64,000 nucleotides of DNA from Owenia fusiformis (taxonomy: Eukaryota > Annelida > Polychaeta > Sabellida > Oweniidae). The notes under the pieces were generated by a model. That model saw only the letters and a program-made list of their open reading frames with translations, was not told the origin of the DNA and searched no databases. The position numbers and the translations under genes were made by a program. Location of the stretch: positions 24,812,184 to 24,876,183 of the forward strand of contig CAIIXF020000012.1 of NCBI GenBank assembly GCA_903813345.2, read 5' to 3'. Each line of letters begins with the position of its first letter. Within the stretch, counting starts at the first letter, position 1. Positions 1-64,000 of this stretch are shown here, piece by piece.

Positions 1-346
1 GAACGCGAACATCATTCATTCAATCCATTCAAGAGCATACTCCAAAATATATACTTAAACGTCTCACAAAATTGCAAAGGACAGGCATGTACCAGTGTGA
101 CGTACGACTGGTCGGAAAATTGACATTTCGTCAAGAGTGCAAATTGCATAAGCGATTTAAGACGAATTAGATATAAAATATATCACGAACGGGAACATCA
201 TTCATTAAATCCATTCAAGAGCATACTCCAAAATATATACTTAAACGTCTCACAAAATTGCAAAGGACTGGCATGTACCAGTGTGACGTACGACTGGTCG
301 GAAAATTGACATTTCGTCAAGAGCGCAAATTGCATAAGCGATTTAA

Positions 347-532
347 GACGAATTAGATATAAAATATATCACGAACGGGAACATCATTCATTAAATCCAG
401 TCAAGAGCATACTCCAAATTATATACTTAAACGTCTCACAAAATTGAAAAGGACTGGCATGTACCAGTGTGACGTACGACTCTTGGGAAAATTGACATTT
501 CGTCAAGAGCGCAAATTGCATAAGCGATTTGA
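347..532 (+). repeat. Representative A monomer (186 bp)
   Basis: Starts GACGAATTAGATATAAAATA and ends before the next GACGAATT. The first half carries ATCACGAACGGGAACATC. The second half carries CGTCTCACAAAATTG, GTGACGTACGACT and a GCGATTTAAGACG junction. This last site contains the TTAA used by the insertions at 31720 and 33398. A is the only type whose copy number varies within the higher-order unit. Confidence 0.92.
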
Positions 533-726
533 GACGAATTGGATATTATATATCCCCCTAACAGAGAAGTCAATCGATACATCCCTCCTTTGGCAAACGT
601 AAAAATATATACATAAACGTCTCACAATATATCAAACTAGTCGCTGCTACCAGTGCGATGTACAGCTGGTCCGAAAATTGACATTACGTACACAGCCCAA
701 AGTAAATCAGACTTGTAGACAAATAA
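533..726 (+). repeat. Representative B monomer (about 194 bp)
   Basis: Starts GACGAATTGGATATTATATA and contains the C-run TCCCCCTAACAGAG, TCAATCGATACATCCCTCC and CAAACTAGTCGCTGC. Its second half aligns with the A monomer at CGTCTCACAA and GGTCCGAAAATTGACATT. It occurs once per higher-order unit, so it is the best marker for counting units. Confidence 0.92.
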
Positions 727-903
727 GATACTCAATATCTCATGAATAGTATGACCAATCGACAAGTCCTTGGTAGGGCAAATGTCAAAATGTATCCTGA
801 AACATCTCACTAAATAACAAATATCATGCTGTCACCAGCGTTACGTACGACTGGTCCGGAAATTCACATTTCCTCCAGAGCACAAACTGCATCATAGATT
901 TAA
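727..903 (+). repeat. Representative C monomer (about 177 bp)
   Basis: Starts GATACTCAATATCTCATGAA and contains GACCAATCGACAAGTCC, TGTCAAAATGTATCCTGAAA and CACCAGCGTTACGTACGACT. It always follows B and precedes A. B plus C together measure about 371-372 bp, two periods of the array. The LINE inserted in a C monomer at its GACCAAT. Confidence 0.92.
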
Positions 904-3900
904 GACGAATAAGATATAATATCACGAACGGGAACATCATTCATTAAATCCATTCAAGAGCATACTCCAAAATATATACTTAAACGCCTCACAAAATTGC
1001 AAAGGACTTGCATGTACCAGTGTGACGTACGACTGGTCGGAAAATTGACATTTCGTCAAGAGCGCAAATTGCATAAGCGATTTGAGACGAATTGGATATT
1101 ATATATCCCCCTAACAGAGAAGTCAATCGATACATCCCTCCTTTGGCAAACGTAAAAATATATACATAAACGTCTCACAATATATCAAACTAGTCGCTGC
1201 TACCAGTGCGATGTACAGCTGGTCCGAAAAATGACATTCCGTACATAGCCCAAAGTAAATCAGACTTGTATGACAAATTAGATACTCAATATCTCATGAA
1301 TAGTACGACCAATCGACAAGTCCTCAGTAGGGCAAATGTCAAAATGTATCCTGAAACATCTCACTAAATAACAAATATCATGCTGTCACCAGCGTTACGT
1401 ACGACTGGTCCGGAAATTGACATTTCCTCCAGAGCACAATTTGCATCATAGATTTAAGACGAATTAGATATAAAATATATCACGAACGGGAACATCATTC
1501 ATTAAATCCATTCAAGAGCATACTCCAAAATATATACTTAAACGTCTCACAAAATTGCAAAGGACTGGCATGTACCAGTGTGACGTACGACTGGTCGGAA
1601 AATTGACATTTCGTCAAGAGCGCAAATTGCATAAGCGATTTAAGACGAATTAGATATAAAATATATCACGAACGGGAACATCATTCATTAAATCCATTCA
1701 AGAGCATACTCCAAAATATATACTCAAACGTCTCACAAAATTGCAAAGGACTGGCATGTACCAGTGTGACGTACGACTGGTCGGAAAATTGACATTTCGT
1801 CCAGAGTGCAAATTGCATAAGCGATTTAAGACGAATTAGATATTAAATATATCACGAACGGGAACATCATTCATTAAATCCCTTCAAGAGCATACCCCAA
1901 AATATATACTTAAACGTCTAACAAAATTGCAAAGGACTGGCATGTACCAGTGTGACGTACGACTGGTCGGAAAATTGACATTTCGTCAAGAGCTCAAATT
2001 GCATAAGCGAGTTAAACGAATTGGATATAAAATATATCACGAACGGGAACATCATTCATTAAATCCATTCAAGAGCATACTCCAAAATATATATTTAAAC
2101 GTCTCACAAAATTGCAAAGGACTTGCATGTACCAGTGTGACGTACGATTGCATAAGCGATTTGAGACGAAATGGATATTATATATCCCCCTAACAGAGAA
2201 GTTAATCGATACATCCCTCCTTTGGCAAACGTAAAAATATATACATAAACGTCTCACAATATGTCAAACTAGTCGTTGCTATCAGTGCGATGTACAGCTG
2301 GTCCGAAAATTGACATTCCGTACATAGCCCAAAGTAAATCAGACTTGTATGACAAATTAGATGCTCAATATCTCATGAATCGTATGACCAATCGACAAGT
2401 CATCGGTAGGGCAAATGTCAAAATGTATCCTGAATCATCTCACTAAATAACAAATATCATGCTGTCACCAGCGTTACGTACGACTGGTCCTGAAATTGAC
2501 ATTTCCTCCAGAGCACAAACTGCATCATAGATTTAAGACGAATTAGATATAAAATATATCACGAACGGGAACATCATTCATTAAATCCATTCAAGAGTAT
2601 ACTCCAAAATATATACTTAAACGTCTCACAAAATTGCAAAGGACTGGCATGTACCAGTGTGACGTACGGCTGGTCGGAAAATTGACATTTCGTCAAGAGC
2701 GCAAATTGCATAAGCGATTTAACACGAATTAGATATAAAATATATCACGAACGGGAACATCATTCATTAAATCCATTCAAGAGCACACTCCAAAATATAT
2801 ACTTAAACGTCTCACAAAATTGCAAAGGACTGGCATGTACCAGTGTGACGTACGACTGGTCGGAAAATTGACATTTCGTCAAGAGCGCAAATTGCATAAG
2901 CGATTTAAGACGAATTAGATATAAAATATATCACGAACGGGAACATCATTCATTAAATCCATTCAAAAGCATACTCCAAAATATATACTTAAACGTCTCA
3001 CAAAATTGCAAAGGACTGGCATGTACCAGTGTGACGTACGACTGGTCGAAAAATTGACATTTCGTCAAGAGCGCAAATTGCATAAGCGATTTGAGACGAA
3101 TTGGATATTATATATCCCCCTAACAGAGAAGTCAATCGATACATCCCTCCTTTGGCAAACGTAAAAATATATACATAAACGTCTTACAATATATCAAACT
3201 AGTCGCTGCTACCAGTGCGATGTACAGCTGGTCCGAAAATTGACATTCTTTACATAGCCCAAAGTAAATCAGACTTATATGACAAATTAGATACTCAATA
3301 TCTCATGAATAGTATGACCAATCGACAAGTCCTCGGTAGGGCAAATGTCAAAATGTATCCTGAAACATCTCACTAAATAACAAATATCATGCTGTCACCA
3401 GCGTTACGTACGACTGGTCCGGAAATTGACATTTCCTCCAGAGCACAAACTGCATCATAGATTTAAGACGAATTAGATATAAAATATATCACGAACGGGA
3501 ACATCATTCATTAAATCCATTCAAGAGCATACTCCAAAATATATACTTAAACGTCTCACAAAATTGCAAAGGACTGGCATGTACCAAGGTGACGTACGGC
3601 TGGTCGGAAAATTGACATTTCGTCAAGAGCGCAAATTGCATAAGCGATTTAAGACGAATTAGATATAAAATATATCACGAACGGGAACATCATTCATTAA
3701 ATCCATTCAAAAGCATACTCCAAAATATATACTTAAACGTCTCACAAAATTGCAAAGGACTGGCATGTACCAGTGTGACGTACGACTGGTCGGAAAATTG
3801 ACATTTCGTCAAGAGCGCACATTGCATAAGCGAATTGAGACGAGTTGGATATTATATATCCCCCTAACAGAGAAGTCAATCGATACATCCCTCCTTTGGC

Positions 3901-6900
3901 AAACGTAAAAATATATACATAAACGTCTCACAATATATCAAACTAGTCGCTGCTACCAGTGCGATGTACAGCTTGTCCGAAAATTGACATTCCGTACATA
4001 GCCCAAAGTAAATCAGACTTGTATGACAAATTAGATACTCAATACCTCATGAATAGTATAACCAATCGACAAGTCTTCGGTAGGGCAAATGTCAAAATGT
4101 ATCCTAGAACATCTCACTAAATAACAAATATCATGCTGTCACCAGCGTTACATACGACTGGTCCGGAAATTGACATTTCCTCCAGAGCACAAACTGCATC
4201 ATAGATTTAAGACGAATTAGATATAAAATATATCACGAACGGGGCCATCATTCATTAAATCCATTCAAGAGCATACTCCAAAATATATACTTAAACGTCT
4301 CACAAAATTGCAAAGGACTGGCATGTACCAGTGTGACGTACGACTGGTCGGAAAATTGACATTTCGTCAAGAGCGCAAATTGCATAAGCGATTTAAGACA
4401 AATTATATATCAAACTAGTCGCTGCTACCAGTGCGATGTACAGCTGGTCCGAAAATTGACATTCCGTACATAGCACAAAGTAAATCAGACTTGTATGACA
4501 AATTAGATACTCAATATCTCATGAATCGTATGACCAATCGACAAGTCCACGGTAGGGCAAATGTCAAAATGTATCCTGAAACATCTCACTAAATAACAGA
4601 TATCATGCTGTCACCAGCGTTACGTACGACTGGTCCGGAAATTGACATTTCCTCCAGAGCACAAACTGCATCATAGATTTAAGACGAATTAGATATAAAA
4701 TATATCACGAACGTGAACATCATTCATTAAATGCATTCAAGAGCATACTCCAAAATATATACTTAAACGTCTCACAAAATTGCAAAGGACTGGCACGTGC
4801 CAGTGTGACGTACGACTGGTCGGAAAATTGACATTTCGTCAAGAGCGCAAATTGCATAAGCGATTTAAGACGAATTAGATATAAAATATATCACGAACGG
4901 GAACATCATTCATTAAGTCCATTCAAGAGCATACTCCAAAATATATACTTAAACGTCTGACAAAATTGCAAAGGACTGGCATGTACCAGTGTGACGTACG
5001 ACTGGTCGGAAAATTGACATTTCGTCAAGAGCGCAAATTGCATAAGCGATTTGAGACGAATTGGATATTATATATCCCCCTAACAGAGAAGTCAATCGAT
5101 ACATCCCTCCTTTTGCAAACGTAAAAATATATACATAAAGGTCTCACAATATATCAAACTAGTCGCTGCTACCAGTGCGATGTACAGCTGGTCCGAAAAT
5201 TGACATTCAGTACATAGCCCAAAGTAAATCAGACTTGTATGACAAATTAGATACTCAATATCTCATGAATAGTATGACCAATCGACAAGTCCTCGGTAGG
5301 GCAAATGTCAAAATGTATCCTGAAACATCTTACTATATAACAAATATCATGCTGTCACCAGCGTTACGTACGACTTGTCCGGAAATTGACATTTCCTCCA
5401 GAGCACAAACTGCATCATAGATTTAAGACGAATTAGATATAAAATATATCACGAACGGGAACATCATTCATTAAATCCATTCAAGAGCATACTCCAAAAT
5501 ATATACTTAAACGTCTCACAAAATTGCAAAGGACTGGCATGTACCAGTGTGACGTACGACTGGTCGGAAAATTGACATTTCGTCAAGAGCGCAAATTGCA
5601 TAAGCGATTTAAGACGAATTAGATGTAAAATATATCACGAACGGGAACATCATTCATTAAATCCATTCAAGAGCATCCTCAAAAATATATACTTAAACGT
5701 CTCACAAAATTGCAAAGGACTGGCATGTACCAGTGTGACGTACGACTGGTCGGAAAATTGACATTTCGTCAAGAGCACAATTTGCATAAGCGATTTAAGA
5801 CGAATTAGATATAATATATATCACGAACGGGAACATCATTCATTAAATCCATTCAAGAGCATACTCCAAAATATATACTTAAACGTCTCACAAAGTTGCA
5901 AAGGACTGGCATGTACCAGTGTGACGTACGACTGGTCGGAAAATTGACATTTCGTCAAGAGCGCAAATTGCATAAGCGATTTGAGACGAATTGGATATTA
6001 TATATCCCCCTAACAGAGAAGTCAATCGATACATCCCTCCTTTGGCAAACGTAAAAATATATACATAAACGTCTCACAATATATCAAACTAGTCGCTGCT
6101 ACCAGTGCGATGTACAGCTGGTCCGAAAATTGACATTCCGTACATAGCACAGAGTAAATCAGACTTGTATGACAAATTAGATACTCAATATCTCATGGAT
6201 CGTATGACCAATCGACAAGTCCTCGGTAGGGCAAATGTCAAAATGTATCCTGAAACATCTCACTAAATAACAGATATCATGCTGTCACCAGCGTTACGTA
6301 CGACTGGTCCGGAAATTGACATTTCCTCCAGAGCACAAACTGCATCATAGATTTAAGACGAATTAGATATAAAATATATCACGAACGGGAACATCATTCA
6401 TTAAATCCATTCAAGAGCATACTCCAAAATATATACTTAAACGTCTCACAAAATTGCAAAGGACTGGCATGTACCAGTGTGACGTACGACTGGTCGGAAA
6501 ATTGACATTTCGTCAAGAGCGCAAATTGCATAAGCGATTTAAGACGAATTAGATATAAAATATATCACGAACGGGAACATCATTCATTAAATCCATTCAA
6601 GAGCATACTCCAAAATATATACTCAAACGTCTCACAAAATTGCAAAGGACTGGCATGTACCAGTGTGACGTACGACTGGTCGGAAAATTGACATTTCGTC
6701 AAGAGCGCAAATTGCATAAGCGATTTAAGACGAATTCGCGAATTAGATATAAAATATATCACGAACTGGAACATCATTCATTAAATCCATTCAAGAGCAT
6801 ACTCCAAAATATATACTTAAACGTCTCACAAAATTGCAAAGGACTTGCATGTACCAGTGTGACGTACGATTACATAAGCGATTTGAGACGAATTGGATAT

Positions 6901-9900
6901 TATATATCCCCCTAACAGAGAAGTTAATCGATACATCCCTCCTTTGGCAAACGTAAAAATATATACATAAACGTCTCACAATATGTCAAACTAGTCGTTG
7001 CTACCAGTGCGATGTACAGCTGGTCCGAAAATTGACATTCCGTACATAGCCCAAAGTAAATCAGACTTGTATGACAAATTAGATACTCAATATCTCATGA
7101 ATAGTATAACCAATCGACAAGTCCTCGGTAGGGCAAATGTCAAAATGTATCCTGAAACATCTCACTAAATAAAAAATATCATGCTATCACCAGCGTTACG
7201 TACGACTGGTCCGGAAATTGACATTTCCTCCAGTGCACAAACTGCATCATAGATTTAAGACGAATTAGATATAAAATATATCACGAACGGGAACATCATT
7301 CATTAAATCTATTCAAGAGCATACTCCAAAATATATACTTAAACGTCTCACAAAATTGCAAAGGACTGGCATGTACCAGTGTGACGTACGACTGGTCGGA
7401 AAATTGACATTTCGTCAAGAGCGCAAATTGCATAAGCGATTTAACACGAATTAGATATAAAATATATCACGAACGGGAACATCATTCATTAAATCCATTC
7501 AAGAGCACACTCCAAAATATATACTTAAACGTCTCACAAAATTGCAAAGGACTGGCATGTACCAGTGTGACGTACGACTGGTCGGAAAATTGACATTTCG
7601 TCAAGAGCGCACATTGCATAAGCGAATTGAGACGAGTTGGATATTATATATCCCCCTAACAGAGAAGTCAATCGATACATCCCTCCTTTGGCAAACGTAA
7701 AAATATATACATAAACGTCTCACAATATATCAAACTAGTCGCTGCTACCAGTGCGATGTACAGCTGGTCCAAAAATTGACATTCCGTACATAGCCCAAAG
7801 TAAATCAGACTTGTATGACAAATTAGATGCTCAATATCTCATGAATCGTATGACCAATCGACAAGTCATCGGTAGGGCAAATGTCAAAATGTATCCTGAA
7901 TCATCTCACTAAATAACAAATATCATGCTGTCACCAGCGTTACGTACGACTGGTCCTGAAATTGACATTTCCTCCAGAGCACAAACTGCATCATAGATTT
8001 AAGACGAATTAGATATAAAATATATCACGAACGGGAACATCATTCATTAAATCCATTCAAGAGCATACTCCAAAATATATACTTAAACGTCTCACAAAAT
8101 TGCAAAGGACTGGCATGTACCAGTATGACGTACGACTGGTCGGAAAATTGACATTTCGTCAAGAGCGCAAATTGCATAAGCGATTTGAGACGAATTGGAT
8201 ATTATATCCCCCTAACAGAGAAGTCAATCGATACATCCCTCCTTTGGCAAACGTAAAAATATATCGTAAACGTCTTACAATATATCAAACTAGTCGCTGC
8301 TACCAGTGCGATGTACAGCTGGTCCGAAAATTGACATTCCGTACATAGCACAAAGTAAATCAGACTTGTATGACAAATTAGATACTCAATATCTCATGAA
8401 TCGTATGACCAATCGACAAGTCCTCGGCAGGGCAAATGTCAAAATGTATTCTGAAACATCTCAATAAATAACAGATATCATGCTGTCACCAGCGTTACGT
8501 ACGACTGGTCCGGAAATTGACATTTCCTCCAGAGCACAAACTGCATCATAGATTTAAGACGAATTAGATATAAAATATATCACGAACGGGAACATCATTC
8601 ATTAAATCCATTCAAGAGCATACTCCAAAATATATACTTAAACGTCTCACAAAATTGCAAAGGACTGGCATGTACCAGTGTGACGTACGACTGGTCGGAA
8701 AATTGACATTTCGTCAAGAGCGCAAATTGCATAAGCGATTTAAGACGAATTAGATATAAAATATATCACGGACGGGAACATCATTCATTAAATCCATTCA
8801 AGAGCATACTCCAAAATATATACTAAAACGTCTCACAAAATTGCAAAGGGCTGGCATGTACCAGTGTGACGTACGACTGGTCGGAAAATTGACATTTCGT
8901 CCAGAGCGCAAATTGCATAAGCGATTTAAGACGAATTAGATATTAAACATATAACGAACGGGAACACCATGCATTAAATCCCTTCAAGAGCATACCCCAA
9001 AATATATACTTAAACGTCTAACAAAATTACAAAGGACTGGCATGTACCAGTGTGACGTACGACTGGTCGGAAAATTGACATTTCGTCAAGAGCGCAAATT
9101 GCATAAGCGAGTTAAGACGAATTAGATATAAAATATATCACGAACGGGAACATCATTCATTAAATCCATTCAAGAGCATACTCCAAAATATATACTTAAA
9201 CGTCTCACAAAATTGCAAAGGACTTGCATGTACCAGTGTGACGTACGACTGGTCGGAAAATTGACATTTCGTCAAGAGCGCAAATTGCATAAGCGATTTG
9301 AGACGAATTGGATATTATATATCCCCCTAACAAAGAAGTCAATCGATACATCCCTCCTTTGGCAAACGTAAACATATATACATAAACGTCTCACAATATG
9401 TCAAACTAGTCGCTGCTACCAGTGCGATGTACAGCTGGTCCGAAAATTGACATTCCGTACATAGCCCAAAGTAAATCAGACTTGTATGACAAATTAGATA
9501 CTCAATATCTCATGAATAGTATAACCAATCGACAAGTCCTCGGTAGGGCAAATGTCAAAATGTATCCTGAAACATCTCACTAAATAACAAATATCATGCT
9601 GTCACCAGCGTTACGTACGACTGGTCCGGCAATTGACATTTCCTACAGAGCACAAACTGCATCATAGATTTAAGACGAATTAGATATAAAATATATCACG
9701 AACGGGAACATCATTCATTAAATCCATTCAAGAGCATACTCCAAAATATATACTTAAACGTCTCACAAAATTGCAAAGGACTGGCATGTACCAGTGTGAC
9801 GTACGAGTGGTCGGAAAATTGACATTTCGTCAAGAGCGCAAATTGCATAAGCGATTTAAGACGAATTAGATATAAAATATATCACGAACGGGAACATCAT

Positions 9901-12900
9901 TCATTAAATCCATTCAAGAGCATACTCCAAAATATATACTTAAACGTCTCACAAAATTGCAAAGGACTGGCATGTACCAGTGTGACGTACGACTGGTCGG
10001 AAAATTGACATTTCGTCAAGAGCGCAAATTGCATAAGCGATTTGAGACGAATTGGATATTATATATCCCCCTAACAGAGAAGTCAATCGATACATCCCTC
10101 CTTTGGCAAACGTAAAAATATATACATAAACGTCTCACAATATATCAAACTAGTCGCTGCTACCAGTGCGATGTACAGCTGGTCCGAAAATTGACATTCC
10201 GTACATAGCACAAAGTAAATCAGACTTGTATGACAAATTAGATACTCAATATCTCATGAATCGTATGACCAATCGACAAGTCCACGGTAGGGCAAATGTC
10301 AAAATGTATCCTGAAACATCTCACTAAATAACAGATATCATGCTGTCACCAGCGTTACGTACGACTGGTCCGGAAATTGACATTTCCTCCAGAGCACAAA
10401 CTGCATCATAGATTTAAGACGAATGAGATATAAAATATATCACGAACGGGAACATCATTCATTAAATGCATTCAAGAGCATACTCCAAAATATATACTTA
10501 AACGTCTCACAAAATTGCAAAGGACTGGCACGTGCCAGTGTGACGTACGACTGGTCGGAAAATCGACATTTCGTCAAGAGCGCAAATTGCATAAGCGATT
10601 TAAGACGAATTAGATATAAAATATATCACGAACGGGAACATCATTCATTAAATCCATTCAAAAGCATACTCAAAAATATATACTTAAACGTCTCACAAAA
10701 TTGCAAAGGACTGGCATGTACCAGTGTGACGTACGACTGGTCGGAAAATTGACATTTCGTCAAGAGCGCAAATTGCATAAGCGATTTAAGACGAATTAGA
10801 TATAAAATATATCACGAACGGGAACATCATTCATTAAATCCATTCAAGAGCATACTCAAAAATATATACTTAAACGTCTCACAAAATTGCAAAGGACTGG
10901 CATGTACCAGTGTGACGTACGACTGGTCGGAAAATTGACATTTCGTCAAGAGCGCAAATTGCATAAGCGATTTAAGACGAATTAGATATAAAATATATCA
11001 CGAACGGGAACATCATTCATTAAATCCATTCAAGAGCATACTCCAAAATATATACTTAAACATCTCACAAAATTGCTAAGGACTGGCATGTACCATTGTG
11101 ACGTACGACTGGTCGGAACATTGACATTTCGTCAAGAGCGCAGATTGCATAAGCGATTTGAGACGAATTGGATATTATATATCCCCCTAACAGAGAAGTC
11201 AATCGATACATCCCTCCTTTGGCAAACGTAAAAATATATACATAAACGTCTTACAATATATCAAACTAGTCGCTGCTACCAGTGCGATGTACAGCTGGTC
11301 CGAAAATTGACATTCCGTACATAGCCCAAAGTAAATCAGACTTGTATGACAAATTAGATACTCAATATCTCATGAATAGTATGACCAATCGACAAGTCCT
11401 ATGTAGGGCAAATGTCAAAATGTATCCTGAAACATCTCACTAAATAACAAATATCATGCTGTCACCAGCGTTACGTATGACTGGTCCGGAAATTGACATT
11501 TCCTCCAGAGCACAAACTGCATCATAGATTTAAGACGAATTAGATATAAAATATATCACGAACGGGAACATCCTTCATTAAATCCATTCAAGAGCATACT
11601 CCAAAATATTTACTTAAACGTCTCACAAAATTGCAAATGACTGGCATGTACCAGTGTGACGTACGACTGGTCGGAAAATTGACATTTCGTCAAGAGCGCA
11701 AATTGCATAAGCGATTTAAGACGAATTAGATATAAAATATATCACGAACGGGAACATCATTCATTAAATCCATTCAAGAGCATACTCCAAAATATATACT
11801 TAAACGTCTCACAAAATTGCAAAGGACTGGCATGTACCAGTGTGACGTACGACTGGTCGGAACATTGACATTTCGTCAAGAGCGCAGATTGCATAAGCGA
11901 TTTGAGAATTTGAGACAAATTGGATATTATATATCCCCCTAACAGAGAAGTCAATCGATACATCCCTCGTTTGGCAAACGTAAAAATATATACATAAACG
12001 TCTCACAATATATCAAACTAGTCGCTGCTACCAGTGCGATGTACAGCTGGTCCGAAAATTGACATTCCGTACCTAGCCCAAAGTAAATCAGACTTGTATG
12101 ACAAATTAGATACTCAATATCTCATGAATAGTATGACCAATCGACAAGTCCTCTGTAGGGCAAATGTCAAAATGTATCCTGAAACATCTCACTAAATAAC
12201 AAATATCATGCTGTCACCAGCGTTACGTACGACTGGTCCGGAAATTGACATTTCCTCCAGAGCACAAACTGCATCATAGATTTAAGACGAATTAGATATA
12301 AAATATATCACGAACGGGGACATCATTCATTAAATCCATTCAAGAGCATACTCCAAAATATATACTTAAACGTCTCACAAAATTGCAAAGGACTGGCATG
12401 TACCAGTGTGACGTACGACTGGTCGGAAAATAGACATTTCGTCAAGAGCGCAAATTGCTGAAGCGATTTAAGACGAATTAGATATAAAATATATCACGAA
12501 CGGGAACATCATTCATTAAATCCATTCAAGAGCATACTTCAAAATATATACTTAAACGTCTCACAAAATTGCAAAGGACTGGCATGTACCAGTGTGACGT
12601 ACGACTGGTCGGAACATTGACATTTCGTCAAGAGCTCAAACTGCATAAACGATTTGAGACGAAGTGGATATTATATATCCCCCTAACAGAGAAGTCAATC
12701 GATACATCCCTCCTTTTGCAAACGTAAAAATATATACATAAACGTCTCACAATATATCAAACTAGTCGCTGCTACCAGTGCGATGTACAGCTGGTCCGAA
12801 AATTGGCATTCCGTACATAGACCAAAGTAAATCAGACTTGTATGACAAATAAGTTCTCAATATCTCATGAATAGTATGATCAATCGACAAGTCCTCGGTA

Positions 12901-14220
12901 GGGCAAATATCAAAATGTATCCTGAAACATCTCAATAAATAACAAATATCATGCTGTCACCAGCGTTACGTACGACTGGTCCTGAAATTGACATTTCCTC
13001 CAGAGCACAAACTGCATCATAGATTTAAGACGAATTAGATATAAAATATATCACGAACGGGAACATCATTCATTAAATCCATTCAAGAACATACTCCAAA
13101 ATATATACTTAAACGTCTAACAAAATTGCAAAGGACTGGCATGTACCAGTGTGACGTACGACTGGTCGGAAAATTGACATTTCGTCAAGAGCGCAAATTG
13201 CATAAGCGATTTAAGACGAATTAGATATAAAATATATCACGAACGGGAACATCATTCATTAAATCCATTCAAGAGCATACTCCAAAATATATACTTAAAC
13301 GTCTCACAAAATTGCAAAGGACTGGCATGTTCCAGTGTGACGTACGACTTGTCGGAAAATTGACATTCCGTCAAGAGCGCAAATTGCATAAGCGATTTGA
13401 GACGAAATGGATATTATATATCCCCCTAACAGAGAAGTCAATCGATACATCCCTCCTTTGGCAAACGTAAAAATATATACATAAACGTCTCACAATATAT
13501 CAAACTAGTCGCTGCTACCAGTGCGATGTACAGCTGGTCCGAAAATTGACATTCCGTACATAGCCCAAAGTAAATCAGACTTGTATGACAAATTAGATAC
13601 TCAATATCTCATGAATAGTATGACCAATCGACAAGTCCTCGGTAGGGCAAATGTCAAAATGTATCCTTAAACATCTCACTAAATAACAAATATCATGCTG
13701 TCACGACCGTTACGTACGACTGGTCCGGAAATTGACATTTCCTCCAGAGCACAAACTGCATCATAGATTTAAGACGAATTAGATATAAAATATATCACGA
13801 ACGGGAACATCATTCATTAAATCCATTCAAGAGCATACTCCAAAATATATACTTAAACGTCTCACAAAATTGCAAAGGACTGGCATGTACCAGTTTGACG
13901 TACAGCTGGTCGGAAAATTGACATTTCGTCAAGAGCGCAAATTGCATAAGCGATTTAAGACGAATTAGATATAAAATATATCACGAACGGGAACATCATT
14001 CATTAAATCCATTCAAGAGCATACTCCAAAATATATACTTAAACGTCTCACAAAATTGCAAAGGACTGGAATGTACCAGTGTGACGTACGACTGGTTGGA
14101 AAATTGACATTTCGTCAAGAGCGCAAATTTCATAAGCGATTTGAGACGAATTGGATATTATGTATCACCCTTACAGAGAAGTCAACCGATATATCCCTCC
14201 TTTGGCAAACGTAAAAATAT

Positions 14221-14500
14221 TTATTCCATAGTTAGCATGATATTCATAGGATAACATGTGAAAATAAAAACGGTATTTTTGTAATCAATGGTAAAATATG
14301 ATATTTTTAACAAATTTTCACTTAACCATAACATACGGTTTTTTAGCCATGACATACGACGTCGTATGCGATGGTTTATGGATTTTTGCTACTTCAGACT
14401 CAAAACGAGGCTAAGTGTCAACATCGCCGGATCGTTTGGAAATTCGAATTAAATAACTTAATTTCCGACGATTCTGATGATGACTTTAACTATGGAATAA
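14221..14500. mobile_element. MITE-like element with 14-bp inverted termini
   Basis: A 280-bp non-satellite segment interrupting a B monomer. It begins TTATTCCATAGTTA and ends TAACTATGGAATAA, a perfect 14-bp terminal inverted repeat. Near its centre is the perfect 16-bp palindrome CATACGACGTCGTATG. No coding frame of note. The satellite resumes only after an adjacent foldback segment, so the two probably arrived as a composite or as nested insertions. Confidence 0.75.
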
Positions 14501-14508
14501 AAAGAACA

Positions 14509-14640
14509 TCCCATGATTTACTCGTGATATGATTTTAATCCACTCATGGATATTGATATCTACACTCTCTCACTACGCTCGCTCGTGCAGATATCATATC
14601 CATTCGTGGATAAAAATCATATCACTCATAAATCATAGGA
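14509..14640. mobile_element. Foldback element (about 56-bp arms)
   Basis: The left arm from 14509 (TCCCATGATTTACTCGTGAT) is matched in inverted orientation by the right arm ending at 14640 (ATCACTCATAAATCATAGGA), with a few mismatches. The spacer of about 20 bp reads TCTCTCACTACGCTCGCTC. It could form a long hairpin. It sits directly beside the 14221-14500 element inside a B monomer, whose sequence resumes at about 14647. Confidence 0.75.
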
Positions 14641-16823
14641 TATCCTCTATATACATAAACGTCTCACAATATATCAAACTAGTCGCTGCTACCAGTGCGA
14701 TGTACAGCTGGTCCGAAAATTGACATTCCGTGCATAGCCCAAAGTAAATCAGACTTACAAATTAGATACTCAATATCTCATGAATAGTATGACCAATCGA
14801 CAAGTTCTCGGTAGGGCAAATGTCAAAATGTATCCTGAAACATCTCACTAAATAACAAATATCATGCTGTCACCAGCATTACGTACGACTGGTCCGGAAA
14901 TTGACATTTCCTCCAGAGCACAAACTGCATCATAGATTTATGACGAATTAGATATAAAATATATCACGAACGGGAACATCATCCATTAAATCCATTCAAG
15001 AGCATACTCCAAAATATATACTTAAACGTCTCACAAAATTGCAAAGGACTTGCATGTAACAGTGTGACGTGCGACTGGTCGGAAAATTGACATTTCGTCA
15101 AGAGCGCAAATTGCATAAGCGATTTAGGACGAATTGGATATTTTATATCCCCCTAACAGAGAAGTCAATCGATACATCCCTCCTTTGGCAAACGTAAGAA
15201 TATATACATAAACGTCTCACAATATATCAAACTAGTCCCTGCTACCAGTGCGATGTACAGCTGGTCCAAAAATTGACATTCCGTACATAGCCCAAAGTAA
15301 ATCAGACTTGTATGACAAAGTAGATACTCAAAACCTCATGAATAGTCTGACCAATCAACACATCCTCGGTAGGGCAAATGTCAAAATGTATCAAACTAGT
15401 CACTGCTACCAGTGCGATGTACAGCTGGTCCGAAAATTGACATTCCGTACATAGCCCAAAGTAAATCAGACTTGTATGACAAATTAGATACTCAATATCT
15501 CATGAATAATATGACCAATCAACAAGTCCTCGATAGGGCAAATGTCAAAATGTATCCTGAAACATCTCACTAAATAACAAATATCATGCTGTCACCAGCG
15601 TTACGTACGACTGGTCCGAAAATTGACATTTCCTCCAGAGCACAAACTGCATCATAGATTTAAGACGAATTAGATATAAGATATAACACGAACGGGAACA
15701 TCATTCATTAAATCCATTCAAGAGCATACTACAAGATATATTCTTAAACGGTTCACAAAATTGCAAAGGACTGGCATGTACCAGTGTGACGTACGACTGG
15801 TCGTAAAATTGACATTTCGTCAAGAGTGCAAATTGCATAGCGATTTGAGACGAATTGGATATTATATATCCCCCTAACAGCGAAGTCAATCGATGCATCC
15901 CTCCTTTGGCAAACGTAAAAATATATACGTTAACGTCTCACAATATAGCAAACTAGTCGCTGCTACCAGTGCGATGTACAGCTGGTCCGAAAATTGACAT
16001 TCCGTACATAGCCCAAAGTAAATCAGACTTGTATGACAAAGTAGATACTCAAAACCTCATGAATAGTCTGACCAATCAACACATCCTCGGTAGGGCAAAT
16101 GTCAAAATGTATCCTGAAACATCTTACTAAATAACAAATATCATGCTGTCACCAGCGTTACGTACGACTGGTCCGAAAATTGACATTTCCTCCAGAGCAC
16201 AAACTGCATCATAGATTTAAGACGAATTAGATATAAAATATATCACGAACGGGAACATCATTCATTAAATCCATTCAAGAGCATACTCCAAAATATATAC
16301 TTAAACGTCTCACAAAATTGCAAAGGACTGGCATGTACCAGTGTGACGTACGACTGGTCGGGAAATTGACATTTCGTCAAGAGCGCAAATTGCATAAGCG
16401 ATTTAAGACGAATTGGATATTATATATCCCCCTAACAGAGAAGTCAATCGATACATCCCTCCTTTGGCAAACATAAAAATATATACATAAACGTCTCACA
16501 ATAAATCAAACTAGTCGCTGCTATCAGTGCGATGTACAGCTGGTCCGAAAATTAACATTCCGTACATGGCTTAAAGTAAATCAGACTTATATGGCAAATA
16601 AGATACTCAATATATCATGAATAGAATGACCAATCAACAAGTCCTCGGTAGGGAAAATTTAAAAATGTATCCTAAAACATCTCACTAAATAACAAATATC
16701 ATGCTGACACGAGCGTTACCAGTGCGATGTACAGCTGGTCCTAAAATTGACATTCCGTACATAGCCCAAAGTAAATCAGACTTGTATGACAAATTAGATA
16801 CTGAATATCTCATGAATAGTATG

Positions 16824-16829
16824 ACCAAT
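16824..16829. repeat. LINE target-site duplication, left copy
   Basis: ACCAAT at the end of the interrupted C monomer. The same hexamer occurs at 25499-25504, where the satellite resumes in phase. It is short, and one or two bases could be chance overlap with the LINE end. Confidence 0.6.
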
Positions 16830-17393
16830 ACAAAAAGTGTGTATACTCATGTATGCCGACGACATTGCTTTGATAGCTGAGACCCCTCAAGATCTTCAGC
16901 GCATGCTTAATGTTGTAAACCAGTGGTGTAGGAAATGGAGACTCAGCATAGGTCAGAAAAAATCGTTCACTACAGGCCAACCTCTAAACCAAGATCTACA
17001 TATCAATTTAAGTGTGGAATAAAATCAATAGAATATACTGAAAAATATAAATACTTGGGAGTATGGCTTGAAGAGCATGTCAACTCTCAAATAACAGCAA
17101 AGGAAATTGCTAAGTCTGCAAGTCGTGCTTTATGTGTAATAATGTCAAAATTCCAACAAACTGGAGGCATGGATATAACTGTTTACAGCAAATTATATGA
17201 CACTTTAGTGCAACCTGTGATCAACTATGGCTGTTCATTGATAGGTAATAATGAGCACAAGTGTATAAATGCAGTCCAGAATAAGGCATCAAAATTCTTT
17301 CTTGGTGTCGGTGTCAAAACAAACAACGAAGCAGCTCGAGCTGACCTTGGATGGGACTTACCACTTCACAAAAAACAGATAGAGAGTGCACGT
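16830..17393 (+). pseudogene. 5'-truncated LINE: reverse transcriptase C-terminal part
   Basis: Non-LTR retrotransposon fragment. The first codons give YADDIALIAE (YADD at 16852-16863), the catalytic motif of a LINE reverse transcriptase, so everything upstream of this motif is missing, as expected for a 5'-truncated insertion. The frame then breaks at an A6 run (16957-16962). It continues one base out of phase with IVHYRP, KYKYLGVWL and the thumb-like QPVINYGCSLIG and KFFLGVGVKTN segments. The frame runs into the Gypsy insertion at 17394 and resumes in phase at 24406. The style resembles the Jockey/I group, but the clade is not certain. The element entered a satellite C monomer. Confidence 0.85.
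17389..17393. repeat. Gypsy target-site duplication, left
   Basis: CACGT immediately left of the LTR start TGTTAC. It matches 24401-24405 and lies within the LINE coding frame (GCA CGT). Confidence 0.9.
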
Positions 17394-17587
17394 TGTTACA
17401 TATATTCGACAATCAAGCAAATACAGATTGGTGTTTTGCAAATATTTCACGTGCTTTTATTTCCTTACTGAGAACATAACATAGTCGATATAATATAAGA
17501 GTGATTTCGCTAAAGCGGTCTGGGGAAGCTATTACTGACAGATGGCGACATCTTTAAATGAATCATTAATTATTAACATACATGACA
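17394..17587 (-). repeat. Gypsy 3' LTR (194 bp)
   Basis: On the plus strand it reads TGTTACATATATTCG to ACATACATGACA, so it has the TG...CA ends of an LTR on both strands. It looks identical to 24207-24400. In element orientation this is the downstream LTR. Confidence 0.93.
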
Positions 17588-17601
17588 GTGCCCCTGTTTT
17601 T
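17588..17601 (-). promoter_or_regulatory. Probable Gypsy polypurine tract
   Basis: Minus-strand AAAAACAGGGGCAC lies directly upstream of the 3' LTR. It is mostly purine, as expected for plus-strand priming, but is broken by C bases. Confidence 0.45.
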
Positions 17602-17825
17602 CAGGATGACAAAATAAATGTTCATCAATGACATAGAGAAAAGTTTAACTTTAACTTTGTTCAATGTTATTCATAACTAGTTCAATAACAGCAATCAATG
17701 AAGTCCTCAAACTGATCTTTGCAGTAATTACAATCTAATGAAAGATTTTCAGTTCCTTCAACAAAGTAATATTATCTATAAAATACAGTACTTATATAAA
17801 GTAGTCAGTTATAATGTGATCAATG

Positions 17826-17958
17826 TTAAATGTTCTTCCAACCATATCTAACTGGTGGTTTTCTATCACGTCTGAGATTATATTTCCCGATAGGACTTGG
17901 GGATGAATTTTGCAATGATTTATCCACAGTAGAGCTATCAAGGGACATATCTGGCTTA
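17826..17958 (-). pseudogene. Gypsy pol C-terminal tail, beyond the nested insertion
   Basis: Across the nested element, the minus-strand frame resumes after the duplicated 9-mer and stays open to a TAA at 17826-17828. It ends in a basic, aromatic tail containing RRDRKPPVRYG. RKPPxRY is a common C-terminal motif of Ty3/Gypsy integrases, so this short piece is the detached end of the same protein. The frame match supports one clean insertion event. Confidence 0.82.
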
Positions 17959-17967
17959 GATTGAGAA
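17959..17967. repeat. 9-bp target duplication, left
   Basis: GATTGAGAA, also present at 20121-20129 on the other side of the nested element. Confidence 0.88.
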
Positions 17968-18042
17968 GGTTATAATGAAAACACGCGCTACGCGCTAACG
18001 CGCCACGCGCCAATGCGCTAATAGAAAATGATCCTTCCCCAC
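17968..18042 (+). repeat. Left terminal inverted repeat of the 2153-bp element
   Basis: GGTTATAATG followed by AAAACACGCGCTACGCGCTA, then further ACGCGCC words, and ATGATCCTTCCCCAC at the inner end. Pairs with 20046-20120. Confidence 0.82.
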
Positions 18043-19173
18043 GATGTGTGCGCATGTTTTAAGCGCATGTTTATGATTGGTCTATACCCTTGGCCCAGGG
18101 ACATGTATAATTAGGGTTATGACTCCCTGGGAACTTGTCAAAACATTGACACTTCAAAGACTGTATAAATCACCGCTAACCTGTCAATCAGACTTTGATG
18201 TGAACTTTGCGGCCGCAGGAAATAAACAAAGCCTCTCGAAAATTACACTTTTCAAGTTACGATTTCTCTAAAAATATAAGACCAATTAAGATGTTCTTCA
18301 CACCGTTAAAAAACAGAATTCAACTTCAATTTAGGAAATAATTCCAAAACTAAATGAACGTGTACTTTTCTCTGTATTTGACCTGAAAGAACATGAGTAA
18401 CTTAGAATTAATAAATATTTACGGCCAATTACCGGACAATGATAAAACACGCTGGTCGGGTTTACATTACTTTTTAAATCGTCTCTTATTTAAAACTTTA
18501 ATTCCAAATGAAATAGTATACAATCCTGTTTTCAACAATATTCCTGGTAAAATAGGTAATACAATTCACTGGGACTGATGTAATTCAAAACTTTTTAAAT
18601 CTAAAATCAAATTGAGAAAAACGAAAGCAAACATGAAAGGGGGGTTCATAGGGGTCTTGGAAATCCATATACACTATTTTTCACAAGCCCCTCAGTCTTA
18701 TACCATTTACAGCATTTTTCACCCCTTTTACATGTATAACATACAGTGTATGCAATATTTTTCACATCTCCCTATATAGACGGTGAACCAACAAGATCCT
18801 CAGAGACCCAGAGGGTGCATGAATGCACCTACTCCCCATAGTACTATATTTTACAAAAAGGTCGGGTAAATAATATATCTGTACTATAATTTTGAAATTA
18901 CCGTTGAGAAAAGTTTGGATAATATTCAGAAGGAAATAACATAATGCAAGAATCCACGTAGTACCAAATGTATAATCATACGGCAAATAGGCAGTACACA
19001 GCCCCGAAGCCAGGGGGGTTCGGAGGGTGACTTTAGAATTTTTGAAAAAGTGACCCCCCCCCTGGGAAATCCTGGTTACTGTCCTGTCATATGGCATATA
19101 GAGACTACTATATAGAGATCTGGATTACCCCCATAAATGTGGGACTGATTTTTCAAATCACCCCCATAACCAG

Positions 19174-19329
19174 GCCCGTAGCCAGAGGGGGAGCTGGGGG
19201 AGCGGAGCTCCCCCTCTGGCCAGAGATTCTTTCAAAATCATGCAGTTTTTCACCATTCTGAGAATTTTTTTCATGATTATTAGCCAAAATTGTGAAAAAG
19301 CTTCCCCTGGAAAAAAGCTGGCTACGGGC
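19174..19329. mobile_element. Small MITE-like unit with GCCCGTAGCCAG termini
   Basis: Begins GCCCGTAGCCAG and ends CTGGCTACGGGC, a perfect 12-bp inverted repeat 156 bp end to end. Just inside the left end, GAGGGGGAGCT and AGCTCCCCCTC form a second inverted pair. It may be a nested insertion or an internal part of the 2153-bp element. No target duplication is clear. Confidence 0.5.
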
Positions 19330-20045
19330 AAGCCCCCACAACTACTTGTGTATTGAAATCCCAAATTTATGGGGATAAGCTGGATCTGCAGTATTCGTTC
19401 AAACTGCCTTTAAATTTCATAATAGGTTTCTTTAATTCTTTTAAAACATATGTTTTTTTAACTTATACGATGCCATATACGATAAATGTTGCCCCCTCTT
19501 ATGCGGCCATACACAATAGATTTTCACCCTCCTCTTATACGATAACCCTATACACCCCCCCCCCCCCATGAAAGCGAAAGAGAGTAACCGGGCACGAAAA
19601 GAAAAATGGAAAAATATAAATGCGACGCCTGAATTATCCCACCGTTTGGTAAGTCATGTGAGATATAACTTCAAATACAAAGAGTAAAGATATATAGAAC
19701 ATCCATGACTTGATATTAAGAGGTAACATGCGACAAGTAAACATTATATTAAGTCATTAGTCAAGTAGTCGGGCCCCCGGCTCAGATTTCGAAACGGGAT
19801 TTTTCTCGCCGATGGATGGACCCAAATAATGCAATGAAATAGGGAGCATATTCGCATATCTGCGACCATTCATCTTGTAAGGTGCTACTTTCTATCTTCC
19901 TTTTAAATCAGATAAAACACACTGACAATCGATAATCTTTGCACAGTTAACGTCACGATCAAACATTGGGCTTCTTCATACTTCTGCTTTCTGATGAGCC
20001 ACCTAATCTCTTCACTCACTCGATTTTTATACATGTTCCCGGGCC

Positions 20046-20120
20046 TGTGGGAACGATCATTCTGAACAGTGCGTTAGTGCGCTAGCGCGTCAGCGCGTAG
20101 CGCGTGTTTTCATTATAACC
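20046..20120 (-). repeat. Right terminal inverted repeat of the 2153-bp element
   Basis: Read on the minus strand it begins GGTTATAATGAAAACACGCG and ends near ATGATCGTTCCCAC, mirroring 17968-18042. Confidence 0.82.
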
Positions 20121-20129
20121 GATTGAGAA
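20121..20129. repeat. 9-bp target duplication, right
   Basis: GATTGAGAA, matching 17959-17967. It lies inside Gypsy pol coding sequence. Confidence 0.88.
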
Positions 20130-20827
20130 TGTGATTTATTCTGCTGCTGAGGAATATCTTTAACCTTGGAAGGTGTAGCTGGCATTGGATCTGGTCTCAA
20201 AACTGGAGTTGTAACTTCAGCAGGTGAAATCACTGGAGGTAATAGTACAGTAGGTGCAACTAGAGGGTTTGCAACTTGTACATCGGGTATTAGGTTCTCG
20301 GGCATATTTAGTGGTCCGCAGCCACCAGACTGAATTTGATCAATATGTCTGCGCCATACTTGTCCGTTATCTATTTCAATCATGTAGCTCAGAGGGCCTG
20401 CTCTTGCAATTATTGTTCCCTCAGCCCATTTCTTACCACGATTTCTATAGTCTCTGGCTAATACATTTTGTCCAATTTGGTACTCTCTGTATGGACCAAG
20501 ACGTAGCTGTGATTCAGTTGTTTGACGTTGAATGACACGATTTTTGAGATTTGGTTTTACCAATGTGAGACGTGTTCTCAAATTACGTTTGAGAAATAAC
20601 GATGCTGGTGTCTGCCCTGTAAGAGCATGGGGTGTATTTCTGTAGCTTAAGAGAAATTTACATAACTTCTGTTGGGTGTTTCCAGACTCATATTTCATAC
20701 ATTTCAACGAATGTTTAAAAGACTGCACAAGTCTTTCTGCTTGGCCATTTGTGGCTGGGTGCATTGGATTACTGGTAATGTGACGAATACCATTAGCCTT
20801 CATAAAGTGTTCGAATTCATTCTGACA
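20121..20827 (-). pseudogene. Gypsy integrase C-terminal part (shifted frame)
   Basis: Continuation of the integrase in the neighbouring frame. It has HPATNGQAERL (third catalytic acid, the E), then the GPY/F-like module with LGPYREYQIGQNVLARDYR and KKWAEGTI, then a proline-rich stretch. The apparent ORF end, with a few residues encoded past 20120, is foreign: those bases belong to the terminal inverted repeat of the nested 17968-20120 element. The true continuation is at 17826-17958. The ATG at 20803 is internal and not a real start. Confidence 0.88.
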
Positions 20828-23800
20828 AATTGTGGTCCGTTATCTGAGACTAATTGTTCGGGACATCCGTATCGTGCAAAAAGTGGTCTTAACAGTTCAA
20901 TAGTAGCACTAGAAGTTGTAGATTTAGTTCCTACAACCTCTGGCCATTTACTGTAAGCGTCGACAACAATTAAGTGCATGCTTCCAAATATGGGTCCCGC
21001 ATAATCCACATGAATACGCTTCCATGGGTCTTCAGGCCACTCCCAAGGGTGAAGTGGTGCAAGTCTTGGTTGACGTGCATTTTCGCTACATCCATGACAA
21101 GATTTGGCTAAATTGTCAATGTCATTATCAATGTGATACCAGTGGACATGACTACGAGCTAGGGCTTTCATGCGGACTATGCCTAAGTGTCCGGTATGTA
21201 GTTCACTTAATATCAAATGTCGAAGTTTTGCGGGAACAATCACTTTAATACCCCACATAATGCAATCACTTTGTAGTGTCATTTCATGGCGTTTTGTATA
21301 ATATGAATACAACTCTGGATTGTCCTTGGTAATATCGTTCCATACATCAGTGAGTAAACAGTTATAAACACGAGACAATACTGGATCTTTCAGTGTCTCT
21401 TTGGCAATTTGCGTAGCATCTACTGGTAAAGCGTCAATCTGAGATATGTAGAATAATGTCTGAGTATCGGGTTTATCAGAGTCCTTATCTGGTAACGGCA
21501 ATCTACTCAGTGTATCAGCATTTGTATGCTCACGAGTGTTACGATATTCAATCCTGTAATTATATCCTTGTAGTTGCAATGACCATCGTTGCAATCGTGC
21601 AGAGGCCATCACTGATGTAGCCTTCGATGGATCGAATATACTGAGGAGGGGTTTATGATCAGTAACTATGGCAAATTCGCGGCCATATAAATACATGTTA
21701 AATTTCTTGAGTGCCCATATAATGGCATAAGCTTCTTTATCAATCATGCTGTAGTTGCACTGAGTACTGTTGAGTGATTTAGAGGCATATGCAATGGGAC
21801 GTTCAGATTTGTCGGGCATGATATGTGAAATTACGGCTCCGACAGCCTTCATTGATGCATCTGTATCCAACTTTATGGGGAGATTTGGATCAAAGTGTGT
21901 CAGCACAAGATCTGAAGCTAATATTTCTTTACACTTGAGATATGCTTCCTCACACTGAGAATTCCAATTCCACTCGGCATCTTTGTGTAGTAATCCATTG
22001 AGTGGACCGATAATTGTAGACAATCTTGGAATAAACTTGTTGTAATATTGAACTTTTCCAAGAAATGAGCGAAGACCAGCTTTATCCTGTGGTCTTGGCA
22101 TATTCACAATAGCTTTCACTTTTTCCTCAGATTTATGTAGGCCATCTTTATCAATCACATGACCTAAATATGAGACTGATTTCTGCATGAAATTACACTT
22201 TGATTTATTCAATCTCAGATCATGATCCTCCAATACTTGTAGCACTTTGTTGAGATTCTCCAAATGTTCTTTATCATCTTTGCCTGTTATAATTATATCA
22301 TCCAAATAACAGGATACTCCGGGTAAAGGACGTAAAATAGAATCCATTGCCCTTTGGAAAATCGCTGGGGCCACTTTGGTACCATAATTGAGACGATTGT
22401 AGACGTATAATCCATTACACGTGTTGACTGTAGTATACATCTTAGTATCCTCCGATAATTCGATCTGGGTAAACGCATTACCTAAATCCAGTGTGGTGAA
22501 TTTTTCGCCATGCCCTAAGCTTGCATATATGTCCTCAATGACAGGCATGGTATACGAATTATCTTCAAGCACTGGATTCAATGTAGATTTATAGTCACCA
22601 CATATGCGAACTGAGCCATTGCCTTTTAATATGGGAAAACATGGTGTAGCCCATTCGCTCTGAGCCACTGGAGAAATAATTCCCATAGTTTCCATTTTCT
22701 TCAAGCCCTCTTCCATTTTACCCCGCAAAGCGTACGGTACAGGGTAGGGTTTACGAAACTGAGGAGTACTACCATCCTTGGGCTTGAATGTTGCTTTGAA
22801 TCCTTTCATACATCCAATAGTTTCATTGAACAGTTTATCATGTTTCTTCAGTACAGATCTCAGCTCTTTTGGCTGATTACTTGATCCATGTACATTTTTA
22901 ATCTGAGTCCAATCTAACTTTACATGTTGAAGCCAATCACGGCCTAGTAGTGGTGGTCCATCATTTGGCACTAATAATAAGCGTAAATCCTTCGAGCCAC
23001 TACCTGTTTCAACTTTGACTGTAGTTTCGCTTACATCTTTTATCTGTTCTCCAGTGTACGTATACAGTTTTAAACTGCATGGTGTCACATCAATATCATT
23101 TAATCTGTCATCAGCCATTTTCTTTGACATAATAGAAAACGCTGACCCCGTGTCAACTTCAAACTCAACATGTTGTCCATTCACTGACAATGATTCTTTT
23201 ATGGGGGTTAATCTCTTACTAGAAATAGTGTTCACCTTTATGTAGTACAGTTCACTGTCTGAATCACTGTCTGAAGTAGATCTGTCGTGATCGTCGGCAT
23301 CGACAGACTTAACATTGTGTTTACGATATCTACTTTTTGACTTTTTCTTGTGATTAAACTTTGAATCTTTCAATGTTCTGTTGTTACATGCCTTTTTAAT
23401 ATGACCAACGCGTGAACATCTGTGGCATTTCTCATTTTTGAAGTAACACTCATCACTATTGTGACCTTTGCCCAAACATCTGTAACAGGATTTATCATAT
23501 TTATAGTCCTTCTTTCCAACATCCTTTAATCTGTTCACTGTAGGACTTTTCACTGCAGAAGCTGACTGCATCTCCTTAATATTTGAAGATGTTAACTCCA
23601 TAGTTACAGCCTTTTCATACACCTGTTGGAATGACATGTCATCATTTAACAGTCGCTTCTGAATATTTTCATCTGCGATACCACAAACCAGTTTATCACG
23701 TAAGGCTTGTGGGAGAAAATTCCCAAAGTCACATTTGTCCGCCATGGCTTTGATGATTCCAGTATATTCCGCAATGGACTCTGTCGAATCCTGATCTCTT

Positions 23801-24126
23801 TTATAGAATTTGAAACGTTCCGCTATAATAAGAGGTTTCGGAGAGTAATGTTTAATCAGTGTGTCTTTTATCTGTTCATATGACAGTTCATGTGGACGCC
23901 TTGGTGTTGATAAATCCCTTAGGGTTTTGTACATTTTTGCACCAATCAATGTCAATGTTAATGGCACAATTTTATCGTCTGTTGGTCTTAAATTTACTGC
24001 CTCGAAATATTGATCTAGTCTTTCGAAGTATATATCCACACTCTCAACAGAGTCATCAAAATGTTGGAACTTTAAGTTCAAATTAAAGTCACGAACTGGA
24101 TCTGTCTGTTCTTCACCGTCAGCCAT
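20800..24126 (-). pseudogene. Gypsy gag-pol polyprotein, main frame (1108 codons)
   Basis: Starts at ATG 24126 (MADGEEQTDP). Gag-like region at residues about 1-200. Two CCHC zinc knuckles at 214-247 (CYRC...HNSDEC, CHRC...HIKKAC). A basic/serine-rich linker follows. Aspartic protease with DTGS at 325-328 and LLGRDWL at 393-399. Reverse transcriptase at about 470-640 with LDLGNAF near 546 and YLDD at 607-610. RNase H with DTDAS at 754-758 and TDHKPL near 822. Integrase zinc module H-H-C-C (H977/H980, C1010/C1013) and the first two catalytic acids (D1041 in HVDYAG, D1095 in SDNGPQF). The frame ends abnormally just after SDNGPQFV, because one base appears to be missing near 20825-20827. The rest of integrase is in the next frame. 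All earlier motifs look intact, so the element decayed recently. Confidence 0.93.
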
Positions 24127-24192
24127 GGTACTTACTGGGTGTTATACAGTCCAAAATATAGTGAATATCGATATTGACATGAAGGTTACTTT

Positions 24193-24205
24193 ATCCTCGT
24201 CGCCA
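24193..24205 (-). promoter_or_regulatory. Gypsy primer-binding site
   Basis: On the minus strand TGGCGACGAGGAT begins one base inside the 5' LTR. The TGG start complements the CCA end of a tRNA, as expected for minus-strand priming. The tRNA identity (a serine-type 3' end is possible) is not settled. Confidence 0.65.
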
Positions 24206-24206
24206 G

Positions 24207-24400
24207 TGTTACATATATTCGACAATCAAGCAAATACAGATTGGTGTTTTGCAAATATTTCACGTGCTTTTATTTCCTTACTGAGAACATAACATAGTCG
24301 ATATAATATAAGAGTGATTTCGCTAAAGCGGTCTGGGGAAGCTATTACTGACAGATGGCGACATCTTTAAATGAATCATTAATTATTAACATACATGACA
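24207..24400 (-). repeat. Gypsy 5' LTR (194 bp)
   Basis: Direct repeat of 17394-17587 with the same length and TG...CA ends. In element orientation it precedes gag by about 80 bp. Promoter and poly(A) signals would lie here, but I cannot point to specific ones. Confidence 0.93.
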
Positions 24401-24405
24401 CACGT
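24401..24405. repeat. Gypsy target-site duplication, right
   Basis: CACGT immediately after the LTR end ATGACA, matching 17389-17393. Confidence 0.9.
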
Positions 24406-25498
24406 CTTTTTATACGCCTGCAAAATTTGGACAAAGATAGGTTAAACTCAAAAATACATCATTGGTCCTTAAGACGTAAAAATAGTTGGGACTACAGAGT
24501 CTACAAGTTCTTAGAGGCATCAGGCCAAGGGAATATAACTCAAATGGAAAACTTAAATGCTAAAGCTATTTTAGAAGAGGTCAAGCTTTATCAACAATCT
24601 CAAGATCCCTTTTTAAAAAACATTTGGAATGACAAAAACAATGAAGTGAACGGTAATAAATTAAGAACTTTCAGGCAATTTAAGTATGGAGTAGTAGCCG
24701 AAAGTTATGTAACTTGTTTCATCCCAAGACACCATCGAAGTGCATTGGCTAAACTGAGAACTGGGACGCTACAACTCCGTATAGAAACTGGTAGATATGA
24801 TGGTACTCCTCTGGACCAGAGAACTTGCAAACTCTGTGATTTGGATGAAGTTGAAAATGAAATTCATTTTCTGATAAAATGTCCACACTATAAGCTCCTA
24901 AGGGATACCTTCTATAGAGAGATTGTGCAAGAGCAATTGCCATATATAGACTTGAATAATGCAAATTCACTTTTGACATTTATTAGCCTAATGCTTGCCA
25001 AGAAGATTCAAAAACCTCTAGCAGCTCTTATTCATAATATGTATTCAAAAAGGCAATTTGACTATGGCAGATTATAGGAGTTACATTTGTGAAGTCCAGA
25101 CTTGGTTAAAATTGATACTTTTTAGAATTAAAGATATAACTGGGCAGCAGGTGTGTGTCCCCAATCTGTTATAGTCATTTTCCAGCACTTGACTACAAAA
25201 TTTATTGTATCAATACAGTTTATTTATGCATGCATATTCATTTATTGTGATAATAGCCATTAATAGAAAATATTTGTCAAAGCATTTAAAGATGGCAGCA
25301 CCTGAATACTACTCTATCTAAGAGTGCTCTATTAAGTCAACTTACTCTAGTCAATATTCAATTACAATTAGATATACATTTAATGGTGTCTCCTAAGCCG
25401 ATGCCGGCTGGTGGGTTTTTAAAAAAAAGTATTTATTATATGATATTGAATGTAGTTTTTAAACCTGTGACACAGAAATAAAATATTTTAAACTTAAA
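24406..25498 (+). pseudogene. LINE ORF C-terminus and 3' UTR
   Basis: Continuation of the LINE coding frame after the Gypsy element. It runs open from 24406 to a stop at 25075-25077. It encodes a basic region, then a cysteine/histidine cluster CKLCDLDEVENEIHFLIKCP, a pattern often seen at the C-terminus of animal LINE polymerases. About 420 bp of AT-rich 3' UTR follows, ending AAATATTTTAAACTTAA with no long poly(A). The satellite C monomer resumes at ACCAAT (25499). An upstream in-frame ATG at 24355 lies in the LTR and is not the LINE's own start. Confidence 0.85.
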
Positions 25499-25504
25499 AC
25501 CAAT
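25499..25504. repeat. LINE target-site duplication, right copy
   Basis: ACCAAT matching 16824-16829. Downstream sequence CGACAAGTCCTCGGTAGGG is the normal continuation of a C monomer, so removing the insert restores the satellite. Confidence 0.6.
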
Positions 25505-28500
25505 CGACAAGTCCTCGGTAGGGCAAATGTCAAAATGTATCCTGAAACATCTCACTAAATAACAAATATCATGCTGTCACCAGCGTAACGTACGACTGGT
25601 CCGGAAATTGACATTTCCTCCAGAGCACAAACTGCATCATAGATTTAAGACGAATTAGATATAAAATATATCACGAACGGGAACATCATTCATTTAATCC
25701 ATTCAAGAGCATACTCCAAAATATATACTTAAACGTCTCACAAAATTGCAAAGGACTGGCATGTTCCAGTGTGACGTACGACTGGTCGGAAAATTGACAT
25801 TTAATCAAGAACGCAAATTGCATAAGCGATTTGAGACGAATTGGATATTATATATCCCCCTAACAGAGAAGTCAATCGATACATCCCTCCTTTGGCAATC
25901 GTAAAAATATATACATAAACGTCTCACAATATATCAAACTAGTCGCTGCTACCAGTGCGATGTACAGCTGGTCCGAAAATTGACATTCCATACATAGCCC
26001 AAAGTAAATCAGACTTGTATGACAAATTAGATACTTAATATCTCATGAATAGTATGACCAATCGACAAGTCCTCGGTAGGGCAAATGTCAAAATGTATCC
26101 TGAAACATCTCACTAAATAACAAATATCATGCTGTCACCAGCGTTACGTACGACTGGTCCGGAAATTGACATTTCCTCCAGAGCACAAACTGCATCATAG
26201 ATTTAAGACGAAATAGATATAAAATATATCACGAACAGGAACATCATCCATTAAATCCATTCAAGAGCATACTCCAAAATATATACTTAAACGTCTCACA
26301 AAATTGCAAAGGACTGGCATGTACAAGTGTGACGTACGACTGGTCGGAAAATTGACATTTCGTCAAGAGCGCAAATTGCATAAGCGATTTAAGACGAATT
26401 AGATATAAAATATATCACGAACGGGAACATCATTCATCAAATCCATTCAAGAGCATACTCCAAAATATATACTTAAACGTCTCACAAAATTGCAAAGGAC
26501 TGGCATGTACCAGTGTGACGTACGACTGGTCGGAAAATTGACATTTCGTCAAGAACGCAAATTGCATAAGCGATTTGAGACGAATTAGATATAAAATATA
26601 TCACGAACGGGAACATCATTCATTAAATCCATTCAAGAGCATACTCCAAAATATATACTTAAACGTCTCACAAAATTGAAAAGGACTGGCATGTACCAGT
26701 GTGACGTCCGACTCTTGGGAAAATTGACATTTCGTCAAGAGCGCAAATTGCATAAGCGATTTAAGACGAATTGGATATTATATATCCCCCTAACAGAGAA
26801 GTTAATCGATACATCCCTCCATTGGCAAACGTAAAAATATATACATTAACGTCTCACAATATAGCAAACTAGTCGCTGCTACCAGTGCGATGTACAGCTG
26901 GTCCGAAAATTGACATTCCGTACATAGCACAAAGTAAATCAGACTTGTATGACAAATTAAATACTTAATATCTCATGAATAGTATGACCAATCGACAAGT
27001 TCTCGGTAGGGCAAATGTCAATATGTATCCTGAAACATCTCACTAAATAACAAATATCATGCTGTCACCAGCGTTACGTACGACTGGTCCGGAAATTGAC
27101 ATTTCCTCCAGAGCACAAACTGCATCATAGATGTAAGACGAATTAGATATAAAATATATCACGAACGGGAACATCATTCATTAAATCCATTCAAGAGCAT
27201 ACTCCAAAATATATACTTAAACGTCTCACAAAATTGCAAAGGACTTGCATGTACCAATGTGACGTACGACTGGTCGGAAAATTGACATTTTGTCAAGAGC
27301 GCAAATTGCATAAGCGATTTAAGACAAATTAGATATAAAATATATTACGAACGGGAACATCACTCATTAAATCCATTCAAGAGCATACTCCAAAATATAT
27401 ACTTAAACGTCTCACAAAATTGCAAAGGACTGGCATGTACCAGTGTGACGTACGACTGGTCGGAAAATTGACATTTCGTCAAGAGCGCAAATTGCATAAG
27501 CGATTTAAGACGAGTTAGATATAAAATATATCACGAACGGGAACATCACTCATTAAATCCATTCAAGAGCATACTCCAAAATATATACTTAAACGTCTCA
27601 CAAAATTGCAAAGGACTGGCATGTACCAGTGTGACGTACGACTGGTCGGAAAATTGACATTTCGTCAAGAGCGCAAATTGCATAAGCGATTTAAGACGAA
27701 TTAGATATAAAATATATCACGAACAGGAACATCATTCATTAAATTCATTCAAGAGCATACTCCAAAATATATACTTAAACGTCTCACAAAATTGCAAAGG
27801 ACTGGCATGTACCAGTGTGACGCACGAATGGTCGGGAAATTGACATTTCGTCAAGAGTGCAAATTGCATAAGCGATTTGAGACGAATTGGATATTATATA
27901 TCCCCCTAACAGAGAAGTCAATCGATACACCCCTCCTTTGGCAAACGTAAACATATATACATAAACGTCTCACAATATATCAAACTAGTCGCTGCTACCA
28001 GTGCGATGTACAGCTGGTCCGAAAATTGACATTCCATACATAGCCCAAAGTAAATCAGACTTGTATGACAAATTAGATACTCAATATCTCATGAATAGTA
28101 TGACCAATCGACAAGTTCTCGGTAGGGCAAATGTCAAAATGTATCCTGAAACATCTCACTAAATAACAAATATCATGCTGTCACCAGCGTTATGTACGAC
28201 TGGTCCGGAAATTGACATTTCCTCCAGAGCACAAACTGCATCATAGATGTAAGACGAATTAGATATGAAATATATCACGAACGGGAACATCATTCATTAA
28301 ATCCATTCAAGAGCATACTCCAAAATATATTCTTAAACGTCTCACAAAATTGCAAAGGACTGGCATGTACCAATGTGACGTTCGACTGGTCGGAAAATTG
28401 ACATTTTGTCAAGAGCGCAAATTGCATAAGCGATTTAAGACAAATTAGATATAAAATATATTACGAACGGGAACATCATTCATTAAATCCATTCAAGAGC

Positions 28501-31500
28501 ATACTCCAAAATATATACTTAAACGTCTCACAAAATTGCAAAGGACTGGCATGTACCAGTGTGACGTACGACTGGTCGGAAAATTGACATTTCGTCAAGA
28601 GCGCAAATTGCATAAGCGATTTGAGACGAATTGGATATTATATATCCCCCTAAAAGAGAAGTCAATCGATACATCCCTCCTTTGGCAAACGTAAAAATAT
28701 ATACATAAACGTCTCACAATATATCAAACTAGTCGCTGCTACCAGTGCGATGTACAGCTGGTCCGAAAATTGACATTCCGTACATAGCCCAAAGTAAATC
28801 AGACTTGTATGACAAATTAGATACTCAATATCTCATGAATAGTATGACCAATCGACATGTCTTGGGTAGGGCAAATGTCAAAATGTATCCTGAAACATCT
28901 CATAAATAACAAATATCATGCTGTCACCAGCGTTACGTACGACTGGTCCGGAAATTGACATTTCCTCCAGAGCACAAACTGCATCATATATTTAAGACGA
29001 ATTAGATATAAAATACATCACGAACGGCAACATCATTCAGTAAATCCATTCAAGAGCATACACTAAAATATATACTTAAACGTCTCACAAAATTGCAAAG
29101 GACTGGCATGTACCAGTGTGACGTACGACAGGTAAATTGACATTTCGTCAAGAGCGCAAATTGCATAAGCGATTTAAGACGAATTAGATATAAAATATAT
29201 CACGAACGGGAACATCATTCATTAAATCCATTCAAGAGCATCCTCAAAAATATATACTTAAACGTCTCACAAAATTGCAAAGGACTGGCATGTACCAGTG
29301 TGACGTACGACTGGTCGGAAAATTGACATTTCGTCAAGAGCGCAAATTGCATAAGCGATTTAAGACGAATTAGATATAAAATATATCACGAACGGGAACA
29401 TCATTCATTAAATCCATTCAAGAGTATACTCCAAAATATATACTTAAACGTCTCACAAAATTGCAAAGGACTGGCATGTACCAGTGTGACGTACGACTGG
29501 TCGGAAAATTGACATTTCGTCAAGAGCGCAAATTGCATAAGCGATTTGAGACGAATTGGATATTATATATCCCCCTAACAGAGAATTCAATCGATACATC
29601 CCTCCTTTGGCAAACGTGAAAATATATACATAAACGTCTCAAAATATATCAAACTAGTTGCTGCTACCAGTGCGATGTACAGCTGGTCCGAAAATTGACA
29701 TTCCGTACATAGCCCAAAGTAAATCAGACTTGTATGACAAATTAGATACTCAATATCTCATAAATATATCAAACTAGTCGCTGCTACCAGTGCGATGTAC
29801 AGCTGGTCCGAAAATTGACATTCCATACATAGCCCAAAGTAAATCAGACTTGTATGACAAATTAGATACTCTATATCTCATGAATAGTATGACCAATCGA
29901 CAAGTCCTCGGTAGGGCAAATGTCAAAATGTATCCTGAAACATCTCACTAAATAACAAATATCATGCTGTCACCAGCGTTACGTACGACTGGTCCGGAAA
30001 TTGACATTTCCTCCAGAGCACAAACTGCATCATAGATTTAAGACGAATTAGATATAAAATCTATCACGAACGGGAACATCATTCATTAAATCCATTGAAG
30101 AGCATACTCCAAAATATATACTTAAACGTCTCACAAAATTGCAAAGAACTGGCATGTACCAGTGTGACGAACGACTGGTCGGAAAATTGACATTTCGTCA
30201 AGAGCATAAATTGCATTTATAAGCGATTTAAGACGAATTAGATATAATATATATCACGAACGGGAACATCATTCATTAAATCCATTCAAGAGCATACTCC
30301 AAAATATATACTTAAACGTCTCACAAAATTGCAAAGGACTGGCATGTACCAGTGTGACGTACGACTGGTCGGAAAATTGACATTTCGTCAAGAGCGCAAA
30401 TTGCATAAGCGATTTGAGACGAATTGGATATTATATATCCCCCCAACAGAGAAGTCAATCGATACATCCCTCCTTTGGCAAACGTAAAAATATATACATA
30501 AACGTCTCACAATATATCAAACTAGTCGCTGCTACCAGTGCGATGTACAGCTGGTCCGAAAATTGACATTCCGTACATAGCCCAAAGTAAATCAGACTTG
30601 TATGACAAATTAGATACTCAATATCTCATAATTAGTATGACCAATCGACAAGTCCTCGGTAGGGCAAATGTCAAAATGTATCCTGAAACATCTCAATAAA
30701 TAACAAATATCATGCTGTCACCAGCGTTACGTACGACTGGTACGGAAATTGACATTTCCTCCAGAGCACAAACTGCATCATAGATTTAAGACGAATTAGA
30801 TATTAAATATATCACGAACGGGAACATCATTCATTAAATCCATTCAAGAGCATACTCCAAAATATATACTTAAACGTCTCACAAAATTGCAAAGGACTGG
30901 CATGTACCAGTGTGACGTACAACTGGTCGGAAAATTGACATTTCGTCAAGAGCGCAAATTGCATAAGCGATTTAAGACGAATTAGATATAAAATATATCA
31001 CGAACGGGAACATCATTCATTAAATCCATTTAAGAGCATACTCCAAAATATATACTTAAACGTCTCACAAAATTGCAAAGGACTGGCATGTACCAGTATG
31101 ACGTACGACTGGTCGGAAAATTGACATTTCGTCAAGAGCGCAAATTGCATAAGCGATTTGAGACGAATTGGATATTATATATCCCCCTAACAGAGAAGTC
31201 AATCGATACATCCCTCCTTTGGCAAACGTAAAAATATATACATAAACGTCTCTCAATATATCAAACTAGTCGCTGCTACCAGTGCGATGTACAGCTGGTC
31301 CGAAAATTGACATTCCGTACATAGCACAAAGTAAATCAGACTTGTATGACAAATTAGATACTCAATATCTCATGAATCAAATGACCAATCGACAAGTCCT
31401 CGGTAGGGCAAATGTCAAAATGTATCCTGAAACATCTCACTAAATAACAGATATCATGCTGTCACCAGCGTTACGTACGACTGGTCCGGAAATTGACATT

Positions 31501-31719
31501 TCCTCCAGAGCACAAACTGCATCATAGATTTAAGACGAATTAGATATAAAATATATCACGAACGGGAACATCATTCATTAAATCCATTCAAGAGCATACT
31601 CCAAAATATATACTTAAACGTCTCACAAAATTGCAAAGGACTGGCATGTACCAGTGTGACGTACGACTGGTCGGAAAATTGACATTTCGTCAAGAGCGCA
31701 GATTGCATAAGCGATTTAA

Positions 31720-32278
31720 AGGGTTCCGATTAGCATCCCGTACAAAAACAATATGGCGGCTCTAGGCGAATCAACTGGATCAGTCCATTTTTAAGAAATA
31801 AGGGGAGTTCTGTAAAATCCAGTTTATTGAAATTGTCTTTGAGATAAAGTAATCCGTTTATAATGATTTTGAAAACGTTATCCAAAGAGTGATTGCGTTC
31901 AAAGAATACATGTACAACAGCCAATATAAATCCTTGTATTAGAACTGCTTTGTTTCATTTGTAGGATTTTCATATGCCAAGCTGTGTGCTATTACGTTAT
32001 GGGGAAATTTAGATGCCAATTTTTATTATTATACACAAATAGAAGATCCTGAAATTTCACCCATAAATGTGGAATTGATTTGTCAAAATAAAAGTCACCC
32101 TTTTATAAATGTGTGACGATCTATAATATACTTATGCTATATAACAGTTAGAGGTGTTGACACAACGACCTCGAACCTGTGAACCCTTGAGTATTATTCC
32201 GGGATCGGGCCTTTTATACTAAACGGTGAGCAACACCAGAAACGAGCGTTCGATTTGCTAAACGATATGCGTCACCCT
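31720..32278. mobile_element. TTAA-flanked insertion 1 (559 bp)
   Basis: Non-satellite DNA inserted in an A monomer at GAT-TTAA-GACG. TTAA lies on both sides (31716-31719, 32279-32282) and the satellite is restored when the insert is removed. The ends AGGGT...ACCCT form a 5-bp inverted repeat. TTAA duplication is typical of piggyBac- and Kolobok-type elements, so this is probably a non-autonomous member. It contains a tRNA-like segment (32153-32237) and a stretch near 32056 resembling one in the 2153-bp element near 19127. No credible protein frame. Confidence 0.78.
32153..32237 (-). other. tRNA-like segment with Pol III box A/B matches
   Basis: On the minus strand an 85-nt stretch begins GGTGTTG and ends CAACACC, a perfect 7-bp acceptor-like pair. 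TAGTATAAAAG matches the box A pattern and GGTTCGAGGTC matches box B with one mismatch, at plausible spacing. The D and T arms do not fold well, so this is more likely a decayed tRNA-derived sequence than a working tRNA gene. Because the outer heptamers pair, the stem exists on both strands. Confidence 0.33.
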
Positions 32279-33397
32279 TTAAGACGAATTAGATATAAAA
32301 TATATCACGAACGGGAACATCATTCATTAAATCCATTCAAGAGCATACTCTAAAATATATACTTAAACGTCTCACAAAATTACAAAGGACTGGCATGTAC
32401 CAGTGTGACGCACGACTGGTCGGAAAATTGACATTTCGTCAAGAGTGCAAATTGCATAAGCGATTTGAGACGAATTGGATATTATATATCCCCCTAACAA
32501 AGAAGTCAATCGATACATCCCTCCTTTGGCAAACGTAAAAATATATACATAAACGTCTCACAATATATCAAACTAGTCGCTGCTACCAGTGCGATGTACA
32601 GCTGGTCCGAAAATTGACATTCCGTACATAGCCCAAAGTAAATCAGACTTGTATGACAAATTAGATACTTAATATCTCATGAATAGTATGACCAATCGAC
32701 AAGTCCTCGGTAGGCCAAATGTCAAAATGTATCCTGAAACATCTCACTAAATAACAAATATCATGCTGTCACCAGCGTTACGTACGACTGGTCCGGAAAT
32801 TGACATTTCCTCCAGAGCACAAACTGCATAATAGATTTAAGACGAATTAGATATAAAATGTATCACGAACGGGAACATCATTCATTAAATCCATTCAAGA
32901 GCATACTCCAAAATATATACTTAAACGTCTCAAAAAATTGCAAAGGACTGTCATGTACCAGTGTGACGTACGACTGGTCGGAAAATTGACATTTCGTCAA
33001 GAGCGCAAATTGCATAAGCGATTAAGACGAATTAGATATAAAATATATCACGAACGGGAACATCATTCATTAAATCCATTCAAGAGCATACTCCAAAATA
33101 TTTACTTAAACGTCTCACAAAATTGCAAATGACTGGCATGTACCAGTGTGACGTACGACTGGTCGGAAAATTGACATTTCGTCAAGAGCGCAAATTGCAT
33201 AAGCGATTTAAGACGAGTTAGATATAAAATATATCACGAACGGGAACATCACTCATTAAATCCATTCAAGAGCATACTCCAAAATATATACTTAAACGTC
33301 TCACAAAATTGCAAAGGACTGGCATATACCAGTGTGACGTACGACTGGTCGGAAAATTGACATTTCGTCAAGAGCGCAAATTGCATAAGCGATTTAA

Positions 33398-33898
33398 AGT
33401 CCCCGATAAATCGGGCTACGTATACCGCCGTGTTTACATTAGGGGATTAGAAGAGTTTATTTTTTATTTAGGTATGCACGCTACGTATATCAATATTAGG
33501 CCTTCATTCATGTACTCGTGTGCATGTAATCAGCATGCCCTTCAATATTATGTAAACCAGGCTATTCAAGTACTGTATAATGTACACTATTTATGTGTGT
33601 GCTACATACAATACAATTCCCTGGGAAACAAAACACAAATACTTTTTATATGTTCAAAATGAGCCATTTGATTGATGCAAACACTAAATAGCTTCATAAA
33701 TAACATCTACAAAGTATATCTAATAGTAATTTTCAATTTCAATGGTGAAACTTCCCTGGTTACGATTATATGGGAAATCATCACGAGACGAAGATCGTTC
33801 GCCTTCCTGGCTTACCTCTGAATCGTGTACCTGGTAATCTCTTTATATAGTTTAGCGAGAGCGGTGCGCCTGCGCAGTTTTAAACTTTGGCGCACACT
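33398..33898. mobile_element. TTAA-flanked insertion 2 (501 bp)
   Basis: Non-satellite DNA between TTAA (33394-33397) and TTAA (33899-33902), at the same GAT-TTAA-GACG position of an A monomer as the 31720 insertion, but unrelated in sequence. It starts AGTCCCCGATAAATCGGG and ends GGCGCACACT; only AGT/ACT is clearly inverted at the tips. A chance ORF reads from satellite into it and has no recognisable domain. Confidence 0.75.
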
Positions 33899-34542
33899 TT
33901 AAGACGAATTAGATATAAAATATATCACGAACAGGAACATCATTCATTAAATTCATTCAAGAGCATACTCCAAAATATATACTTAAACGTCTTACAAAAT
34001 TGCAAAGGACTGGCATGTACCAGTGTGACGTACGACTGGTCGGAAAATTGACATTTCGTCAAGAGCGCAAATTGCATAAGCGATTTGAGACGAAATGGAT
34101 ATTATATATCCCCCTAACAGAGAAGTCAGTCGATACACCCCTCCTTTGGCAAACGTAAAAATATATACATAAACGTCTCACAATATATCAAACTAGTCGC
34201 TGCTACCAGTGCGATGTACAGCTTGTCCGAAAATTGACATTCCATACATAGCCCAAAGTAAATCAGACTTGTATGACAAATTAGATACTCAATATCTCAT
34301 GAATAGTATGACCAATCGACAAGTTCTCGGTAGGGCAAATGTCAAAATGTATCCTGAAACATCTCACTAAATAACAAATATCATGCTGTCACCAGCGTTA
34401 CGTACGACTGGTCCGGAAATTGACATTTCCTCCAGAGCACAAACTGCATCATAGATGTAAGACGAATTAGATATAAAATATATCACGAACGGGAACATCA
34501 TTCATTAAATCCATTCAAGAGCATACTCCAAAATATATACTT

Positions 34543-35983
34543 AAACGTCTCACAAAATTGCAAAGGACTGGCATGTACCAATGTGACGTACGACTGGTCG
34601 GAAAATTGACATTTTGTCAAGAGCGCAAATTGCATAAGCGATTTAAGAAAAATTAGATATAAAATATATTACGAACGGGAACATCATTCATTAAATCCAT
34701 TGAAGAGCATACTCCAAAATATATACTTAAACGTCTCACAAAATTGCAAAGGACTGGCATGTACGAGTGTGACTACGACTGGTCGGAAAATTGACATATT
34801 TCGTCAAGAGGGCAAATTGCATAAGCGATTTGAGACGAATTGGATATTATATATCCCCCTAAAAGAGAAGTCAATCGATACATCCCTCCTTTGGCAAACG
34901 TAAAAATATATACATAAACGTCTCACAATATATCAAACTAGTCGATGGTACCAGTGCGATGTACAGCTGGTCCGAAAATTGACATTCCGTACATAGCCCA
35001 AAGTAAATCAGACTTGTATGACAAATTAGATACTCAATATATCATGAATAGTATGACCAATCAACAATTCCTCGGTAAGGCAAATGTCAAAATGTATCCT
35101 GAAACATCTCACTAAAATTGACATTTCGTCAAGAGCGCAAATTGCATAAGCAATTAAGACGAATTAGATATAAAATATATCACGAACGGGAACATCATTC
35201 ATTAAATCCATTCAAGAGCATACTCCAAAATATTTACTTAAACGTCTCACAAAATTGCAAATGACTGGCATGTACCAGTGTGACGTACGACTGGTCGGAA
35301 AATTGACATTTCGTCAAGAGCGCAAATTGCATAAGCGATTTAAGACGAGTTAGATATAAAATATATCACGAACGGGAACATCACTCATTAAATCCATTCA
35401 AGAGCATACTCCAAAATATATACTTAAACGTCTCACAAAATTGCAAAGGACTGGCATGTACCAGTGTGACGTACGACTGGTCGGAAAATTGACATTTCGT
35501 CAAGAGCGCAAATTGCATAAGCGATTTAAGACGAATTGGATATAAAATATATCACCAACAGGAACATCATTCATTAAATTCATTCAAGAGCATACTCCAA
35601 AATATATACTTAAACGTCTCACAAAATTGCAAAGGACTGGCATGTACCAGTGTGACGCACGAATGGTCGGAAAATTGACATTTCGTCAAGAGCACAAATT
35701 GCATCATAGATTTAAGACGAATTAGATATAAAATATATCACGAACGGGAACATCATTCATTAAATCCATTCAAGAGCATACTCCAAAATATATACTTAAA
35801 CGTCTCACAAAATTGCAAAGGACTGGCATGTACCAGTGTGACGTACGACTGGTCGGAAAATTGACATTTCGTCAAGAGCGCAAATTGCATAAGCGATTTG
35901 AGACGAATTGGATATTATATATTCCCCTAACAAAGAAGTCAATTGATACATCCCTCCTTTGGCAAACGTAAAAATATATACAT
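34543..35983 (+). repeat. 1441-bp tandem duplication, copy 1
   Basis: Satellite segment almost identical to 35984-37424; the second copy abuts the first exactly. It includes private variants such as TACGAGTGTGACTACGACTG and GTCGATGGTACC. Only a couple of differences are visible (for example ACTCCAAAA versus ACTATAAAA near 37222). Confidence 0.85.
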
Positions 35984-37424
35984 AAACGTCTCACAAAATT
36001 GCAAAGGACTGGCATGTACCAATGTGACGTACGACTGGTCGGAAAATTGACATTTTGTCAAGAGCGCAAATTGCATAAGCGATTTAAGAAAAATTAGATA
36101 TAAAATATATTACGAACGGGAACATCATTCATTAAATCCATTGAAGAGCATACTCCAAAATATATACTTAAACGTCTCACAAAATTGCAAAGGACTGGCA
36201 TGTACGAGTGTGACTACGACTGGTCGGAAAATTGACATATTTCGTCAAGAGGGCAAATTGCATAAGCGATTTGAGACGAATTGGATATTATATATCCCCC
36301 TAAAAGAGAAGTCAATCGATACATCCCTCCTTTGGCAAACGTAAAAATATATACATAAACGTCTCACAATATATCAAACTAGTCGATGGTACCAGTGCAA
36401 TGTACAGCTGGTCCGAAAATTGACATTCCGTACATAGCCCAAAGTAAATCAGACTTGTATGACAAATTAGATACTCAATATATCATGAATAGTATGACCA
36501 ATCAACAATTCCTCGGTAAGGCAAATGTCAAAATGTATCCTGAAACATCTCACTAAAATTGACATTTCGTCAAGAGCGCAAATTGCATAAGCAATTAAGA
36601 CGAATTAGATATAAAATATATCACGAACGGGAACATCATTCATTAAATCCATTCAAGAGCATACTCCAAAATATTTACTTAAACGTCTCACAAAATTGCA
36701 AATGACTGGCATGTACCAGTGTGACGTACGACTGGTCGGAAAATTGACATTTCGTCAAGAGCGCAAATTGCATAAGCGATTTAAGACGAGTTAGATATAA
36801 AATATATCACGAACGGGAACATCACTCATTAAATCCATTCAAGAGCATACTCCAAAATATATACTTAAACGTCTCACAAAATTGCAAAGGACTGGCATGT
36901 ACCAGTGTGACGTACGACTGGTCGGAAAATTGACATTTCGTCAAGAGCGCAAATTGCATAAGCGATTTAAGACGAATTGGATATAAAATATATCACCAAC
37001 AGGAACATCATTCATTAAATTCATTCAAGAGCATACTCCAAAATATATACTTAAACGTCTCACAAAATTGCAAAGGACTGGCATGTACCAGTGTGACGCA
37101 CGAATGGTCGGAAAATTGACATTTCGTCAAGAGCACAAATTGCATCATAGATTTAAGACGAATTAGATATAAAATATATCACGAACGGGAACATCATTCA
37201 TTAAATCCATTCAAGAGCATACTATAAAATATATACTTAAACGTCTCACAAAATTGCAAAGGACTGGCATGTACCAGTGTGACGTACGACTGGTCGGAAA
37301 ATTGACATTTCGTCAAGAGCGCAAATTGCATAAGCGATTTGAGACGAATTGGATATTATATATTCCCCTAACAAAGAAGTCAATTGATACATCCCTCCTT
37401 TGGCAAACGTAAAAATATATACAT
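35984..37424 (+). repeat. 1441-bp tandem duplication, copy 2
   Basis: Second copy at constant offset 1441. The junction at 35984 joins the first half of a B monomer to the second half of an A monomer through the shared AAACGTCTCACAA, in register. This is what an unequal crossover between misaligned units would leave. Confidence 0.85.
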
Positions 37425-40400
37425 AAACGTCTCACAATATATCAAACTAGTCGCTGCTACCAGTGCGATGTACAGCTGGTCCGAAAATTGACATTCCGTA
37501 CATAGCCCAAAGTAAATCAGACTTGTATGACAAATTAGATACTTAATATCTCATGAATAGTATGACCAATCGACAAGTCCTCGGTAGGCCAAATGTCAAA
37601 ATGTATCCTGAAACATTTCACTAAATAACAAATATCATGCTGTCACCAGCGTTACGTGCAACTGGTCCGGAAATTGACATTTCCTCCAGAGCACAAACTG
37701 CATAATAGATTTAAGACGAATTAGATATAAAATATATCACGAACGGGAACATCATTCATTAAATCCATTCAAGAGCATACTCCAAAATATATACTTAAAC
37801 GTCTCAAAAAATTACAAAGGACTGGCATGTACCAGTGTGACGTACGACTGGTCGGAAAATTGACATTGCGTCAAGAGCGCAAATTGCATAAGCGATTAAG
37901 ACGAATTAGATATAAAATATATCACGAACGGGAACATCATTCATTAAATCCATTCAAGAGCATACTTAAAAATATTTACTTAAACGTCTCACAAAATTGC
38001 AAATGACTGGCATGTACCAGTGTGACGTACGGCTGGTCGGAAAATTGACATTTCGTCAAGAGCGCAAATTGCATAAGCGATTTAAGACGAGTTAGATATA
38101 AAATATATCACGAACGGGAACATTACTCATTAAATCCATTCAAGAGCATACTCCAAATATATATACTTAAACGTCTCACAAAATTGCAAAGGACTGGCAT
38201 GTACCAGTGTGACGTACGACTTGTCGGAAAATTGACATTTCGTCAAGAGCGCAAATTGCATAAGCGATTTAAGACGAATTAGATATAAAATATATCACGA
38301 ACAGGAACATCATTCATTAAATTCATTCAAGAGCATACTCCAAAATATATACTTAAACGTCTCACAAAATTGCAAAGGACTGGCATGTACCAGTGTGACG
38401 TACGACTGGTCGGAAAATTGACATTTCGTCAAGAGCGCAAATTGCATAAGCGATTTGAGACGAAATGGATATTATATATCCCCCTAAAAGAGAAGTCAAT
38501 CGATACACCCCTCCTTTGGCAAACGTAAAAATATATACATAAACGTCTCACAATATATCAAACTAGTCGCTGCTACCAGTGCGATGTACAGCTTGTCCGA
38601 AAATTGACATTTCATACATAGCCCAAAGTAAATCAGACTTGTATGACAAATTAGATACTCAATATCTCATGAATAGTATGACCAATCGACAAGTTCTCGG
38701 TAGGGCAAATGTCAAAATGTAACCTGAAACATCTCACTAAATAACAAATATCATGCTGTCACCAGCATTACGTACGACTGGTCTGGAAATTGACATTTCC
38801 TCCAGAGCACAAACTGCATCATAGATTTAAGACGAATTAGATATAAAATATATCACGAACGGGAACATCATTCATTAAATCAATTCAAGAGCATACTCCA
38901 AAATATATACTTAAACGTCTCACAAAATTGCAAAGGACTGGCATGTACCAGTGTGACGTACGACTGGTCGGAAAATTGACATTTCGTCAAGAGCGCAAAT
39001 TGCATAAGCGATTTGAGACGAATTGGATATTATATATCCCCCTAACAGAGAAGTCAATCGATACATCCCTCCTTTGGCAAACGTAAAAATATATACATAA
39101 ACGTCTCACAACATATCAAACTAGTCGCTGATACCAGTGCGATGTACAGCTGGTACGAAAATTGACATTCCGTACATAGCCCGAAGTAAATCAGACTTGT
39201 ATGACAAATTAGATACTCAATATCTCATGAATAGTATAACCTATCGACAATTCCTGGGTAGGGCAAATGTCAAAATGTATCCTGAAACATATCACTAAAT
39301 AACAAATATCATGCTGTCACCAGCGTTACGTACGACTGGTCCGGAAATTGACATTTCCTCCAGAGCACAAACTGCATCATAGATTTAAGACGAATTAGAT
39401 ATAAAATATATCACGAACGGGAACATCATTCATTAAATCCATTCAAGAGCATACTCCAAAATATATACTTAAACGTCTCACAAAATTGCAAAGGACTGGC
39501 ATGCACCAGTGTGACGTACGACTGGTCGGAAAATTGACATTTCGTCAAGAGCGCAAATTGCATAAGCGATTTAAGACGAATTAGATGTAAAATATATCAC
39601 GAACGGGAACATCATTCATTAAATCCATTCAAGAGCATACTCCAAAATATATACTTAAACGTCTCACAAAATTGCAAAGGACTGGCATGTACCAGTGTGA
39701 CGTACGACTGGTCGGAACATTGACATTTCGTCAAGAGCGCAAACTGCATAAACGATTTGAGACGAATTGGATATTATATATCCCCCTAACAGGGAAGTCA
39801 ATCGATACATCCCTCCTTTGGCAAACGTAAAAATATATACATAAACCTCTCACAATATATCAAACTAGTCGCTGCTACCAGTGCGATGTACAGCTGGTCC
39901 GAAAATTGACATTCCGTACATAGCCCAAAGTAAATCAGACTTGTATGACAAATTAGATGCTCAATATCTCATGAATCGTATGACCAATCGACAAGTCCTC
40001 GGTAGGGCAAATGTCAAAATGTATCCTGAAACATCTCACTAAATAACAAATATCATGCTGTCACCAGCGTTACGTACGACTGGTCCGGAAATTGACATTT
40101 CCTCCAGAGCACAGACTGCATCATATATTTAAGACGAATTAGATATAAAATATATCACGAACGGGAACATCATTCATTAAATCCATTCAAGAGCATACTC
40201 CAAAATTTATACTTAAACGTCTCACAAAATTGCAAAGGACTGGCATGTACCAGTGTGACGTACGACTGGTCGGAAAATTGACATTTCGTCAAGAGCGCAA
40301 ATTGCATAAGCGATTTAAGACGAATTAGATATAAAATATATCACGAACGGGAACATCATTCATTAAATCCATTCAAGAGCATACTCCAAAATATATACTT

Positions 40401-42404
40401 AAACGTCTCATAAAATTGCAAAGGACTTGCATGTTCCAGTGTGACGTACGACTGGTCGGAAAATTGACATTTCGTCAAGAGCGCAAATTGTATAAGCGAT
40501 TTGAGACGAATTGGATATTATATATCCACCTAAAAGAGAAGTCAATCGATACATCCCTCCTTTTGCAAACGTAAAAATATATACATAAACGTCTCACAAT
40601 ATATCAAACTAGTCGCTGCTACCAGTGCGATGTACAGCTGGTCCGAAAATTGACATTCCGTACATAGCCCAAAGTAAATCAGACTTGTATGACAAATTAG
40701 ATGCTCAATATCTCATGAATCGTATGACCAATCGACAAGTCCTCGGTAGGGCAAATGTCAAAATGTATCCTGAAACATCTCACTAAATAACAAATATCAT
40801 GCTGTCACCAGCGTTACGTACGACTGGTCCTGAAATTGACATTTCCTCCAGAGCACAAACTGCATCATAGATTTAAGATGAATTAGATATAAAATATATC
40901 ACGAACGGGAACATCATTCATTAAATCCATTCAAGAGCATACTCCAAAATATATACTTAAACGTCTCACAAAATTGCAAAGGACTGGCACGTACCAGTGT
41001 GACGTACGACTGGTCGGAAAATTGACATTTCGTCAAGAGCGCAAATTGCATAAGCGATTTAAGACGAATTAGATATAAAATATATCACGGACAGGAACAT
41101 CATTCATTAAATACATTCAAGAGCATACTCCAAAATATATACTTAAACGTCTCACAAAATTGCAAAGGACTGGCATGTACCAGTGTGACGTACGACTGGT
41201 CGGAAAATTGACATTTCGTCAAGAGCGCAAATTGCATAAGCGATTTGAGACGAATTGGATATTATATATCCCCCTAACAGAGAAGTCAATCGATACATCC
41301 CTCCTTTGGCAAACGTAAAAATATATACATAAACGTCTCACAATATATCAAACTAGTCGCTGCTACCAGTGCGATGTACAGCTGGTCCGAAAATTGACAT
41401 TCCGTACATAGCCCAAACTAAATCAGACTTGTATGACAAATTAGATACTCAATATCTCATGAATAGTATGACCAATCGACAAGTTCTCGGTAGGGCAAAT
41501 GTCAAAATGTATCCTGAAACATCTCACTAAATAACAAATATCATGCTGTCACCAGCGTTACGTACGACTGGTCCGGAAATTGACATTTCCTCCAGACCAC
41601 AAACTGCATCATAGATGTAAGACGAATTAGATATAAAATATATCACGAACGGGAACATCATTCATTAAATCCATTCAAGAGCATACTCCAAATATATACT
41701 TAAACGTCTCACAAAATTGCAAAGGACTGGCATGTACCAGTGTGACGTACGACTGGTCGGAAAATTGACATTTCGTCAAGAGCGCAAATTGCATAAGCGA
41801 TTTAAGACGAATTAGATATAAAATATATCACGACCGGGAACATCATTCATTAAATCCATTCAAGAGCATACTCCAAAATATATACTTAAACGTCTCACAA
41901 AATTGCAAAGGACTGGCATGTACCAGTGTGACGTACGACTGGTCGGAAAATTGACAGTTCGTCAAGAGCGCAAATTGCATAAGCGATTTAAGACGAATTA
42001 AATATAAAATATATCACGAACGGGAACATCATTCATTAAATCCATTCAAGAGCATACTCCAAAATATATACTTAAACGTCTCACAAAATTGCAAATGACT
42101 GGCATGTACCAGTGTGTTGTACGAATGGTCCGGAAATTGACATTTCCTCCAGAGCACAAACTGAATCATATATTTAAGACGAATTAGATATAAAATATAT
42201 CACGAACGGCAACATCATTCATTAAATCCATTCAAGAGCATACTCCAAAATATATACTAAACGTCTCACAAAATTGCAAAGGACTGGCATGTACCAGGGT
42301 GACGTACGACTGGTCGGAAAATTGACATTTCGTCAAGAGCGCAAATTGCATAAGCGATTTGAGACGAATTGGATATTATATATCCCCCTAACAGAGAAGT
42401 CAAG

Positions 42405-45400
42405 AGTCCTTAGCGTTTAAGGATACATTTTTACATTTGCCCTCACACTGACTTGCACGGTCATTGGTTTTTGGTCATTCTATCCATAAGATATAGAGTA
42501 TCTAATTTGTAGGATTTGTCGCAAAGCTCTAGACGAAATGTAAATTTTCGGACCGGTCTTACGTCACGCTTGTTTTAGCAGGATATTTGCTAATTAGTGA
42601 TATATTTAAGGACACATTTTTACATTTGCCAAGCCAAGGACTTATTGATTGGCCATTCTATTCATGAGATATAGAGAATCTAATTTGTAGGATTTGTCGC
42701 AATTTTCGGACCGATCTTACGTCACTCTGGTAGGAGCATGATGTTTGCTTATTTGAGAAACGTGTAAGGATATAAATTTTGCATTTGCTCTTCCAAAAAC
42801 TTGTTGTATGATCATTCTATTCGTGAGATTATGAGTATCTAGTTTATCATAAAGCTCTGATTTACATTTCGCTCTAGACAAAATGTCATTGTTCTGTCCA
42901 GTCGTACGTCACACTGGTACCAGATAGTCCTTTGCTGATTTGTGAGAAGTTTCAGTACATGTTTCTACGTTTTCTCTACAAAGGATTTAATGACTGGTGT
43001 TTCTGGTCATGAAATATTTTATATCTAATTTGTCTTAAATCGCTGATACAGTTTGCGATCCAGACGAAATGTCAATTTTCGGACCAGTCGTACGTAACGT
43101 TGGTGGCAGCATGCTATTTGCTAATTAATGAGATTTTGGAGGACACATTTTTACATTTTCCCTACCAAGAACTTGTTGATTACTCATTCTGTTTGAGAGA
43201 TATGGAATATCAAATTTGTCATGAAGCTCTTTTTTATATTGCGCTCTAGACGAAATGTCAATTTTCGGACCAGTCTTACGTTACGCTGGTAGGAGCATGA
43301 TGTTTTCTTATTTGAACAACGTGTTAGGATATAATTTTTGCATTTGCTCTTCCAAGGACTTGTTGAATGGCCATTCTATTCGTGAGATTATGAGTATCTT
43401 ATTTGTCATAAAGCTCTGATTTACATTTTGCTCTAGACGAATATATGTTTCTACGTTTTCTCACCGAAGGATTTAATGACTGGTGTTTCTGGTCGTGAAA
43501 TATTTTATATGTAATTAGTCTTAAATCGCTGATACAGTTTGCACTCTAGACAAAATGTCAATTTTCTTACCAGTCGTACGTAACGTTGGTGGCAGCATGC
43601 TATTTGCTAATTAGTGAGATTTTAGAGGATACATTTTCACATTTGCTCTTCAAGTGGGTTGAAAGACGTGAAAGTATATATTTTTTTATTTGCTCTACCA
43701 AGGACTTGTTGAGTTGTCATTCTATTCGCGAGATATTGAGTATCTTATTTGTCACGAAGCTTTGATTTACATTACGCTCTCGACGAGATGTCAATTTTCG
43801 GACAGGCCTTACTTCACGCTGGTAGCAGCATGAGGGTTGTTAGTTTGAGAGACGTTAAAGTATATATTTTTGAATTTGGTCTACCAAGGACTTGTTGAGT
43901 GGTGTTGAGTGGTCATTCTATTCGTGAAATATCTTATTTGACATAAAGCTTTGATTTACATTGCGCTGTAGACGAAATGTCAATTTTCTGACCAGTCGTA
44001 CTTTACGCTGGTACTAGCTCGTCCTTTGCTGATTTGAGAGACGTTTCAGAATATGTTTCTACGTTTGCTCTACGAAAGATTGAATGACTTATGTTTCCGT
44101 TCGTGAAATATTTTATATCTAATTTGTCTTCAATCTCCGATGCATTTTTCGCTATACAAGAAATGTCAATTTTCGGACCAGTCGTACGTAACCCTTGTGG
44201 CAGCAGAGTATTTGCTAATTAGTGGGATATTTGAGGATACAATTTTGCATTTAAGGATATAATTTTTTCATTTGCTCCTTTAAGGATTTGTTGTATGATC
44301 ATTCTATTCGTGAGATTATGAGTATCTAATTTGTCATAAAGCTCTGATTTACATTTCGCTCTAGACGAAATGTCAATTTTCTGAGCAGTCGTACGTCACG
44401 TTGGAACTAGCTAGTGCTTAGCTGATTTGTGAGACGTTTTAGTAGGCCTATATGTTTTTAAGTTTTCTCTACGAAGGATTTAATGACTGGTGTTTCTGGT
44501 CGTGAAATATTTTATATGTAATTAGTCTTAAATCGCTGATACAGTTTGCGATCTAGACGAAATGTCAATTTTCTTACCAGTCGTACGTAACGTTGGTGGC
44601 AGCATGCTATTTGCTAATTAGTGAGATTTTAGAGGATACATTTTTACATTTGCTCTTCCAAGGACTTGTTGATTACTCATTCTGTTTGAGAGATATGGAA
44701 TATCAAATTTGTCGTAAAGCTATGATTTACATTGCACTCTAGACAAAATGTCAATTTTCGGACCAGTCTTACGTCATGCTGGTATCAACACGCGGGTTGT
44801 TAGTTTCGGAGACGTTAAAGTATATATTTTTTGCAATTGCTCTACCAAGTACTTGTTGAGTGGTCATTCTTTTCGTGAGGTATTGAGTATCTTATTTGCC
44901 ATAAAGCTTTGATTTACATTGCGCTCTAGACAAATTGTCAATTTTCTGACCAGTCGTACTTAACGCTGGTACTAGCTAGTCCTTTGATGACATTAGAGAC
45001 GTTTCAGAATATGTTTCTACGTTTGCTCTACGAAATATTTAATGACTTACGTTTCCGTTCGTGAAATATTTATATCTAATTTGTCTTCAATCTCTAATGC
45101 AGTTTGTACTCTGGAAGAAATGTCAATTTTCAGACCAGTCATACGTAACGCTGATGGCACCAGGTTATTTGCTAATATTGAGATGTTAAAGGATACATGT
45201 TTGCCCTATCAAGAACTTGTTGATCAATCATTCTATTCATGAGATATAGAGTATCTTATTTGTAGGATTTGTCGAAAATTTCCAATTTACATTGCGCTCT
45301 AGACGTAATGTCAATTTTCGGACCTGTCTTACGTCACGCCGGTAGGAGTATGGATATGTTTTTGCATTTGCTCTACCAGAGACTTGTCATATGGTCATCC

Positions 45401-47950
45401 CATTCGTGAGATATTGAGTGTCTAATTTGTCATAAAGCTCTGATTTACATTTCGCTCTAGACGTAATGTCAATTTTCTGATCAGGCCTACGTCACGCGGG
45501 TACTAGCTAGTCCTTTGCTGATTTGTGAGATGTTTCGGTATATGTTTGTACGTTTTCTCTACGAAGGATTTAATGACTGGAGTTTCTGGTCGTGAAATAT
45601 TTTATATGTAATTAGTCTTAAATCACTGATACAGTTTGCGATATAGACGAAATGTCAATTTTCGGACCAGTCTTACGTCACGCTGGTGGCAGCATGTGGG
45701 GTGTTAGTTTGAGAGAAGTTAAAGTATGTTTTTGCATTTGCTCTTCCAAGGACTTGTTGGGTGGTCATATTATTCGTGAGATATTAAGTATCTTATTTGT
45801 CATAAAGCTTTGATTTACATTGCGCTGTAGACGAAATGTTAATTTTCTGACCAGTCGTCCTTTACGCTGGTATTATCTCATCCTTTGCTGCTACGTTTGC
45901 TCTTCGAAAGATTAAATGAGTGGTGTTCTCATTCGTGATATATTTTATATCTAATTTGTCTTTCAATCTCTGATGCAGTTTGAAATCTAGAAGAAATGTC
46001 AATTTTCGGACCAGTCGTACGTAAATCTGGTGGAAGCAGGATATTTGCTAATTAGGGAGATGTTTAAGGATGCATTTTCACATTTGCCCTACCAAGGAAT
46101 TGTTTATTGGTCATTCTATTCGTGAGGTATAGAGTATCTAATTTGTAGGATTTGTCGCAAAGCTCTGATTTACATTACCCTCAAGACGAAATGTCAATTT
46201 TCGGACCGGTCTTACGTCAAGCTGGTATAAGAATAATGTTTGCTTATTTGATCAACGTGTAAGGATATATTTTTGCATTTGCTCTACCAGAGACTCGTTC
46301 TATGGTCATTCTATTCGTGAGATATTGAGTATCTAATTTGTCACAAAACTCTGATTAACATTTTGCTCTAATCGTTATGTCAATTTTCTGATTAATCCTA
46401 CGTCACGCTGGTACTTGTTAGTCCTTTGCTGATTTGTGACACGTTTCAGTATATGTTTCTACGTCTTTTCTAAAAGGGATTTAATGACTGGTGTTTCTGG
46501 CCGTGAATTACTTTATATATAATTTGTCTTAAACCTCTAATACAGTTTGCGCTCGGGGCAAAATATCAATTTTCGGACCAACCGTACGTAGCGCTGGTGG
46601 CAGCATGTTATTTGCTAATTAGTGAGAACTTTAAGGATACATTTTTACACTTGCTCTACCAAGGACTTGTTGATTAGTCATTCTGTTTGAGAGATATTGA
46701 GTTGAATTGATGTGGGTTGTAACTTGTTAGTTTGAGAGACATTAAAATATATATTGTTGCATTTGCTCTACCAAGGACTTGTTGAGTGGTCATTCTATTC
46801 GTGAGACATTGAGTATCTAATTTGTCATAAAGCTTTGATTTACATTTCGCTCTAGACAAAATGTCAATTTTCGGACCGGTCTTACGTCACGCTAGTAGCA
46901 GCATATTTGTTGTTAGTTTGCGAGACATTAAAATGCATATTTTTGCATTTGTGCTACCAAGAACTTGTTGAGTGGTCAATCTATTCGTGAGTTATTGAGT
47001 ATCTTATTTGTCATAAAGCTTTGATTCACATTGCGCTCTGACGAAATATCAATTATCTGACCAGCTATACTTTAGGCTGGTAATAGCTCGTCCTGTTGCT
47101 GATTTGAGAGACATTTCAGAATATGTTTATACTTTTGCTCTACGAAAGATTTAATGACTAATGTTTCCGTTCGTGAAATATTTAATATCTAATTTGTCTT
47201 AAATCGCTGATGCACTTTGCACTCTAAAAGAAATGTCAATTTTCGGACCAGTCACACTGCTACTAGCTAGTCCTTTATTATTTTGTGAGACGTTTAAGTG
47301 TTCATTTTGAAGTATGCTCATCAATGAATTTGAGGACTGATTTTCCCTTTCGTTACATATTTTATATCTAACTTGTCTTCAATCTCTGATGCTGTTTGCG
47401 CTCTAAAAGAAATGTCAATTTTTCGGACCAGTCGTACGTCACACTGCTACTACTACTAGCTAGTCCTTTGTTATTTTGTGAGACGTTTAAGTATTCATTT
47501 TGAAGTATGCTCATCAATGGATTTGAGGACTGATTTTCCCTTTCGTTACATAATTTATATCTAACTTGTCTTCAATCTCTGATGCTGTTTGCGCTCTAAA
47601 AGAAATGTCAATTTTTCGGACCAGCTGTACGTAACGCTGGTGAAAGCAGGATATTCGGTAATTAGTGAGATGTTACAGGATACATTTTTACATTTGCCCT
47701 ACCAAGGACTTGCTGATTGGACATTGTATTCGCGAGATATAGAGTATCTAATCTGTAGGATTGGTCGCAAAGCTCTGATTCACATTGCGCACTAGACGAA
47801 ATGTCAATTTACGGACCAGTCTTTCGTCACGCTGGTAGGAGCATGATGTTTGCTTATTTGAGCAACCAAAGGATATATTTTTGAATTTGCTCTACCAGGG
47901 ACTTGTTGTATGGTCTGTCTATTCGTGAGATATTGAGTATCTAATTTTTT
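42405..47950 (-). repeat. Satellite block III: inverted, divergent monomers
   Basis: Reverse-complement relatives of the A, B and C monomers, about 30 copies at roughly 180-190 bp. Recurrent landmarks are GACGAAATGTCAATTTTCGG, ACCAGTCGTACGT, TTTACATTTGCCCTACCAAG and GAGTATCTAATTTGTCAT. They correspond to conserved blocks of the forward array read on the other strand. Copies differ from each other far more than in blocks I-II, many carry indels, and no regular A(n)BC order is seen. Two adjacent copies near 47265 and 47455 are close to each other and closest to type A. The block ends in a T-rich stretch at about 47950. Confidence 0.93.
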
Positions 47951-48065
47951 TTAGAAAAGCGCTTTTGTAAAACCGAAATCGTGATTACACCTAATTCTTA
48001 AACCTGGTTAAAACCGAAGAAGCTTTTGTAAAACACCATGTGTAATTCCAGCAATTAACTCGATT

Positions 48066-48488
48066 TTAGGCGTTGTTCGTGTTGACAGAAATTTTATGGA
48101 CAGTAGCTAATTTGCCCTCAATTGTGTTCAGTTTTGTTTTCAATTCATTTTCGCATAAAGATAACTTTGATTTCAAAAGAAGAATCTCGTTGTTCGTATC
48201 TATGATTGTATAGTTTATTTGTTTTAAGTTGTTTTTAGGTCTAAACTCTGAATTTCTCAAAAGTTGTTCATTTCGTTTCAACGCTTCATTTTCATTTTGA
48301 ATTTGTGTCATTTGAATATTCTGTTCATTCAGTGTTTGAGAGATGTTTGCACACGTCTCTTTAATAGATAATAGATGATTAATCATCGATCCAAAGACAT
48401 TTGATGGGACTAATGTTGTTTTCTCTGTTGGATCAACAGGTTCTGTCTGTTTAGTAGAAATTGAGGGGTCTTTCCGTGGGTTTACCAC
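48066..48488 (-). CDS. Small coiled-coil-like ORF, unknown
   Basis: 140 codons from ATG 48488. The N-terminal 40 residues are polar and rich in P, T and K. From about residue 45 to 130 the composition is Asn, Gln, Glu, Lys and Leu-rich with heptad-like spacing (SQTLNEQNIQMTQIQNENEA, then LLLKSKLSLCENELKTKLN), which suggests a coiled coil. There is no signal peptide, no membrane segment and no catalytic motif. The composition is unlike the surrounding satellite, and it is the only ORF of this quality outside the transposons. It could be part of an unrecognised mobile element, an exon, or chance. I do not recognise a family. Confidence 0.35.
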   Translation of the reverse strand: MVNPRKDPSISTKQTEPVDPTEKTTLVPSNVFGSMINHLLSIKETCANISQTLNEQNIQMTQIQNENEALKRNEQLLRNSEFRPKNNLKQINYTIIDTNNEILLLKSKLSLCENELKTKLNTIEGKLATVHKISVNTNNA

Positions 48489-48640
48489 GGAATAGCTTTA
48501 ATATCGCTGATGTTTCCCGCTCCCTCGATGAAAAGAAATTAGTGATAAATATCAGTAGCGAATTTTTCATTAGCACTGGAAATGGCAAGACAAACATATC
48601 CCCTGTTAAGTCAATGGTGACGAAGAAAAATGTCGTTTGA
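48443..48640 (+). other. Short open stretch opposite the coiled-coil ORF start
   Basis: About 65 open codons between stops on the plus strand, ending at a TGA near 48640, with a protein-like composition (SRSLDEKKLVINISSEFF, then STGNGKTN). It overlaps the first codons of the minus-strand ORF at 48066-48488. Nothing in it is recognisable, and it may be coincidence or a fragment of an old element. Confidence 0.18.
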
Positions 48641-48775
48641 TATAACGATACAAATATCCATGAAGGGATTCATGTTGGGATTCAAATTGACATTCAAACA
48701 AAAGTTATGAATCCCAATTTGAGCACGTATCGTTTTTGAGCATCTAACACATTTGATGCCGATATAAAATCATCT

Positions 48776-49690
48776 TTCACAATGTTTATATGAATAACCA
48801 TATTGGGATATTAGGATTTCCAAGTATCCAAGAGATCATATTGGTATTGGTATGGAGATACGAACACTCTGATGCAGAGATATAACCAACCTTTGCAATG
48901 TATATATGAATAACCATATTGGGATATTGAGATTTCCATATATGAGATCGTATTGGTAAATACTATTGAGATACGAACACACTGATGTAGAGATATAACT
49001 ATCCTTCGCAATGTTTATACGAATAACCATATTGGGATATTGAGATTTCCATATATGAGATCGTATTGGTATTGGTATTGAGATACGAACACACTGATGC
49101 AGAGATATAACCATCCTTCGCAATGTTTATATAAATAACCATATTGGGATATTGAGATTTCCATATATGAGATCGTATTGGTATTGAGATACGAACACAC
49201 TGATGCAGAGATATAACCATCCTTCGCAATGTTTATATGAATAACCATATTGGGATATTGAGATTTCCATATATGAGATCGTATTGGCATTGGTATTGAG
49301 ATACGAACACACTGATGCAGAGATATAACCATCCTTCGCAATGTTTATATGAATAACCATATTGGGATATTGAGATTTCCATATATGAGATCGTATTGGC
49401 ATTGGTATTGGGATACGAACACACTGATGCAGAGATATAACAAACCTTCGCAATGTCTATATGAATAACCATATTGGGATATTGAGATTTCCATATATGA
49501 GATCGTTTTGGTATTGGTATTGAGATACGAACACACGGATGCAGAGGTATAACCAACCTTCGCAGTGTTTATATGAATAACCATATTGGGATATTAGGAT
49601 TTCCATATATGAGATCGTTTTGGTATTGGTATAGAGTATCAAGCACATTTGATGCATGGATGTAACCATCCTTCGTAATGTTTAAATGAA
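48776..49690 (-). repeat. 112-bp minisatellite, about 8 copies
   Basis: Tandem unit with landmark TTGGGATATT near 48803, 48919, 49032, 49144, 49250, 49362, 49474 and 49586, so spacings are mostly 112 bp. Some differ by about 6, following gain or loss of one TTGGTA step in each unit's GTATTGGTATTGG tract. The outer copies are the most diverged. Because 112 is not a multiple of 3, several overlapping minus-strand ORFs of similar residues appear; these are artefacts of the repeat. Confidence 0.9.
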
Positions 49691-50825
49691 AAAGTGGTCA
49701 AGTGAAATTTCACCTTTGGCTTGCTGTATGTTGGGCTTAATAAAACGTTCGTGAATACTTGGGATGCGCTGGCTAATAAAAGAAATGTCTAAATTAACGA
49801 TTTTTGGACTTCATCAGGAATTATTAATGGACTCCAAATGCCACTCCTGTTATTTAGAGAACTACATGTAGTAACTACTGTTCAGTGTTACAGTCGTCAT
49901 ACGGCCTACTTGGAACCGAGGATAACTTAGAAATAGTTCAAAACAATGGGTTGAGAAATATTATATATATTTCCCCCATTCACCATTCGCATATAGATAT
50001 AGGATTTTATTAGTACTGATGGAGATATATATTTCCCTGTGGCATACAATCGTGAAGCAAGACACACTTTAAGGTGACAGGGTATTTCCTGACTGTTCCT
50101 TGTATGTTGAACAAGGCCTGCTTATCTATCAATTCTAAAATAAACTTGATTAACAAAAAAACTCAACAGACTACTTTTGCGATATAGAATTGCGATATTT
50201 ATTGTAGATTTCGGCACAATCGTGCACTTTCAGGCATGATTTTGATAAGGTTTGGTTATTTGGTGCCTCTTATTGCTTTCAGTTTCAACCAATTGTAAGT
50301 TGGAAGCTCAGCGTGCACTTCCTAGATTTCTACAACAATAGTGTTCATTTAAATAGGAAATCTATCACGATTCGTTATGATATGTTCGCACATATACATA
50401 GGTATATGTTGTGTGAGGGTCAGGGATGCCGCAAATAAAGTGGAGTTTGCGACATAGGGATTAACGGATTTACGATTACGCAACTTTACGAAGACTGCAT
50501 AATACCAATTTGTGTGCGATTGGCATTAAAATTTGAAAGCTTGAAAAAACTTGAAAGCCAGAGTGACGAGAAAATTGTATACGCATAGTACTTAAATGTC
50601 AAAAGGTGGCAAAAATGAAAGATTCTCTGGCTTTCAACCGATTTTTGAGCCTGGGATTCAAGAGGTTAAGCAATGCATATAAAATCGAAACGTAAACCTG
50701 TACTAAAAAGTTGCCCTATACTAATGCATGTAGTTTCCTCACGTGAATAATCGTTCAGTTACAGTGTTTACTTAGTCCGATGCATAGACTACACATAATA
50801 GTGTAATATGCCATTGATAGTTATA
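49691..50825. other. No gene seen; one short hairpin
   Basis: AT-rich DNA without a credible frame. The only structure noticed is a perfect 13-bp inverted repeat TTGAAAGCCAGAG (50551-50563) and CTCTGGCTTTCAA (50625-50637), 87 bp end to end, possibly a very small MITE. Confidence 0.5.
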
Positions 50826-51723
50826 CAGTGCGTATCAAAAATCGCAACAGATTGTTATCTCGAAAAAGCACAAAACCAGTGATAACAGCATTGATTTCAT
50901 TCAATGTACCATAAAGCCACGTGTCTCCTCTTTACAATGGTATATCATCCGTTAATATAAGGTCATGGTTTGGCGAGTAATCATTCCCTTTGCAAAGTGG
51001 GCCATAAAACATAAAACAAATGATGACTGCATTATTTTCAATCAATGTACCAAAAAGCCAAATTATTTCTCTGCAATGGAATGTCATTCATTCACAGGGA
51101 GTCCTGGCTGTCCGAATAATCATTAATTTCGCAAAGTGGGGCAAAATTCAGCTCGGACCCAAGTGTTAAACACTGCAAAAGACGAAGGAAGAAGGTGTGA
51201 CAGGTCTGGCATAGACAGCAAAGTGTTCATACTCATACTCTTACAAGAATACCTATACCCCTCTAAATTGCCATCACTTCCTTGCACATAAAGATGCTCT
51301 CAACTCTCCACACCATGCGTGATTAAGCCCCGAGTCATCTGTGGGTTAAAGCGGAGAAAAGCAGCCCATTGGGAATTCTTTCTCGAAGTTTTGCAATATC
51401 CGGTGGGGGAATTGTGAGCACAGATGCTCCTGAGATAGCTCCAAAAGAAAAAGTCACAACAATTCAAGACAGGAGATTGGCACTTAGCCCTTGAACTTAT
51501 TTTTGCAATATCTGAAACTTGGTTCAGAGCAGATTTTGACTCACTGTGCAAATGGAAGGATTCCTCACCCAACCATGACCACATGTTAATGAACTGATGA
51601 ATGACATATCATTGCAAAGAGGAGAGACGTGGCTTTATGCTACATTAAATAAAATTCATGTAGTCGTCACTAGTTTTGTGATTTTACGAGAAAACTGCTT
51701 GTTGGTTTTTTTTATACGCCCTG
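50826..51723 (-). mobile_element. Mariner/Tc1-type relic with long composite inverted ends
   Basis: The ends CAGTGCGTATCAAAAA and its inverted counterpart TTTTTATACGCCCTG are flanked by TATA, consistent with TA target duplication. The inverted similarity continues for about 180 bp on each side, including ATAAAGCCACGT and GTCATGGTT. A second diverged copy of the left arm follows directly at about 51003-51150. The interior carries a decayed transposase segment (51300-51584). Superfamily call rests on TA flanks plus the transposase motif. Confidence 0.7.
51300..51584 (-). pseudogene. Mariner-like transposase fragment
   Basis: The frame contains CQSPVLNCCDFFFWSYL (residues about 35-51). This resembles the SPDLNxxDFFLWxxLK block around the last catalytic acid of mariner/IS630-type DDE transposases. 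Shortly after, the frame appears to slip: a neighbouring frame reads PPDIAKLRERI, the kind of helix that follows in this family. The N-terminal two thirds of a transposase are absent. It lies inside the 50826-51723 inverted-repeat element, whose right arm precedes it directly. Inactive. Confidence 0.6.
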
Positions 51724-52079
51724 TATAGCTTGTTTTCTATGATACATATTTTAAACAAACGCGTTTAAAGTAAAAATTTAAATGTTTGGAACTACTTTGA
51801 ATTGAAAAAATAAGCAATCAAATGACTACTTATATTGCAACAGTATATGAAAATATGGAAACATATGTACAAGTCCTAACTTTTCTATATTTCAGATAGT
51901 TATGTATAATGTGCAGCAGCAAAGCAGTGGCCTTTTGTAATTTAGAGAGTTTCGGCCATGTTAATTTTTTCAAAATAACATGACCGAGAAGCATCAAAAT
52001 ATAAGTGGCCAGAGATGTGATAGCAAAACTACAAAACAAACTAAAATATACAAAAGTTAGGACATGTATAAATATTTGT
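51724..52079. other. No gene or repeat recognised
   Basis: AT-rich spacer of about 350 bp. A 69-codon minus-strand frame here has no recognisable features. Confidence 0.4.
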
Positions 52080-52154
52080 ATCCCATACTTGGACGTGTTA
52101 CAGGCACATAAAGCCGGTTTGTAAAAACTTATATTTTCATCAGCGAGCAGATAT

Positions 52155-52640
52155 AGGGGTTATGCACTGGGAGGTTTTGGATACTGGGAATATCCAGAGG
52201 GATATACGATATATCTTCCCGAGGGACAGAAGGGACCGAGGGAAGATGTATTGTATATCCCAAGGGATATTCCATGTATCCAAACCGACCGTGCATAACT
52301 GGTGTATCTCATACTTGAGTGGGTTTAGGGTAGATATAACCTTTTCCACCTTTTTCAAATGACAAGATATTTATATTTAACATTTTCGTAAAATTCTTTT
52401 TGTTCAATACAATGAAATTGTTACATTTAAACTTAAAAAAATTAAATTTTAAAATTAAAACTTTTGATATTTAAACTTTTTTAAACTTTTGAAAAATTCC
52501 CGGGAGCGGGATGGATATATTATATCTGCCCGCATTTGGCTTGGAGCGGGACATATACAATATATCCTGCCCGCTCCTCAGATACGATATATATTCCCGG
52601 GTGATATCTACCCAAAACCCACTCAGGTATGAGATACATA
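52155..52640. mobile_element. Nested foldback-type insertion in left copy
   Basis: About 486 bp missing from the inverted partner copy. It carries its own inverted pairs: GAGTGGGTTTAGGGTAGATA near 52317 against GATATCTACCCAAAACCCAC near 52604, and a near-palindrome around 52165-52310 with GGGAATATCC against GGATATTCC. The central part is AT-rich. Confidence 0.6.
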
Positions 52641-52754
52641 GCTTTACGTCCCGCTCCGAGTGGGCAGATATAGTATATCTGTCCGCTTCGTCATAATCGC
52701 CGCTTGCATATTTATTCATAAGTTGTAACGTTCGCATAACGACTGTAAACGACA

Positions 52755-53052
52755 ATGGAGAAAAACACAGATAATCGGGATCTGTTTGATGGTTTAAAAA
52801 AGGGAAGGAATATCCACTTAATCAATCAAAAATTCGAGTAAATAAATGTGGGAATATTTGAGAGAACAGGAAAATCTGCCCACGGCCAAGAAAACAAAAC
52901 TGGACATGATTGAACAATGTGAACCAGATGACCAAGATTGGTATGGGATAAACATATTATCCTATAGTCGGTTCAGGATATTGGGATTATCCCTTGGCCA
53001 ATATAATATATTTTACGTCTGGACCTGTGGCCCTCGGGCAGATATATTATAG
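52755..53052 (+). pseudogene. Coding-like segment in left palindromic element, frameshifted
   Basis: ATG at 52755 opens MEKNTDNRDLFDGLKKGR and stops at 52839. The neighbouring frame continues MWEYLREQENLPTAKKTKLD from 52846 and then enters palindrome sequence. The minus-strand partner at 54152-54298 encodes a closely similar start. I do not recognise the protein. It may be a captured exon or the N-terminus of the element's own lost gene. Confidence 0.4.
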
Positions 53053-53099
53053 TTGCCTTGGGATAATCCCAATATCCTGAACCTCATATAGGATAATCT

Positions 53100-53804
53100 A
53101 TTAATCTCTCTATTTTTTCATATTCTGTTTCAATATGGTCCTTTAATTGCTTATTTTTTACTGGGAATTCCAAGTTTTTTAGATTCAAAGTAGTTTCAAA
53201 CATTTAAAATTTTACTGTAATAAGATATTTTGAGCTAAAATATGTAGGGCCCTAAGACATCGTTTATATTATAGCATTATAGTTCGCATCGAAATCAAAA
53301 TTACCAGCATAGTATTCAATAGACTTGAGTATTATGATTCCAGTTGACATCAAGGCGAAATTGCAAATCTCCGTTCTAAACACAGCTCTGAAGCTGATCA
53401 AATATTTAAAGTAGACTAAGCCGCGCTTGTTTTGTATGCGCGCTATATACATTTCTTTATTCCATGCATGATGGTGCAATTCCCTGCAATCTGATTGGTC
53501 CATGTGACTTAAATATATCATGTGTTTGCACGCTCTCTCCACTTAGCGTTAGTGAGACACCGTTGGGATACGGTAAATATGCAGCTGATTTGCTTTAAGG
53601 AAAATATGATTATGTAGAACCTTTTGAAATCTACTTGTCACATCTACTTTACATGCTTTATGTTTCCATTCATTACAAATCTTTAATTGTAATCAATCAA
53701 TAAAACAAATAAGTGATAAAAGTATCAAAGGTTAAAATCATGTTACAGTGTTCATTTATGTGCTTAACCATAAATCATTTAATTTAGGGAGATATTTAAA
53801 ATCT
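53100..53804. other. No gene recognised between the inverted copies
   Basis: AT-rich spacer forming the loop between the two inverted elements. A 92-codon minus-strand frame at 53264-53542 has no recognisable domain or supporting composition. Confidence 0.4.
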
Positions 53805-53937
53805 TAATCGTCATAAATCAAAGATGCAGTTCGCGCAATAGACGAAATGTCAGTTTTCCAACAAGACCTACATGTAAGTCTTACGTCACGCTTGGAACAG
53901 CGAGTCGTCTGCTAATTTGCGAGACATTTGAGTATAT
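53805..53937 (-). repeat. Satellite relic, left part
   Basis: Contains GATGCAGTTCGCGCAATAGACG, GAAATGTCAGTTTTCC, TCTTACGTCACGCTTGG and GAGACATTTGAGTATATA, all landmarks of the inverted block III monomer, heavily diverged. It is cut by the palindromic element at about 53938. Confidence 0.7.
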
Positions 53938-54472
53938 AGAGATTATCCTATATGAGGTTCAGGATATTGGGATTATCCCGAGGCCAATATAATATATCTG
54001 CCCGAGGGCCGCAGGTCCCGAGGGAAGATATATTATATTGGCCAAGGGATAATCCCAATATCCTGAACCGACTATAGGATAATATGTTTATCCCATACTA
54101 ATCTTGGTCATCTGCTTCACATTGTTCAACCGTGGACATATTTTAGAATACTCATGTGCAGTTTTGTTTTCTTGGCCGTGATATTCCCACATTTATTTTC
54201 TCAAATTTTTGATTGATTAGGTGGATGCACCTTCCCTTTTTTAAACCATCAAACAGATCCTGATTGTCTGTGTTTTCTCCATTGTCGTTTACAGCCATTA
54301 CGCGAACGTAACAAATTATGAACAAATGTGCGAGCGGCGATTATGACGTAGCGGGCAGATATACTATATCTGCCCGCTCGGAGCGGGACGTAAAGCTATA
54401 TCTGCCCGCTGATGAAAATATAAGTTTTTACAAACCGGCTTTATGTACCTGTAACACGTCCAAGTATGGGAT
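53938..54472 (-). mobile_element. Palindrome-rich element, right copy (inverted)
   Basis: Reverse-complement partner of 52080-53099 without the 486-bp insertion, about 535 bp. It contains a near-perfect hairpin around 53955-54070 and a 29-bp palindrome with 14-bp arms at 54349-54377 (AGCGGGCAGATATA mirrored). It splits a satellite relic: GAGTATATA on the left and TTTTACGTTTGCCCAGCAAG on the right together make one monomer. Confidence 0.72.
54152..54298 (-). pseudogene. Coding-like segment in right palindromic element
   Basis: 48 codons from ATG 54298 (MAVNDNGENTDNQDLFDGLK), stop at 54152. Similar over about 35 residues to the frame at 52755, with one or two substitutions, so the reading frame predates the duplication of the element. 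Family unknown. Confidence 0.4.
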
Positions 54473-54600
54473 AAATAGTTTTACGTTTGCCCAGCAAGGA
54501 CTTGTTGATTTATCTTTAATTTAGGGAAATATTTAATATCTAATCTGTCATAAATCAATGATGCAGTTTGCGGTATGGACGAAATGTCAGTTTTCGGAGA
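54473..54600 (-). repeat. Satellite relic, right part
   Basis: TTTTACGTTTGCCCAGCAAG, GACTTGTTGATTTATC, AATATCTAATCTGTCATAAA and GACGAAATGTCAGTTTTCGG are diverged block III landmarks. This is the outermost trace of the satellite in the window. Confidence 0.7.
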
Positions 54601-55984
54601 AGGTTCCAAGTCACGGGATTACGAAAAAGACCAGCCACCGACCAGTCACTCTCCACAGTTTGATCCAGGAGGTGCGAGGTGGGTGCTTGGCCGGCGGTCG
54701 GTTTTTTACAGAATCATGCTTTCAAACCACCATGATTTAGAAATAGTGATAGAAAATCGACTACCACTCATTTAATTATCGTCAGAGCGTGTAAGTTTCA
54801 GTCACGGTAAGTTTCACTTCGAATATGTTACTTCTTTCCAGTCAATATGGTACAACGAAAATGTGCACATATTAAAATTTTTCGTCAAAACTCGACTTTT
54901 GTTCAAGTTGATACGATTGTCTTTCGAACTAGAGACTTACCTCGTTCGAAAGATCATAAAAGACTTTATCCATACTGAAAATCTTAGATCCCAGCATAGT
55001 ATAATACGCCGCCAGTCCGCATTTGATTTTTTGAAATGAGTCGTAGATCGTCAAGATTTCTCCGACTGATATCGGGTTATGTCAAATTGGTTTATAAATA
55101 CGGATTTCTTTACCCTTGTAAGGCGCATGCAGAAAATTGATTATGTCGGTCAATAGCGCTTGCGCTAACGTTTATTGTACAAAAAATATCCGACTTCCAA
55201 GATTCAGATCATTTTGCCGTGTTTGCTAAGCGTGTATACGTGAATGACAAGCTGTTTTGAGTAGATAAGGTTCCCATTTTAGACACAAAATGGATTTAGC
55301 TTGACATTGATGTGCACATTGGCACTTTTGAGCATGTTAATACAAGTTTTTACACTCTTAGCAGGAGACATTGTGTTATATGTACGTTTTCTAGTATGTT
55401 ATTCAACTGTATTTTTGTGAATCAGAAAAGTCGTCCCAGAAATGTATCTTTCAGTCTTTACTTTGTCGCTAGGCAGAACATATTGTAAAACATTTTTCCT
55501 TTGTCACAAAGAGGATAATGTTTGTTTTGACAGTTTGAGGTGTCTGGTGACGAGCGATTTATGATTAAATGCAAAATCACCAGAGCAGATATAATCCAAA
55601 ACATCCGACATTCAACATATCATGTAAGACTACATCGACCCGGTGTAAAAGAAATTATGGTCCCATGGGGATTATGGTCCCCTTTCTTTGCGGCCCTTAC
55701 TGGCCCGGACTGTGTATAAATAATAAAATAATTGTAATTAGGTCACCATATAAATCAATGGAGAGTAGGACCATAATTTGATAGGACCTTCTACCCTTTT
55801 ACATCGGTACTAGTTTTCAGAGTTTCAAGTATGGATTAAGCATAGTTCTATATTACGAATCCACTTTCTACAAAAACACTAATTATACAGCACTAGTCTA
55901 GTCAACATTCAATAGCAATAATCATGTGCGATTATTTTTGATTTAAATTCATTGTTGCAGGGACCTTGCAATAAACAGGATACA
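54601..55984. other. No gene recognised
   Basis: Low-complexity-free AT-rich DNA. A weak inverted pair (CCGGTGTAAAAG near 55640 and CTTTTACATCGG near 55796) frames about 170 bp containing repeated GGTCC words and may be a small MITE, but this is marginal. Confidence 0.4.
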
Positions 55985-56615
55985 AATATATGTCATATTC
56001 CGCAACAAATATGGCCTATTTACTTGCGGTATATGCCAGATTCACCTGCGGTATATGGCATACACACTAACCAATAAGAGCGCAATACGGATGTACGCAA
56101 TTTTCAATTACATAGATTCAACGAACGTGTCTATAAATTATTATTATGATTACCAATTCAACATTTTAGTGCACGGAAAAGTGGAAAATATCAACTAATG
56201 CAACTGAATAATATACACCAGTACGGTACCTGTATTGTTTGATGATGTTTTGTCTAGGCGTTAGATGCAAAAACACACTTCAAGGAAAACATTAACAAAA
56301 ACGAACCTATGTTCGTGAAGCTCATAAGTGACTTCATAGCCAAATGCAAACTTTTAAAAGATCACTAGTATTTATATATTGTTGTATTGGCAATCACGAT
56401 TTACACATTTCAAATATTTTCAGGAGTATCATTCAGCAATAACATGTAATAAACGTACTTTATCAATACAGGATTCATTTATATTAGTACTCAAAGCGCC
56501 AACTATATTGGTAATCCACTAAATCCAGCGTAGTTTTACATTTAGAATAGATTCTTTCGAGCAATTAAATCAAATCTGCATCACGTTTTCATCTGCGGTA
56601 TATGGCATAGTCCTA
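55985..56615. mobile_element. Possible MITE with TGCGGTATATGGCATA words
   Basis: TATGTCATATTCCGCA at about 55990 is an imperfect inverted match to TGCGGTATATGGCATA at about 56594. Two further direct copies of TGCGGTATATG lie at about 56025 and 56047. No target duplication is evident and the interior is non-coding. Confidence 0.3.
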
Positions 56616-57129
56616 TAATGGCAGCTTTATTCAGCCATTTAGAAACTACAGTATGGAGTATGTTCAATGGCAATTCATGAAATTTAGGGATTTGTGTCTG
56701 GTTTTTCCATATTTTGATCAGTAATCTATCAATCACCAATTCAAATCTTAATTCTGTTCCAAAATTGGTTCAATTTCAGTAATATTTTTCAAAAAACTGA
56801 AAAATATTTGTATTGAAAAAAGGTTATGCCAACTGTTGACAGATTGAGTCTTCAATACTATTGGATAGTGGATCTGCCAATCATTTATAATAAAATAACA
56901 CCAGAAAAGTAACCAATTTTATTTATAATAAAGGAATATTATTCAATCATGAGTCCTGATAGAACTTGCACCAAATTGTAAAATTTTTGATTTCACATTA
57001 AGACATTAACATGCAAGTCAGAATATGATTGTAATACAGATGTAAAATAGGAGTAAACAGTACAGTATTCAATAAATCATGTTTATTGTACACACATTCT
57101 CTCCTTGTTAAAGACTGCACACAATGTCA
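56616..57129. other. No gene recognised
   Basis: AT-rich spacer with no frame or repeat of note. Confidence 0.4.
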
Positions 57130-58735
57130 TAGTAGTCCATAACTAGATTTCAGTCATTAGTGGTTCCACAGATAATGATGTTTCTCCAAGTTGAAGATTG
57201 TACAAAATATGTAATATTACCCCTTAATAACATGTGGGTTACAAAGTCATTAGTGGTGCCACAGAAGAGTGTGATAATGTTGTTTTCTACAAGTAAAGGA
57301 TTGCACATAATCTATAATTGCAGTCAATTACTAAGTTCCACGACCATTTTAGTCTAGGTAACAGAGTGATAGGTGCTGCCCCAGAAGAATATGATAATAT
57401 TGTATGTTGATTATGAGGATTAGAATTAAGCACAATATTTAGTAGCAGTACATGATTAAACCCCATCATTAACAGAATCATTGGTGTCGCAACCACATCA
57501 GATAATGTTGTCCCTTTCCAAGTTAAGGATTTCACCCAATATGTAATCGCAGTCCATAACTTATTTCAAACTACATTATAGTCTAGGTAACAGATTAAGG
57601 ATTACGCAAAATAAAACTAAGTACCACCACCATTAAGTCTAAGTTACAAGGTCACTAGGTTTGATGTTGTTCTCTCCAAGGTAAGTCTTTGTACAATAAA
57701 CCTAGGTTCCATCACCATTGTAGTCTAGGTTACAAAGTCACTAGTTGTACCACAGAAGAGTATGATAATGTTGCTCTCTTCAAAGTAAGGAATGCGAATA
57801 AAGTAAAGTGATGCCACACCAGAGTATGATAATGTTGTTCAATCCAAGGTAAGGATTGCATATGGTATCGGAGTCCATAATATCCGCCTCTATTAAAAGT
57901 CTATGTTACACAGTCAGTAGAGGTGCCAACAATAGTGTAATAATGTGGTTATCTGCAAGGTCAAGGTCAGGATTGCACACAATATGTAAAATCAGTCCAT
58001 AACTAGCTTGAACCATCATTATAGTCTTGGTAACTGCCACATCTGAGTATGATGATGTTGTTCTCTCCAAGGAAAGTATTGCACACAATTTGTAATAGCA
58101 GGCCATAACTAGCTTCAACCATCATTATAGTCTAGTTAACTGCCACATCATACCATAACTAGCTTTAACCATCATTATAGTCTAGTTAACTGCCACATCA
58201 GGCCATAACTAGCTTCAACCATCATTATAGTCTTGGTAACTGCCACATCTGAGTATGATGATGTTGTTCTCTCCAAGGAAAGTATTGCACACAATTTGTA
58301 ATAGCAGGCCATAACTAGCTTCAACCATCATTATAGTCTAGTTAACTGCCACATCAGGCCATAACTAGCTTCAACCATCATTATAGTCTAGTTAACTGCC
58401 ACATCAGGCCATAACTAGCTTCAACCATCATTATAGTCTTGGTAACTGCCACATCTGAGTATGATGATGTTGTTCTCTCCAAGGAAAGTATTGCACACAA
58501 TTTGTAATAGCAGGCCATAACTAGCTTCAACCATCATTATAGTCTAGTTAACTGCCACATCAGGCCATAACTAGCTTCAACCATCATTATAGTCTTGGTA
58601 ACTGCCACATCTGAGTATGATGATGTTGTTCTCTCCAAGGAAAGTATTGCAAACAATTTGTAATAGCAGGCCATCACAGAATATTTAATCACAAACCATT
58701 ACTGAGTTCCACCCACCACCATCATTGCAGTCTAA
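57130..58735 (+). repeat. Composite tandem repeat: 106-bp and 50-bp units
   Basis: The young core at 57990-58670 alternates a 106-bp unit (with GAGTATGATGATGTTGTTCT and CCAAGGAAAGTATTGCACAC) and one or two copies of a 50-bp unit (CCATAACTAGCTTCAACCAT, then AGTCTAGTTAACTGCCACAT). The GATGATGTTG landmark is at 58051, 58257, 58463 and 58619. The spacings of 206, 206 and 156 equal 106 plus two, two and one 50-bp units. Upstream, 57130-57990 holds older degenerate copies of a similar unit of about 100-115 bp. Confidence 0.85.
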
Positions 58736-60600
58736 AATCAAAATGATATAACCTTTTTAGGGATGAGTATATTTTACTCATTATTTTAGAGAAGAGCATT
58801 AACATGCAAAATGTCACCTTGCCATTTGTTACAATGCCTAACTCATAATTACAATCATACTGTCCATGCGCCAATGCATGCTTATATACAAAATTGATGG
58901 TTTATAAACTCCATTCAGTTTAAATTGAAGAAAAAACAAGGGCCAAACATAAGTGTCAATTTTGAGATGAGATGAGATGTAAGATCTTAAGGAGAATCAT
59001 TGAATGATATCAAGATAAATTTACTGGTTTATAAAGCTTTGTGTAATCCACACAACAACACGCTTTTTTCACCTTTAGTCTTGTTTTCCAAAAAAGCATA
59101 CTATTATACAACGTTACTGAATACTGGTAAAACATGTTTCATCTTTTAAAATTAATTCCTATGCGCTGTAAATTATTAAATAATTCAACTTACTTAAACA
59201 GGATCCAAAGACTGTCATCTTCTCGAAGATGCAACTTTAGTTAAAGAGATCTATCACTAGCAGGAATAATATGCAATGTAGATACAGACGCTGCAAAGAG
59301 CTGACGTAGATTGTCTATCTTTTACATAACTTCACAACTGGGGTTCGAAGTGTAATGACCTGAAAGTACTTAGAAAAAAGGAAAAAAGTCAGCAATGATT
59401 TGACTTTTTTCCTTTAAAGTGATAAGTTAATATACCCATCTCTCTGGAATGGCCATTTTCAGATATGAGTATGTTTAAATATCACTTTAAGAGAATGCAT
59501 TAATATGCAAAATGTCACCACTGGCCATTTGTTAAAGTTGCAATCTGTTACAGTAGACGAACACCAATTGCTGGCCGCAATCCATAAAGAGCTTTGTTCA
59601 CAGAAATATACATGTAACATTATGTTACTACTTTTGGTGGCGACATAAAAATCAAATCATTGCTGAGTAAGTACACTTTACTAAGAACTATGAATATATC
59701 ACCTTATCACCGCTGAATTAATTGGCAAATTGTTACTTGAAAGTTAGCATTATTATATTGATCAAAACTAAATTGATAGAATATTAACTATTTTCCCAGT
59801 AGTCACAGAACATAAATTACCAAACACATGTAAACAAGACCACTGTTCCTGGTGTTGCAGCCCAAGATCTGCTTTGCTGAAAATACAAAAAGATGCTGTA
59901 ATACTCAGATAATATCACAATGTAAACAAATTGCCAAAAAAGTATCAATTAGGAGGGATGGAGTAAGGTAGTAAATTAAATACATTTTAACTAGACAATA
60001 CAAAACTGCTTCCAGCATTGCATCCATTGTGTGCCTTCTGCCAAGTTCATACTTCTGGCTAAATTGTGATTTTGTGCAAGGAGAAAATCGATTTATTAGT
60101 ATCTTGTATGCAATAGTAGTAGTTGTTGTCCAAAGCAGTAGAAGTCAGCATCTCTCTTAAAACCATCTATATTGAGAAAAGTTGTTTTAATGACTACCTT
60201 AACTCCAAAGCAAGCAAGGGATTATCATTTGCAAAACCTGAACAATTTGCTTTAAACAATCAGAGTCTAGGTCATAAATACCTATACAGTTGATTGCTTT
60301 TTGGACCAAATCATGGTCACATTTACACTGACCTCAACACAAGAAAAAAATAGTTGAAAACTAAAAATTGGCTACAAATAGGCTACAACACAGAGAACCA
60401 TCTTCCAGCTCGCACCAAAAAATAATTGAAAATTGAAACCTAAAAACTGAGACTAACATACTTAGTATGTTAACTCTCAGGTGAAAGTGAATTTATAAAA
60501 ACAATATGAAGACAACATTTCCAAATATGGCGCACATCTCTTCCATTTTGAAATGAACCATTGGTGGATTCCACTATTCTTTCATTTCAGAACATAGAAC
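58736..60600. other. No gene recognised; one dispersed repeat pair
   Basis: AT-rich DNA. A segment at about 58760-58835 (GATGAGTATA, CATTAACATGCAAAATGTCA, CCATTTGTTA) recurs in diverged form at about 59460-59535 (GATGAGTATG... ATTAATATGCAAAATGTCAC), so an element or duplication is present. No credible frame. Confidence 0.5.
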
Positions 60601-60781
60601 CTGTTAGGAAGCTTTCAAGCCAACCACACCTTAACAAAAGATCAAACATTGGGTGACTGTCCCCTCGCTCATGCTGTATGCTGTCCAGAGAGATTAAGAA
60701 GAATAACAAGAATGCCATCCTTGGCCATGCATCATTAGGATACATCACATTAAAAAGATGAAATACAAGACCAGACCACTA

Positions 60782-61340
60782 TCAATTCCTGATGGTATCC
60801 TTACTGTAACACTGATGAGCAATGTCTACCTACCTAAAGAGTACAAGGTAACATGTATCAACTCCAATGCCATTCCGCTCAGATCCATGTGAATCCTTGC
60901 TGCGTCCTCACAAGATCTTAAGAATCACACTATATCCGTCATAGCCAACTAATCGTCACTGATGCTTGAAAGCAAAAATGAGTGGACCATCACCAGAATT
61001 CACCGAGACCCCTCGGGAACTATCGAATGCACACCGGCACCACAGCAATACATTGACCTACATCCTGGTGGGTGCAGGTCGACCATATTACTAACGAGTA
61101 ACTGTGGCTTTTATCAGCCATCAGAATATAGGCGAAACAAGAACCAAGTTCAACAATAAGAATCCAACACGGAAACTGTTGGTTGGGACTTACAGGGAAT
61201 TGATAACTGGAACCCATGCATCTAGAGATTGATAGACACTGATCATAAGAATCACAGTGGAGATACCACAAGGAACATCAAATGGTATGATCAAGTAAGC
61301 CAGAGCTCTCAATGCAATGGATCAGAATGACCCATGCTCA
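60782..61340 (+). pseudogene. Degenerate immunoglobulin-like domain exon(s)
   Basis: In one plus-strand frame, TVTLMSNVYLPKEYKVTC is followed by SNAIPL, then NHTISV, then EWTITRIHRDPSGTIEC. This matches the two cysteine strands of an Ig fold: Cys codons at 60854 and 61028 are 58 codons apart, and the second follows the usual RxxSGxxxC pattern. Two stops interrupt the frame. A TGA at 60890 falls 12 codons after the first Cys, where the conserved Trp is expected, and a TAA lies at 60950. Further along the same frame DTDHKNHSGD and KWYDQ (61235 onward) look like a second, more decayed domain. Composition is less AT-rich than the surroundings. It is probably a pseudogene of an adhesion or receptor-type protein; the gene is unknown. 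Confidence 0.5.
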
Positions 61341-61609
61341 ACGATGCCATTCTTAGATATTCCTCAAAATCAATCGGGACAACATAAAACATGAACAAAG
61401 GAAGGCCTCCCAATACTTGATCTCGTGTTAAGACATGCTCAGCCATCCAGCTTCATAGCAGACTCCACATTCCTCCACTCCAGAATAATGGGCTGGCCAA
61501 CAAAATCCACCGGTTCATTCAAAATGGAAGGTGCCCCACTAAACGAGAAGAACCTGCCTCCCACCCATAGATGGAAATTATTGTCTAGCTGGAGATGACT
61601 CTTTAAATG
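61341..61609. other. Less AT-rich continuation after the Ig-like exon, unassigned
   Basis: Similar composition to the Ig-like stretch and possibly part of the same decayed gene. Open pieces exist on both strands, for example PSILNEPVDFVGQPIILEW on the minus strand, but none is convincing. Confidence 0.3.
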
Positions 61610-61650
61610 ACATAAAAAATACAACATAAAAAATACAACATAAAAAATCA
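61610..61650 (+). repeat. Short tandem repeat, 14-bp unit x 3
   Basis: CATAAAAAATACAA repeated about three times. Confidence 0.75.
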
Positions 61651-61870
61651 AGATTACTTAACTTGGGTGACAGGAACATTGCAACTCATCAGGGTTCGTG
61701 TTAAAGTAGTTTCCAGTTTACGGGTCATCTTGGCTTGGCTTCCCATATGTGGCTCACACTCCAGAAAGTGATTAATCTTCCAGAGGGCGGCTTGGTTTTC
61801 AGTAGGTAGGTCAACTTCACCTGGATTCCTATGGGTGGCTAGGTTTCCATTTGTGGCTTGATGCTTATTT

Positions 61871-62000
61871 GTGGCTCATCTTCCAGCGGGTGGCTCATCT
61901 TCCAGCGGGTGCCTCATCTTCCAGCGGGTGGCTCATCTTCCAGCGGGTGGCTCATCTTCCAGCGGGTGGCTCATCTTCCAGCGGGTGGCTCATCTTCCAG
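61871..62000 (+). repeat. 19-bp minisatellite running into assembly gap
   Basis: GTGGCTCATCTTCCAGCGG repeated nearly seven times with one G-to-C variant, then cut by the gap. Degenerate relatives (TGTGGCTCACACTCCAG, TTAATCTTCCAGAGG) lie upstream from about 61735. Frames across it and the Ns are not genes. Confidence 0.92.
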
Positions 62001-62500
62001 NNNNNNNNNNNNNNNNNNNNNNNNNNNNNNNNNNNNNNNNNNNNNNNNNNNNNNNNNNNNNNNNNNNNNNNNNNNNNNNNNNNNNNNNNNNNNNNNNNNN
62101 NNNNNNNNNNNNNNNNNNNNNNNNNNNNNNNNNNNNNNNNNNNNNNNNNNNNNNNNNNNNNNNNNNNNNNNNNNNNNNNNNNNNNNNNNNNNNNNNNNNN
62201 NNNNNNNNNNNNNNNNNNNNNNNNNNNNNNNNNNNNNNNNNNNNNNNNNNNNNNNNNNNNNNNNNNNNNNNNNNNNNNNNNNNNNNNNNNNNNNNNNNNN
62301 NNNNNNNNNNNNNNNNNNNNNNNNNNNNNNNNNNNNNNNNNNNNNNNNNNNNNNNNNNNNNNNNNNNNNNNNNNNNNNNNNNNNNNNNNNNNNNNNNNNN
62401 NNNNNNNNNNNNNNNNNNNNNNNNNNNNNNNNNNNNNNNNNNNNNNNNNNNNNNNNNNNNNNNNNNNNNNNNNNNNNNNNNNNNNNNNNNNNNNNNNNNN
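62001..62500. other. Assembly gap (500 N)
   Basis: Exactly 500 unknown bases starting inside the 19-bp minisatellite. The right flank at 62501 is not minisatellite, so the array's true length is unknown. Confidence 0.99.
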
Positions 62501-64000
62501 ATACTAAACTGTAATATGGTCTCTACTAGGCAGAGTGTAGTTTAACTAGACTCTGCACGCAGGGTAGCACTTATGTGCCTAGAAAAGACTGGTGAGAAGA
62601 TTTGTTTTGTAAAATGTATAAAAAACAAGAAAATTCAGTGGTAAAAAATTCCTGAAAAGAACAGGTCCATTTAACAGACTATTGGTCCACTTAGATTTTT
62701 TCTGAAAAACTCATTCTTCTATTTACTTTTAAAACCGATTGCAAGTTGTAGATAAACCTTTCTTCTTGAGATGTGCAATTTCAAAAAGTGGCATGAGTTT
62801 TCCGTTTCTTTGAACAATTGGCAGTAAGAACCCCTATCACAAGGCTGTCTGAATATGGGTACACACTATGTTTACCATCAAAATAATATCAAAAGTTATC
62901 ATTATATAGAATTTAATATATGGAACATATGGCATACAAGTATTCGGAGAAGAAAATTGACAAAATCTAGCTATGTATGTAGTTTACCTATGCAAATCTA
63001 GAAAACATTGTCATTTTTCGTTCACTTTGTTATCAAGTTTTAGCATGGTGCTCATTCCCTTTCATTGAAAAGTTAACCGTCAGCCCACACTCCCACAAAA
63101 AAAGATATTGAAACTGTATAATGCAGAGACTGTAAAGTAGCTTCTCTGCAAATATCATTTTTGTGGGAGTCTAAAACTTAACTTTTGTGATGAAAATAAG
63201 CCTCACTGGTTTATGTTTTCAATATGGCTGCTAACCCGGGCATAAATGTACACTACATTAATGCATGTACAGATTAGGCCATTCAAAATTAATTATATGC
63301 TGGCATTCTGTTTCCATATATTTTATGATATATATTGAGGGTGGATTTCTCTGAATTATCTGTATTTCAAATATGGGAACTGCAAATTGGCAAATAACTT
63401 TAAAATTAAGTGTACATTCAAACATTTAATTTCAAATGCCAAATAAAATGCCAAATGCCAATGGGCATTTAGTTAAAGTGACCCTATAACTATTTGGAAT
63501 ATAGCAAACATGTTTAGAAAACTGGCGAGAAGCAATTGAAATAAGAAAATCCAATATTTTTTAAGTGCCCTTGTGTGTATTTAATTGCAGTCATTTTATT
63601 CTAATTGCCCATGGGCATTTAAAATAATAATCACATACAAACTCTTAAAACATGCTTAGGATACTGTTAGAGTCTCAAAAGGCAACAAGAACATTCATTT
63701 TTGAAACAAGAAAATTTAGTCCCCCTAAAAATGCCCATATCAATATTTATTTTCAAGATTTTTAGGTTATTGCCCATGATAATTTATTAAAAAATATTTT
63801 TATTTCCATTCACATGTCTTATTATCAGTAACAATCAAAATAAAGCCAATTGCTTTCATTTCTTGGATTAGAAACAGTAAAATTTTGACAAAGATAGCAA
63901 CTCTCAAAGTTGACCTTTAAACCTCCCTAGTGTAAAGGTCAAATGTCAAAACTCTCAAAAATTACATTTTAAGTAATGAGTCATACTTCCTCTTCAATTC
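62501..64000. other. No gene recognised
   Basis: AT-rich DNA with no convincing frame. The word ATGCCCATGGGCAT-like (GCCAATGGGCATTT near 63457, GCCCATGGGCATTT near 63607, then ATGCCCATATC and TTGCCCATGATAA) recurs from 63430 to 63785 and may mark a diverged short repeat. Confidence 0.4.

What the first reader, a model, noticed from the sequence alone, without database searches (positions are those of the whole stretch)
1..42404. Trimeric higher-order satellite with quantised A-monomer copy number
Seen: A(n)BC units where B and C are single and only A varies from 1 to 4. B-to-B spacing falls on 558, 744, 930 or 1116 bp, all multiples of 186, and the rule holds on both sides of every inserted transposon. 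Known: higher-order repeats of this kind mark homogenised centromeric arrays in several animals and plants. Inference: this may be a centromeric or pericentromeric satellite of this species, with A-number changed by local crossover.
Basis: partly seen in the sequence, partly recalled or inferred. Interest (0 to 1): 0.75.

Follow-up and report, generated by a model that had tools for sequence, protein, structure and literature searches.

The report
Edge of a three-type satellite array
This is a long stretch of repeated DNA built from three related 186-base units in the order A (one to four times), B, C, lying next to an older, decayed version of the same repeat in the opposite direction; it resembles the layered repeats around primate centromeres, but whether it sits at a centromere is untested.

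Summary
The repeat is real. Positions 1-42403 are a + strand array of 186-bp monomers in three types: 92 full A, 36 full B, 36 full C; 96-97% identical within types, 68-72% between consensus sequences. Units are A(1-4)-B-C: 39 of 39 internal A-runs hold 1-4 full A. The spacing rule is looser than claimed: 19 of 38 B-to-B spacings are exact multiples of 186, 24 of 38 within 4 bp, 27 of 38 after subtracting three insertions. 'Local crossover' is only partly supported: neighbouring copies are no more alike than distant ones, and shared rare variants concentrate at 4-6 kb offsets (13 of 30 pairs, 0.54 expected). Best reading: a cascading-type higher-order repeat at the edge of a satellite domain, A changing by similarity-limited unequal exchange, larger blocks by 4-6 kb exchange. 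A (peri)centromeric place is plausible but untested, as no genome is held. New member of a known kind.

The parts
1..42403 (+). A(n)BC higher-order satellite array, 186-bp monomers of three types, n of full A = 1-4; open at the left end of the window
42404..47952 (-). older, inverted array of the same family; monomer types a, b (A-like), c1-c4 (C-like) and an A-A pair, in a still readable order
47201..47572 (-). tandem pair of A-type monomers in the flank, 95% identical to each other, 83-84% to array A: the closest relatives of array A found
34542..37437 (+). 1441-bp tandem duplication (exact matches of 416, 824 and 212 bp at that offset)
35900..36085 (+). B/A chimeric monomer: joint between unlike monomers, no C follows
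16591..16778 (+). C/B chimeric monomer, followed by a further C
32467..34272 (+). block whose sister lies at 37341-38642 (offset 4874 before and 4370 after the 505-bp insert); n=4 in both; sister lacks the insert
919..1839 (+). block 98.3% identical to 5818-6738; both are followed by the same 36-bp deletion, the first with one A more
14224..14647 (.). 424-bp insertion in B
16830..25498 (.). 8669-bp nested insertion in C (C positions 39-44 repeated at both ends); holds + strand ORFs and a Ty3/gypsy element on -
31718..32280 (.). 563-bp insertion at a TTAA of A
33396..33900 (.). 505-bp insertion at the same TTAA position of A
53817..54599 (-). three relic fragments of the same family (53817-53938, 54450-54550, 54553-54599)

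Best explanation
A non-coding satellite array of the cascading higher-order type (one monomer type repeated within the unit) at the edge of a satellite domain. How it changes: unequal exchange needs similar partners. A copies are about 97% alike while A, B and C are only 68-72% alike, so exchange falls between A and A; it changes n by whole monomers, always leaves at least one A and leaves the B-C pair intact. On a larger scale blocks are copied by exchange at 4-6 kb offsets. Rare joints between unlike monomers gave the chimeras and truncations. The inverted stretch 42404-47952 is an older ordered array of the same family that stopped being homogenised and decayed; A(n)BC is a younger expansion of that family. 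Shown: types, order, run lengths, inverted flank with its own order, 4-6 kb excess. Inferred: exchange as the mechanism, the age order, and a likely place in (peri)centromeric heterochromatin, which alone I put at about 0.4.
For: Three types; n of 1-4 in 39 of 39 runs, never 0; chimeric and truncated monomers; sister blocks, one pair with equal n, one differing by one A beside a shared private deletion; rare-variant sharing above permutation (A: 24 pairs share two or more, 3.2 expected) and concentrated at 4-6 kb (13 of 30, 0.54 expected); flank of the same family, more diverged, with ordered types. A plant study reports that DNA circles form from satellites at sizes set by the more similar repeat level (PMC2543021, passages read), which supports the similarity limit by analogy.
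Against: No rise of identity with proximity and no likeness of n among the most similar B-C pairs, so A-number change is not caught in the act apart from one or two cases. The 13 pairs at 4-6 kb are not independent: they fall on about six offsets, five of them from one block pair. The smallest-offset bin (under 600 bp) has 1 of 30 pairs with 0.09 expected from few possible pairs, so short-range exchange is not excluded. The flank's closest relatives of array A lie at its far end, not next to the array. No evidence bears on location. The age order assumes equal mutation rates.
Confidence: 0.55

Rival explanations
1. The same satellite, but in interstitial, subtelomeric or sex-chromosome heterochromatin without a centromeric role. 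It grows and decays by the same exchange process.
For: Four sizeable insertions and 3-4% difference between copies; no CENP-B box better than shuffles; the oyster satellite Cg170 shows that a centromere-associated satellite can also be widely interspersed (PMC7348941, passages read).
Against: The ordered, inverted older layer beside a younger one matches the picture described around human centromeres (PMC2729386, passages read). This is analogy only.
Confidence: 0.4
2. One amplification from a founder mixture of A1BC to A4BC units, after which copies only mutated. A-number differences are inherited, not produced by exchange in place.
For: No dependence of identity on distance; no variant above 7 of 92 copies in A and many singletons; indels within full monomers private apart from the 1441-bp duplication.
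Against: Rare variants are shared more than permutation allows, at preferred 4-6 kb offsets; a shared 36-bp deletion with different n; the recent 1441-bp duplication.
Confidence: 0.25
3. Part of the picture is an assembly artefact: the orientation switch at 42404 or the 1441-bp duplication may be a wrong join or a doubled stretch.
For: Orientation flips exactly where divergence changes; the duplication holds exact matches of 824 and 416 bp; the record contains a 500-N gap at 62001-62500.
Against: No N run of 10 or more lies in 1-62000; most array copies differ by several bases and can be told apart.
Confidence: 0.1

Closest known systems
Cascading alpha-satellite higher-order repeats of primates (PMC11050224, abstract and passages read)
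   Same: Units of monomers 20-40% different, copies under about 5% different, one monomer type occurring more than once within a unit.
   Different: Sequence unrelated by any test made here; monomer 186 not 171 bp; only three types; the repeated type stands in a simple run whose length varies between units.
Layers of older alpha satellite beside active human centromeres (PMC2729386, passages read)
   Same: A more homogeneous array beside a more diverged one of the same family.
   Different: Here only one side is seen and its function is unknown; the older layer is inverted and still ordered; the younger array carries four insertions, whereas that paper says new human arrays hold no significant number of L1 repeats.
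Cg170 satellite of the Pacific oyster (PMC7348941, passages read)
   Same: Animal satellite with a monomer of similar length.
   Different: Cg170 is described as central repeats of Helitrons and highly interspersed; here an array of at least 42 kb with ordered types. Sequences were not compared, and the host of this window is not known.

Membership tests
Higher-order-repeat satellite | Several monomer types, well separated from each other, each homogeneous | tested here: met
   96-97% within, 68-72% between consensus sequences
Higher-order-repeat satellite | Types recur in a fixed order in tandem | tested here: met
   A(1-4)-B-C throughout 1-42403 with the listed exceptions
Cascading higher-order repeat | A monomer type repeated within the canonical unit | tested here: met
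   n of 2 or more in 30 of 39 runs; commonest unit AABC
Centromeric satellite | Location at primary constrictions, association with CenH3 | not testable with these tools
   no genome held; needs FISH or ChIP
Centromeric satellite | High abundance in the genome | not testable with these tools
   no genome or reads held
CENP-B-box satellite (motif recalled) | Match to NTTCGNNNNANNCGGGN | tested here: not met
   best 6, 7 and 6 of 9 fixed positions in A, B, C; p 0.87, 0.24, 0.91 against shuffles
Layered pericentromere | Older, more diverged array of the same family beside a younger one | tested here: met
   42404-47952; one side only
Layered pericentromere | Matching layer on the other side of the younger array | not testable with these tools
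   the array runs off the left end of the window
Helitron-borne satellite | Tandem repeats as the central part of a Helitron, dispersed | not tested
   Helitron ends were not searched; dispersal needs the genome

The most novel reading that the evidence does not exclude
A genome outside primates that keeps a primate-like record of satellite succession: a decayed, inverted array with its own ordered types (b-c2-c4-a-c1 seen twice in a row, with c3 before b in two places, perhaps a doubled A-like/C-like/C-like trimer) beside a younger A(n)BC array grown from the same family together with a B type not found in the flank. A-number is held at 1-4 by the rules of exchange between similar monomers, and all types share one conserved block that may bind a protein.
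Probability: 0.3. Interest if true: 0.6.

Novelty: new member of a known kind. Interest (0 to 1): 0.35.

Why it matters
If the region is (peri)centromeric, it is a compact case of a young higher-order array beside its older layer, outside the primates in which such layers were described. It also makes a simple model testable: exchange limited to the most similar monomers changes only A, keeps at least one A and leaves B-C untouched, while longer exchange moves 4-6 kb blocks. Otherwise it is ordinary satellite biology.

Tried and rejected
Sequence search elsewhere: exact scans with a 31-base pattern in viral contigs and a 27-base pattern in genome contigs found nothing; uninformative for a eukaryotic satellite.

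Host: not identified. From recall only, the ORFs look like those of marine invertebrates, perhaps a bivalve; no call supports this.

Papers: searches for a 186-bp satellite or a molluscan higher-order repeat listed none recognisable as this one. One paper with a 186-bp higher-order repeat concerns a 38-bp Vicia satellite (PMC2543021, passages), a different thing. PMC12818792 (golden mussel) has no '186', 'higher-order' or 'HOR' in its main text. Supplements were not searched; PMC12008808 and PMC7735760 (listed) were not opened.

CENP-B box and dyad symmetry: no better than shuffles (dyad p 0.70-0.78). CpG decay: CpG transitions 1.6-1.9 times other C/G transitions, too weak to argue from. Positions within A-runs (first, middle, last, only): no diagnostic columns. 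Period in the series of n: none (smallest p 0.083). Rfam: no match in the window. A pure star-like burst was my first reading; weakened it.

Rows dropped: a loose anchor kept only 3 flank monomers and was replaced by a strict one that kept 26 of 30; the four dropped pieces are 298, 233, 113 and 109 bp. Monomers of the 1441-bp duplication were left out (A 82 of 92, B 33 of 36, C 34 of 35 used; positions 34500-37300). One search left out full-length monomers under 90% identity (35 of 36 C used). The tree used 12 array monomers, four per type, drawn at random from those over 97% identity.

My notebook (entry 2) calls the flank a hexamer; on recount no complete hexamer is present, and the report says so.

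Full report
What is there. Tandem Repeats Finder reports period 186 over most of 1-42383. An anchor pattern finds 171 starts on + between 93 and 42295 and 22 on - between 42553 and 47816. Clustering 157 anchor-phased full monomers gives three groups of 88, 36 and 33 at cut-offs 0.20 to 0.10, and two groups at 0.25 to 0.35. In that phase some monomers are half one type and half the next; the switch lies at (A/G)AGACGAATT. Cut there, the array has 92 full A, 36 full B, 36 full C and 16 partial pieces. Consensus identities are A-B 71%, A-C 72%, B-C 68%; mean identity within types is 96.7, 96.8 and 96.1%.

The rule A(n)BC. Of 40 A-runs 39 are internal; they hold 1, 2, 3 or 4 full A in 9, 17, 5 and 8 cases. 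No run of 0 or of more than 4 full A was seen; two runs of 4 are preceded by a 42-bp A piece fused to a truncated C, and one run of 1 follows the B/A chimera. With truncated A counted as whole the mean is 2.36; a Poisson law would give neither 0 nor 5 and more with probability 0.0003, a zero-truncated geometric law no 5 and more with probability 0.011; the order of n shows no period. B-to-B spacing: 19 of 38 exact multiples of 186 and 24 of 38 within 4 bp, 27 of 38 after subtracting three insertions. The other 11 come from two 36-bp deletions (near 2146 and 6868), 8-bp additions (near 6730 and 11905), small indels, and partial or chimeric monomers at 4405, 15381, 16591, 29739, 35018, 35900 and 36459.

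Exchange. If an A of one run crosses over with an A of another, the product keeps at least one A and whole B-C pairs, so n=0 cannot arise that way. This is reasoning; it agrees with 39 of 39 runs. Against frequent short-range exchange: identity does not depend on distance in A, B or C (Mantel p 0.68, 0.46, 0.39), and the 20 most similar B-C pairs do not have more similar n (mean difference upstream 1.6 against 1.22 overall, downstream 1.0 against 1.14). For longer exchange: copies share rare variants more than permutation allows (pairs sharing two or more: A 24 against 3.2, B 5 against 2.5 with p 0.09, C 24 against 7.5). With insertions subtracted, 13 of 30 such pairs lie 4-6 kb apart (0.54 expected, 0 of 500 permutations as high); 3 of 30 at 600-2000 bp (0.47 expected), 1 of 30 under 600 bp (0.09 expected), 4 of 30 at 12-20 kb (1.4 expected). 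The 13 are not independent: they fall on about six offsets (4025, 4369-4370, 4722, 5140, 5466, 5735). Sister blocks: 32467-34272 with 37341-38642, n=4 in both and the second without the 505-bp insert (99% identity over the 300 bp to the right of the insert); 919-1839 with 5818-6738, 98.3% identical, followed in both by the same 36-bp deletion, with one A more in the first (the next 905 bp are 97.5%, little above the array mean). Of five B-C pairs that share three or more rare variants, upstream n agrees in 2 and downstream n in 2 (28% expected). A 1441-bp tandem duplication at 34542-37437 is nearly exact.

The flank. From 42404 the family continues on the - strand to 47952. A tree of 26 of 30 flank monomers and 12 array monomers (12 of 35 inner branches well supported, 13 unresolved) groups array A with the flank pair at 47201-47572 (99/98), separates flank types a (99/97), b (97/91), c1 (93/97) and c2 (97/96), and puts array C with c3 and c4 (100/99); array B stands alone, and no flank monomer is over 68% identical to its consensus. 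On the - strand the order is c2 c4 A A a c1, gap, b c2 c4 a c1 b c2 c4 a c1 c3 b c4 a c1, gap, c2 c3 b c2 c4. The five-type order b-c2-c4-a-c1 is complete twice in a row; c3 stands before b in 2 of 2. Over all steps 18 of 23 follow the commonest successor; shuffles average 10.3 and 0 of 5000 reach 18. So the flank is a decayed ordered array. Its monomers match their nearest flank partner at 79-95%, against a mean of 96-97% between any two array copies. Relics follow at 53817-54599. Within the + array there is no gradient towards the edge: 98.4, 98.5, 98.4, 96.9, 98.2, 98.3, 97.9 and 98.3% identity to consensus in the eight occupied 5-kb bins.

A conserved block. Over the three consensus sequences and 26 flank monomers the most conserved 20 positions are 136-155 (CTGGTCGGAAAATTGACATT in A): 92.8% against a mean of 79.4%; p 0.0002 with columns permuted, 0.005 with blocks of five permuted. 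A protein-binding site is possible; it is not a CENP-B box.

Insertions. Four interrupt the + array: 424 bp in B, 8669 bp in C, 563 and 505 bp at the same TTAA of A. The largest holds + strand ORFs without Pfam match (from recall, non-LTR-like), split by a Ty3/gypsy element on - with identical 194-bp LTRs and a CACGT target duplication.

Reading. It works like a cascading higher-order repeat (PMC11050224, passages read) beside an older layer as described around human centromeres (PMC2729386, passages read). Membership as a centromeric satellite is untested. I rate the structure as near certain, the exchange mechanism as more likely than not, and a (peri)centromeric place at about 0.4.

Noticed in passing
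17394-24400: Ty3/gypsy element on the - strand with identical 194-bp LTRs (17394-17587, 24207-24400) and a CACGT target duplication, so probably a recent insertion; its coding region lies in two frames (20800-24141 and 20090-20839).
   Followed up: partly
31718-32280 and 33396-33900: Two unrelated-looking inserts at the same TTAA position of an A monomer; a sister block of the second (near 38270) is uninterrupted.
   Followed up: partly
48746-49690: Another tandem repeat, period 112 bp, 8.4 copies, just beyond the flank.
   Followed up: no
57991-58674: Nested tandem repeats with periods of about 50, 156 and 206 bp.
   Followed up: no
61871-62000: 19-bp minisatellite running into a 500-N gap at 62001-62500.
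   Followed up: no
48069-48497 (-): 143-aa open frame just beyond the flank; only sub-threshold Pfam matches.
   Followed up: partly
A consensus positions 136-155, in every monomer type: Twenty-base block conserved across array and flank types more than permutation gives.
   Followed up: partly
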